From positions 1 to 37,171 of the IMG/VR virus record IMGVR_UViG_3300031841_002908: DNA of 37,171 bases; one strand, written 5' to 3'. A program made the position numbers and the translations under genes. Each line of letters opens with the position of its first letter. Positions within the stretch are counted from its first letter, which is position 1. The notes beneath the pieces are model-generated. The model was given only the letters and a program-made list of their open reading frames with translations, made no database searches and was not told the origin of the DNA. The stretch comes from a virus. Positions 1 to 37,171 of the stretch are shown here, in pieces.

Positions 1-1504
1 GTGGATCAGTTGCTGTGATGCTTAAACCTTTTGCAGGTAGCACAGTACCAGAACTTATTTTATCAACAAAATCTTCGCCTGAACTTATAATTGTAAAAGT
101 TCTAGTAGACTTGTTGATTAACATTATGTGATCAAAGCCGTCTGTAGTTTTATAACTTTCGTGTTGGATAAATGTTATTGCTTTCATCAAGCCTTCGTAG
201 CTTAAAGTCACACCTTCTGGAGTTTGATTTACTGCTGCATCTATTAGGTTTTCATAGTATTGATCTGTGCGTGAGCCTCTTACTTCTTTATAGTTTATCA
301 CTAGCTCTTGTATTAGATCATGCAGAAACTGTACTGTGTCATTTTTTGAATAGCCCGCAGCATTTAAACTTTTTTGATAATTTTCGGTACCGCTTTTAGT
401 AATACCACTTACGATACTTTTTCCTTTTAGGTCGCCTTTTCTGTGTAATTGATTCATTACTTTCCAAAGCTTATTGTGTTCTTTTCTAAGCAGTCTTGTT
501 ACTCCTGCATGGGCAGCTTTTCCTTGGGTAATCTGTGTGCCATTCAGTCTCCCGCCTGTTGGCGCTGTACCTTTTTTGTAGTTGCCGCCTTTAATTTCAT
601 ATCCCTGGCCGTCAATAATAAGATCGCCTTTTTCTTGCGCTTTCTCTGTCGGGTCACCTAGAGCAGCAAGTGCTAATTCACCAGGTCCGACGTTACCCCC
701 AGTTCCAGCAGGCATGCTGTTAAGAAGGTCATTGATAATTATATTATACACGCTTTTATGAGTTGGATTTACATAGTCATCAATAGAGCCATGACCGCCT
801 TCTGCTCGCACTAAATTAATCATGTTTATCACATGACCGTCAGCAGCAGCCTTAGCAAATTCTAAAGCTTCTTCTTGTTTTAGTTCGCCCGTTTTAATTT
901 TTCGTCTAAAAAGTGTATCAAAAAGGTCCATAAGAGTATTTTGAGTTTTTTCTCTAGTTTTCATTTTTGATATTTCGTTTTTTGTAAATCCTGCATCTTT
1001 ATAGTTTGGAATCACAAAACCGTCTATTTTTTGTGCAAGCCTCGCAAGTTGTGCATCAATTGCATTCATGAATTTTACAGCGTCTGCTTCTGCTGCTGCT
1101 CTACCTTCTGCTTTTGTTTTTTCAAATGCACCATCTACAGTAACTCTTAATTTTGCAATAGTGTCTCTGAAAGCGCCGACAATAGGATCACAGTTAGGAA
1201 CTTCGTCGCAAATCATTTGTATTTTATTATTTAATTCTTCAATAAGGGTATATGTTGCAACATCTTCAGTGATGGGGTCGCTAACTAAATTACCGCTTTC
1301 ATGTTTGTCATGATGAACTTTATTTAATATACTGCTAGCTTTGTTAATCATCGCCTGTATCAAACCCTTTGTTTTGATTACAAGGCTTGCATCTGTTTTA
1401 GCAGCAGTGTCTAGCTCTTTTTCGATAGCTTTGAGATCAGTTTCAATTTGATTTTCTGCTTGCTCTAATAAAAATCTTGGTGTTGAAAAATCTGTGAATT
1501 TCAT
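1..1504 (-). CDS. Putative PD-(D/E)XK nuclease-like phage protein, 3' end outside window
   Basis: Open reading frame of about 501 codons that starts at ATG 1504 and runs off the left edge. GGAG lies 7 bases before the ATG and a TAAATA late box further upstream. Residues 15-200 are helical and charged. Residues 272-305 hold GPGELALAALG, then GDLIIDG and YEIKGG, giving E276, D294, E303 and K305, which fit the E...D...ExK core of PD-(D/E)XK nucleases. The N-terminus MKFTDFSTPRFLLEQAE fits the capsid-targeting-like peptide seen on other proteins here, with LLE as a possible protease site. The nuclease call rests on motif spacing only; substrate unknown. It could be a structural protein with a degenerate nuclease fold. 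Confidence 0.55.
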   Translation of the reverse strand, partial: MKFTDFSTPRFLLEQAENQIETDLKAIEKELDTAAKTDASLVIKTKGLIQAMINKASSILNKVHHDKHESGNLVSDPITEDVATYTLIEELNNKIQMICDEVPNCDPIVGAFRDTIAKLRVTVDGAFEKTKAEGRAAAEADAVKFMNAIDAQLARLAQKIDGFVIPNYKDAGFTKNEISKMKTREKTQNTLMDLFDTLFRRKIKTGELKQEEALEFAKAAADGHVINMINLVRAEGGHGSIDDYVNPTHKSVYNIIINDLLNSMPAGTGGNVGPGELALAALGDPTEKAQEKGDLIIDGQGYEIKGGNYKKGTAPTGGRLNGTQITQGKAAHAGVTRLLRKEHNKLWKVMNQLHRKGDLKGKSIVSGITKSGTENYQKSLNAAGYSKNDTVQFLHDLIQELVINYKEVRGSRTDQYYENLIDAAVNQTPEGVTLSYEGLMKAITFIQHESYKTTDGFDHIMLINKSTRTFTIISSGEDFVDKISSGTVLPAKGLSITATDP

Positions 1505-1523
1505 GTGTAAACTCCGTATGCAG

Positions 1524-1529
1524 TATTTA
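1524..1529 (-). promoter_or_regulatory. T4-type late promoter box (GATAAATACT)
   Basis: TAAATA box 20 bases upstream of the ATG at 1504. The predicted start gives a short leader carrying GGAG. It lies in the 32-base gap after the ClpS-like gene. Confidence 0.6.
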
Positions 1530-1536
1530 TCGAAGT

Positions 1537-1839
1537 TTAATCATTATCCATAGTAACGTCTAACTGAAATCCTGAATTGTTACTAATTAAAACGCATTCT
1601 AGAATTTTTTGTTCTGCTACTTCAAATGTGTAATTACCCACAGCAGCCATACCTTCACGTTCTATTTCTTCAATACATGATTCTGCACTTTCATCTGTAT
1701 GATGGAAAATACCTAAAAGTATTTCTTTTACTAGATTTCTTGGTGTAGTGTCGTTGTCAAACACATAAACCTTAAACTTAGAAGGAATAGGAGGGTTAGT
1801 TGAAATAGTTTCGTTAATGCTCACTTTTGCTTTAGTCAT
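1537..1839 (-). CDS. clpS: ClpS-like Clp protease adaptor
   Basis: 100 aa, the usual size of ClpS, the adaptor that hands N-degron substrates to ClpAP. Residues 18-40 (PIPSKFKVYVFDNDTTPRN) match the ClpS first strand and N-D-D-x-T-P loop, and residues 63-77 (GMAAVGNYTFEVAEQ) match the G-x-A-x-x-G-x-[YF]-T-x-E-V-A-E core. The substrate pocket differs: by my alignment E. coli N34-D35-D36 reads D28-N29-D30, M40 reads R34, and the conserved H66 reads E60. The fold call is strong; binding of ordinary N-degrons is doubtful. AGAGG precedes the ATG and a late box lies 18 bases upstream, so expression is probably late. Confidence 0.85.
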   Translation of the reverse strand: MTKAKVSINETISTNPPIPSKFKVYVFDNDTTPRNLVKEILLGIFHHTDESAESCIEEIEREGMAAVGNYTFEVAEQKILECVLISNNSGFQLDVTMDND

Positions 1840-1856
1840 TAAATGCCTCTTTTAAG

Positions 1857-1862
1857 TATTTA
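1857..1862 (-). promoter_or_regulatory. Late promoter box (CTAAATACTT)
   Basis: TAAATA box 18 bases upstream of the ClpS-like start, leaving room for a short leader with AGAGG. Confidence 0.6.
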
Positions 1863-1872
1863 GCTATAGGTG

Positions 1873-1892
1873 AAGGGGGATTGCTCCCCCTT
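1873..1892. terminator. Hairpin between hsp20 and clpS
   Basis: Perfect 8-bp stem AAGGGGGA/TCCCCCTT with loop TTGC, directly after the hsp20 stop. The T-rich tail is better on the plus strand (TTTTATTATT) than on the minus strand (TTCACC), though the annotated genes here are on the minus strand. It may terminate either strand or only protect the hsp20 mRNA 3' end. Confidence 0.55.
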
Positions 1893-1898
1893 TTATTA

Positions 1899-2345
1899 TT
1901 ACCCATCAATTAGATTAGGTTCGGTGATTGCAATCTTTTTAGGTTGCAGTTCTTCTGGTACATAACGCTTCAAATGAACGTTAAGCATACCCAGTTCAAG
2001 TGATGCACTTTCTACTTCAATATGGTCAGCAAGAGTAAATTCTCTAGTGAAATTGCGTGAACCAATACCTTTGTGCAAATAGTCTACTTCGCCGTTGGTT
2101 TCTGGTGAAGTACCTTGTACTGTAAGTACATTTTTTTCCAAAGTAATATCTAGATCAGCCATACTGAAACCTGCAACAGCAACAGAGATAACAAATTCAT
2201 CGTCTGTCACTTTGACAATATTATATGGCGGATATGAAGTAGTTTTTGAGTTCTCGAACACTCTGTCCATTTCACGGAACATTCTATCAAAACCAATAGT
2301 TGCACGGTGGAGTTGTGGTAAGTCGAGAGTAGTGTATCTTGTCAT
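1899..2345 (-). CDS. hsp20: Small heat-shock protein, Hsp20/IbpA type
   Basis: 148 aa ATP-independent holdase of the alpha-crystallin family. Residues about 36-135 hold the alpha-crystallin domain: YPPYNI, the GIGSRNFTREFTLADHI strand close to IbpA, and LGMLNVHLKR in place of the usual GxL segment. PKKIAI gives the C-terminal IxI that docks on neighbouring subunits. I chose ATG 2345 over an in-frame ATG at 2366 because AAGGAGA lies 5-11 bases upstream. Hsp20 is a common T4-like marine phage gene and is thought to help virion protein folding. The leader shows overlapping sigma70 and late promoters and a ROSE-like structure over the ribosome site, so expression may be temperature dependent. Confidence 0.93.
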   Translation of the reverse strand: MTRYTTLDLPQLHRATIGFDRMFREMDRVFENSKTTSYPPYNIVKVTDDEFVISVAVAGFSMADLDITLEKNVLTVQGTSPETNGEVDYLHKGIGSRNFTREFTLADHIEVESASLELGMLNVHLKRYVPEELQPKKIAITEPNLIDG

Positions 2346-2350
2346 TTTTA

Positions 2351-2368
2351 TCTCCTTTATAAGCAAGA
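2351..2368 (-). promoter_or_regulatory. ROSE-like RNA thermometer over the hsp20 ribosome site
   Basis: In the mRNA, UCUUGCU (2368-2362) faces the Shine-Dalgarno AGGAGA (2356-2351) across a 5-base loop UAUAA. Six pairs form with a single unpaired G in the anti-SD strand. ROSE thermometers of proteobacterial hsp20 genes are defined by a UYGCU anti-SD with a G opposite the SD, so both motif and gene context fit. Not tested; a short match can arise by chance. Confidence 0.5.
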
Positions 2369-2369
2369 T

Positions 2370-2403
2370 ATAATAGTGAGCCCTTTTCGGCGCTCACTAT
2401 TAT
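2370..2403 (-). repeat. 12-bp perfect inverted repeat in the hsp20 leader
   Basis: Arms 2370-2381 and 2392-2403 pair perfectly around a 10-base centre. The promoter-proximal arm overlaps the -10/TATAAATA box. Read-through mRNA from guaC would carry the full stem, while mRNA starting near 2396 keeps only the inner part, as a 5'-terminal hairpin. Confidence 0.7.
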
Positions 2404-2408
2404 TTATA
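2401..2408 (-). promoter_or_regulatory. Full T4-type late promoter TATAAATA for hsp20
   Basis: Exact 8-base match to the T4 late consensus, the best in the window. Expected start near 2395, giving a leader of about 50 bases. Confidence 0.75.
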
Positions 2409-2431
2409 CATGGAATCACAGCGTTTGTCAA
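2403..2431 (-). promoter_or_regulatory. Sigma70-like promoter for hsp20, overlapping the late box
   Basis: TTGACA (2431-2426), 17-base spacer, TATAAA (2408-2403). The -10 shares its bases with TATAAATA, so host and late polymerase would start at nearly the same base. The -35 overlaps the guaC stop codon. Confidence 0.65.
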
Positions 2432-3552
2432 TTCCCGATAGTATTTTTTTCGTATACTGCATTGTGTGTTTGTGTGCAACGCACAAAGGTTGTACACTTA
2501 CTAAGTTGCTTGAGGGTTTCTGCTCCTACATACGTGCAAGTGCTTCGAATACCGCCGAGAATATCTTGTACGGTATTTTCTACTGGGCCACGGTAGGGCA
2601 CAAGAATAGTACGACCTTCTGACGAACGGTAATCTTTGAGCCCGCCAAAGTGCTTTTTGTTTGCAGTTTGACTACTCATTCCGTAGAACTTGCGAAACTC
2701 TTTACGTTCGATAACCGGCTTATAAACTTCGTCTTCTTTCATATAGTAATATTCGTTATTATGCACGTACTTAAAGATTTCTTCGCCGCCGCCTTCGTCG
2801 TGGCCAGCTAGCATCCCGCCGAGCATTACAAAGTCTGCACCCGCAGCAAATGCTTTGGCTACATCGCCTGGAGTCGTACAACCACCATCAGCAATAATAT
2901 GTCCACCAAGACCATGAGCAGCATCGGCACATTCCATGACTGCAGAAAGCTGCGGATATCCCACCCCAGTCTGAATCCTAGTAGTGCAGACGCTACCAGG
3001 ACCAATACCGACTTTGATAATATCAGCTCCATTTAGAATTAACTCCTGTGTTTGATCTGCTGTAACTACGTTACCAGCAATAATAGTTTTAAAAGGATAA
3101 GTTTCACGTAGGTGTCTAATAAATTCTACAAAACGTTCTGTGTAACCGTTTGCTACATCTACACAAACGAATTGCAATTTGTCTAAAACTTTTTGATGTA
3201 CTTGCTCAAGTTTATCCAAATCAGCATCACCGATACCAATACTCATTGCCACGTAAGGCTGCGGTTCTGAAAAGAAATCGGCCAGTTCTTCTGCTGAGTA
3301 AGTCTTTACCAAACAAGTAAACATTTTATGGTTGCTCAAAGTACGAGCCATTTCAAATGTTCCCACACCGTCCATGTTAGCAGCCATGATAGGAACGCCG
3401 TTGTAATCATAGTCGTTAATACGAGCGCCTTTTGCACCTACAAAATTGTAGCTACGCTCCATAGTAACATTTTTACGAGAAGTAAGACGGCTACGCTTAG
3501 GGCGAATCAGCACGTCTTTATAATCCAGTTTTACATCATTTTCTAAGTGCAT
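2428..3552 (-). CDS. guaC: GMP reductase
   Basis: 374 aa; reduces GMP to IMP with NADPH and so links guanine salvage to the adenine branch. It follows E. coli GuaC closely: [14 protein letters not shown] near the start, [10 protein letters not shown] at 52-61, [11 protein letters not shown] at 183-192 with the catalytic Cys at 189, [43 protein letters not shown] and STCTYVGA at the C-terminus. No CBS domains, which separates it from IMP dehydrogenase. It is longer than the 347-aa E. coli enzyme, mostly through an insertion at about 257-285 rich in Tyr, Glu and Lys. The start overlaps the S21 stop (TAATG), indicating coupling. It presumably feeds nucleotide supply together with the ribonucleotide reductase genes. 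Confidence 0.93.
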
Positions 3553-3812
3553 TAGAATCCCCGTTGGGCAATGTCTTTTCTAAGTTTTTTAAGATGTCGA
3601 GCACGACCAGCAGCTTTTTCACGTTTGCGTACCTGACTAGGTTTAATAAATTCTTTACGCTGTCTAAATTCTTGGATAATGCCTTCTTCTTGAACACGCT
3701 TTTTAAATCTACGTGCTGCTCCACCAAAGTCATTATTTTTTACAATAACCTGCATGCCTTTTTTGTGTAACACTTCTCGGGCATAAGATTCTATATGTTT
3801 ATTACGGGACAA
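3552..3812 (-). CDS. rpsU: Ribosomal protein bS21
   Basis: 86 aa, very basic. Residues 20-80 match bS21 ([39 protein letters not shown]). bS21 sits next to the 16S 3' end, where mRNA is selected; phage copies are known from pelagiphages and other marine phages and are thought to enter host ribosomes. The frame starts at TTG 3812 with AGGAGG 5 bases upstream, inside the end of the preceding gene. That start adds about 19 residues before the normal bS21 N-terminus. An internal ATG at 3755 would give a 67-aa standard-length protein but its ribosome site is poorly placed. Confidence 0.92.
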
Positions 3813-4185
3813 TTAAACCTCCTATCTTTTCAATTAATTGGTCATAACTATATAGCTGCTTTCTACTAAGCATAGTATAAAATACATTGTTACCTTGTGT
3901 CAACCAGTATGTATTTGATTTAGATAAAATATATCCATCAATTACTCTTACTTGTGGATCAGAATTATCCATATCGTAAAACACAAGATTACTCTGATCG
4001 ATACATGACATAAGCCAATCAGGATCATGCTCTTGCGGCTCATACATATACACTGTGATATTTTCATCCACAGTTTTTAAATACTCACTTAACAAGTTTT
4101 TCACTTCTGCTCTAGGATAAATCAAAAGCAGTTTGATACTATCATCATAAATCTTGTCAGGTGGTGTCGCTACTGCGATTTCCAT
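3802..4185 (-). CDS. Hypothetical protein, alternating beta/alpha pattern
   Basis: 127 aa, family not recognised. Residues 17-30 (IKLLLIYPRAEVKN) look like a strand-turn-helix, then VYMYEP, LVFYDMDN and TYWLTQ look like further strands, so a small Rossmann-like or receiver-like fold is possible. No catalytic motif is clear. It overlaps the upstream membrane gene by 29 bases and S21 by 11, so it is co-translated with them. Confidence 0.7.
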   Translation of the reverse strand: MEIAVATPPDKIYDDSIKLLLIYPRAEVKNLLSEYLKTVDENITVYMYEPQEHDPDWLMSCIDQSNLVFYDMDNSDPQVRVIDGYILSKSNTYWLTQGNNVFYTMLSRKQLYSYDQLIEKIGGLIVP

Positions 4186-5884
4186 TTCTTATTTTGTTCC
4201 AGATTGAATTTTCGTTTTGTTCATCGTTTTGTTTGTATACATAGTGTTCAGGATCCCACGGAAGATAATCAATTTTTTGTCTTAGGTAAGCAGTCTTATA
4301 TTCCTTCAAAGTGTTATCAGGATGTTCTGCTTTCCATGCACGTTTATTTTGGTTCCAATTATCGTCATTTTCTTCTAAGTATTCTATCTCTTCAAGAGTT
4401 AGTCGTTTTGATTCTGCCGATGATCCTATAATTTTTTTTTTGTGATGTGCTTCTGCAAATTCTTCTAAAGGAATAGGATTGCCATCTTTGTCATATTCTA
4501 CTTTAACTTCATGAACCTGTACGCTAGTTTCTTTGCCTTCTTCTTTCTCAACTGCTTCTTCAAGACTGTCTTGAAAATCAGAAAATAAACTGCCTACGTG
4601 CGGATTTACTTCTTTTGCTTGGACTTCATCATCCGAATCACTGATCTCCGTTGTCTCGTTGACTTGGTCAATAGTTTCTTTGTTGTCTTCTTCTTCATTT
4701 AATTTTTCAGTTTTTTTTTGAGCTCTGTTTTCTCTAGCAAAGTTAAAAGTATACTGAGATGCAATAAGCAATAGAACTGCTAGCGGATCGAACACAAAGA
4801 TAATAATAACAATTACCCAACGCACAGCTTCTTCTAAAAGATTCTGTGTTGCATTTTCTCCATATATAAATTCTGCAATGTATCGAATCGGTCCAACTTC
4901 GGCCTCTAACTTGCGATACTCACTTTGGAGTTCAAATTTTTCATCAGTAAGCTTATCTATTTCGTTGCTCGCTTCATTGATACGCACACGCTGCTCGGAT
5001 ATCAATGCAGATAAGTTTGCTTGATCACTAGTTGCAAGTTGCTCACTATAAGTTGTAATTAATTGATTAGATCTATCAATTTCCGCTTGAACACTACTTC
5101 TAATTCTGTCAATTTCACGTCTTGCATTAGTGACAATTGGATCATTAGGTACAAACTCGAGTTTTGTAAGTAACTTTGATCTATCTTCTGCTTTTGCTTC
5201 TTGCCATTCTGCTGCTGCTCGTTGACTACGTGTACCCCAACGTCCGTCAGCTGACACACCAATCATAGTTTGTGCAAGTGCAATTTCACCGTTGCTCAAA
5301 TGTCCTTCTAATTTGACAAGTTCTGCATCAATACGAGAAATTTGATCTTCGATGCTTTGAGACTTACTGGCGATAATTGCCTGTTGTTCGTCGATTTGTG
5401 GTTGAATTCTTGCTAGTGCAGCATTGATACGTTGCTGCTCAACTTCAATTTGATTTTGAATATTTTGCTGACCTGTAGAACCAGTGGTTTCTAATTGAGT
5501 AATACGTTGATTTGCTGTATCAATGATGCTTTGTTCAGCTTGAATTTTCAGTTCAAGTCTTTCAATCTGTGCAAAACTTTGATCACTTGCTGCTGTTTGT
5601 TCAATGTGAGCTTTTGATAAAAAACCAAAAATACCCATAGAAGTAATGAACATAAGCACAAACACTGCACTAGACAAATATAGCTTCAACCACCAAGTTG
5701 CCCTGCCCCAGTAATTATGTAGCCACACTGCTGTTACAAGTTTACCTACCTCTAACACTACGCCCATAATAATAATAGGAATAGCTGCCGCTGCAAAGAT
5801 TGCAACCAAGCCTGCAACAGAATACCAAATTGCAACCGAACTAATACTAAGTGCCGTAATTAAAACTAAAATTCCAAACCACAT
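4157..5884 (-). CDS. Membrane coiled-coil protein with a peptidoglycan-binding-like motif
   Basis: 575 aa. Hydrophobic segments lie at about 1-50 (two) and 68-90, followed by a long Gln/Glu/Ile coiled coil (about 98-330), another hydrophobic segment at about 352-380, and an acidic tail. The stretch after the last segment should be cytoplasmic, with the coiled coil on the opposite side, probably the periplasm. Inside the coil at about 213-228, VSADGRWGTRSQRAAAEWQ resembles the core of the PG_binding_1 repeat (DGxwGxxTxxAxxxfQ). Possible roles are envelope remodelling, lysis timing or superinfection exclusion; none is shown. No Shine-Dalgarno is seen and a TAAATA box ends 4 bases before the ATG. 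The tail coding sequence has A10 and A9 runs. Confidence 0.8.
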   Translation of the reverse strand: MWFGILVLITALSISSVAIWYSVAGLVAIFAAAAIPIIIMGVVLEVGKLVTAVWLHNYWGRATWWLKLYLSSAVFVLMFITSMGIFGFLSKAHIEQTAASDQSFAQIERLELKIQAEQSIIDTANQRITQLETTGSTGQQNIQNQIEVEQQRINAALARIQPQIDEQQAIIASKSQSIEDQISRIDAELVKLEGHLSNGEIALAQTMIGVSADGRWGTRSQRAAAEWQEAKAEDRSKLLTKLEFVPNDPIVTNARREIDRIRSSVQAEIDRSNQLITTYSEQLATSDQANLSALISEQRVRINEASNEIDKLTDEKFELQSEYRKLEAEVGPIRYIAEFIYGENATQNLLEEAVRWVIVIIIFVFDPLAVLLLIASQYTFNFARENRAQKKTEKLNEEEDNKETIDQVNETTEISDSDDEVQAKEVNPHVGSLFSDFQDSLEEAVEKEEGKETSVQVHEVKVEYDKDGNPIPLEEFAEAHHKKKIIGSSAESKRLTLEEIEYLEENDDNWNQNKRAWKAEHPDNTLKEYKTAYLRQKIDYLPWDPEHYVYKQNDEQNENSIWNKIRNGNRSSDTT

Positions 5885-5888
5885 ACTA

Positions 5889-5894
5889 TATTTA
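5889..5894 (-). promoter_or_regulatory. TAAATA box 4 bases before a start codon
   Basis: AATAAATATAGT runs straight into the ATG at 5884. If used as a late promoter the mRNA would begin at or near the start codon. Confidence 0.4.
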
Positions 5895-5900
5895 TTCCAT

Positions 5901-6176
5901 CTATTTGTACAAAACTGGAAACTCTTCTTTTAAAAGAGCTTGCAATTTATCTAAATCTTCATATGTCATATTTTCTCTATCATATCCTAAACGTTTCATT
6001 TCGTCTAATAATGCTCGACGGCGTGTATTTTCTCTTTGGACATAAGCATTGTGATAAAGTTCTTTCACCTTACTGAAAATATTTTTGAATAAATTCGGAA
6101 ACAAAAAATACGCTCCGATAATCCAAGGCAACAATGAAAAAATTATAGTAATTATTTCCATAGCTAAGGTAAGCAT
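5901..6176 (-). CDS. Small single-pass membrane protein
   Basis: 91 aa, not recognised. One hydrophobic segment at about 6-27, then a basic stretch and an amphipathic charged C-terminus (YDRENMTYEDLDKLQALL). The ATG at 6176 overlaps the preceding stop (TAATG), which favours it over ATG 6161. It sits between two hypothetical genes and the large membrane coiled-coil gene, so an envelope role is plausible. Confidence 0.7.
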   Translation of the reverse strand: MLTLAMEIITIIFSLLPWIIGAYFLFPNLFKNIFSKVKELYHNAYVQRENTRRRALLDEMKRLGYDRENMTYEDLDKLQALLKEEFPVLYK

Positions 6177-6445
6177 TATTTGGTATCCTTACGCTCGTGT
6201 GATTTAAGTTCGCTAGGAAGAACATATCCTAATTCTTCTTCAACTTCATCTTCAGCAACAGTGTTGCCTTCGATCCTTTCAACAAAGAAGTCTTCGGTCA
6301 ACCAACGTAGGTCATTGGTCTCAACTGACCGAAGGAGTACATCACCAAAGGTGCCTTTACGTTTCTCGACAACGAGCCACTGTGTGCCGTGTTGCTTAAT
6401 CCGTTGCTTGCCTTTTTTAGTACGTCCGGTTAAATGGTAAATCAT
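6176..6445 (-). CDS. Hypothetical protein
   Basis: 89 aa, not recognised. Basic N-terminus (TGRTKKGKQRIKQHG), a middle WLVVEKR and an acidic stretch (EDEVEEELGY). No membrane segment or catalytic motif. Its start overlaps the stop of the upstream gene and its stop overlaps the next start, so it lies in a translationally coupled group reading from 6633. Confidence 0.68.
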   Translation of the reverse strand: MIYHLTGRTKKGKQRIKQHGTQWLVVEKRKGTFGDVLLRSVETNDLRWLTEDFFVERIEGNTVAEDEVEEELGYVLPSELKSHERKDTK

Positions 6446-6633
6446 TAGTCAGCCTCTTTTAACACATCAACAAGGGGCATATGCCTATTCGACATTTTAA
6501 CCTCTTTAATAATAAATCGGGTATCAGGATTCATTTCTTCTAAAACCATCTTTAGTTCAGCAGCATTACCCGGACAGGTTTCTTTACTAACAATCTTCAA
6601 CCAAGAAACATTCACTACCCACCATTCAGTCAT
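6445..6633 (-). CDS. Small hypothetical protein, first gene of an early group
   Basis: 62 aa, not recognised. It begins MTEWWVVNVSWLKIVSKE and ends in a charged helix. A ribosome site AGAGG and a sigma70-like promoter lie upstream, so it is probably made early and leads the coupled group down to about 5901 and possibly on to guaC. Confidence 0.68.
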   Translation of the reverse strand: MTEWWVVNVSWLKIVSKETCPGNAAELKMVLEEMNPDTRFIIKEVKMSNRHMPLVDVLKEAD

Positions 6634-6665
6634 TTGTATAACCTCTTTGCTTTTGTTATGGTATT

Positions 6666-6694
6666 ATAGTAGCACCACTAGGCTGAGTTGTCAA
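6666..6694 (-). promoter_or_regulatory. Sigma70-like promoter
   Basis: TTGACA (6694-6689), 17-base spacer, TACTAT (6671-6666), with TATAAT three bases further on. The -35 overlaps the stop of the 6691-7074 gene. It drives the 6633 group. Confidence 0.6.
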
Positions 6695-7074
6695 CCTCTG
6701 CGCATCTTAGAAATTTCAGCAGCGTCTTCTTGGCTGAACACAGGAACCATATTGCTCTTATGCATAGTAGCAATTCCAAGCAGCTTACGGGCACCATTGT
6801 ATGTTTTTGGCTGTGCAGGAGCTGCATGGCCGCCAGCACCTGTGCCCATACTTGGTGCTTTATTGCCCTGTCGTTCGTGACTGCGATCACGCTCAAATGG
6901 AAGTGTGTTGACTGGCTTCTTTTTGCGGGACTTTAGTTGATCGGGGTGTGTGCCCATCTTGCGCAGCCATTTGTCATGTGCTACTGCTGCTTCACGATCA
7001 TTTTTAGTAAGACCACGTGTCTTACGATTCTTAGTGTTAGTGGTATTCATACCACGTACAAGATGCATAGTCAT
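6691..7074 (-). CDS. Conserved-looking phage hypothetical protein, basic
   Basis: 127 aa, rich in Lys, Arg and His. The C-terminal third (RKLLGIATMHKSNMVPVFSQ, then EISKMRRG) resembles a segment I associate with hypothetical proteins of marine T4-like phages; function unknown. The middle is Gly/Ala/Pro-rich and probably disordered. The start ATG follows AGGAG, which lies in the 3' arm of a 12-bp terminator-like stem, while its own sigma70-like promoter sits in and behind the loop. Early expression is likely. Confidence 0.75.
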   Translation of the reverse strand: MTMHLVRGMNTTNTKNRKTRGLTKNDREAAVAHDKWLRKMGTHPDQLKSRKKKPVNTLPFERDRSHERQGNKAPSMGTGAGGHAAPAQPKTYNGARKLLGIATMHKSNMVPVFSQEDAAEISKMRRG

Positions 7075-7077
7075 AAA

Positions 7078-7121
7078 AAAACTGCTCCTCTAACTGTTTA
7101 TTAGTATAAAGGAGCAGTTTT
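7078..7121 (-). terminator. Terminator-like stem that also holds the next gene's ribosome site
   Basis: Perfect 12-bp stem (7110-7121 with 7078-7089), loop of 20 bases, and on the minus strand a run of seven T directly after the stem, ending at the ATG at 7074. It fits a terminator for the outer-membrane gene upstream. The 3' arm contains the AGGAG used by the downstream gene, so read-through mRNA would hide it. Confidence 0.8.
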
Positions 7122-7131
7122 AAAAAGTCAA
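7103..7131 (-). promoter_or_regulatory. Sigma70-like promoter nested in the terminator stem-loop
   Basis: TTGACT (7131-7126), 17-base spacer, TATACT (7108-7103). Expected start near 7096. The resulting mRNA lacks the 5' arm of the stem, so the ribosome site of the 7074 gene would be free. Confidence 0.65.
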
Positions 7132-7143
7132 TTGAAATTTATT

Positions 7144-7539
7144 TTAGAATGACCACTTTGCGCCGATTGAGGTAGCTGTACGGTCTAGGTCAGCATCAAA
7201 GTCTGTGTTGCTGAAAAGTACAATTCCGTTAGCCATTTCGTATGATACGCTGATGCTTACGCCAGACATTGCATAATCGAAATCCCAGTCATCGTTCTCA
7301 AATCCTACAGAAGCGTCTAAGCTTAGGTCCATTGGTAGAGCAGCAGTTGCACCAAGTGTTGCAGCCATTGTTCTGTCACCACCGAACCAGTCGCCAGCTA
7401 CAGTAGCATCTGGAGTAGTTGTGTATTCAAAACTAGCGTATGGAGAAATCATGCTTCCGCCGCCTAGTTCCTGTGCACTTGCTGCACCTGCTACAGTTAC
7501 AGCCATTGCTGCTGCTGTAGTTGCGATAATAGTTTTCAT
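7144..7539 (-). CDS. Small outer-membrane beta-barrel protein with signal peptide
   Basis: 131 aa. Residues 1-22 form a clear Sec signal peptide ending AASA before QE. The mature part alternates polar and hydrophobic residues and is rich in Gly, Ser, Asp and aromatics, for example MISPYASFEYTTTPD and VSISVSYEMANGIVLFSN. It ends KWSF, and a terminal Phe is the usual BAM recognition signal of outer-membrane proteins. At about 109 mature residues it could form a small 6-8-strand barrel. GGAGG and two TAAATA boxes lie upstream and a strong terminator downstream. A host-surface change, such as exclusion of other phages, is possible; that role is inference. Confidence 0.75.
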   Translation of the reverse strand: MKTIIATTAAAMAVTVAGAASAQELGGGSMISPYASFEYTTTPDATVAGDWFGGDRTMAATLGATAALPMDLSLDASVGFENDDWDFDYAMSGVSISVSYEMANGIVLFSNTDFDADLDRTATSIGAKWSF

Positions 7540-7560
7540 AGGTTTTCCCTCCGTTTTAAA

Positions 7561-7577
7561 AACTAAATTATTTAGTT
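7561..7577 (-). promoter_or_regulatory. Late box inside a palindrome upstream of the outer-membrane gene
   Basis: The 17-base palindrome AACTAAATAATTTAGTT carries a TAAATA box at 7569-7574. mRNA starting there would lose the first arm; mRNA from the 7587 box would keep the whole stem. Confidence 0.5.
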
Positions 7578-7586
7578 AGTGTGTGT

Positions 7587-7592
7587 TATTTA
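7587..7592 (-). promoter_or_regulatory. Late promoter box (GATAAATAAC)
   Basis: TAAATA box about 48 bases upstream of the ATG at 7539. A 6-bp hairpin (7592-7597 with 7605-7610) abuts it and lies at the end of the H1-like gene. Confidence 0.55.
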
Positions 7593-7609
7593 TCCGATTT
7601 ACAGTCGGA

Positions 7610-7786
7610 TTATATGTCTTTTTTATGCTCTTGTATTTCTTTTCGGCGTTCTTTTGTTAGTTTAAAAAGTTCGCCTAATGCCTTTCTTGCCCTTACGGCT
7701 GCTGCCTTTACTTGTTTTTCTTCGAATAATTCTGCCTCTTTGATATAATTATTAAACTCTTGTACAATCTGTTCATGTAAATTCAT
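7610..7786 (-). CDS. Histone-H1-like small basic protein
   Basis: 58 aa, Lys/Arg/Glu-rich helix. Residues 26-48 (VKAAAVRARKALGELFKLTK) resemble the KAAGxRARKALxxLxKL core of bacterial histone-H1-like proteins, which bind DNA without strong sequence preference. Its ATG overlaps the glutaredoxin stop (TAATG), so it is the last gene of the nrdA-nrdB-grx group. A role in DNA condensation or host nucleoid change is possible. The similarity is short and not proof of DNA binding. Confidence 0.7.
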   Translation of the reverse strand: MNLHEQIVQEFNNYIKEAELFEEKQVKAAAVRARKALGELFKLTKERRKEIQEHKKDI

Positions 7787-8016
7787 TATGCCTGATCCTT
7801 AAAAAAATTATTTAGTTCAACATATCCTCCGATTAATTTATCATCGATAAAAATTTGTGGAAGTGTTTTTGCCTCAGGTACTGCTTCTAGGAGCTGCTCC
7901 CGGGTGTGTGTTTTTCCTATTTTGTTTTCAGTATACAATATATCTTTTGACTGCAATAATTTTTTTGCAGATTCGCAATATCCACAATGGTCTCTACTCC
8001 ATATTACAATGTTCAT
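7786..8016 (-). CDS. grx: Glutaredoxin
   Basis: 76 aa thioredoxin-fold redox protein. Active site C11-G-Y-C14, the cis-Pro segment TLPQIFID at about 50-57, and GGYVEL for glutathione binding. T4 NrdC has the same job of re-reducing ribonucleotide reductase, and this gene lies two genes downstream of nrdB in the same direction, so that role is likely. The C-terminal helix is short (NNFFKDQA). Confidence 0.93.
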   Translation of the reverse strand: MNIVIWSRDHCGYCESAKKLLQSKDILYTENKIGKTHTREQLLEAVPEAKTLPQIFIDDKLIGGYVELNNFFKDQA

Positions 8017-8028
8017 ATTTTGTCCTTT

Positions 8029-8319
8029 CTACGGCAATGCAATGCCAGTTGTAGAGCTTACATACTGTTTTGCTAAATCTTTCTCAGTTTTTACAATACA
8101 GGTAATGGCACTGCTTTTCAAAGTAAATTTACTATCATGACTAGCGCTAAACATAAACGGACCTAGACCTAAGCCTTGTCCTTGCATGATTAGCATCATT
8201 GGCTTTGATAGTGTCACACCATCTGCATTTTCACTATCGAATCTGCCAACTACTTCTTCACCACCGGTGAGCTTTAATGATACAGTGTCACCAGTTTTGT
8301 ATGGTGTTTCGATTAACAT
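8029..8319 (-). CDS. Small Sm/Hfq-like beta protein between nrdB and glutaredoxin
   Basis: 96 aa. Residues 8-42 (TGDTVSLKLTGGEEVVGRF, then a turn and VTLSKPMMLIM) follow the Sm1 pattern of strand, G-x-x-hydrophobic-x-G, and strand. A Gly-rich turn (GQGLGLGPFMF) follows, then a second strand pair. RNA binding is not shown; the fold could also be a small SH3-like barrel. Its ATG overlaps the nrdB stop region, so it is made with the reductase. Confidence 0.72.
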   Translation of the reverse strand: MLIETPYKTGDTVSLKLTGGEEVVGRFDSENADGVTLSKPMMLIMQGQGLGLGPFMFSASHDSKFTLKSSAITCIVKTEKDLAKQYVSSTTGIALP

Positions 8320-9422
8320 TATAATTTAAATCCTTTTAACATGTCATTATTTACGTCTTGTTTAATACCGCCTACAATATATGATTCTACTTCTGTCTCC
8401 TGCGGCGCTACTTGTAGTGTGTTTGAGCTTAACCAATGCTGTGTCCACGGTAGCGGATTTGTGTTAACTGGTGCATCGAAAATTGCATTGTATCCAAGTG
8501 CCTTGAGTCTGCGATTAGCAATGTATTCTACATACTGATGTAACAGCGTTTGATTAAGACCAATCATTGAGCCGTCCTTAAACAAATAGGTTGCCCATGC
8601 TTTTTCCTCGTCTACACATTCTCGCCACATATCATAAACTTCTTCTTCGCACTCTTTCGCGATGTCTACCATTTCTGGATCATCTTTGCCTTGAGCCCAA
8701 AGTTTTAAAATATGCGTAGTTAATGCAAGGTGCTGGGCCTCATCCCGTGCAATAAGACTAATAATCTTAGCACTTCCTTCCATGAGCTTTAATTCACCAA
8801 AACCAAAAGTACATGCAAAAGAAACATAGAAACGCAAACCTTCTAAGATGTTTACATTCATCATTGCCAAGTAAAGTTTTTTCTTAACTTCACGCATAGA
8901 CCCTTTCTTGTGATGGAACCAATTATCACTCGCTTCATTAAATGCATCGTAGTTTTTGGTAACTGATACTGCACGTTCGATAATTTTATCATCTTCAAGG
9001 ATAGTGTCTAGCACTTCGCTCGGATCGCTGTAGATGTTTTTCATAATGTGAGTATACGAGCGACTGTGAATAGTTTCAAAAAAGTCCCAAGTCACAATAC
9101 AACCCTCAAGCTCAGGAATACTTACGTGAGGCAAGAAGCTAAGACATGGTCCACGTCCTTGCACACTATCTAGCAGAGTTTGATATTTTAAGTTTGCAGT
9201 AAAAATATGTTTTTGCTCTGGCCTAAAGTTTGCATAGTCTGCTCGATCTTTTTGCAAACTGACTTCTTCAGGTCTCCAAAAATAACCAAGCATAGTTTGG
9301 TTAAGTTTATCAAACACGGGAAACTTGAATACATCATAGCGCTGAGTATTTTGTTCAGCTCCAAAAAACATATTTTGTTTTGTGAAATCAACTTTCTCTT
9401 GATTAAAAACGGTCTTACTCAT
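8319..9422 (-). CDS. nrdB: Ribonucleotide reductase class Ia, small subunit
   Basis: 367 aa; carries the diiron-tyrosyl radical that starts ribonucleotide reduction. The ligands are visible: Asp in KYQTLLDSVQGR, Glu and His with the radical Tyr in FETIHSRSYTHI, Glu in LEGLRFYVSFACTFGFGE, and Glu/His in IARDEAQHL. All residues of a working enzyme are present. I chose ATG 9422, which overlaps the nrdA stop as ATGA, over ATG 9431, whose ribosome site would be only two bases away. Stoichiometric expression with nrdA is likely. Confidence 0.97.
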   Translation of the reverse strand: MSKTVFNQEKVDFTKQNMFFGAEQNTQRYDVFKFPVFDKLNQTMLGYFWRPEEVSLQKDRADYANFRPEQKHIFTANLKYQTLLDSVQGRGPCLSFLPHVSIPELEGCIVTWDFFETIHSRSYTHIMKNIYSDPSEVLDTILEDDKIIERAVSVTKNYDAFNEASDNWFHHKKGSMREVKKKLYLAMMNVNILEGLRFYVSFACTFGFGELKLMEGSAKIISLIARDEAQHLALTTHILKLWAQGKDDPEMVDIAKECEEEVYDMWRECVDEEKAWATYLFKDGSMIGLNQTLLHQYVEYIANRRLKALGYNAIFDAPVNTNPLPWTQHWLSSNTLQVAPQETEVESYIVGGIKQDVNNDMLKGFKL

Positions 9423-11731
9423 ATTGCACATGCCTCACACATTTCGTCTTCCTCAGGAAGATCTTCTAAAATAATATTTTCTTCGACTTTAGGTTCTTCA
9501 TCTGTAATCTCAGACGGATCAACTTTGTAATCATAAGTGTTTTGATAGTAGCTTGTCTTCCAACCTAGCTTGTAGGTAGTTAACAAGTCTTGCATCATTA
9601 CACTCATTGGTACTTCATTGTCCTGATACTGTATTGGATTATAACTCCAATTTGCAGAAATTGCTTGATCAAAAAACTTCTGCATAGCAGCAACAATCTT
9701 TATGTAACCCTCGTTGCCTTTCATATCCCAAAGCAAAGTATAGTGTTGCTTTAGTGATTGATACTGTGGCACAATTTGCTTTAATGGCCCTTTTTTACTT
9801 TTCTTAACGCTTAAATATCCACGTGGCGGTTCGATGCCATTTGTTGCATTACACACTACACTTGAACTTTCACTTGGCATTTGAGCACTCAGTGTAGAAT
9901 GCCGCAATCCCCATGTTGCAATATCTTCACGTAGTGCATCCCAATCGTGTCGTAGATCTACACCGCCGATTGCTTCGTCGACGTCTTGTTTGTAAGTATC
10001 AATCGGAAGCACGTTATCTGCATATTTTGTGCGTTCGAAATATTCACACTGGCCACGTTCTTGTGCAAGTTTGTTTGATGCCTTAAGCAGATAGTACTGG
10101 AAACTTTCGGTAAGTTTGTGTACAAGCACTGCTGCTTCATTATCTTCATAACTAACTTTATTTTTTGCAAGGAAGTGGGCAAGCCCTACATAACCAATAC
10201 CTAGTGAGCGACGTGCTTTAGTGGAAATTTCTGCTGCTTGTACTGGGTACTTTTGGTAATCAATAATCTGCTCCAAAGCTCTTACTGCAAGATCGCAAAG
10301 ATCTTCAAGATCGTCTAGTTCTTTGATAAGCCCAACGTTTATAGCGCTTAAAATACAAAGTGCAATTTCGCCATCTTTATCATCGATATGATCTAAAGGT
10401 GTCGTAGGCAATGTAATCTCTTGACATAAGTTACTCATATAAACTTTGTCTTTAAAAGAACTATGTGTGTTTGCGTGATCTACATTCATAATGTAGATAC
10501 GTCCAGTCTCAGCTCGTTCCTTAATTAACTCACTAAACAGTTCCATTGCAGGGACACGCTTTTTTGGAATAGAACGACTGTTCTCGTATTGCTGATAAAG
10601 TTCTTCAAACTCGTCCGGATCGCCAAAGTAAGCTTCGTAGAGCCCTGGAACATCATGTGGTGAAAATAATGTAATATCTTCTCCGTTCAGCAGCCTAGTG
10701 TACATTGTCCTGTTGAGTTGTATACTGTAGTCCAATTTTCTTACACGACTGTCTTCTGTGCCTTTGTTGTTTTTCAACACAAGTATATCTTCAATCTCTT
10801 GATGCCACAACGGGAAATGAACAGTAGCACTACCTCCTCGTACTCCGTTCTGTGTACAACATCGTACAGTAGATTCAAACTTTTTTAAGAACGGAACCAC
10901 CCCAGTGTGCGCAACTTCGCCGCCGCGGATTTTACTGTTGACTCCACGAATTCTACCAGCATTAATCCCGATACCAGCACGTTGAGCGGTATAGCGGCCA
11001 ATAGCCATATCACTAGAGAAAATGCTGTTGAGAGTGTCATCACTATCCACAAGCACACAGCTAGCAAATTGACGTATTGGCGTTCTAACCCCTGCCATAA
11101 CGGGTGTAGGAATGTTAACTTTGAATAGAGAAATTGCATCATAGTACTTCTTTACATATTGTAAGCGCTCTGCTTTAGGATAATCAGCAAATAGTGTTGC
11201 TGCAATCATCATGTACATAAACTGTGGCGTTTCAAAAATTTCCCCAGAGGATCGATCCTGTACTAGGTACTTATCAACTACTTGTCTTAGTCCTGCATAT
11301 GTAAAGTTTTCATCACGTTTGTGATGGATATAAGAATCTAATTTATCAATCTCTTCTTGACTGTACATTGACAAAATTTCGCGATCGTATACACCACGGA
11401 AAATATTTTTCTCAATGATTTGACTTAGTGTAATAGTTTGGTATCCGCCAAACACTTGCTTGTACAAGCCGTAAGATAGTAGTCGTGCTGCTGCATATTG
11501 ATAGTTTGGAGTTTCAAGATTTATAAGATCGCTAGCGCTTCGTACAAGTACTTCTTGTATCTCTCCAGTCGACATACCGTTATAGAATTGTATGTTTGCA
11601 TTCATTTCAATTTGACTACTACTTACACCAGCTAGTCCATTACATGCTTCTTCTACAACGAAGTGAATTTTGTCGATGTCGAGTGGTTCTCGAGAACCAT
11701 CACGCTTGACAATCATTATATCTCGATTCAT
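9419..11731 (-). CDS. nrdA: Ribonucleotide reductase class Ia, large subunit
   Basis: 770 aa; reduces NDPs to dNDPs. N-terminal ATP-cone (about 5-95, starting IMIVKRDGSREPLDIDKI). Catalytic residues: C225 in FASCVLVD, N434/C436/E438 in SNLCQEI, C459 in ALCILSAINVG, and the YY radical-transfer pair in KTSYYQNTYD. The C-terminal redox pair is CEAC (C765, C768), closer spaced than CX4C of E. coli. A strong sigma70-like promoter and GGAG precede it, so it is an early gene at the head of nrdA-nrdB-Sm-like-grx-H1-like. Confidence 0.97.
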   Translation of the reverse strand: MNRDIMIVKRDGSREPLDIDKIHFVVEEACNGLAGVSSSQIEMNANIQFYNGMSTGEIQEVLVRSASDLINLETPNYQYAAARLLSYGLYKQVFGGYQTITLSQIIEKNIFRGVYDREILSMYSQEEIDKLDSYIHHKRDENFTYAGLRQVVDKYLVQDRSSGEIFETPQFMYMMIAATLFADYPKAERLQYVKKYYDAISLFKVNIPTPVMAGVRTPIRQFASCVLVDSDDTLNSIFSSDMAIGRYTAQRAGIGINAGRIRGVNSKIRGGEVAHTGVVPFLKKFESTVRCCTQNGVRGGSATVHFPLWHQEIEDILVLKNNKGTEDSRVRKLDYSIQLNRTMYTRLLNGEDITLFSPHDVPGLYEAYFGDPDEFEELYQQYENSRSIPKKRVPAMELFSELIKERAETGRIYIMNVDHANTHSSFKDKVYMSNLCQEITLPTTPLDHIDDKDGEIALCILSAINVGLIKELDDLEDLCDLAVRALEQIIDYQKYPVQAAEISTKARRSLGIGYVGLAHFLAKNKVSYEDNEAAVLVHKLTESFQYYLLKASNKLAQERGQCEYFERTKYADNVLPIDTYKQDVDEAIGGVDLRHDWDALREDIATWGLRHSTLSAQMPSESSSVVCNATNGIEPPRGYLSVKKSKKGPLKQIVPQYQSLKQHYTLLWDMKGNEGYIKIVAAMQKFFDQAISANWSYNPIQYQDNEVPMSVMMQDLLTTYKLGWKTSYYQNTYDYKVDPSEITDEEPKVEENIILEDLPEEDEMCEACAI

Positions 11732-11751
11732 AACTGCTCCAAATTTTTATT

Positions 11752-11780
11752 ATTATAGTAGGTATTCCGCCAAAAGTCAA
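11752..11780 (-). promoter_or_regulatory. Strong sigma70-like promoter of the nrdA group
   Basis: TTGACT (11780-11775), 17-base spacer, exact TATAAT (11757-11752). Expected start near 11745, leader about 14 bases with GGAG. Confidence 0.85.
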
Positions 11781-11819
11781 TATTATTTTGTTGGTATAAT
11801 ATGTATCTCGAATTGGCGT

Positions 11820-11833
11820 AGTGTTATAACACT
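11820..11833. repeat. 14-bp perfect palindrome upstream of nrdA
   Basis: AGTGTTATAACACT lies 40 bases upstream of the nrdA -35 and 20 bases after the beta-helix gene stop. No loop and no T-run, so it looks more like an operator than a terminator. No matching regulator is seen in the window. Confidence 0.5.
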
Positions 11834-11853
11834 GCTTAATGGGTTTTGTGAAA

Positions 11854-13485
11854 TTATTTTATCAATTCTACAGAATATCTAAACTTACAACTTCCTAGTA
11901 GATCGTTTTTTACGCCTAGTAAAATTGTTTCGTCTGAGCTATCACCGTTGACATCTGTAAGTGTTGCATTAAACAAGAAATCTAATTCTTTGTTTGCATC
12001 ACCTTCGTAGTCGTAACTGTCACTTATCCTTACAGTATTAGATACTCCATTACAAGTAACACGAAGTTCGCCCGATCTAGTGGCACTAAAGTCTAAACTG
12101 TTTAGATGATAGCGGATTTTAAACTGCTGTGCTTCAACACCTGTATCTGCAGGAAGTCTAAGTCTTGTTACATAGGTACTACTTGATCCTATTTGTCGTT
12201 CTATATAATACCTGCTGGTATGATTCACACTACCTTGAATCTCATTTATGTACGGGTAACCTACGTAGGTGTTATCACTGAGAATTTTTGATCTAGAAAA
12301 GTAATCATTTATGCTTGCATTACCTGCAATATCAAATCGCAAAACAGGATGTGCTGCTTCATAATCAGCGCCGTGGTTATTTCCTACAAATTCAAACGTG
12401 TTTTCTTGGCTCACATTATCGTAACCAAACTTAAAATAAATTGCCTGCTGACTTACGTCCTTAAATGTAGAATTTTCAACTTTGTTTTGTATTGCTCCTG
12501 TTCTTATACCACTTGACGAGGACGAATCTAAAGTTGAAACTCCTACACCGAATCCTAGTCCAACACCTAAGTCGTAAAAATTACAACTTTCCCAAAGATT
12601 AAATTCAGTATCCCAATCGCTGTATACAGCATAAGACAAGTGATCAAATTTACAATTAACAAATCTGTTGTTAGTGCTTTTTACACTGGCACTCAAATTG
12701 TTTAGAACAATTCCACTATTGGCAGATGTAATGCCGTCTGTTGATGACCATGCACCTTTAAACTTTACATTTTCAAATATGCTATCTTTACAGCTATCCA
12801 TTTGTAAAATTGTATTATTTTGCGTAGTTTCTAAATTACAATTACGGAATAACAAATGACTGCTTTGATTTGCTGTAGTGCTGGTACTGTGTGCAGCTGG
12901 TGATCCAGGGGTGCTGTCTTCGTTTACTGTAACAAAACAAACAGTTTGAGATCCTGTGTTTCTAATGACAGTGTTGTCTATACCCTCACCTACTATATTA
13001 ACATGAGGTGGTAAGTATACAGTATTAGTGATAGTGTACACACCTGCAGGAAAATATAACACAACTCTGCTCTTTTCCGTGCCTTTAGTAGACGTGTTTA
13101 GATATAATTGGTCAACTGCGTTCTGTAACAATGTTGTTACATCTTGTGTGCTTGTGCCAGTCATACCAAAATCAGCAGCAGAAGCAAAATCATCTAATTT
13201 ATTTTGCAACGTGCGTTTGGTATTGTCCGTTACGCCTGTTCTAATATAGCCTAGATCTGAATTGTATGAATACTCATTTGCTAATTGAAAGATGTTTGAC
13301 TCATTTGTTAATATCTGTGTGTTACCAACAGCTGGCGCACCTTCACTAACAGAACCATTACCTATAAAAAGCTCTTGAGTATCTACAGCCCAACCTAGCT
13401 CACCACTTGCTAATTGTGGTAAACCTGAACCTGAATTCTTTTTACCACGTCTTACTTGTATTTTACTGATCTGAACAACAGCCAT
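11854..13485 (-). CDS. Beta-helix fibre/tailspike with Mtd-type N-terminal domain
   Basis: 543 aa. Residues 1-50 (ISKIQVRRGKK, LASGELGWAVDTQELFIGNG) match the small N-terminal domain of major tropism determinant proteins found on many phage fibres. Residues about 85-400 read as a right-handed parallel beta-helix of the pectate-lyase type: VVLYFPAGVYTITNTVYLPP, VNIVGEGIDNTVIRN, then repeated short turns with Asn and Cys (FRNCNLE, FENVKFKG, FVNCKFDH, WESCNFYD). The last 140 residues form a separate beta domain. Probably a receptor-binding or glycan-degrading tail protein; no catalytic residues could be assigned. Confidence 0.8.
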   Translation of the reverse strand: MAVVQISKIQVRRGKKNSGSGLPQLASGELGWAVDTQELFIGNGSVSEGAPAVGNTQILTNESNIFQLANEYSYNSDLGYIRTGVTDNTKRTLQNKLDDFASAADFGMTGTSTQDVTTLLQNAVDQLYLNTSTKGTEKSRVVLYFPAGVYTITNTVYLPPHVNIVGEGIDNTVIRNTGSQTVCFVTVNEDSTPGSPAAHSTSTTANQSSHLLFRNCNLETTQNNTILQMDSCKDSIFENVKFKGAWSSTDGITSANSGIVLNNLSASVKSTNNRFVNCKFDHLSYAVYSDWDTEFNLWESCNFYDLGVGLGFGVGVSTLDSSSSSGIRTGAIQNKVENSTFKDVSQQAIYFKFGYDNVSQENTFEFVGNNHGADYEAAHPVLRFDIAGNASINDYFSRSKILSDNTYVGYPYINEIQGSVNHTSRYYIERQIGSSSTYVTRLRLPADTGVEAQQFKIRYHLNSLDFSATRSGELRVTCNGVSNTVRISDSYDYEGDANKELDFLFNATLTDVNGDSSDETILLGVKNDLLGSCKFRYSVELIK

Positions 13486-13508
13486 TAGATTACCTCACCT
13501 ATATAAGC

Positions 13509-13514
13509 TATTTA
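13509..13514 (-). promoter_or_regulatory. Late promoter box (GATAAATAGC)
   Basis: TAAATA box 24 bases upstream of the beta-helix fibre start, with GAGG in the leader. Confidence 0.65.
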
Positions 13515-13524
13515 TCAGCTTTTC

Positions 13525-14076
13525 CTAGTTTGCTAAAGGGTTATCCAAAGCTAATTGTAGTTTAGAGTTTAAGCGATTTTCGAGCTCATTGATTTTTCTA
13601 TCTGTATCTGCATATAATTGATCTCGCTTAGTATCAAATCTTTGATCTGCAATATCAATCATTTCTCGCACATCTGCTTCGGAAGCATTTACACGATTTT
13701 CAATTCTATCTACTAGATCTTCCACTCTGCCTACATCATCTTTTAGATCATTACGTATGTCTCTTGCATAATCTGTAGCTTGCATTACAGCGTCTTCAGT
13801 AGCATCCATTTGTTCTGCAAGCACACTCATCTGTTGCTCTATTCCCGACAGGTCTGGTGCTACATACGATTGGATCATTTCTTTCATATCCATGTAATCA
13901 TTATATACTGTAAAAGCGCCATATAAACCACCTACTACGCTAGAAGCAAGGGCAAATGCTGCCCCTGCTGTAACTGCTGTTACTTTAATACCAAGTATTT
14001 TAAATTCTTTGTTTTTTAAATTCTCGATACTATCTTCTAGTTGTTCGAGGCCTTCTCCTAAATCTTTGTCAGCCAC
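13525..14076 (-). CDS. Membrane-anchored coiled-coil protein
   Basis: 183 aa, not recognised. A hydrophobic segment at about 28-57 (VTAVTAGAAFALASSVVGGL) separates a charged N-terminus from a long acidic coiled coil (about 70-175, heptad pattern, very rich in Asp, Glu and Arg). It lies between the fibre and the nuclease gene with GGAG upstream. It may act in the envelope during entry or lysis, or be a virion protein. Confidence 0.75.
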   Translation of the reverse strand: MADKDLGEGLEQLEDSIENLKNKEFKILGIKVTAVTAGAAFALASSVVGGLYGAFTVYNDYMDMKEMIQSYVAPDLSGIEQQMSVLAEQMDATEDAVMQATDYARDIRNDLKDDVGRVEDLVDRIENRVNASEADVREMIDIADQRFDTKRDQLYADTDRKINELENRLNSKLQLALDNPLAN

Positions 14077-14088
14077 GTTTTTATCTCC

Positions 14089-14523
14089 TTAATCTAGGAC
14101 TACTTTACCTTCTGCAAGTAGTCTTTCTCTATTTTTCATGTGTTGTTCTTGTACGTCATCTTTGCTTTGGCCATGGTAAGGTACTGCATGACCTTCTTCA
14201 ATTAAAAAAGCAGTTACACGTTTTTCGCCAATTAAAAAATCACCAAGAATACGTCCAAACTTGCCTTTCATATCTTCGCCGTTTTTTGCTACTTCGGTCT
14301 TTAAGACTTGATAAGAACCTTCAGGTAATAATTCTTTCAACCGTTCTTTACTTGCTAATCCAAATGCTTTTTCTGTTAAATCTCTAGTTCTTGATTCAGG
14401 AGTGTCTATTCCCATAATTCGAACTCGTTCGTCCGTTAGACATACGCCAAAACCTAGATCAATATCAACGTCAACTGTGTCGCCGTCAACTACTTTTAAA
14501 ATTTTTGCTCTATATTGATACAT
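14089..14523 (-). CDS. Thermonuclease (staphylococcal nuclease family)
   Basis: 144 aa Ca-dependent sugar-nonspecific nuclease fold. VVDGDTVDVDID gives the metal-binding Asp pair (D13, D15). ERVRIMGIDTPES gives R35, D40 and E43, the same numbering as the staphylococcal enzyme, and KFGRILGDF gives the second catalytic Arg (R91). All catalytic positions are kept, so it should be active. No signal peptide, so it acts in the cytoplasm or the virion; host DNA or RNA breakdown is a reasonable role. TATAATAAAGGAG precedes the start. Confidence 0.93.
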   Translation of the reverse strand: MYQYRAKILKVVDGDTVDVDIDLGFGVCLTDERVRIMGIDTPESRTRDLTEKAFGLASKERLKELLPEGSYQVLKTEVAKNGEDMKGKFGRILGDFLIGEKRVTAFLIEEGHAVPYHGQSKDDVQEQHMKNRERLLAEGKVVLD

Positions 14524-14541
14524 ACCCTCTCCTTTATTATA

Positions 14542-15804
14542 TCAATTATATTGGCTTTGCACCATCTCCCTATGCTTTAGCTCTTGTGCTAGACCATTTC
14601 GTAAGCCCTGCCTACTGTCAGGAACATACAAATCTTCATACGGGTTTTCTGATACATATAACAAGCCATCTGGAACTGTTGCGTTATATGCACTAAACCC
14701 TGGGACATAACTCATAAGTGCAAGTATTTGTGCTTGCAAAGCCATTTGTGCTTCTGCATCTGCTGCCGCTGCTAAATCTTCAGCGAGACTTTTGAGTTTG
14801 TCCTTTACTAATTCTTTTACTTTTTCTCTTTTTGAATCACTACCTTCTTCTTCATCTAATTCTTCAGTCATTTCTGATTCGTTATCGGTTGACTCTTCTA
14901 CGGTTGCTTCTATAACAACTATAGGATCAGGCATTGTATTTTGTACAGGTAAAGCTGCAACTACAACTGTTGTTGAAGATTCTTGTTGCGGAGTATAATT
15001 TGGACACAACGGTGAATATTGTGGATCTGCATTACACATGCTGTTAAAGTATGCATCTTGGTAACCCGGACATGACATATCATACAGAGGATTTGCTGTG
15101 CATTGTGTTGTAAAAAGCTGTTCAGCAAAAGCTTCAGCATAGCCAGGACACGAAGGATCGGCAAGTGGATCTGTATAACAAGGATTTGCAGAATATATTA
15201 GGTTTAATGAAGATGCTCCAGTTGCAAATTCTGGGCCGTAATATCCTGCCCAATTGCCTGTATCGTCGCCAAAAGCAGATACTACTAAGTTTCCAAAGAA
15301 AGCAGGTTCAAGAAAAGGATCGCCAAAATATGTTGATCCCGAAAACGTTGTCCAATCGTATGAACCACTATAGTTGTATGTGTATTGTTTATATAAACTA
15401 CCGTCAGCTTTATAGATGCTAACTGTAATGTAAAATGGATCAGTGCCAGGCTGATCACCAAAAAGATTAGCGTTACCGTTTTTAATGGTCCATGAATATC
15501 TATATCCGTCTACTTGTATTCCTGCTTCTTGCAGGGCTTGATTTATTGCTATAGTTTGCCTAACCACTCCGCCTCCCCAGCCCCAATAAAATGTGCCTCC
15601 GCCATAGTTAGGCACGCTGCCGCCACTAGTGCCTGCCCAGCAGTCGACGCCCGGAGTGCAAGCTGTATAAGACCCACTCCAAGTTCCTGTAAGAAGATTC
15701 TCTGTCTCAGATGATTGACTATTAGCCGCCGAGGAAACTAAAAGTGAGAAAAGCAAGGAAACCAAGTATAATGATTTCACCTGACTCAGGATTTCTCTTA
15801 GCAT
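14542..15804 (-). CDS. Secreted protein with C-x2-[DN]P repeats
   Basis: 420 aa. Signal peptide at about 5-30 (YLVSLLFSLLVSSAANS). Residues 40-220 are aromatic, Gly- and Ser-rich, probably beta. At about 220-290 come three Cys repeats: CYTDPLADPSCPGYAEAF, CTANPLYDMSCPGYQDAY and CNADPQYSPLCPNY. An acidic stretch and a Lys/Ala helix follow. I chose ATG 15804 because AAGGA lies upstream; an ATG at 15834 has no ribosome site. It overlaps the preceding gene by 83 bases. Paired Cys suggest a disulfide-bonded export product; function unknown. Confidence 0.75.
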   Translation of the reverse strand: MLREILSQVKSLYLVSLLFSLLVSSAANSQSSETENLLTGTWSGSYTACTPGVDCWAGTSGGSVPNYGGGTFYWGWGGGVVRQTIAINQALQEAGIQVDGYRYSWTIKNGNANLFGDQPGTDPFYITVSIYKADGSLYKQYTYNYSGSYDWTTFSGSTYFGDPFLEPAFFGNLVVSAFGDDTGNWAGYYGPEFATGASSLNLIYSANPCYTDPLADPSCPGYAEAFAEQLFTTQCTANPLYDMSCPGYQDAYFNSMCNADPQYSPLCPNYTPQQESSTTVVVAALPVQNTMPDPIVVIEATVEESTDNESEMTEELDEEEGSDSKREKVKELVKDKLKSLAEDLAAAADAEAQMALQAQILALMSYVPGFSAYNATVPDGLLYVSENPYEDLYVPDSRQGLRNGLAQELKHREMVQSQYN

Positions 15805-16294
15805 TAGGTTCTTCCTTATCAAACACGATAGCATTTGGTTCGTCTATATCAATCCACAAGTTTCTTGCATCTTCACCTATTTTTCCATCAATCGGACAAG
15901 GAGTTCCGGCATACCACATTGCTTGGAATACTCTTTCATCTTGACAAAGCGCTGATACAGCAGCTACCTTCATGCCCATGTCATAAAGTGTTTTAGATAG
16001 TTTTAATCTTTCACAATTCATGTCACGCACAGTGCTGCCAGCGGATAGTCCTAATATCTGCGTCTGCACAGCGCCCGACACACCTACTGTGCATAAATCG
16101 CTATTCGATGCACTTATTGCAGGCGAAATAGCACTAGGCGGCGGTGATGTAATGGTAGTATCTGATGTTGTAGTGGTTGTAACCGTACTTTCGGTTGTCG
16201 ACTCTGTAACTATTGGATCTGTCTGTGCATGAGCTACTGATGCTGCACATACAAAACACAAAGCCACAAAATATTTAATAGCTTTATATGCCAT
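15722..16294 (-). CDS. Secreted/membrane protein with signal peptide and Thr-rich linker
   Basis: 190 aa. Signal peptide at 1-24 ending VAHA, then a Thr/Ser/Pro linker (about 28-62), a domain with five Cys at about 67-135 (CERLKLSKTLYDMGMKVAAV, ALCQDERVFQAMW, GTPCPIDG) and a C-terminal hydrophobic anchor (IIILGFLAFLTFSFLGG). Probably exported and anchored. It is followed in an overlapping frame by another exported protein. The pair may work together in the envelope, but the layout differs from classical spanins. Confidence 0.75.
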   Translation of the reverse strand: MAYKAIKYFVALCFVCAASVAHAQTDPIVTESTTESTVTTTTTSDTTITSPPPSAISPAISASNSDLCTVGVSGAVQTQILGLSAGSTVRDMNCERLKLSKTLYDMGMKVAAVSALCQDERVFQAMWYAGTPCPIDGKIGEDARNLWIDIDEPNAIVFDKEEPNAKRNPESGEIIILGFLAFLTFSFLGG

Positions 16295-16319
16295 ATCATT
16301 CTCCCTATATATGACATAC

Positions 16320-16325
16320 TATTTA
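16320..16325 (-). promoter_or_regulatory. Late promoter box (CTAAATAGTA)
   Basis: TAAATA box 26 bases upstream of the ATG at 16294; the leader carries GGGAG. Confidence 0.65.
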
Positions 16326-16338
16326 GCGGATCAGTATT

Positions 16339-17022
16339 TTATGCAGTGTTTAGCTCATAGAATCGGTATACTCTGTCCCACCAAGCATTTTTCCATTCTT
16401 CAAACTCATCTGGCCAAATATCAAACTGTTGGTATTCTCCTGCTCGCGAGCACATAAAAATATGTCCTTCTTTTATATCAGTGCCATAAATTTCATTGTG
16501 TGCAATTGCATAAGCAGTTAATTGTAAAAAGTAGTCTTCAACCCATTCTACTTTCTTAGGCTTGTTTGTCTGTTTAAAGTCCATAATCGAGGGCTGGCCT
16601 TTGTAAGTACCCACAAGGTCAGTTGTGCCAGCATACAGATTAGGAACATACAGTGCTACTTCTGAGCCCCATATTTCATCTACATCAGTCAAAGCATTCA
16701 TTTTAATTTCTGTTGCCATTGAGAATGCTTGCTGCGCATAAGGATTGCTGCCAGGGCTAGGCCATTCGCCATGCTCCACATAGTCCTCTAAATACTTGTG
16801 CATTCGAGTACCTACGCCTGCTGCTTCAGTAGTAATTTCTTTAGCTTTTGCTTCACCAACTCTTTTACGCCAAGCGATTAAATGAGTTTTGTCTTTTGTA
16901 GCATCTAAAATTGTTGTTACACTTGCTACTGCATTACCATCTGGTGTTAAGTATTTTCTTTGCCCGTTTACACTGGTTCTATCTATTGCTTTATAATCAA
17001 ACTTGTTCTTTATTAGTGTCAT
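16339..17022 (-). CDS. RecB/Cas4-like PD-(D/E)XK exonuclease
   Basis: 227 aa. Motifs in order: GTRMHKYLEDY (H75), E121 in GSEVALY, TTDLVG (D135), IMDFKQTNK (D148, K150) and QLTAYAIAH (Q167, Y171), the full set of RecB-type nucleases. No Cys cluster, so no Fe-S domain as in Cas4. Probably acts in phage recombination or host DNA breakdown. It overlaps the NifU-type gene by 26 bases and shares its sigma70-like promoter, so early expression is likely. Confidence 0.88.
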   Translation of the reverse strand: MTLIKNKFDYKAIDRTSVNGQRKYLTPDGNAVASVTTILDATKDKTHLIAWRKRVGEAKAKEITTEAAGVGTRMHKYLEDYVEHGEWPSPGSNPYAQQAFSMATEIKMNALTDVDEIWGSEVALYVPNLYAGTTDLVGTYKGQPSIMDFKQTNKPKKVEWVEDYFLQLTAYAIAHNEIYGTDIKEGHIFMCSRAGEYQQFDIWPDEFEEWKNAWWDRVYRFYELNTA

Positions 17023-17338
17023 CTATTTCGTCTTCGTCCCAATTATAAAAATCCATACTAGAATAAAATGGATCAACATTACTATTAGGATCGTCTTGTG
17101 CATCTACTTCTTTAATTTCTGGGATATAATGCATTAACATATTTTCAATGCCCATTTTAAGAGTCATAGTGCTGCCAGCACAGCCGCTACATGCACCGCC
17201 TAGCTCTAGCAAAAGTCTACCATCATTGAATTCTAAAAATTCAATATTGCCTCCGTGGCCAGCAACTGCCGGCTTGACTTTTTCTTCAATAAGAAGTTTT
17301 ATCTCTGCTACAATATCGTCGTGGTTACGTTCAGTCAT
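16997..17338 (-). CDS. NifU C-terminal-domain (Nfu-type) Fe-S protein
   Basis: 113 aa. Residues 8-75 match the Nfu domain, with C50-S-G-C53 in GGACSGCAGSTMTLK and the usual VKPAVAGHGGNIEF start. Nfu proteins pass 4Fe-4S clusters to target enzymes. An acidic tail (about 78-113) is extra. No Shine-Dalgarno is seen; the -10 TATAAT ends 7 bases before the ATG, so the mRNA may be leaderless. The target is unknown; the neighbouring exonuclease lacks a Cys cluster, so a host or distant phage enzyme is more likely. Confidence 0.9.
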   Translation of the reverse strand: MTERNHDDIVAEIKLLIEEKVKPAVAGHGGNIEFLEFNDGRLLLELGGACSGCAGSTMTLKMGIENMLMHYIPEIKEVDAQDDPNSNVDPFYSSMDFYNWDEDEIDDTNKEQV

Positions 17339-17344
17339 AATTCT

Positions 17345-17372
17345 ATTATACGGTAAAATAATTAAAAGTCAA
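17345..17372 (-). promoter_or_regulatory. Strong sigma70-like promoter, leaderless position
   Basis: TTGACT (17372-17367), 16-base spacer, exact TATAAT (17350-17345). The +1 seven bases after the -10 is 17338, the A of the ATG. Confidence 0.8.
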
Positions 17373-17378
17373 CTAAAA

Positions 17379-17768
17379 TTAGTCTTCTAGTTGTTTAGCT
17401 GCTGCTTGTGCTGCTGCTGGATCATCTTTTGCATCATAATCCTGCATGCGCTTTTCTTGATCAGCAGGCAAAGTCATTTGCTGATCTGTTTTCAATTCTA
17501 TTCCGTCTTTATCAAATTGTTTAACAATTTTTTGAATTCGGTTGTCTTGATCGTATGCGTTGTTAAATGTATCAAAAGTAAACTGTTGCGCTCCTGCATT
17601 CGTCATTAAACGATTTAAATCTAAATTTATCACATTAGGCTTAGGATTTTTAATTCCATCAAAGTGAAGATACACAGGTTTTTCATCAGCATCGGCGTTG
17701 CCTTGCACAGTCACAAGAATTTGATAGAGTAGATCTGTATTTTCTCGCAGAATTTCTGCAAAGCGCAT
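17379..17768 (-). CDS. Putative capsid-targeted protein
   Basis: 129 aa, not recognised. N-terminus MRFAEILRE has the shared capsid-targeting-like pattern with a possible cleavage after LRE. The rest is polar, with a strand-rich centre (KPVYLHFDGIKN, NVINLDLNRL) and an Ala/Asp-rich C-terminal helix. It follows the 17770 gene directly. Likely an internal head or virion protein. Confidence 0.7.
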   Translation of the reverse strand: MRFAEILRENTDLLYQILVTVQGNADADEKPVYLHFDGIKNPKPNVINLDLNRLMTNAGAQQFTFDTFNNAYDQDNRIQKIVKQFDKDGIELKTDQQMTLPADQEKRMQDYDAKDDPAAAQAAAKQLED

Positions 17769-17769
17769 T

Positions 17770-18531
17770 TTAATAACTTTTCTTTTTACGAGTAGTTTTC
17801 TTCTTCTTTTTGCCGTAGCCTTCGCTCATTATAGTGCCAAGTCTACGTGAAAGATCAACTGATTCTCTACGTGTGCGGTCTGCTGGCTCATCCCCGCCGG
17901 CTGCGGCAGCAGCAGCACCAAACTCATCGTCTGTAGGTATATCTTCTTCACCTGGGCCTTCTATGTCAGCACCCATGTCCATATCAGGTGCGCCCATTGG
18001 CTCTACTGGGCCGCCTTCGCCTGTAAGTATACCAACACTTGCAACTAGCTGCTCTCTAGATTGTTCCATTGCAGCATATAAACTTTCTAGTGCAGGTTTT
18101 ACAACGTCTTGGTATTGTTGTGCTGTGTCGGCTCCCATTTCATCACGGATGTCGTCAGCTAGTTCTAACATTGCTTTGCTTTGTGCTTCTGCTGTATCTT
18201 CCATCCAGTTAGTAACTTTGTTTACCATGTCTCTAGATGCCATTACTATACCAGCTCTGTCTTCAGCGCCTTCTATTAAAGCTTTGCGATCTCTTATCTC
18301 AGCTTCGAGTATTTCTAAAAACAGTTGATTCTTTTGATATACATCTGACTGTGTATAATCAAAATTATTTCCTTCTACAAGTTTACTTACTTTTTCTTGT
18401 AGAGTAGACTGCATTGCTAGTAGTTGATTCAAAGAATACTCGTCTAACTCAACATCAATATTAAATCTTTCAACAAGATTGTCTTTTAAATTTGTTAAAG
18501 TTGGCTTTTTATTCATATCTTTTATATTCAT
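17770..18531 (-). CDS. Putative prohead core or internal head protein, Lys-rich tail
   Basis: 253 aa. Long charged helices (about 10-165), then a Gly/Ala/Asp-rich disordered part (about 175-220), then SVDLSRRLGTIMSEGYG and a basic tail KKKKKTTRKKK. Helical core proteins with flexible basic tails suit scaffold or DNA-contacting head proteins of T4-like phages. No database family is recognised. LVEG and MSEG resemble possible prohead protease sites only loosely. A late box lies 25 bases upstream. Confidence 0.68.
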   Translation of the reverse strand: MNIKDMNKKPTLTNLKDNLVERFNIDVELDEYSLNQLLAMQSTLQEKVSKLVEGNNFDYTQSDVYQKNQLFLEILEAEIRDRKALIEGAEDRAGIVMASRDMVNKVTNWMEDTAEAQSKAMLELADDIRDEMGADTAQQYQDVVKPALESLYAAMEQSREQLVASVGILTGEGGPVEPMGAPDMDMGADIEGPGEEDIPTDDEFGAAAAAAGGDEPADRTRRESVDLSRRLGTIMSEGYGKKKKKTTRKKKSY

Positions 18532-18555
18532 GGTGCTGCTTCCAATTGTTTAGTA

Positions 18556-18561
18556 TATTTA
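18556..18561 (-). promoter_or_regulatory. Late promoter box (GATAAATATA)
   Basis: TAAATA box 25 bases upstream of the ATG at 18531, at the stop of the next gene upstream. Confidence 0.6.
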
Positions 18562-18969
18562 TCAATTTCTATGTAAAATATCTAACAGTTCAGATACTGC
18601 ATTATCAATTTTTGCAGTACTTACATCTATTCTTACATCAAGCACAGATTGTGCTAGTGGATCTTTTGATTTCTTGCTTGCGTTTTTATAAAACAAGCAG
18701 TCATTAAAATTCTTATGTATAATATTATCTAATTTTTTTATTTGGAAAAGTTTGTCCTCGTGAGTATTAGATAATTTTGCTAAAGTAATTGCTGCTACTT
18801 TTGAAAATGTCTCAGCTACAAATTTTTTGTTGTAAAAAGTTTTATACCCATATTTGACTTTTCTTACGCAAGAACGCCCTATGTAGATGTTATTCCCTTT
18901 TTGATAAGGAATGTTTGAAACATCTACGCTATTCAGGAGCTCTTTTAAATGGGGTATGACAGTATTCAT
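18562..18969 (-). CDS. Hypothetical basic protein
   Basis: 135 aa, not recognised. Segment YIGRSCVRKVKYGYKTFYNKK suggests a small beta unit; the rest is helical and Lys-rich. It overlaps the upstream gene by 41 bases. No signal peptide or membrane segment. Its place in the head-protein run suggests a virion or assembly role. Confidence 0.65.
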   Translation of the reverse strand: MNTVIPHLKELLNSVDVSNIPYQKGNNIYIGRSCVRKVKYGYKTFYNKKFVAETFSKVAAITLAKLSNTHEDKLFQIKKLDNIIHKNFNDCLFYKNASKKSKDPLAQSVLDVRIDVSTAKIDNAVSELLDILHRN

Positions 18970-19162
18970 TTCGCTTTACCAGTATATGTCCGTCTTCTTT
19001 TATTTTATTTACTAGATTTTTACGTTCTAGAGTTTTAAATATGACTTCTTCACGTTCTGTCAAACTGTCAATAGGAACTGGCAATCCGAGTTTATTCAAT
19101 AGATCTTGTTCTTCGTTTGATCGTTGAATCTCGTAACTAAGGATTAGTTCATTGATCTTCAT
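18929..19162 (-). CDS. Small hypothetical protein with tag-like N-terminus
   Basis: 77 aa, not recognised. It begins MKINELILSYE, the shared M-K-x-x-E-L pattern but without an [LI]xE site nearby. Charged helices follow. Its ATG overlaps the preceding stop (ATGA), so it is translated with its upstream neighbour. Confidence 0.68.
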   Translation of the reverse strand: MKINELILSYEIQRSNEEQDLLNKLGLPVPIDSLTEREEVIFKTLERKNLVNKIKEDGHILVKRNEYCHTPFKRAPE

Positions 19163-19461
19163 GTGGCTACGCCTGTGGTTGGTGTAGTAGCAGTAGGCAT
19201 AGTTTGTGCTGTCGGCGCAGTGGTAGGTGTTGTTTGTGCCGGCTGAGCAGCTCTTTGATTTTGTGCTGCTATCACTGCCTGTGCAGCAGCTCTTTCTTTG
19301 CGTTGCAGTTCTGGCAATTCTTCTGTTTGTGCTTTACGTATTTCATCACGCTTGACTCGCACTGCCTCCCTCGCCTGCTGCAAAGCTGTGTTTGCTGCTA
19401 GTACAGGGTCTTGCTCTTGTAGCACATCTTCTTGCTCTTTTAATAGATCTATAACTTTCAT
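19159..19461 (-). CDS. Putative capsid-targeted coiled-coil protein
   Basis: 100 aa. MKVIDLLKEQEDVLQEQD carries the shared N-terminal pattern, with LKE and LQE possible protease sites. Residues 22-70 are an Ala/Arg/Glu coiled coil; residues 71-100 are a low-complexity Ala/Thr/Pro/Gln tail. It starts inside the stop of the very basic 19458-19715 gene. A small scaffold or internal head protein is the best guess. Confidence 0.68.
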   Translation of the reverse strand: MKVIDLLKEQEDVLQEQDPVLAANTALQQAREAVRVKRDEIRKAQTEELPELQRKERAAAQAVIAAQNQRAAQPAQTTPTTAPTAQTMPTATTPTTGVAT

Positions 19462-19715
19462 CTTCTTTTATTCAACCCTTGTGCTAATCTTTTACTTGCT
19501 GGATTAATGCGTTTTGTGCGCTTTGCTCGTCTTGCCATTACCTTGCCTAGTCTTGCTCTAGTAACTTTCATTCGTGCACTTCGTGCTACGTTAGGAGCAG
19601 CATGGCATGCTGTGGGAGAAGAAACAATGCGTCCGTGTCGCTTTCCGCCACTACATCTATATTTACGTACTAAAGTTTGACCTTTTCGTCCCCAAATTTG
19701 TTTTGCTTCTTGCAT
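19458..19715 (-). CDS. Very basic phage protein
   Basis: 85 aa, strongly Arg/Lys-rich. QIWGRKGQTLVRKYRCSGGK, GRIVSSPTACH and the C-terminal KRTKRINPASKR form an architecture I recall from T4-like cyanophage hypothetical proteins. Two Cys (21 and 37) are present. Probably binds nucleic acid, perhaps in the head. TAGGAT precedes the ATG. Confidence 0.72.
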   Translation of the reverse strand: MQEAKQIWGRKGQTLVRKYRCSGGKRHGRIVSSPTACHAAPNVARSARMKVTRARLGKVMARRAKRTKRINPASKRLAQGLNKRR

Positions 19716-19719
19716 TTGC

Positions 19720-19974
19720 TTATCCTAACTGAAATATTAGCACAACGATAGTAGATAATAATCCTGCCATTATAGTGCCAGAGGCTGTAATAATAGTGCC
19801 GATCACAGTTTTGTTATTACGCTGAATAACTTCATTTTGTGATTGAATTAATTCATGCACTTTTGTTACGCTCTCCTCTACCTGCTCTAGTCTACTTTCT
19901 AAAAACTCGTAACGTTGAGCACACAAATCCACATGCGCTTCTAAATTTTCTTTTTCTAAACTTGTAGTGCTCAT
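19720..19974 (-). CDS. Coiled-coil protein with C-terminal membrane anchor
   Basis: 84 aa. Residues 5-55 form a charged coiled coil, and residues 57-82 (TVIGTIITASGTIMAGLLST and the next residues) form one membrane segment at the very C-terminus. This layout resembles XhlA-type haemolysin/lysis accessory proteins. A lysis or membrane-attachment role is possible. Own late box 21 bases upstream and AGGA in the leader. Confidence 0.72.
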   Translation of the reverse strand: MSTTSLEKENLEAHVDLCAQRYEFLESRLEQVEESVTKVHELIQSQNEVIQRNNKTVIGTIITASGTIMAGLLSTIVVLIFQLG

Positions 19975-19994
19975 TGATATTCCTAATGATAATA

Positions 19995-20000
19995 TATTTA
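19995..20000 (-). promoter_or_regulatory. Late promoter box (CATAAATATA)
   Basis: TAAATA box 21 bases upstream of the ATG at 19974; overlaps the stop of the next gene upstream. Confidence 0.6.
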
Positions 20001-20381
20001 TGCTACACTTAGAAAAAGAATATTCTGTAGTTCATTGTCTTGGGTGTAAAAGCAAGGAATAGCAAATTCCACAGTTTCGTCTAGATCTATTAAAAAAGGC
20101 ACTAGATCAAAGTCATTAATTAACATGTCTAGTGTAATAGAATCAGGTATGTTAGGCTCAAATTCAATTACCCAAACTTTCTGTGTTCCTTTGTATCTAG
20201 ATCCAAATTGCGTATCACAATCTTCATCTTTTATAAAAAAATTAATGTTTTCAGGATTGGCTCTAAGTCCAATAGTTTGAATTACTGTGTCGCAGTTATC
20301 TTGTTGAAATGATTCTTTATTATGTCGTCGACGGATACCTGTTTCAGTAATGTCAACAAGTGTTTTAACTTGAAAGCGCAT
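19998..20381 (-). CDS. Hypothetical phage protein, beta-rich
   Basis: 127 aa. MRFQVKTLVDITETGIRRR, then FGSRYKGTQKVWVIEFEPN and DSITLDMLINDFDLVPFLI. I associate this pattern with hypothetical proteins of marine T4-like phages; no function is known. The track start is a TTG one codon upstream; ATG 20381 is preferred. A terminator lies just upstream and a TAAATA box ends 4 bases before the ATG, so the mRNA may be leaderless. Confidence 0.72.
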   Translation of the reverse strand: MRFQVKTLVDITETGIRRRHNKESFQQDNCDTVIQTIGLRANPENINFFIKDEDCDTQFGSRYKGTQKVWVIEFEPNIPDSITLDMLINDFDLVPFLIDLDETVEFAIPCFYTQDNELQNILFLSVA

Positions 20382-20385
20382 CAAC

Positions 20386-20391
20386 TATTTA
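20386..20391 (-). promoter_or_regulatory. TAAATA box 4 bases before a start codon
   Basis: CTTAAATAGTTG precedes the ATG at 20381. The upstream gene ends in a terminator, so this gene needs its own promoter. Confidence 0.5.
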
Positions 20392-20398
20392 AGTCATA

Positions 20399-20431
20399 AA
20401 AAAAGCGCCACTGTAAAAGTGACGCTTTTTT
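20399..20431 (-). terminator. Terminator of the 20452-20808 gene
   Basis: Stem AAAAAAGCG-CACT/AGTG-CGCTTTTTT with one mismatch, 5-base loop and T-runs on both strands. It lies 20 bases after the upstream gene's stop. Confidence 0.85.
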
Positions 20432-20451
20432 ATTCAACACAAATAAGCTTA

Positions 20452-20808
20452 TTATGCTACAGTGATGCTTGTTCCTAGTGTACAAGCTGTGTCTGTACCA
20501 CAACCATCTAGCGCACCAACTCGTGCAGCAATAGAAGCTGCGTCTGAGTGGCTTGCATCCATAATTAGGTGTACAACACCAGTACCAGCGTTTGCACCAA
20601 ACACTAGTAGTGGGTTAAGTTCTCTTAGAATAGTATCATATACAGAACCATAAGCAGCGTCTACCGCACGTAGGTCAACTGCTGTGTTGTCGCCGTTAGA
20701 TGTAGAACGAACAGTTAGCAGGAAGCTTTGTACCTGGTTTGTTGAAATCAGTGAGTTTACCGCATGGGTACCACCGTTAGCTGGGGTTACGTCAAATGTT
20801 ACAGCCAT
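20452..20808 (-). CDS. Small Ala/Thr-rich protein, candidate virion decoration protein
   Basis: 118 aa, not recognised. It starts MAVTFDVTPANGG and is Ala-, Thr-, Ser- and Gly-rich with few Lys, like a surface beta/alpha virion protein. Two Cys (about 102 and 108) lie in DGCGTDTACTLG. It has its own late box, a strong TAGGAGA site and a terminator, so it is transcribed alone and probably made in quantity. A head decoration or major small virion protein is a guess from this. Confidence 0.72.
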   Translation of the reverse strand: MAVTFDVTPANGGTHAVNSLISTNQVQSFLLTVRSTSNGDNTAVDLRAVDAAYGSVYDTILRELNPLLVFGANAGTGVVHLIMDASHSDAASIAARVGALDGCGTDTACTLGTSITVA

Positions 20809-20855
20809 TTTTTATCTCCTAAAATGTTTCAAGACCGGAATGATCTTGTTAATAG

Positions 20856-20861
20856 TATTTA
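20856..20861 (-). promoter_or_regulatory. Late promoter box (CTAAATACTA) flanked by short inverted arms
   Basis: TAAATA box 48 bases upstream of the ATG at 20808. ATCTTG and CAAGAT flank it as 6-base inverted arms. Confidence 0.65.
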
Positions 20862-20894
20862 GCAAGATAATAAAAAAAACTGGTTTTGCCTAAT

Positions 20895-21776
20895 TTATTT
20901 GTTAGATTTTTTAATTCTACTGTGTAGCACTTTAAGCTGCTGTATAGCTGTTGGTCCTGCTTGAATAAAGTCATGAATCATCTTAATGATAGGCAAATAA
21001 CTTTGTATATAATTCAGTGGAGAATTAGTGTTTTTGAACGAACGTTCAACAAATTTGTGTGCTAATACCATGTTGTCGCTGCCCACAAGCATTCTGTAGT
21101 ATGCCATATCTTTAGTAGATCCTGCATCAAAGTCAGCTTGGCTTATTTCAATTTCTGTATCTCTTACAGAACTTACTTCTAAGCGATTTTTGCCTACCCA
21201 GCGAGAAAAGTCATCTATAATATCACTAGAGCGTAGTTTTGCTCGAGCAGCAAACAAAAGTTTGGTTACTACTTCTTTACGCTGTTGCACAGAAATTTTT
21301 GTATAGTTTGCGAGTAATCTACGTATAAAACTATAATCTGATATCTGTGCTGCAAGACTTTTTTGTAGTTCATAAAATAAACTGTATGAATTTATTTTAG
21401 AATCTCTTGGATTATTTTTAATTTGTGCTAGATGTCCAGCAAGTGTTGCGATAGGTAAATGTGTATTACGTCTAACTTTTTTAGCTGCGCCTGGATCTTT
21501 CAACTTATCCATTGCTGCGTTATCGCCAGTTACAAAATATATGAAATTGTAAAGGTCAGTATTTGCAATTTTAAACATTTTATAACCGTTGTAGTCTAAA
21601 GTTTTATCTAGATACCTATTAAGAAAATTATCATTTTCATTATCGTATCGCATTACTTCAATAATACATACAGTCAAAAATAATTTTTCACAGCAGTCGG
21701 AATATGTAAGTGATTTTTGATCACTTTCATTTCTCACCATTCGTGCTTCGTGTATTTCTTTAATGAACTCCATCAT
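20895..21776 (-). CDS. Helical protein with capsid-targeting-like N-terminus
   Basis: 293 aa, not recognised. It begins MMEFIKEIHEARMVRNES, close in style to T4 internal-protein leaders, with IHE before A as a possible cleavage site. The rest is mainly helical (YSDCCEKLFLTVCIIEVM, FIRRLLANYTKISVQQR). Its ATG overlaps the ligase-like stop (ATGA), so it is co-translated with that enzyme. Role unknown; a partner of the ligase/nucleotidyltransferase pair is possible. Confidence 0.7.
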   Translation of the reverse strand: MMEFIKEIHEARMVRNESDQKSLTYSDCCEKLFLTVCIIEVMRYDNENDNFLNRYLDKTLDYNGYKMFKIANTDLYNFIYFVTGDNAAMDKLKDPGAAKKVRRNTHLPIATLAGHLAQIKNNPRDSKINSYSLFYELQKSLAAQISDYSFIRRLLANYTKISVQQRKEVVTKLLFAARAKLRSSDIIDDFSRWVGKNRLEVSSVRDTEIEISQADFDAGSTKDMAYYRMLVGSDNMVLAHKFVERSFKNTNSPLNYIQSYLPIIKMIHDFIQAGPTAIQQLKVLHSRIKKSNK

Positions 21777-22966
21777 TTTATGCCGCTCAGCTTTTGGATT
21801 TGATTTAGTTCAATGCTCTTTGCTTCTCTTTGCACTTGCCTATTAGCAGCAGTGAAACCCGATCTATCAACTAATTTTATAGCACCTTGACTATGATCTA
21901 ACACATATCCTTCGCCGCCTGAAGCATCACCAATTGTCGCTTTAATAGCTGTATTATGTGAGTCAAACTGCTTTATTATATCATTTTTAATTTGCATAAT
22001 TTGATCTACAATTTTCCACATACCACTAAACGCACTTTGATGCTCAGTAATATACTGTTGAATACGCTGCTGTTTAGCAGGTGATACTTTGCTAGTGCCT
22101 AGCCAATTTACAAAATCAGATCCTAGATTTGTAAGACCGCTGTCTACTTTTCTATTAAGATAGGTATAGAAAATCATAGGCAGGTCTTTCATCTTTAATC
22201 TTGTTAAACGTTCGGTATTCAACATATCGTCAATTTGTGCACCATATTGTGTAATACCACTATTTGCATCATTTACATGACTGTCGTTGACATTAGGTGC
22301 ACGTTCAACAGTTACAGGAGGAAAATACAGTACTTCACCTGTATTCATTTGATTGAGTATACTTTGCGGTACAGCAGAATCTTTACCGTCAGGAGTCATA
22401 AACCTGTGCACCACTACTCCACTTTTACTAGCTGCTATGTTTTTTCCTATTTCACTAGATGCATCAATAGAGTAGGTAACAATATTAGGCGTGAATACAA
22501 AGTTACCATTTTGTTGAGGTGGAGTATCAAAATACAGTAGGTCGCCTTTTAAATATCCTATTACATGCTGAGGAAAACTTTTTTCATAAAGGTCGTAAAG
22601 AGCAGACATCTTACCTGCAAATATTTTTTGTGCTTCTGGATTATTTGGGTTACGTCTACTAAACATTGCATTTACTGCGGCAGCGCTTGTGGGCTTACCG
22701 TCATAACCTTTAGCTGCAAAGCCACTTTTATCTGTTAAAACAAAATCACCGTTTTCATTGCGTCCAAAAATTATAGCCGGCGATCCGTCCCACTTGATAG
22801 TAACATCTTTGTGCCTGCCTTGTTCTAAACCTTTAAGCGCATCAACTGCACGAAGTGCACCTTTAGACCCTTCCCAAAAAATTAAATCTTCTGCGTGTTG
22901 TATACGTGCTTCTGCACCTTCATTCAAGGTAAACTTAACATCTTCAAATAGTTCTATAACTTTCAT
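21773..22966 (-). CDS. ATP-grasp-free ligase-like nucleotidyltransferase (KxDG motif)
   Basis: 397 aa. K58-W-D-G61 in VTIKWDGSPAIIFGR fits motif I of covalent nucleotidyltransferases (DNA/RNA ligases). GYLKGDLLYF fits motif III, and E352-G-Y-V with K364 in AIKLVDRSGF fit motifs IV and V. These suggest that it forms an enzyme-AMP link. No OB-fold could be assigned. The leader MKVIELFEDVKFTLNEGAE has the shared tag and a clean LNE/G site. It overlaps the nucleotidyltransferase gene upstream (TAATG). Substrate unknown; nucleic-acid end repair after injection is one idea. Confidence 0.72.
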   Translation of the reverse strand: MKVIELFEDVKFTLNEGAEARIQHAEDLIFWEGSKGALRAVDALKGLEQGRHKDVTIKWDGSPAIIFGRNENGDFVLTDKSGFAAKGYDGKPTSAAAVNAMFSRRNPNNPEAQKIFAGKMSALYDLYEKSFPQHVIGYLKGDLLYFDTPPQQNGNFVFTPNIVTYSIDASSEIGKNIAASKSGVVVHRFMTPDGKDSAVPQSILNQMNTGEVLYFPPVTVERAPNVNDSHVNDANSGITQYGAQIDDMLNTERLTRLKMKDLPMIFYTYLNRKVDSGLTNLGSDFVNWLGTSKVSPAKQQRIQQYITEHQSAFSGMWKIVDQIMQIKNDIIKQFDSHNTAIKATIGDASGGEGYVLDHSQGAIKLVDRSGFTAANRQVQREAKSIELNQIQKLSGIK

Positions 22967-23706
22967 TAGATAGCTCCGGCTAGTTCACGCAAACGAGTTA
23001 TATCTTTGCTTTCAGGTAATTGGATACCTTTTTTTGCAAAAGTTGCTTCTGCATCGGCTACTAATTCTCTGTAATCTATACGGTTACGTAGTTTTGTAAG
23101 AATTGTTTCTACACTTTCTAAGTCATCTGCTTGTGCATTTGGACCAATTAGGTGTTGCGCAATTTCTTGCGGATTTTTAGATATCACTTGATTAGACTCT
23201 CTATCAATCAAGCCGTTTTGAGAACTCCATTTCATTCCTTGCGCAGTAGCAATACTGCTCATCAGTATTTGCCTATCGGCTCCAGAATAAGCTGTACCTT
23301 CGTTAGAACCTGCCATACTCCATTTCATCCATTCTGGATCGCCAAACATCAAATCAGTTTGTACATAGCCATTTGACTCATCACCAAGAATAGGTGTAAG
23401 AAAATGCACACTGATACCTGTCTTACGAATCCATGTTTTTGGATCTTTACCATTCTTTTTACACCAAGCTGCTAATTTATTCACAAGTTCATCTTTTGAA
23501 ACATCTTGCTGATTTACAGCCACATCTAAGTCTCCACTGGTTTCTTTACGTCCAGTAGATCCTAACATAAAATCTTCATGTGGTAAACCTGTAATTTGCT
23601 CTAGCCATTGTAAAGTAGGTAATACATCTGCTTTATTGATTCTCTGTGTTAATATTCTACCTTCAGGATCTTTGAATATGTTTCCGCCTTCATTAAGGAT
23701 TTTCAT
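22966..23706 (-). CDS. Pol-beta-superfamily nucleotidyltransferase
   Basis: 246 aa. G49-S50 and D59-x-D61 in MLGSTGRKETSGDLDVAV, and a third acid D117 in YVQTDLMFG, give the nucleotidyltransferase core. The leader MKILNEGGN carries a very short version of the shared tag with LNE/G. Helical C-terminus. It is coupled to the ligase-like gene, so the two probably act on the same substrate. Which nucleotide or acceptor is used cannot be told. Confidence 0.8.
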   Translation of the reverse strand: MKILNEGGNIFKDPEGRILTQRINKADVLPTLQWLEQITGLPHEDFMLGSTGRKETSGDLDVAVNQQDVSKDELVNKLAAWCKKNGKDPKTWIRKTGISVHFLTPILGDESNGYVQTDLMFGDPEWMKWSMAGSNEGTAYSGADRQILMSSIATAQGMKWSSQNGLIDRESNQVISKNPQEIAQHLIGPNAQADDLESVETILTKLRNRIDYRELVADAEATFAKKGIQLPESKDITRLRELAGAI

Positions 23707-23953
23707 TTTTGCTTTCCCTTATTGTGCGTTTTAGACTGCGATTGAATTTTTCAATGTCACCTGTTTTCAAAGCATTGATAAACTTTTTTTCTAGTTTTAC
23801 GCCTACTTCGGTGCCATACTGATTGTCTATACGAGACATAAGATTTATAACACTTTCTAAAATGTTTGCAGCTGATGCTTCTATCATAGAGTCAGGATCT
23901 TGACTTCTATAACTTTGTAATTCTTCTAAGATGGATCTTGTCTTTTTACGCAT
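23693..23953 (-). CDS. Hypothetical helical protein
   Basis: 86 aa, basic. MRKKTRSILEELQSY, then SAANILESVINLMSRI and KKFINALKTGDIEKFNRSLK. I associate this pattern with T4-like cyanophage hypotheticals. First gene of the nucleotidyltransferase/ligase group. No Shine-Dalgarno; a TAAATA box ends 5 bases before the ATG. It overlaps the next gene by 14 bases. Confidence 0.7.
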   Translation of the reverse strand: MRKKTRSILEELQSYRSQDPDSMIEASAANILESVINLMSRIDNQYGTEVGVKLEKKFINALKTGDIEKFNRSLKRTIRESKNENP

Positions 23954-23958
23954 GCATT

Positions 23959-23964
23959 TATTTA
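23959..23964 (-). promoter_or_regulatory. TAAATA box 5 bases before a start codon
   Basis: CTAAATAAATGC leads into the ATG at 23953. Back to back with a plus-strand late box at 23977. Confidence 0.5.
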
Positions 23965-23976
23965 GCTGCTGTTACA

Positions 23977-23982
23977 TAAATA
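23977..23982 (+). promoter_or_regulatory. Late promoter box (CATAAATAGT) for the lipase
   Basis: TAAATA box 24 bases upstream of the chosen lipase ATG at 24007; divergent from the minus-strand box. Confidence 0.6.
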
Positions 23983-24006
23983 GTTTTGGGAATGGAGGGC
24001 AACCCA

Positions 24007-24753
24007 ATGCACATGAAATCACTACGGGTCTCGGGGAGAGGCCACGTTCTTGCGAAACTATCTGAGTTTGTTTACCAAGAACCGGAAGAAGCAGAAAAAT
24101 TAGTAAAAGAATTTGGTTTTCATACTTTTGAATATTATAACAGAGACGGAGCACAAGCATATAGATTTGAAAGCGATTCAGATGTAGTGTTTGCATGCCG
24201 TGGTACTGAACCAGGTAATTTTAATGATATGCTTGCAGATTTAGATGCAAGAAAAGAAGACAGCGAAACAGTAGGCAAAGTACACAAAGGCTTTAAACGT
24301 GAAGCTGACGACATTTGGGAGATGATTTACGAAGATTTAATTGCTCTCAATGATGATCAAAGAAACTTATGGTTCACTGGACACAGCTTAGGTGCTGCAA
24401 TGATTACTATTATGGCAAGTAGAGCGTGGGCCGATGACGCATTGCCAGATCCACTTGAACTACATACTTTCGGATCTCCAAGAGCAGGCGACGCAGTATT
24501 TGCAGACAGCATGAAAGACAAAACGCATTATCGTTGGGTAAACAATAATGATATTGTTACAATGGTTCCGCCAGCATTTATGGGCTTCAAACATGCAGGT
24601 ACTGAAAAGTATATAAATTCTGATGGCCTTGTAGTAAAAGTAGACTTTGTAAAGAAACTCATGGATCGTTGGAATGGATTAATGGGTAACAAAATGGACA
24701 TGATAAACGACCATACTTGTAGCCTATACGCAAAGCACTGCAAAGCAAATTAG
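24007..24753 (+). CDS. Class 3 lipase
   Basis: 248 aa alpha/beta hydrolase. Nucleophile S127 in FTGHSLGAAM, D182 in NNNDIVTMVPP and H236 in NDHTCSLY complete the triad. HTFGSPRAGDAVFAD and GFKHAGTEKY are typical of the family. I chose ATG 24007 because GGAGGG lies 7 bases upstream; earlier TTG/ATG starts are inside that site. No signal peptide, so it would act inside the cell, perhaps on the inner membrane at lysis, or in the virion. It stands alone between a late box and a terminator. Confidence 0.92.
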   Translation: MHMKSLRVSGRGHVLAKLSEFVYQEPEEAEKLVKEFGFHTFEYYNRDGAQAYRFESDSDVVFACRGTEPGNFNDMLADLDARKEDSETVGKVHKGFKREADDIWEMIYEDLIALNDDQRNLWFTGHSLGAAMITIMASRAWADDALPDPLELHTFGSPRAGDAVFADSMKDKTHYRWVNNNDIVTMVPPAFMGFKHAGTEKYINSDGLVVKVDFVKKLMDRWNGLMGNKMDMINDHTCSLYAKHCKAN

Positions 24754-24799
24754 TAATATTACTGTAACTTATGCACACAGCGCAAAGATCGTTTGCATT

Positions 24800-24826
24800 A
24801 AAAGGGGCTATTAAAGCCCCTTTTTT
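24800..24826 (+). terminator. Terminator of the lipase gene
   Basis: 10-bp stem AAAAGGGGCT/AGCCCCTTTT, loop ATTAA, then a T-run. Confidence 0.9.
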
Positions 24827-24841
24827 ATGTTATAGTTGATG

Positions 24842-24847
24842 TAAATA
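24842..24847 (+). promoter_or_regulatory. Possible late box (TGTAAATAGA) for the four-gene cluster
   Basis: TAAATA box 71 bases upstream of the first small ATG. The T before TAAATA is replaced by G, and the leader is longer than for other genes here. Confidence 0.4.
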
Positions 24848-24912
24848 GAGTTAGTAAAAACTTTTTCTTTCTCTAGATTTTACTACTAAACTTACAAAAA
24901 AGGACTTAATAG

Positions 24913-25071
24913 ATGTTAAACATAGGACGGCTCTTCGAAAAAAGAGCAAGAGACGCTGCCCTTGACCAATATGTAGCGTTCGAATACGGCAGAGAAATTC
25001 GTAGTTTGATGCAAAATGGCATTCCACGTGATACTGCTATTCGTGGAATTCGTGATAGGATTAAAAAGTAA
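24913..25071 (+). CDS. Small basic protein, first of a four-gene cluster
   Basis: 52 aa, helical and basic: MLNIGRLFEKRARDAALDQY, then IPRDTAIRGIRDRIKK. Not recognised, but similar in size and composition to its neighbours, which resemble alphaproteobacterial DUF1127/DUF3563 proteins. AAGGA lies 8 bases before the ATG. Its stop overlaps the next start (TAATG). Confidence 0.65.
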   Translation: MLNIGRLFEKRARDAALDQYVAFEYGREIRSLMQNGIPRDTAIRGIRDRIKK

Positions 25072-25175
25072 TGAAAATTATACATCAAAAAATAAAAAAA
25101 TTTTTAACCCTATTTGAAATGCCTTGGGAAGTAAATTTTCATGGCACAATAATCGGAACTGACAACGATGCGTAA
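25071..25175 (+). CDS. Very small hypothetical protein
   Basis: 34 aa. Basic amphipathic start MKIIHQKIKKFLTLFEMP, then WEVNFHGTIIG. The start overlaps the previous stop and the end overlaps the next start by 8 bases, which supports real translation. No family is recognised. Could be a membrane-binding peptide or a coupling frame. Confidence 0.5.
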   Translation: MKIIHQKIKKFLTLFEMPWEVNFHGTIIGTDNDA

Positions 25176-25338
25176 ATTTATTAAGTCTCTTTTTGATAGA
25201 CGTTCTGACGAAGAACGTTATTTGGCTAATGCTCATGACATTTATGATCTTGAGAATAGGCAGCAAATGTTGAATAGGGGAGAAGCTCCTTTTCAAAAAT
25301 ATTATAAAACAACACTAGATGTATGGAACCATAACTAA
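25168..25338 (+). CDS. DUF3563-like small protein
   Basis: 56 aa. Residues 15-36 (EERYLANAHDIYDLENRQQM) fit the YLAxAxDxxDLExR core of DUF3563, small host proteins common in proteobacteria whose function is poorly known. MRKFIKSLFDRR is basic. It is coupled to both neighbours. A phage copy may mimic a host regulator. Confidence 0.65.
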   Translation: MRKFIKSLFDRRSDEERYLANAHDIYDLENRQQMLNRGEAPFQKYYKTTLDVWNHN

Positions 25339-25487
25339 TGAAATCATTTTGGAAAGGCGTTGGCAACGCAATGAAAGCTGTAGGCGAAGCTAGAGCACGT
25401 AGAGCACTAGCTCAGTATCAACATTTACTAGACTATCACGGTGTTAGTATATCCGATACAGATAATAAGAATAAAAAAGGAGCCTAG
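25338..25487 (+). CDS. DUF1127-like small Arg-rich protein
   Basis: 49 aa. Residues 18-40 (ARARRALAQYQHLLDYHGVS and then ISD) follow the RRxLxxLxxxxLxDxGxSxxD pattern of DUF1127, alphaproteobacterial small proteins, some of which bind RNA and affect its turnover. The usual D-R-x-L-x-D-I is only partly kept. Its last codons lie in the terminator stem. Start overlaps the preceding stop (TAATG). Confidence 0.6.
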   Translation: MKSFWKGVGNAMKAVGEARARRALAQYQHLLDYHGVSISDTDNKNKKGA

Positions 25488-25500
25488 TGCTCCTTTTTTT
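25479..25500. terminator. Bidirectional terminator
   Basis: GGAGC/GCTCC stem with loop CTAGT, A-run before and T-run after. It serves the plus-strand small genes and the convergent HNH gene, whose stop lies at 25500. Confidence 0.85.
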
Positions 25501-26009
25501 TATATGTACTGCTTCCAACTTTCTTGCCGCAGTTCAAATTTTAATTGTTTTCTTTTGTGTACTAGCTCATAATAATCTGGCCTATACGGCCGTCGTAACG
25601 GACTGACATCAGTCCGACTACCTTTTTTAACGTTGCAGCTTTTACATGCAGTTACAATATTAGTCCAATTTGTTTTACCACCTTTAGATATTGGCAATAC
25701 ATGATCTAATGTAAGATCATGTTTAGAAAATTCATTCCCGCAGTATTGACAAGTGTTCATATCACGTAGGTAAACATTGTTTTTTGAAAATCTAGGATGT
25801 GTTTTTCGCTTATACATATCTTTTAACATGATCACAGCAGGCACACGAGTTTCCCAACTTGGGGAACTTACAATCCAGTCATCATACCATTCTAACACTG
25901 CGCACTTATCTAAACACATATATGTAATTGCTTCTTTCCATTCTACCAAACTCAACGGTAGATATGACAAAGGTCTTGCATCAGCATTTAACACTAAAAC
26001 GTCAGGCAT
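25500..26009 (-). CDS. HNH endonuclease
   Basis: 169 aa. C-terminal HNH domain: CQYCGN and CKSCN form a four-Cys zinc site, LTLDHVLPISKGGKTNWTNI holds the catalytic DH and the Asn. The N-terminal 80 residues (VLVLNADARPLSYLPLSLVE) match the family of stand-alone bacterial and phage HNH proteins. It may be a homing or host-DNA nuclease. It has its own strong sigma70-like promoter and AGGA leader, so it is early. Confidence 0.93.
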   Translation of the reverse strand: MPDVLVLNADARPLSYLPLSLVEWKEAITYMCLDKCAVLEWYDDWIVSSPSWETRVPAVIMLKDMYKRKTHPRFSKNNVYLRDMNTCQYCGNEFSKHDLTLDHVLPISKGGKTNWTNIVTACKSCNVKKGSRTDVSPLRRPYRPDYYELVHKRKQLKFELRQESWKQYI

Positions 26010-26029
26010 TACTTTAATCCTAAAAAAAC

Positions 26030-26057
26030 ATTATAACAGAAAGGAAGATTTTGTCAA
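26030..26057 (-). promoter_or_regulatory. Strong sigma70-like promoter of the HNH gene
   Basis: Exact TTGACA (26057-26052), 16-base spacer, exact TATAAT (26035-26030). Leader about 14 bases with AGGA. Confidence 0.85.
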
Positions 26058-26060
26058 CCG

Positions 26061-26753
26061 TCAGTCTACTGCTGCTATACCATCATCGATATATGGATCA
26101 AAATAATCTACAGCAGCTTGGCTTCCTTCTTTTTGTATAATTGCTTTAACAAATTTTTTTGTAAGTGCAGCGTTGGCTTTTAAATTTATTTCTTCATCTG
26201 CTCCGATGCCAGTTTTGCTTGCAACTAACGCAATATAACTTGCAGTGTCATTTTCACTAGGAGGTGCCCATCTTGTAATAATTCCTGTTATAGTATTCAG
26301 ATTATATTTCTTTTGATAATTATACAAAAGTTTTGTAAGTGCACGGACTCCGTTTTGTGGTGTGTCAAAAGTTACAAATGCACCGTCGTTGCCTGTCTTT
26401 CCTTGCCAAGCATCTTTAGATTTTCTTATGTTGCCAGGATTATTATTTCTTACATTTCGTGGCGAGCTTTCGTTTCGTCTACTCTCAAAATCATCTGTAG
26501 GTTTAGGAACATTTAATTTAACACTTAAATCTCCATCTTTTTTGTTATAGTCAGCAGTTTTTGCATAGGCTTGAAGTGGATTAATTATGTCTTGAATACG
26601 ATCAGTATCTAACTGATTGCGCAGTCCTAAAACTTCGCTTGCATCAATAATTTCTTGAGGATTTGTAATGTCCCCATTTTGTTTTGTAATATAGTTGTAA
26701 AGAGCTTTCACAAGTGCCATTGGATGCTCATTTAAAATTTCACTGAATCTCAT
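26061..26753 (-). CDS. Muramidase-like virion protein with capsid-targeting-like tag
   Basis: 230 aa. Residues 100-210 hold RNNNPGNIRKSKDAWQG, FVTFDTPQNGVRALTKLL and TGIITRWAPPSENDTASYIA, the pattern of phage structural proteins with a lysozyme-like fold. The N-terminus MRFSEILNEHPMALV has the shared tag with ILNE as a possible protease site. A cell-wall enzyme inside a head would be unusual; it might act on peptidoglycan during DNA entry, or be only a structural fold. ATGA overlap with the upstream gene. Confidence 0.78.
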   Translation of the reverse strand: MRFSEILNEHPMALVKALYNYITKQNGDITNPQEIIDASEVLGLRNQLDTDRIQDIINPLQAYAKTADYNKKDGDLSVKLNVPKPTDDFESRRNESSPRNVRNNNPGNIRKSKDAWQGKTGNDGAFVTFDTPQNGVRALTKLLYNYQKKYNLNTITGIITRWAPPSENDTASYIALVASKTGIGADEEINLKANAALTKKFVKAIIQKEGSQAAVDYFDPYIDDGIAAVD

Positions 26754-27469
26754 CTTATTCTACCTCTTGTTACAATTGCTAATGCTGCTTTAAAAATTTG
26801 CCTTAGAGTTCTACCGTTTGGTCTTAGACTTTTATGAATACGTTTTCCTAAGAAGTCTTTTCTATTCAAGTACACATGAGTTCTTATGCCTCTTTTCTCT
26901 GCCATTTCTAACACTTGATCTAATAATTCTAAATCAGGCTGTGAATGTTTCCTTACAACATCTATGTATTTTACATAATTCTGTTTTGTAAGTTCAGTGC
27001 CGTCTTTGTACCTGTCAGGTATATATCCTGTTTCGTCGTATTTTGCAACAGTTTGTATTGCTTCTGTTGGCCATACATGAACTGCTCTAACAAATTTTTT
27101 AAGACCAATCACAGGTTGTTTGCCTTCTAGGTCTAACCTAGTTTCTAATTCATCGTCGAAAACTTGTCCTAGTGTAAATGGCCCTAATTTATAGGACCTA
27201 CCTGGTGACTTACCTTGTCTAGTTTGCAGTGCTTGTTCTAATTTTTCTTGATTAATTTCAAAAGTAACGGCTCTGTCTAGAAATTCAGTAACATATTGAT
27301 TGCTAGGTGATCTACTAAAACTTATAAAACTATCTTTTGCTATAGGAATGGCATCTTCTACATTAACTTCAAGACCGTTATTGATCAGTATTCTTACAGC
27401 CTTTTCATAAGTCATAGAGTGATAAAGAAGTTTAAGATCAGACTCGAATACAAATTCTTTACTTCTCAT
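26750..27469 (-). CDS. Possible ADP-ribosyltransferase-like protein, tagged
   Basis: 239 aa. SDLKLLYHSMTYEKAVRILI and NNGLEV, then DSFISFSRSP, then AVTFEINQEKL resemble the strand order of ADP-ribosyltransferase-fold proteins (LYH-x-T, S-x-S, acidic later segment), and DDELETRLD could supply an ExE. Evidence is weak. The leader MRSKEFVFESD fits the shared tag without an LxE site. T4 Alt is a head-packaged ADP-ribosyltransferase, so the context fits. The C-terminus is very basic. Confidence 0.6.
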   Translation of the reverse strand: MRSKEFVFESDLKLLYHSMTYEKAVRILINNGLEVNVEDAIPIAKDSFISFSRSPSNQYVTEFLDRAVTFEINQEKLEQALQTRQGKSPGRSYKLGPFTLGQVFDDELETRLDLEGKQPVIGLKKFVRAVHVWPTEAIQTVAKYDETGYIPDRYKDGTELTKQNYVKYIDVVRKHSQPDLELLDQVLEMAEKRGIRTHVYLNRKDFLGKRIHKSLRPNGRTLRQIFKAALAIVTRGRIR

Positions 27470-27744
27470 TATCTAAGTCTTCCGCGACCACCTGGTAATC
27501 TATCTCTTGAACCGTAATCTTTCACAGGGCCGCCATATGTGGTACTTTTCTTTCTAGTGCCGCCGAGCTTTACCCTGCGCCTGCCTATTTTCTGTGTCTT
27601 TTTAGTATCTCTAGCACGAAGGCCCTGTGCTTTACAACTTGCTTCTGCACTAGCACCTATAGGAGTGGTTTTCTTGCAAGTATCTTTACTTGCTTTCCAT
27701 TCTTCAATATCGTCTTCGTGGATTGTAATATCGGCAATTTTCAT
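27469..27744 (-). CDS. Basic protein with tag-like N-terminus
   Basis: 91 aa. MKIADITIHEDDIEEW, then ASCKAQGLRARDTKKTQKIG and a Gly/Arg/Lys tail. IHE is a possible cleavage site, which would leave a basic DNA-binding body. Two Cys are present. A TAAATA box ends 5 bases before the ATG and there is no Shine-Dalgarno. Its stop overlaps the next start. Confidence 0.7.
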   Translation of the reverse strand: MKIADITIHEDDIEEWKASKDTCKKTTPIGASAEASCKAQGLRARDTKKTQKIGRRRVKLGGTRKKSTTYGGPVKDYGSRDRLPGGRGRLR

Positions 27745-27749
27745 ACTGT

Positions 27750-27755
27750 TATTTA
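27750..27755 (-). promoter_or_regulatory. TAAATA box 5 bases before a start codon
   Basis: GATAAATAACAGT leads into the ATG at 27744; heads the 27744-26061 group. Confidence 0.55.
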
Positions 27756-27965
27756 TCAGCGATACTTGTCTGCTACATTCTCATAATACTTTTGTGGAGA
27801 AAGTTTAAAAGTGAGTGCAGATCTTGGACCACGAGTTGTGTTTAGTGATACAACTCCTGTTTTCTCGTGAAATTCTATTTTTGTGATTTTAGCACGTTCG
27901 TTGTTTTTACCAACTAATATTTCTTGTCCAAGCTCCAACTCTAAGGCAATTTTTTTTAATGACAT
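27756..27965 (-). CDS. Small hypothetical protein
   Basis: 69 aa. MSLKKIALELELGQEILVGK, then ERAKITKIEFHEKTGVVSLN: a small beta barrel is likely. The frame is open upstream to 28091, but GGAGGA lies 6 bases before ATG 27965 and a late box upstream, so I use the short form. Function unknown. Confidence 0.72.
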   Translation of the reverse strand: MSLKKIALELELGQEILVGKNNERAKITKIEFHEKTGVVSLNTTRGPRSALTFKLSPQKYYENVADKYR

Positions 27966-27991
27966 TGTAAAATCCTCCGTTGTAGCACTGG

Positions 27992-27997
27992 TATTTA
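27992..27997 (-). promoter_or_regulatory. Late promoter box (AATAAATACC)
   Basis: TAAATA box 27 bases upstream of the ATG at 27965; supports the short start. Confidence 0.6.
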
Positions 27998-28008
27998 TTG
28001 AATTTTTC

Positions 28009-28036
28009 TTGACATAATTTTGTATTGTGTTAAAGT
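28009..28036 (+). promoter_or_regulatory. Sigma70-like promoter
   Basis: Exact TTGACA (28009-28014), 16-base spacer, TAAAGT (28031-28036). Leader about 27 bases with AGGA before ATG 28070. Confidence 0.65.
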
Positions 28037-28069
28037 AAATACAGTTAGAACAACGTTTAGGAAAACACA

Positions 28070-28252
28070 ATGACCCTAACTCATATTGCAATTTTTGTTG
28101 GTGTAAGCGCCTTGGCTTATTTTTTAGGTAAGCTGGATGGTAAAAATCAAGCTACAGAAAACACTGTAGCAAACCTTATTGCAAATGGTTTTTTAAAGTA
28201 TAGAGAAAAATCCAACGGCGATTACGAATTAGTTCCTCATCCTGATCGCTAA
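28070..28252 (+). CDS. Small single-pass membrane protein
   Basis: 60 aa. N-terminal membrane segment (about 4-20, THIAIFVGVSALAYFLG), then a polar tail with ENTVANLIANGFLKYR and VPHPDR. Not recognised. It has its own early-type promoter, at the switch from minus- to plus-strand genes. Confidence 0.7.
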   Translation: MTLTHIAIFVGVSALAYFLGKLDGKNQATENTVANLIANGFLKYREKSNGDYELVPHPDR

Positions 28253-28259
28253 AAAGGGC

Positions 28260-28265
28260 TAAATA
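28260..28265 (+). promoter_or_regulatory. Late promoter box (GCTAAATATT)
   Basis: TAAATA box 19 bases upstream of ATG 28285, at the left edge of a hairpin that displays the ribosome site. Confidence 0.6.
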
Positions 28266-28286
28266 TTGCATACAGGAGTATGCAAT
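28265..28286 (+). promoter_or_regulatory. 9-bp hairpin with the Shine-Dalgarno in its loop
   Basis: ATTGCATAC and GTATGCAAT pair perfectly around the tetraloop AGGA; the A and U of the start codon are in the stem. mRNA starting about 6 bases after the late box would lack most of the left arm, while read-through mRNA from 28009 would form the stem. Confidence 0.75.
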
Positions 28287-28578
28287 GAGAGCTACAGACC
28301 TTGTACGATCAGTACTAGACCTTTTAGATAAATTAGAAGCACACGAAGAACAGGAGCAAGTTGAGATTGTTCCTGTGTCTCCTTGCGAGCAACCGCCCGA
28401 GGGCCGTTTTAAACAGATTTTTTCAATGTTAAACGATCCTAATCGCGGTTACGATAATTCACCAAATGAAATTATAGAACCTGTAGCTAGTGTTACAACA
28501 CATGCAGGCGGTGGAGTAAATGGACCGAAGCACCCAAGTGACATTAGAGTAAAGGATCCAAGCGGTTATGGCAGCTAA
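28285..28578 (+). CDS. Phage protein with tag-like N-terminus
   Basis: 97 aa. MRATDLVRSVLDLLDKLEAH at the start, then a Pro/Glu part, and a C-terminus ASVTTHAGGGVNGPKHPSDI followed by RVKDPS. I associate the latter with virion-associated proteins of T4-like marine phages. No catalytic motif. It leads the plus-strand structural group and overlaps the next gene by 11 bases. Confidence 0.72.
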   Translation: MRATDLVRSVLDLLDKLEAHEEQEQVEIVPVSPCEQPPEGRFKQIFSMLNDPNRGYDNSPNEIIEPVASVTTHAGGGVNGPKHPSDIRVKDPSGYGS

Positions 28579-29593
28579 TGGTATATCAACACTTTCTACA
28601 AAGCAAGCAAGACAAATTGCTAAACTAGAGTATGCTCAAGCAAAGCGTAAAGGAAGAGTGATAACTGACGGCGGTGCTTTAGGTACTTATGGTACATGGA
28701 GCGACAACGGTACAGACGATGATACAAAAAATTACCATCGCCCAAACAACACTTATGATGCTACAAGTTTGCCTGATACTTATAATGGCAATGTTCCTGG
28801 TGCAGATGATAATCCAAACACAGGCGGCTTAATACTTAAACGTCCTTGGATATCAATTTCAGCTCAAAGCGATCCAGGAAGTATTGATAACAGTGTTGAT
28901 GGATCAACTTTAGCAGGACTACAAATATGGTATGATGGTGCTGATACTAGCACATTGATTCCAAGTGCTACAGACGAAGGACAAATTACACAGTGGACAG
29001 ACAAATCATCGTTTGCTCACAACGCCAACCCTAACGGCGGTAGTGCTAAACCTACATACGAAAATACAACATTACAAAACGGATATGGATATATTGAGTT
29101 CGACGGTAACGATAACTTAAATGTGAATCCCTTTACAACTTTACAAAGTGCAGCAGGTTTCACAGTTTTTGTTGTTGGCAAACTTGCCAACACAACAGGA
29201 GTTCAATACTTTACTGAAACAGATCAAAACGATTTACGTATCAGTGCTGATGGAACTGGTATAACAGTAGGCATGGCAGGTGCAACAGGCACTGTAGCAA
29301 GTGAGGCTAATACAAATTGGGCCATACATACATTAGTTTTTGATGGAAGCCAAACAGGCAATGCTGCAAGACTGATATACAGAAAAGACAAAGCCGCAAA
29401 GACGCTTACTTTTACAGGCACAGTCGCGACAACGACCAGTGCTAGTAACACAACTTTTTACATTGGAAACAACGATGCTGATGATTCAGGTATAGAAGGA
29501 TTTGTTGCAGAAGTTATCTTATTCAGTTCAGCTTTGAGTGCTACAGAATATGGTAACGTAGAAAACTATCTATCAAACAAATGGGGACTATAA
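28568..29593 (+). CDS. Structural protein with LamG/concanavalin-like domain
   Basis: 341 aa. MAANGISTLSTKQARQIAKL begins a form known in marine T4-like phage structural proteins. Residues about 115-341 form a lectin-like beta sandwich: LAGLQIWYDGADTSTLI, ITQWTDKSSFAHNA, YGYIEFDGNDNL, FTVFVVGKL and AEVILFSSALSATEYGNVE, a LamG/laminin-G type layout. Probably binds a sugar on the cell surface or on another tail part. Confidence 0.8.
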   Translation: MAANGISTLSTKQARQIAKLEYAQAKRKGRVITDGGALGTYGTWSDNGTDDDTKNYHRPNNTYDATSLPDTYNGNVPGADDNPNTGGLILKRPWISISAQSDPGSIDNSVDGSTLAGLQIWYDGADTSTLIPSATDEGQITQWTDKSSFAHNANPNGGSAKPTYENTTLQNGYGYIEFDGNDNLNVNPFTTLQSAAGFTVFVVGKLANTTGVQYFTETDQNDLRISADGTGITVGMAGATGTVASEANTNWAIHTLVFDGSQTGNAARLIYRKDKAAKTLTFTGTVATTTSASNTTFYIGNNDADDSGIEGFVAEVILFSSALSATEYGNVENYLSNKWGL

Positions 29594-29596
29594 CCC

Positions 29597-30346
29597 TTGG
29601 CAAGTAACGACAAATATATTAATTGGGAAGCCGCAGTAGCACTTGGCAAAACCAAAGGCAACGAAGTATGGAATATTTTTGGTTATAATACTGCCGTAGG
29701 CACCAATCTAAGAGCAATGTGGTATAGAGCAAATACCACAGACTATGTGTTTCCTTCAGCCGCACAGATAATGCAAGTTAAAAGTGACAACACCAATGAC
29801 ACAATGAACTTGCTAATTCAAGGACTTGATGCCAACTATGATCGTATTAGTGAAACGATTACACTTGCAGGCACAAGTGTGGTTAACACGACAAAAGAAT
29901 ATCTAAGACTAAACACCGCAATCATACTTTCGGGATCAAACGCAGGCACAATTGATATAGGCGATGACTTAGGTGGAACACCTACATACTACAAAGGCAT
30001 ACGTCCAGGTGATGGTCGTTGCCAAGACAGTTTCTCAACCATACCTAGAGGCTATCAGTTTGCACTATATCGTATTGATGCGTTCTCAGCAGATAATACA
30101 GCGGCAAAACCTGCACTGTTTAGAAACTATGTTGCAAACCCAGCAGGCAGGATCCTAAACGTAGCACGAACAACATTCTACAACAATATGAATATCCAAA
30201 GACGCCTACCATTTGTGTATGCAGAAAAGACTGATATCCAATTCCAACTAGCAAGTATTTCGGGCTCACACGAAATAGGTGTGTTTGGAGAAGGTGTGCT
30301 ACACGAAATGGATTTTCAAGAACATCTAAACAACCGTAGTCCATAA
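29597..30346 (+). CDS. Virion structural protein
   Basis: 249 aa. The start is TTG 29597, three bases after the previous stop, giving MASNDKYINWEAAVALGKTK. Beta-rich, no known catalytic motif (ISETITLAGTSVVNTTKEY, RRLPFVYAEKTDIQFQLASI). I associate this type with structural genes next to LamG-type proteins in marine myoviruses. It ends 3 bases from the convergent 30350 gene. Confidence 0.75.
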   Translation: MASNDKYINWEAAVALGKTKGNEVWNIFGYNTAVGTNLRAMWYRANTTDYVFPSAAQIMQVKSDNTNDTMNLLIQGLDANYDRISETITLAGTSVVNTTKEYLRLNTAIILSGSNAGTIDIGDDLGGTPTYYKGIRPGDGRCQDSFSTIPRGYQFALYRIDAFSADNTAAKPALFRNYVANPAGRILNVARTTFYNNMNIQRRLPFVYAEKTDIQFQLASISGSHEIGVFGEGVLHEMDFQEHLNNRSP

Positions 30347-30349
30347 AAG

Positions 30350-30724
30350 TTAACCATGAGATACAACAGTCACTAAATCGCCTGTAATAAGGTTACTTGC
30401 GAATGTGAGAGTAGTACCTGATAAAGAAAAATCAATATTTTCTCTTAGAAGCACTCCATTAAGATATACATCTATTGAATCAATATCATAAGCGGTTGTA
30501 AGTGTTACTGTAGCTTGGCCGTCTGTGACAGTTGGATATTCTTTTGTACGTGAAGATGCCCCGGAAAAACTTGCTATAGTTGTTCCGCCCGGTGTTACAC
30601 CATCTGATATCCTAATAGTGTTAGTAATAGAGTCATACCATATCCTGCCTTTTTGGCCGATGCGAGTGTTACCGTCCCCTACATTACGTCTACTTGAAAA
30701 TATATCTTGTGTAAAGTCTGACAC
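30350..30724 (-). CDS. Short fibre-module protein
   Basis: 124 aa, GTG start at 30724 with GAGG upstream. Residues 22-48 (KGRIWYDSITNTIRISDG) resemble an Mtd-type start. Residues 61-124 (EYPTVTDG, DSIDVYLNGVLLRENIDFSL, TGDLVTVVSHG) are one copy of the module that occurs three times in the 31135-33837 fibre on the other strand. Probably a small fibre or chaperone-like attachment subunit. Confidence 0.72.
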   Translation of the reverse strand: MSDFTQDIFSSRRNVGDGNTRIGQKGRIWYDSITNTIRISDGVTPGGTTIASFSGASSRTKEYPTVTDGQATVTLTTAYDIDSIDVYLNGVLLRENIDFSLSGTTLTFASNLITGDLVTVVSHG

Positions 30725-30734
30725 CGCAGTTACC

Positions 30735-31007
30735 TCACTGCTGACTTCTCGGATCGCCTACTTCTTGTTCAGCTTCTTCGTAACCATGGTCTGATTGATC
30801 TGCTAGCAATTTATCAATCACTCCGCTGCGTTTTCCGTTTGCGGCTTTTGCAAGTTCTGTATTTTGTTGCAAAGGCGGAGTAAACACAGGATTCTGGTCA
30901 AGTTCATCATTATCAGTGTCACTATTGCCCATATCAATTTCAGGCTCACCGTCCCCATTAATTTTTATGTTTATGGGTATGTTAATTGTAAACTCTCGTG
31001 CTCGCAT
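30735..31007 (-). CDS. Acidic phage protein with tag-like N-terminus
   Basis: 90 aa. MRAREFTINIPINIKINGDG, an acidic middle (EIDMGNSDTDNDELD) and VFTPPLQQNTELAKAANGKR. I associate the PPLQQ segment with T4-like cyanophage proteins of unknown job. The start fits M-R-x-x-E-F of the shared tag. AGAGG and a late box lie upstream. Confidence 0.72.
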   Translation of the reverse strand: MRAREFTINIPINIKINGDGEPEIDMGNSDTDNDELDQNPVFTPPLQQNTELAKAANGKRSGVIDKLLADQSDHGYEEAEQEVGDPRSQQ

Positions 31008-31035
31008 GATAACCTCTACTGCCTTCTTATATCAG

Positions 31036-31041
31036 TATTTA
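31036..31041 (-). promoter_or_regulatory. Late promoter box (GATAAATACT)
   Basis: TAAATA box 29 bases upstream of the ATG at 31007; divergent from the plus-strand box at 31060. Confidence 0.65.
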
Positions 31042-31059
31042 TCAATACCGCCTTGTGCA

Positions 31060-31065
31060 TAAATA
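31060..31065 (+). promoter_or_regulatory. Late promoter box (CATAAATACT) for the fibre genes
   Basis: TAAATA box 70 bases upstream of ATG 31135. The leader is unusually G-rich for this genome (31108-31134). Confidence 0.6.
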
Positions 31066-31134
31066 CTATTACAAACTGTGGTCAACCCGCAATGCAATGT
31101 GGTTGGAGGGACAGGATCCCCGTGGAGAGAGTGC

Positions 31135-33837
31135 ATGGCTGTAGGTCGTATATCAGGACCGTTACTTAAAGCTAATCTTGAGAGAAACGGTATTGACCTT
31201 GCAGTTGAAACCGATCTACTTTATATTGACGTAACAAACAACAGAATAGGCGTAAAACAATCTTCGCCTGCGTACACTTTAGATGTAAACGGTACTATTC
31301 ATTCAAGTAGATTTGAAACAGATTTTCTCACTGTAGCGGACAATTATAATATCGGTAATGTTAATATAACCAGCACTGTGGCAAATCTAGAACTTCAACC
31401 TGCAACTGCATCTGACCGCACGGTAGTTATAGGCGATCTAGAAGTAACTGGCGACATTATTGGTTACAACGATGGCTTTACTATATCAGACGATACTAGT
31501 TCAACAATCGACGTTAGATTAAATTCCACACTCAGGCTGACAGACGGCGATGACATGAGTGTTGTAACCAGCAGTGACTCTGTGCATAACATTGTTACTT
31601 TTTCAAGCACTAGCACACTAGACTCTGTTACGTCACGTGGCAATGCTACAGGCAACGATATTTACGCAGGTGCATTCTATGGAGATGGTTCTAACTTAAC
31701 AGGTATCAGTACAACTACCAGCTTTGTAGATCTTGACGATACAGATGTAGCAGGTCAAACTACTAATACCCTTATATTCTTTAACGGTTCAAAATACAAA
31801 GAAGCCACCACTGGTGCAGGAGTATCTATTGACGGTAACGGAATTATCACAGTAGACGAAGATACTGTTGCAATTGATACGTCTTCATTTATAAACAGTA
31901 CCAGTAGCACCCTTGCAGATGTACTAGCAGACCTAGATAGACTTGGTGTAACTCTTAACGATTACAATATTGAATATCCAACTGTAACAGGCGGATCAGC
32001 TGATGTAACAATTAGTGCAGCACTTGCAGCTAATGAAATTTTATACGTATATTTAAACGGTGCACTTATGCGTATCAACAGCGACTACACGCTGAGCGGC
32101 ACAACAATAACATTTGGTGAAACATTAGACGCTGCAGATCTTGTTACGGTAGTAGATACAAAGTCAGGTCTTGCTAAAGCTTATGCTATTGAATATCCTA
32201 TTGTAACCAATGCTAGCACAAATGTCCTAATGAGTGCAGCTTATAGATTAGATGAAATTTCAGTTTATCTAAATGGTATCAGATTAAAAGAAGTAGAAGA
32301 CTTTTCAGTAAACGGAACTACTCTTGCATTTGATAGTCCACTAGTTACAAATGATATCGTAGAAATACACGTATATAAAAACATAGCTGTAAACAATTCT
32401 TATATAAATGAATTCCCCTCGGTAACAGCTGGATCAGATACTGTTACTATGAGCAAAGCTTATAGGTACGATGAAATAGAAGTTTGGCTCAATGGTGCAA
32501 AACAAAAGGCTGTAGATGATTATACTGTAAGTGGCACTTCTTTAGTACTAGGTGCTGCTTTGACAGCAGACGATTTTGTGCACATAAGAAACAGTGTTGT
32601 TTTAGATTTAAGGTTAGGTGATCTTAATGACGTTGCCATTCCAAGCATCAACAGCGACAGTATTTTAAAATACAACGGTACTAATTTTGTTGTTGCTACT
32701 CAGCTAGAAGAAAATGGCAATGCTGTAATTTTAAAATATTCTGATGCAACAAAAGTTGTTACCGGAGCTACTGGTATATTTGTAACCGGCGATATTCAAG
32801 TGTCAGGTACTGTAGATGGCAGAGACGTAGCAACAGACGGAACTAAACTAGATGGCATTGAAGCAAATGCCACAGCAGATCAAACAGCAGCAGAAATACT
32901 AACTGCAATTAAAACTGTAGATGGTGCTAGTTCTGGTTTGGATGCTGATTTACTAGACGGTCAAGAAGGCAGTTACTATCTTGATTTCAGCAACTTTTCT
33001 AATCTTCCAGATCCAACAATTACACTAGGCGGAGACTTGTCAGGATCAGTGACACTTACTGATCTAGCTAGTGGCACACTTACAGCAACCATTGAAGCTA
33101 ATTCCGTAGCACTAGGAACAGATACAACAGGTAATTACGTAGCTACAGTTTCTGGCACTGCTAACGAAGTGATTGTAAGTGGTTCTGGTTCTGAAACTGC
33201 TGCTGTGACTGTTGGCTTACCTACCAGTGTAACAATTCAAGATGCACTCACTGTTAGTAACGTTTTATATACGCCTTTTATTGATACCACCGATAGCAGT
33301 GCAATCACCATTACGCCTCCTGCTACATTTAGCACAGATGTAACTATTGAAAATGATCTTGCTGTAACAAGTGATATAAATGTTACACAAAATCTTACTG
33401 TTAGCGGCCATGTTGATGTAAACAATGCAGACTCTGTAATTACACACGGAGATACTCATTACCGCAAAAAAGAATACATATTATATGGCACAACCACTAA
33501 TAATACAGAAACCGAAATATTTGTTGGAGGCACTGCTAGTAACAGAATTCCTGTTCCGTTAAATACAACAATATCTTACTCAGTTGATATTGTAGCAAGA
33601 AGAACAGATGCAGCTGATGAAAGCGGAGGCTGGCATCTCAAAGCTGTTGTAGATAATCACAGTGGTGTAATTAATGATGTTGGAGACCTATACGAAATTA
33701 TCGTTGCTGCTGACGATGCAGACTGGCAAGTAGATGCTAGAGCATTTGCCAACGGTGTAGGTATATTTTGTACAGGCGAAAATGGTAAAACAATACGCTG
33801 GACAGCAGTAGTAAATACAATAGAAGTATCGCAATAA
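31135..33837 (+). CDS. Large modular tail fibre protein
   Basis: 900 aa. I chose ATG 31135 (MAVGRISGPLLKANLERNGI) because GGAGAG lies upstream; the frame opens at 31078 but that part looks like leader. N-terminal attachment part with RIGVKQSSPAYTLDVNGTI; three exact 219-bp tandem modules at 31972-32595; a linker module TVDGRDVATDGTKLDGIE; a long beta part and a C-terminal domain after 33430. The modules recur in the next gene. Likely adsorption fibre. Confidence 0.88.
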   Translation: MAVGRISGPLLKANLERNGIDLAVETDLLYIDVTNNRIGVKQSSPAYTLDVNGTIHSSRFETDFLTVADNYNIGNVNITSTVANLELQPATASDRTVVIGDLEVTGDIIGYNDGFTISDDTSSTIDVRLNSTLRLTDGDDMSVVTSSDSVHNIVTFSSTSTLDSVTSRGNATGNDIYAGAFYGDGSNLTGISTTTSFVDLDDTDVAGQTTNTLIFFNGSKYKEATTGAGVSIDGNGIITVDEDTVAIDTSSFINSTSSTLADVLADLDRLGVTLNDYNIEYPTVTGGSADVTISAALAANEILYVYLNGALMRINSDYTLSGTTITFGETLDAADLVTVVDTKSGLAKAYAIEYPIVTNASTNVLMSAAYRLDEISVYLNGIRLKEVEDFSVNGTTLAFDSPLVTNDIVEIHVYKNIAVNNSYINEFPSVTAGSDTVTMSKAYRYDEIEVWLNGAKQKAVDDYTVSGTSLVLGAALTADDFVHIRNSVVLDLRLGDLNDVAIPSINSDSILKYNGTNFVVATQLEENGNAVILKYSDATKVVTGATGIFVTGDIQVSGTVDGRDVATDGTKLDGIEANATADQTAAEILTAIKTVDGASSGLDADLLDGQEGSYYLDFSNFSNLPDPTITLGGDLSGSVTLTDLASGTLTATIEANSVALGTDTTGNYVATVSGTANEVIVSGSGSETAAVTVGLPTSVTIQDALTVSNVLYTPFIDTTDSSAITITPPATFSTDVTIENDLAVTSDINVTQNLTVSGHVDVNNADSVITHGDTHYRKKEYILYGTTTNNTETEIFVGGTASNRIPVPLNTTISYSVDIVARRTDAADESGGWHLKAVVDNHSGVINDVGDLYEIIVAADDADWQVDARAFANGVGIFCTGENGKTIRWTAVVNTIEVSQ
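31972..32595 (+). repeat. Three tandem 219-bp fibre modules
   Basis: Units begin at 31972, 32191 and 32410, spaced exactly 219 bases (73 aa). Each runs E[YF]PxV, YLNG or WLNG, then the ending LVTVVD or its variants. A fourth, shorter copy lies on the minus strand at 30353-30541. Confidence 0.85.
32809..32995 (+). repeat. Fibre linker module copy 1 (copies at 34417-34605 and 37042-37125)
   Basis: TVDGRDVATDGTKLDGIE, AAEILTAIKTVDGASSGLDA and DLLDGQEGSYYLD recur in the next fibre gene with strong DNA similarity, and a third copy runs at the right edge. Confidence 0.85.
33097..33365 (+). repeat. Fibre beta module copy 1 (copy 2 at 35161-35435)
   Basis: ANSVALGTDTTGNYVATVSG, SGSGSETAAVTVGLP and IDTTDSSAIT recur nearly unchanged in the following gene, in the same order. 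Confidence 0.85.
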
Positions 33838-33846
33838 GGATTTAAA

Positions 33847-36800
33847 ATGGCTAGACGAATTCGTGGCTGGAAATGGGATAACAAAGCAAAAGAGCAGTTT
33901 ATCAATGACGAACTAGTCAGAGGTACTGATGGCGACGTTTTTGTTAAATCAGAAGCTGATGTTAGATCAACGCAAGATCTTATTTTTAATATAGACAGCG
34001 ATAACGATCACACAGACAGTAAGTTTCAAGTAATAAAAGACTCTAGCACTCCTATTTTCACAATTAGAGAAAACGGAAGAGTAGGTATTGGGACAACTGC
34101 ACCTGACACACTATTAGACGTAAACGGTACTATCACAGCAAACACTCTAAGTCTTGGCGATAACGAAAAAGCACTGTTCGGTACAGGAAATGATCTTGAA
34201 ATTTACCATGACGGTTCAAACAGTTACATAGATGATGTTGGCACAGGAAGCTTGTTTTTACGTAGCGGAACAACCTATTTCCAAAATGCTGCCGGAACAA
34301 AAACAAGTATACAAACAAATTCAGGTGCAGGTCAGACTATTTACTTTGATAACAGTGCTAAATTTGCCACTACTGCAACTGGCGTAAGCATCACGGGAAA
34401 CATAGTCGTATCAGGAACAGTAGATGGTCGTGATGTTGCAACAGACGGTACAAAACTAGATGGCATTGAAACAGGAGCAACAGCAGATCAATCTGCTGCT
34501 GAAATTTTAACTGCTATCAAAACTGTAGACGGTGCGAGTTCTGGTTTAGATGCTGATATTCTCGACGGGCAAGAAGGCAGCTATTATTTAGATTGGACCA
34601 ACACAACCAACAAGCCAGATCCAGTAATTACTCTTAATGGTGATGCAAGCGGGTCTGTTACACTTACAGATCTTGCCAGTGGCACACTTACTGCTACTCT
34701 AGCAACTGTAAATTCTAATGTAGGAAGCTTTGGAAGTGCAACTGCAATTCCTGTTGTAACTGTTAACGCTAAAGGATTAGTTACAGCAGTTTCCACAGCA
34801 AGTATAAGCACAGACTTGGGAACAGCAGGAGACAGTGGCACAGGTACGGTCGCTTTAGCAAGTCAAAGTTTAACAATAAGTGGTACATCTAACGAAATAG
34901 AAACTTCTGCAAGTAATCAATCAATTACAATTGGATTGCCAAATACTGTTGCAATAACAACTGGTTTAACAGTAGGTGGTAATTCAGTCCTTACAACAGC
35001 TAATGAAGGAAGTGGTAATGGTATTGACGCTGACACAGTAGACGGTATAGAAGCAGCAGCTATAACACAATCAGGCGATAGCGTGGCTTTAACTGGCGAT
35101 GTCACAGGTTCTACCACTGTGGCAGCAGACGGAACAATAAGTGTTGCGACTACTATTGCTGCCAACTCAGTAGCACTTGGTACAGACACAACAGGAAATT
35201 ATGTAGCAACTGTTTCTGGTACAGCAAATGAAATTGAAGTGAGCGGAAGCGGTAGTGAAACTGCTGCTGTTACTGTTGGATTACCAAGCGATGTAACAAT
35301 CGGAAATGAACTTACTGTTACAACTTCTTTGTTTACACCTATTATAGATACAACTGACAGTAGTGCTATCACTGTTACACCGCCAGCGAACTTCAGTGCA
35401 GATGTCACTATGCAAAACAGTTTGACAGTTGACAACGATGTAAATGTTGGCTCACATGTAGACTTTAATAATAACCATTATAATAGACACGCCGAATACC
35501 AAGAAGGTCGCATGTGGTATGACAAAGAACATGCTACAATAAACTATTGGAGTGATGACCCTAATGTTGTCCATGAAATAGGCTTAGAGGAACACCAACG
35601 AGTTTATAATGACACTGGATCTACAATTCTAAAAGGCCAACCTTTATATTTCAGTGGTAATTACACCAGCGGTGCAAAGCCAGCAGTACCTACAGTAGGC
35701 CTTGCAGATGCTACAGACGTAAACGCATACAATGCTCAAGGAATTGCAGCAGGTGATATTCCAAACAACAGTTATGGTTACTGTTTAATTGCAGGACAAT
35801 TGTTTGATGTTGACACCTCAGGACTATCTGCAGGGCAAAACTTCTTTGTAGGGCTTACTCCCGGAGCTGTTCAAAACGCATCACCAGTTTATCCTAACTA
35901 TCCCATGTGTTTAGGATGGGTTGTGAAAAGTGACCCAACAGATGGAATATTGCTTGTCAATCAACAGAATCACTCTGTAAACAGTTTCCGTGTTAGAACT
36001 TCTGCACATATAGGTACTGACCTACAAGTAGATGGAGATTTAACCGTACTGGGAAGTCAAACCAGTGTAAGTACAAGCGATGTAACAGCTGGTGCTCCTT
36101 TTTACAGAGCAAACGAAGGTGACTCTATTGGCGAAGCTGGCACTACTTTTTCAGGTTCAGGCTTAGATGATGCTTTCTTCTCAGGGCACTTTACAGGTAC
36201 AAGTAGTACTACTTACTATGTAAAAATTGACAGTGTAGGCACACCTGATACCTTTGCTGTAAGTTTAGACGATTTTTCGACAACAATTAGCACCGGAACT
36301 GCTATAACCGGCGACAAACAACTTATTCATTCAGCTGATAATATCTATGTTGAATTTGGTGCAACTACTGGCCACACACTCAACGACAAGTGGACAGGTA
36401 CAGCAGCACCAACAAATGTTGACACAGGCTTCTTTTCAAATAGAAATACAGGAGGTTCTGGTGTAGGCTATACACATGTGGGTTTATTCTTTGATGTAAC
36501 AGATCAAAAATGGAAACTGGTTGAAGAATATGATCCTACTCCTGCAGGCGCTATAAACACAAGTCATGCAAGTTACAACGAAGGAACTTTAGTTGCAGGA
36601 GCTTTTGAAGCACCAACAGGTACTTTTTCTAGCACACTCACTTTAGGTGGAAACAATGTGCTGACAACTGCAAACGAAGGCAGCGGCAATGGTATTGATG
36701 CAGACACAGTAGATGGCGTAGAAGCTTCTAGCTTCTTACGCTCAGATGCTGCTGATGTAAAGACAAGTGGTGATCTAAGATTCGATGACAGCATCAAAGC

Positions 36801-37171
36801 AGTATTTGGCAGCAGTAACGATCTACAAGTATACCATGATGGTAGTAACAGTTACGTATATGATACAGGTACCGGCGAGTTACGTCTTAGAGGTTCAACT
36901 GTAAGACTACAGTCAGCAGCTGGCGAAACGCTAGCTGATTTTACAGAAGACGGTGCTGCTAGACTACATTACGACAATGCTGTAAAGATTGCTACAACTA
37001 ATACAGGAACTAGTATCACAGGAAACATTGTCGTAAGCGGTACTGTAGATGGTCGTGATGTGGCAGCAGACGGCACGAAGTTAGATGGTATTGAAGCAGG
37101 AGCAACAGCAGATCAAACACAATCTGAAATAAATGCACTTGGTATTACTGCAACAGGACTATCTGGTACTC
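33847..37171 (+). CDS. Very large modular tail fibre protein, 3' end outside window
   Basis: At least 1108 aa, open at the right edge. MARRIRGWKWDNKAKEQFIN at the start; then EIYHDGSNSYI and RVGIGTTAPDTLLDVNGTI units, linker and beta modules shared with the upstream fibre, an inserted domain at about 35470-36010 (GRMWYDKEHATINYWSDDPN, GYCLIAGQLFD) and repeated NEGSGNGIDADTVDG units at 35005 and 36672. Nine bases separate it from the previous gene. Tail or side fibre; the receptor-binding tip is not in the window. Confidence 0.88.
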   Translation, partial: MARRIRGWKWDNKAKEQFINDELVRGTDGDVFVKSEADVRSTQDLIFNIDSDNDHTDSKFQVIKDSSTPIFTIRENGRVGIGTTAPDTLLDVNGTITANTLSLGDNEKALFGTGNDLEIYHDGSNSYIDDVGTGSLFLRSGTTYFQNAAGTKTSIQTNSGAGQTIYFDNSAKFATTATGVSITGNIVVSGTVDGRDVATDGTKLDGIETGATADQSAAEILTAIKTVDGASSGLDADILDGQEGSYYLDWTNTTNKPDPVITLNGDASGSVTLTDLASGTLTATLATVNSNVGSFGSATAIPVVTVNAKGLVTAVSTASISTDLGTAGDSGTGTVALASQSLTISGTSNEIETSASNQSITIGLPNTVAITTGLTVGGNSVLTTANEGSGNGIDADTVDGIEAAAITQSGDSVALTGDVTGSTTVAADGTISVATTIAANSVALGTDTTGNYVATVSGTANEIEVSGSGSETAAVTVGLPSDVTIGNELTVTTSLFTPIIDTTDSSAITVTPPANFSADVTMQNSLTVDNDVNVGSHVDFNNNHYNRHAEYQEGRMWYDKEHATINYWSDDPNVVHEIGLEEHQRVYNDTGSTILKGQPLYFSGNYTSGAKPAVPTVGLADATDVNAYNAQGIAAGDIPNNSYGYCLIAGQLFDVDTSGLSAGQNFFVGLTPGAVQNASPVYPNYPMCLGWVVKSDPTDGILLVNQQNHSVNSFRVRTSAHIGTDLQVDGDLTVLGSQTSVSTSDVTAGAPFYRANEGDSIGEAGTTFSGSGLDDAFFSGHFTGTSSTTYYVKIDSVGTPDTFAVSLDDFSTTISTGTAITGDKQLIHSADNIYVEFGATTGHTLNDKWTGTAAPTNVDTGFFSNRNTGGSGVGYTHVGLFFDVTDQKWKLVEEYDPTPAGAINTSHASYNEGTLVAGAFEAPTGTFSSTLTLGGNNVLTTANEGSGNGIDADTVDGVEASSFLRSDAADVKTSGDLRFDDSIKAVFGSSNDLQVYHDGSNSYVYDTGTGELRLRGSTVRLQSAAGETLADFTEDGAARLHYDNAVKIATTNTGTSITGNIVVSGTVDGRDVAADGTKLDGIEAGATADQTQSEINALGITATGLSGT

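Follow-up and report, generated by a model that had tools for sequence, protein, structure and literature searches.

ClpS is an adaptor that passes proteins to a bacterial protease, and the methionine gate of canonical ClpS shuts out β-branched residues. According to PMC12493166, direct contacts with the α-amino group are made by Asn47, Asp49, and His79 of Caulobacter ClpS, which correspond to Asn34, Asp36, and His66 of the E. coli protein; this paper also places the gate at Met40 of E. coli ClpS and assigns Glu79, Glu82, and Lys84 a role in docking to the ClpA N-domain. E. coli ClpS disfavors acidic residues after the first, an effect attributed to Asp36 and Glu41 (PMC12258705), and in Arabidopsis ClpS1 the presence of arginine at the gate changes which N-degrons are chosen (PMC7966870). 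Leptospira ClpS1, as described in PMC12493166, has aspartate and asparagine at motif positions one and three and aspartate in place of the pocket histidine. A survey of jumbo phages found that several encode ClpS, likely bringing targets to host ClpAP (PMC7824862), and the ClpS of Agrobacterium phage Atu_ph07 has already been described (PMC6102473). Among open-access papers, we found no study devoted to a phage ClpS, to the pocket of such a protein, or to the Hsp20–ClpS pair. Because work is under way to turn ClpS pockets into N-terminal amino-acid binders for use in protein sequencing (PMC12874005), natural variants of the pocket have practical value.

Identity of the phage ClpS

The window, by which we mean the entire 37,171-base stretch of DNA analyzed, is an IMG/VR virus record that carries ribonucleotide reductase, tail fiber, endolysin-like, and other phage genes. 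On its minus strand, an ORF with an ATG start (1537–1839) encodes a 100-residue protein with an altered amino-group site (Asp28, Asp30, and Glu60) and an arginine gate (Arg34). Profile matches, predicted fold, and docking residues identify this protein as a true ClpS, in keeping with the initial annotation, which had noted that the fold motifs were kept. First, the ORF matched the ClpS family PF02617 at 47.9 bits (cut-off 23; E 1.2e-12) and PHROG 27368 with an E value of 1.8e-13. It scored below the cut-off for NCBIfam ClpS equivalogs (best 44.3 bits vs 149), as did the canonical phage ClpS of contig L004 (93.8). Second, an AlphaFold model built with 83 viral ClpS sequences as input (rows from loci only, leaving out four rows from annotated phage records) had a pLDDT of 87.8, with core blocks at 92–95, and residues 20–100 of this model superimposed without gaps on residues 39–119 of peptide-bound Caulobacter ClpS (3dnj, chain B; 81 residues, Z 17.8, rmsd 0.5 Å). 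Third, the ClpA N-domain docking residues of E. coli ClpS are all kept, as Glu73, Glu76, and Lys78, in the EVAEQK segment from Glu73 to Lys78 (codons 1606–1623, minus strand). The unstructured N-terminal extension, a delivery element in ClpS, is present as 18 residues ahead of the folded core (1786–1839, minus strand) and has low pLDDT values of 53 for residues 1–10 and 70 for residues 11–20. No Clp-type AAA domain (PF07724) was found in the window or in contig L002, both of which are fragments.

Two more contigs, from other metagenomes, encode an identical protein, and their clpS genes differ from that of the window by two synonymous bases. These independent contigs, with synonymous differences only, rule out an assembly or sequencing error as the source of the substitutions described below.

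Substitutions in the binding pocket

The window ClpS lacks both of the pocket features by which a canonical N-degron ClpS is defined. Relative to E. coli numbering, Asn34 is replaced by Asp28, Asp35 by Asn29, Met40 by Arg34, and His66 by Glu60, and Asp36 is kept as Asp30. The segment Asp28-Asn29-Asp30-Thr31-Thr32-Pro33-Arg34 (codons 1738–1758, minus strand), which includes two amino-group contacts and the gate, corresponds by translation, alignments, and superposition to Asn-Asp-Asp-Tyr-Thr-Pro-Met in E. coli, and the codon of Glu60 lies at 1660–1662 (minus strand; assigned by alignment). Matches by phmmer to Caulobacter and E. coli ClpS, a MAFFT alignment, and the structural superposition all placed Asp28-Asn29-Asp30 on the N-D-D motif, Arg34 on Met40, and Glu60 on His66; because the superposition is gapless, these assignments are secure. 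The residue reading in the initial annotation was thereby borne out. A better alignment restoring the canonical residues, which that annotation had named as a possible refutation, was ruled out by sequence and structure alike, and the fit of the predicted fold to the peptide-bound structure likewise confirmed the pocket changes.

The accompanying claim that the residues holding the amino group differ held for N34D and H66E; however, the Asp36 contact is kept, and Asp35, which lines the pocket (Asn29 in the window), is absent from the amino-group contacts listed in PMC12493166. One of the three Asn-Asp-His contacts (Asp30) is therefore unchanged. The methionine gate is absent, Arg34 standing in its place, and the change from Met40-Glu41 to Arg34-Asn35 (M40R, E41N) leaves the rim less acidic or basic. 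Among the pocket walls, Thr38, Val43, and Leu99 are kept and Met62 and Val65 are isoleucine. The amino-group site, with Asn, Asp, and His changed to Asp, Asp, and Glu, is more acidic; every one of these residues is a hydrogen-bond acceptor, and ordinary or mildly altered N-degron binding may therefore persist.

Pocket states among viral and bacterial homologs

A first scan recovered two near-identical contigs and one syntenic canonical relative (L004). The viral set, compiled from scans with L004, GMP reductase, Hsp20, and an alignment of both altered lineages, comprises about 187 distinct ClpS sequences complete over the pocket (the 189 printed rows include two reference rows), with the window lineage counted three times through trimming. 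The scans based on the neighboring genes (GMP reductase and Hsp20) provide the less biased survey because the L004 scan, via its peptides, selects canonical sequences. Most of the ~187 viral proteins keep Asn34, Asp35, and His66, and histidine occupies the His66 column in 177 of the 189 rows having a residue there. When each pocket is written as motif, gate, and residue 66, the commonest states were NDD/M/H (94), NDN/M/H (35), NDD/I/H (12), NDD/V/H (9), and NDE/M/H (7). Among the ~187, DND/R/E occurred in the window lineage only and NND/R/E in a sister lineage only (L092/L094); L093, L172, and L379, which show NND/R, were all cut from a single contig whose end falls within the gene. Another scan, with L092 as the query, added no members to the altered group.

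Changes at His66 also occurred in a second clade, recognized by the motif LPFEVAEQKG (L108, L115, L122, L132, L135, and L389–L393), where pockets run from NDN/M/H through NDN/Y/H to NDN/F/N and NDD/Y/S and the gate is aromatic (Phe or Tyr). As judged from this series of sequences, the clade lost the pocket histidine stepwise, to asparagine or serine, and independently of the window lineage.

Some 50 bacterial ClpS proteins from genomes of one phylum, a non-random sample in which good scorers were favored, included DDD/M/H and NDD/R/H pockets and none with H66E. Descent of the phage gene from a bacterial ClpS that already had this pocket was considered, and no such ClpS was found among these proteins or in a scan of MAG and genome contigs with a narrow pattern set; that scan returned an evident phage contig, the ClpS of which is canonical, and a second MAG match.

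These surveys bear on the possibility that the substitutions are simply tolerated and that the window protein binds Leu, Phe, Trp, and Tyr N-degrons much as other ClpS proteins do. Consistent with such tolerance, N34D alone (DDD/M/H) and M40R alone (NDD/R/H) exist in bacterial ClpS, NDN, NDE, or NDQ motifs occur in phages, and Asp, Asp, and Glu can each accept hydrogen bonds from the ammonium group. The combination with H66E, however, is confined to the window and sister lineages in the viral (~187) and bacterial (some 50) sets, the nearest other case being DDQ/L/E in phage Atu_ph07, and we consider an ordinary ClpS quite unlikely.

Evolution of the altered pocket

In a tree of GMP reductase and Hsp20 (a quick tree, the drawn root of which is arbitrary), the window and L092 were sisters with SH-aLRT support of 100 and were nested among phages with canonical ClpS, a position that makes a derived origin the simplest account of the altered pocket. 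The sister lineage (L092/L094) has D35N, M40R, and H66E in common with the window and keeps Asn34. By sequence comparison, the pocket evidently changed stepwise and then stayed conserved. Comparison with homologs thus showed the changes to be real, derived, and partly common to a sister lineage, and the earlier description of the pocket as rewired was fair.

Between the window and L092, identity is 96% for GMP reductase, 89% for Hsp20, 78% for bS21, 57% for a 511-residue neighbor, and 47% for ClpS. The clpS gene evolves rapidly across the phage group, and the 51% core identity of this pair at 89% Hsp20 identity ranks near the 5th percentile when similar pairs are compared. Such fast divergence also fits partly relaxed selection, which speaks against a fully working adaptor. 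A gene that has lost its pocket role and is drifting would likewise diverge rapidly beside neighbors of high identity, but several results make decay of this kind very improbable. First, the ORF is intact in every contig in which no contig end cuts it, and copies within the window lineage show only the two synonymous differences noted above. Second, dN between the window and L092 genes is 0.46 and dS is 1.34, which is near saturation; the dN/dS ratio is about 0.34, and protein-level constraint on clpS therefore persists. Third, 12 pocket positions are 75% identical (9 identical) vs 46% elsewhere in the core, and canonical pairs of like divergence have a mean pocket identity of 75% (sd 10%). 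From one lineage pair and 12 sites, this agreement is suggestive of an altered pocket that may be as constrained as a canonical one.

A conserved gene cassette

Directly upstream of clpS is hsp20 (1899–2345, minus strand; PF00011, 61.7 bits), preceded in conserved order by a GMP reductase/IMPDH-like gene (2428–3552, minus strand; PF00478, 234.6 bits) and a gene for ribosomal protein bS21 (3552–3812, minus strand; PF01165, 54.3 bits). All four genes occurred in the order bS21, GMP reductase, Hsp20, ClpS in 115 loci, with GMP reductase after ClpS in 42 more, and hsp20 immediately preceded clpS in 251 of 260 loci having both on one strand and in 143 of 153 loci fetched through ClpS alone, counts in which contigs are partly redundant and events are not independent. 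A clpS gene near an hsp20 gene was also present in phages PA5oct, Atu_ph07, and Sinorhizobium phage Phosso. One contig filed in a Rickettsiales MAG (L325), itself evidently phage, also has the cassette, with a canonical ClpS; the chromosomal clpS of this MAG adjoins a clpA-like gene. The Hsp20–ClpS neighborhood in nearly all loci suggests joint protein quality control during infection.

Other genes at these loci also drew our attention. In L325, a gene that by eye looks heme oxygenase-like (3303–3857) lies directly after the Hsp20–ClpS pair. Downstream of clpS in the window (1–1504, minus strand; full copy in L002, 5336–6871) is the gene for the ~511-residue protein, which matched no Pfam family; its L092 relative contains the stretch VIDGVLYELKGG, which by eye resembles a PD-(D/E)XK nuclease motif. 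A 575-residue membrane protein (4157–5884, minus strand) has a first ~100 residues that match proteins of otherwise different phages, namely Pelagibacter phage Mosig, Xanthomonas phage XacN1, and Stenotrophomonas phage CM1. A gene at 23986–24753 (plus strand) encodes a class 3 lipase domain (Lipase_3, 83 bits) and runs in the opposite orientation to the gene upstream of it.

Proposed function

Based upon sequence, the structural model, and analogy with characterized ClpS proteins, we tentatively favor, with a probability of roughly 0.45, an adaptor that works with the host Clp protease and has a shifted specificity for N-termini. The protein is predicted to be a functional phage ClpS that would dock on the N-domain of host ClpA (or ClpC) and deliver proteins to host ClpP; action through one of these unfoldases is suggested by the docking surface and the extension, both of which are kept. 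Continued binding of the N-terminal ammonium group is predicted from the more acidic site, with its three acceptors, but with different selection. Shifted specificity would be expected because of this acidic site, the Arg34-Asn35 rim, the precedent of the arginine gate, and the E. coli Asp36/Glu41 effect, and would show itself as a changed preference at the first residue, like that of Arg-gated plant ClpS1, and as readier acceptance of acidic residues at positions two to four. The Hsp20 and ClpS pair might then handle damaged or unwanted proteins during infection. Host ClpA binding, continued recognition of N-termini, and changed specificity are all predictions here, and we take the host to possess ClpA or ClpC. 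The two consequences put forward in the initial annotation, a block on host ClpS or delivery of another substrate class, likewise stand as hypotheses.

The docking surface would also serve a competitor, the main rival to this adaptor, which would occupy the ClpA N-domain without binding N-degrons, displace host ClpS, and dampen ClpA action on ssrA-tagged substrates, as ClpS proteins do, thereby shielding phage proteins. Two of three amino-group contacts are changed, the His-to-Glu change could abolish N-degron binding, and, in the available passages of PMC12493166, Leptospira ClpS1 binds ClpA (Kd 0.44 µM) and suppresses degradation of an ssrA substrate. Those passages, however, show no loss of N-degron binding for Leptospira ClpS1, and two lineages have in common the hydrophobic walls and most of the changed pocket residues, whereas a dead pocket should drift. 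We regard a pure competitor as possible, if somewhat unlikely.

A bolder version of the delivery adaptor, which we think rather unlikely, is that a pocket with a new charge pattern reads N-termini that host ClpS ignores and so steers the host Clp protease to chosen proteins. If true, the N-termini read during infection would be, for example, those with other first residues or with acidic residues after the first.

Comparison with known systems

The window protein resembles E. coli and Caulobacter ClpS (3o2b, 3dnj) in fold (Z ~17, rmsd 0.5–0.8 Å), docking residues, hydrophobic walls, and N-terminal extension, but it is only ~28% identical to them and has Asp/Asp/Glu rather than Asn/Asp/His at the amino-group site and arginine rather than methionine at the gate. 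Arabidopsis chloroplast ClpS1 (7d34) also has an arginine gate (PMC7966870), but identity is ~20%, and Phe and Trp were read best by this protein in one in vitro study. Leptospira interrogans ClpS1, as described in PMC12493166, likewise has an acidic residue for the pocket histidine and an altered gate; it differs in being bacterial, in its tyrosine gate, and in replacement of Lys84 by valine, and we draw this likeness with no claim of common origin. Among phage proteins, Atu_ph07 gp708 shares aspartate for Asn34, glutamate for His66, and proximity to an hsp20 gene, but has a leucine gate and a DDQ motif, and the phage itself encodes ClpA (PMC6102473).

Canonical ClpS proteins of the same bS21, GMP reductase, Hsp20, and ClpS cassette (L004, L325, and most of L014–L324) are ~25–42% identical to the window protein but have Asn34, Asp35, and His66 and, usually, a Met, Ile, or Val gate. 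The sister lineage (L092/L094/L093) has the same cassette in the same order and the three common substitutions, and differs in keeping Asn34 and in its 47% ClpS identity. Newly described in this analysis are the conserved cassette, the survey in which most of the ~187 viral ClpS proteins keep Asn34, Asp35, and His66, the stepwise pocket change with its sister lineage, and the independent loss of His66 in a second clade. Canonical, intermediate (NND/R/E), and full (DND/R/E) states thus occur within one gene cassette, and this lineage makes redirection of the host N-degron pathway by phages testable.

Follow-up and report, generated by a model that had tools for sequence, protein, structure and literature searches.

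A short amino-terminal start recurs on proteins with differing bodies in the window, the whole stretch of 37,171 nucleotides of viral DNA analysed here, which belongs to a marine relative of T4, and in related phages. It is modular, it is linked to the cleavage motif [LI]xE and, in one pair of phages, it stands in front of cleanly swapped bodies. Its assignment as a T4-like capsid-targeting tag with an [LI]xE cut site is well supported by its enrichment in relatives and not in bacterial genes, the linked motif, the position of this motif at the junction with the body, the swap, and the virion proteome of one relative, a second proteome showing no association. The fuller reading, a T4-type capsid-targeting sequence cut at [LI]xE and serving a large, swappable cargo, is quite likely; within it we infer packaging in the window phage, docking, cutting, injection and the host functions of the cargo.

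The shared start within the window

The earlier note had listed twelve starts (1504, 17768, 19162, 19461, 21776, 22966, 23706, 26753, 27469, 27744, 28285 and 31007) as sharing a motif, M-[KR]-x-x-[ED]-[LIF] or a close variant, followed in most of them by [LI]xE. Each of them begins an open frame, on either strand, and the frame from 1504 extends past the end of the window. Ten fit the motif letter for letter, while 21776 (MMEFIKEIHEAR) and 23706 (MKILNEGG) are looser variants. The motif is found at 10 of the 54 curated starts of the window, where column shuffles give 1.7 (none of 20,000 reaches 10). We give this count no weight as evidence, since the same starts served to fit the motif. The core motif (M, 1–2 residues, then hydrophobic-x-[ED]-hydrophobic), which was not fitted to the listed starts, is present at 8 of 54 starts with 4.15 expected (466 of 20,000 column shuffles reach 8). 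The strict motif, derived from T4 (hydrophobic-x-x-hydrophobic-[LIVMF]-x-E), is present at 3 of 54 with 1.3 expected (2634 of 20,000 reach 3). These last two counts are modest, so that the evidence from the window alone is between weak and moderate. Most of the core matches fall in one group of genes, those on the minus strand in 17379–27744, with 7 of 17 starts against 1 of 37 elsewhere (one-sided Fisher 0.0007).

An early [LI]xE is found in eight of the twelve listed proteins (1504, 17768, 19461, 21776, 22966, 23706, 26753 and 27744), and to this extent the claim about the second motif stands. It fails for 19162, whose sole match falls inside the tag, for 27469, which has VFE instead, and for 28285 and 31007. 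The last two do not belong to the set. The family of 31007 keeps MRA[KRH]EF.INIPI.IK as a conserved start of the body that no [LI]xE follows, and in distant relatives of 28285 the start is MDTSELIKRLL. A tblastn search of 28285 among phages gave no match, and neither did a near-identity search of 25 kb against phages. Of the twelve listed proteins, about nine thus have a shared start that is genuine and modular.

Tagged proteins and their families

The genes described here are all on the minus strand; a slash marks the putative cleavage site. The 129-aa protein of 17379–17768 carries a full T4-type tag with site that conforms to the strict motif (MRFAEILRE/N). Its relatives begin MRFAEILRE, MRIAELLRE and MKISEVD, and 6 of the 22 distinct called starts of the family are tagged, the other members being called from later starts. 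The 253-aa protein of 17770–18531, absent from the earlier list, has a core tag (MNIKDMNKKP), as have 25 of the 27 distinct starts in its family; its PHROG match is phrog_14154, a “virion structural protein” family (E 5e-8). The 77-aa protein of 18929–19162 starts MKINELILS, a tag without E at the cleavage position (compare the T4 gp24 start MAKINELLRES); a tag is present on 22 of the 28 distinct starts in this family, and the protein weakly matches phrog_16215 “virion structural protein” (E 7e-4). The full tag with site of the 100-aa protein of 19159–19461 (MKVIDLLKE/Q) is again of strict form, and its slot in related phages is occupied by proteins starting MKVTDLINEQ, MKVTDLVQEQ or MKILDLLSEN. 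Some tagged families hold untagged members, as does that of the very basic 85-aa protein of 19458–19715, in which 42 of 51 distinct starts are tagged while the window member (MQEAKQIW) is not.

The 293-aa protein of 20895–21776 has a variant tag with site (MMEFIKEIHE/ARM). The ligase-like DUF6267 protein (21773–22966, 397 aa) starts with tag, spacer and site (MKVIELFEDVKFTLNE/GAE), and the 246-aa nucleotidyltransferase-like protein (22966–23706) with a site and no clear tag (MKILNE/GGN). A full tag with site is carried by the 230-aa transglycosylase of T7 gp16 kind (26061–26753, MRFSEILNE/H), a variant tag by the 239-aa possible ADP-ribosyltransferase (26750–27469, MRSKEFVFE/S), and a core tag with the site IHE by the 91-aa basic protein of 27469–27744 (MKIADITIHE/D), whose slot in relatives has the starts MKIVDITIHED and MRIDDLLLDE. 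The protein of 2–1504, at least 501 aa long and cut by the window end, begins with a core tag and the site LLE (MKFTDFSTPRFLLE/Q); a protein of HTVC008M begins MKTFTDFST, and the scan gave a single, near-identical relative of the window protein. A PADLOC scan of six proteins yielded one weak match.

The tag and the cleavage motif in related phages

Among related-phage families that have no window member, the core motif is found in 39 of 215 against 14.8 expected and the strict motif in 13 of 215 against 3.1 (0 of 3000 shuffles in both cases); clustering was loose, and the count treats some distant relatives as separate families. A search over the starts of related genomes against shuffled controls, as proposed in the earlier note, thus comes out strongly in favour of the tag. 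Bacterial loci show no clear excess (core 17 of 428 against 13.2 expected, strict 2 against 3.0). In the window lineage, E or D precedes the second hydrophobic residue in 21 of 24 strict families. An apparent tag on a haem-oxygenase-like protein (14420–14962 of locus L009) is probably due to chance.

The [LI]xE motif goes together with the tag. Within residues 7–27 it occurs in 19 of 38 tagged families without window member, against 8.9 in shuffles, and in 26 of 177 untagged families, against 26.8, that is, with no enrichment in the latter. It also keeps its place at the junction with the body. In DUF6267 proteins the site lies 1–3 residues ahead of the body, although leader length ranges between 12 and 53 residues; of 27 distinct starts, 24 have [LI]xE close to ARIxHAED and the remaining 3 have VxE. 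In the window member residues 1–20 are disordered in the predicted model. The family of 22966–23706 has [LI]xE directly before GGN[IV]FK in 13 of 16 distinct starts and VLE in 3, and that of 20895–21776 has it directly before AR[MLI] in all 44 members with this anchor, which 25 of 69 members lack. DUF6267 is tagged in phage DLP_6 and untagged in six cyanophages, whose versions begin at the body with neither site nor tag.

Exchange of bodies and nature of the putative cargo

At the slot of 26061–26753 the window and a near-identical phage (L003) have the same tag codons followed by unrelated peptidoglycan enzymes. The view that bodies behind the common tag are unrelated is borne out by this swap and by the many families. 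It is the only swap claimed, because the bodies of a second candidate slot (L037/L051/L052) are distant relatives by blastp. The window protein at 26061–26753 has a PHROG match to endolysin / head and packaging (E 5e-49), and its domain is 46–51% identical in 18 of the best 20 of 800 matched records.

The product of 21773–22966 matches Pfam DUF6267 (E 2e-37) and is ligase-like by its motifs and its modelled fold. Its invariant K58-W-D-G, EGYV and KLV are taken here as ligase motifs I (KxDG), IV (EG) and V (K), and among the 50 structural matches listed 46 are titled ligases and 4 end-joining complexes (Z 8.4–5.9). Foldseek at E 0.001 gave no match for this protein, nor was there a sequence match. 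The neighbouring nucleotidyltransferase-like protein (22966–23706) conserves LG[ST]TG...SGD[LIM]D...QTD. Relatives of the 26750–27469 protein begin MIIKEILLEN and MRVKEVIIEG, with K4, E5 and E9 invariant in three distinct sequences. A low-quality model (mean pLDDT 57.5, 3 sequences) gives weak fold matches (Z at most 6.7), of which the first 22 listed are, by title or as we take them, KptA/Tpt1, DarT or CC0527; the protein is thus possibly an ADP-ribosyltransferase. PDB sequence searches with these last two proteins and the DUF6267 protein gave nothing convincing.

Virion proteomes of relatives and head genes

Published mass spectrometry supports the presence of tagged proteins in virions of a relative, the cyanophage S-CREM2, in which annotated strict starts are found on 5 of 52 virion-detected and 3 of 167 undetected proteins. 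This count supersedes one from our own gene calls (3 of 50 against 1 of 172, P 0.037), in which gp6 and gp14 did not have their annotated starts. The residues before the second hydrophobic position in the five detected proteins are S, S, A, M and S. The core motif has no link to detection in S-CREM2 (2 of 52 detected, 9 of 167 undetected), and in S-SZBM1, tested with our own gene calls, the strict start shows no association (1 of 29 against 4 of 198, P 0.50). T4-type starts are present on S-CREM2 gp6, gp14 and gp154 and on S-SZBM1 gp140; the putative cleavage sites would follow FLEE in gp6, FLTE in gp14 and gp154, and FIIE in gp140.

The 37 kb window holds none of gp21, gp22, gp23 and other head genes. 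Families of gp23 and gp21 were found in 0 of 18 parent contigs in a search in which control genomes were also silent; the relative HTVC008M is annotated with both.

Alternative explanations

When many starts are read in AT-rich genomes, a bias near the start (M-K, early codons rich in A, first helices that are amphipathic) could make them look alike with no sorting tag involved. The window counts (core 8 of 54 against 4.15, strict 3 against 1.3) and the core motif of S-CREM2, unlinked to virion detection, agree with such a bias. Column shuffles, however, retain such bias position by position and yet yield 14.8 families against the 39 seen in relatives, which argues strongly against it, and AT-rich bacterial genes show no clear excess. 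The linked [LI]xE, its position at the body junction and the tag swap are also left unexplained, which makes bias alone a very improbable cause. The tag might instead be a modular peptide that docks elsewhere than at the prohead (host membrane, tail or neck part, replication complex), [LI]xE being a helix feature that is not cut. The fragment has no head gene, and several tagged bodies are peptidoglycan enzymes that could act from a tail, as such docking would allow; against it, the tag fits the T4 head form at targeting and processing positions, strict-form proteins of S-CREM2 are present in virions and the protease motif itself is enriched. Docking elsewhere is improbable on this evidence.

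A narrower objection concerns the body-adjacent [LI]xE, which could be a structural part of the folds of DUF6267 and its neighbour, with the tag confined to the first residues. The site does adjoin strongly conserved residues in the DUF6267 and nucleotidyltransferase proteins, but the first 20 residues of the DUF6267 model are predicted to be disordered, the six cyanophage versions do without site and tag, and the enrichment spans many unrelated bodies. We regard it as unlikely.

Comparison with known systems

The T4-type capsid-targeting reading has its model in the internal proteins of T4, which are described, in the parts of PMC3012670 and PMC9026906 that deal with them, as unrelated bodies behind a short common amino-terminal tag (CTS). 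The same part of PMC9026906 gives roles for tag residues 4, 7, 8 and 10, and proposes that, by means of the CTS, a variety of proteins can be acquired by T4-like phages. The T4 record has the starts MKTYQEFIAEA, MKTFKEFTST and MAKINELLRES. Like the window proteins, T4 IPI, IPII and IPIII have two hydrophobic residues three apart, then [LI]xE, on unrelated and often basic bodies. The window tag differs in that the stretch ahead of the first hydrophobic is in most cases one residue shorter. In its lineage the cargo families are far more numerous and include enzymes whose domains can be recognised, a spacer often separates the tag from the site, and E or D is preferred before the second hydrophobic, where the S-CREM2 tags have S, A or M. 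Since gp24 of T4, the vertex shell protein, begins similarly, the tag alone does not mean injection.

T4 Alt, a packaged ADP-ribosyltransferase (start MELITEL), has a short propeptide comparable to MKILNE of 22966–23706; its removal is reported in section 2.5 of PMC9026906. Alt and the protein of 26750–27469 may share an enzyme class, although no sequence similarity was found and the fold of the latter comes from a low-confidence model. The transglycosylase domain of 26061–26753 is that of T7 gp16, an internal virion protein, but gp16-type proteins are far longer (1295 residues in the solved relative 9vvp_L) than the 230-residue window protein with its own T4-style tag. Enzymes associated with cyanophage virions by mass spectrometry (cytidylyltransferase, SAM hydrolase, kinase) are a cargo different from that of the window; the cytidylyltransferase module lies near primase and nrdA, as in the window lineage. 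Among the titles and abstracts listed, an incomplete coverage of the literature, none reports a capsid targeting sequence in marine phages or cyanophages.

Proposed mechanism and biological meaning

The hydrophobic residues at window positions 3 and 6 (roughly T4 positions 4 and 7) would dock the protein onto the scaffolding core, at the time of prohead formation. A prohead protease of T4 gp21 type would then cut after the nearby [LI]xE, the freed body would be enclosed with the DNA, and most of the cargo would enter the host at infection. Because the tag would work on any body fused behind it, the region beside nrdA may act as a cargo bay that is filled differently from phage to phage. The cargo includes peptidoglycan cutters, small basic proteins, a possible ADP-ribosyltransferase, and a ligase-like enzyme together with a nucleotidyltransferase. 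This suggests a changeable set of ready-made enzymes carried into the cell with the phage DNA.

More tentatively, marine T4-like phages at large may use a general head-loading label, with lineage dialects that follow each scaffold core, and a fast-changing cargo bay delivered before phage gene expression; we see this as possible, somewhat short of probable. If so, enzymes for RNA or DNA end repair (ligase and nucleotidyltransferase), a possible ADP-ribosyltransferase and interchangeable peptidoglycan cutters would arrive ready-made, and the same label would account for the puzzling enzymes in cyanophage virions. The tag offers a reason for the SAM hydrolase, kinase and cytidylyltransferase found there, which the relevant part of PMC10665884 leaves open as possible carry-over. 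A cut amino terminus is the direct prediction for each tagged protein. To learn which proteins enter with the DNA, one needs virion proteomics of phages in culture, and the answer is known for few of them; should the tag be a packaging label, sequence would suffice to list the effectors that abundant uncultured marine phages package.

A shared start on unrelated proteins

Twelve proteins of the window had been described in an earlier note as beginning with the motif M-[KR]-x-x-[ED]-[LIF] or a close variant; ten carry it exactly while the other two are variants. Because this motif was read off the same starts, two others were used for counting. The core motif (M, one or two residues, then hydrophobic-x-[ED]-hydrophobic) was picked after inspecting the starts of relatives and is not blind. 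The strict motif is modelled on T4 (two hydrophobic residues three apart, followed by a hydrophobic residue, any residue and E). For T4 IPIII, a review assigns targeting to residues 4 and 7 and processing to residues 8 and 10, with L/I-x-E as the gp21 site (PMC9026906, the latter in its section 2.5). Among the 54 curated genes of the window the core motif is found at 8 starts versus 4.15 expected (466 of 20,000 shuffles reach 8) and the strict motif at 3 versus 1.3 (2634 of 20,000 reach 3). A tag would not be claimed on these window counts alone.

Relatives were sampled by a DUF6267 scan, which yielded 80 related loci. Genes were called with a simple caller in these loci, in the window and in parts of T4 and of phage HTVC008M; loose clustering then sorted the resulting 1715 proteins into 395 families, some of which are distant relatives counted separately. 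When one protein per family was retained and families containing a window member were left out (n = 215), the core motif was present in 39 families versus 14.8 expected, the strict motif in 13 versus 3.1 and the motif of the earlier note in 23 versus 5.4, each number being reached by none of 3000 shuffles. The originally proposed motif is enriched over shuffled controls in related genomes. Among families with at least three distinct starts some are almost wholly tagged (e.g. 25 of 27, 42 of 51, 22 of 28), a few are intermediate and many have no tagged start at all. The natural control was a set of 80 bacterial loci, mostly from Pelagibacteraceae and other Alphaproteobacteria, which are more AT-rich than the window (30% versus 38% GC). 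It has the core motif in 17 of 428 families versus 13.2 expected (152 of 1000 shuffles reach 17) and the strict motif in 2 of 428 versus 3.0. The parts of T4 analysed show 9 core starts in 72 versus 3.6 (strict, 4 versus 1.1) and those of HTVC008M 5 in 68 versus 1.7 (strict, 1 versus 0.4).

Individual families show further features. The small, very basic protein encoded at 19458-19715 is untagged in the window while its family is tagged in 42 of 51 distinct starts, two tagged copies being adjacent in some related phages. A tagged 1999-residue protein without Pfam match, starting with MKFNDIKTLEHF, is encoded in phage contig L037 (8038-14034) and its relatives. In contig L103 the product of 3736-4290 has the T4-type start MKNFADYLTES and adjoins a relative of the possible ADP-ribosyltransferase discussed below. 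The family of 30735-31007 (relatives in L123, L128 and L131) starts with MRA[KR]EFTINIPINIK, is strongly conserved and is found in contigs larger than 350 kb, close to structural-looking genes.

A cleavage-type site linked to the tag

No positions behind the tag entered the core definition. In families without window member the site is found within residues 7-27 of 19 of 38 tagged starts versus 8.9 in shuffled ones (0 of 500 reach this number), and of 26 of 177 untagged starts versus 26.8. Inclusion of window families gives means of 26.5 of 46 versus 11.7 (tagged) and 35.5 of 224 versus 37.1 (untagged). No such link is seen in the bacterial tagged starts (4 of 15 versus 3.4 expected).

The position of the site is kept at the junction with the protein body. 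In the DUF6267 family (window 21773-22966, minus strand) 27 distinct starts have the body anchor ARIxHAED; [LI]xE ends 1-3 residues ahead of it in 24 and VxE is found in the other 3, even though the stretch ahead of the anchor varies from 12 to 53 residues. A recount found the anchor in 64 of 81 members, with the core tag in all 24 distinct 12-residue starts of anchored members; the 17 anchorless members include fusions behind the nucleotidyltransferase, anchor variants, and late or different starts. Residues 1-20 are disordered in the DUF6267 model, the rest being mostly well ordered. Of 16 distinct starts in the neighbouring nucleotidyltransferase-like family (22966-23706, minus strand), 13 have [LI]xE directly ahead of GGN[IV]FK and 3 have VLE there. 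This anchor is absent in 22 of 75 members, some because the called start is later, and four distinct anchorless members have the full tag and site ahead of another body start. In the 20895-21776 family [LI]xE directly precedes AR[MLI] in all 44 anchored members, 25 of 69 members being anchorless. The DUF6267 proteins of six cyanophages (S-WAM1, P-HM1, P-TIM40, P-RSM6, S-PM2, S-SZBM1) are untagged and start at the body, while those of Stenotrophomonas phage DLP_6 and HTVC008M have MMKFTQFLAE and MYNDLLVE, respectively, in front of it.

Exchange of the body behind the tag

On either flank of gene 26061-26753 (minus strand), phage contig L003 matches the window at 88-100% identity, measured in 60-base steps. 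Identity continues past the end of gene 26750-27469 (minus strand) through ATGAGATTCAGTGAAATT (codons for MRFSEI), ends 14 bases beyond the upstream stop codon, is lost over the whole body of 26061-26753 and is regained near 26000. The window protein is a 230-residue gp16-type transglycosylase; its L003 counterpart has 222 residues and an SLT transglycosylase domain. Their sole blastp match is residues 1-9, and both have [LI]xE at 7-9 (LNE, ITE). The tag codons are shared in front of different bodies, and this is one clean case of natural cargo swap. A second candidate was dropped after blastp. In the more distant contig L009, neighbouring slots code for a tagged PG-binding and phage-lysozyme protein and a tagged LysM and tail-lysozyme protein.

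Tagged proteins in virions of relatives

The annotated starts of all 219 S-CREM2 genes were compared with the proteins detected in virions according to Table 3 of PMC10665884. Note that the detected starts were inspected before the test, the strict motif itself following T4. It is present in 5 of 52 detected versus 3 of 167 undetected proteins (one-sided Fisher 0.020), and in 5 of 28 versus 3 of 167 (0.0018) when the 24 structural proteins named by the authors are left out. The five are gp6 (SAM hydrolase, MKDFDSFLEE), gp13 (MKDLHSFLTE), gp14 (APH-like kinase, MKRFDAFLTE), gp136 (MQTFSMFFSE) and gp154 (cytidylyltransferase, MKNFSSFLTE). The majority of proteins in that table are untagged, as would be expected for components of shell and tail. 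Regulatory proteins in these virions are possible carry-over according to the authors (PMC10665884). In S-SZBM1 the test is negative for the proteins listed in Table 1 of PMC9146016 (strict, 1 of 29 detected versus 4 of 198 undetected, P 0.50); it used starts from the simple gene caller, which found 29 of the 30 listed virion proteins. The single enzyme in this list is the cytidylyltransferase (MRFRQFIIEA), and the untagged DUF6267 protein of the phage is not among the 30. PMC3037559 reports that S-SM1 virions contain a putative cytidylyltransferase, and PMC9602691 that those of S-SCSM1 contain an NMNAT-like protein. The P-HM1 cytidylyltransferase is untagged, so the tag is not on every such enzyme.

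The core motif shows no association with detection in the S-CREM2 table (2 of 52 detected versus 9 of 167 undetected). It misses the S-CREM2 tags because it demands E or D: the residue preceding the second hydrophobic, which the strict motif leaves free, is E or D in 21 of the 24 families that carry the strict motif in the window and its relatives versus S, S, A, M and S in the five detected proteins (two-sided Fisher 0.0005). Provided that the tag docks on the scaffold core like that of T4, the two may co-evolve. No head genes were found on 18 parent contigs, control genomes being equally silent. S-CREM2 gp12 (L088 7704-10313), annotated as a Cas9-like virion protein, has the tag-like stretch LRFASFMAEAA at residues 17-27, behind a 16-residue leader; from the sequence it would be either an internal tag or the sign of a misplaced start, the L17 codon being CTG.

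The start of the T4 vertex protein gp24 is similar to the tag, and therefore the tag alone is not proof of injection. The precedent of T4 and the types of cargo suggest that tagged proteins would be injected.

Gene neighbourhood and possible cargo functions

No close match to the 37,171-base window was found among phage records. Relatives of its DUF6267 protein occur in 50 of these records, all below 60% identity and mostly in Synechococcus, Prochlorococcus and other marine phages. Most core-tagged genes are on the minus strand within 17379-27744, to one side of the gene for ribonucleotide reductase (9419-11731, Pfam). HTVC008M has tagged genes flanked by the primase-helicase gene on one side and by the primase and nrdA genes on the other, and in S-SZBM1 and S-CREM2 the cytidylyltransferase gene and its neighbours are near primase and nrdA. 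A class 3 lipase gene (24007-24753, plus strand; Pfam E 2e-23; 58 members in the loci) has the opposite orientation within the tagged module, which is adjoined by a gene for a NifU-like iron-sulphur protein (16997-17338, minus strand; Pfam E 7e-25; 24 members). In a PHROGs scan of 20 window proteins, the families matched by those at 18929, 17770 and 23693 (the last without tag) bear the label virion structural protein, and the one matched by 26061 is a head-and-packaging endolysin family.

The transglycosylase domain of 26061-26753 shares 46-51% identity with proteins from 18 of the 20 phage records listed among 800 matches, several of them annotated as internal virion protein, and is similar to PDB 9vvp_L (E 1e-29). 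The protein probably cuts peptidoglycan on entry. The product of 26750-27469 is a possible ADP-ribosyltransferase by its fold in a poor model. In the DUF6267 protein KWDG, EGYV and KLV are invariant, and 46 of the 50 structural matches listed are titled ligases and 4 end-joining complexes, at Z 8.4 to 5.9, values that can reflect merely a common arrangement; Foldseek alone gave nothing under E 0.04. Together, motifs and matches point to a ligase-like protein. The conserved motifs of the adjoining 22966-23706 product are of the polymerase-beta kind. The putative ligase-like enzyme and its putative nucleotidyltransferase neighbour suggest a role in mending cut RNA or DNA, perhaps to counter host nucleases.
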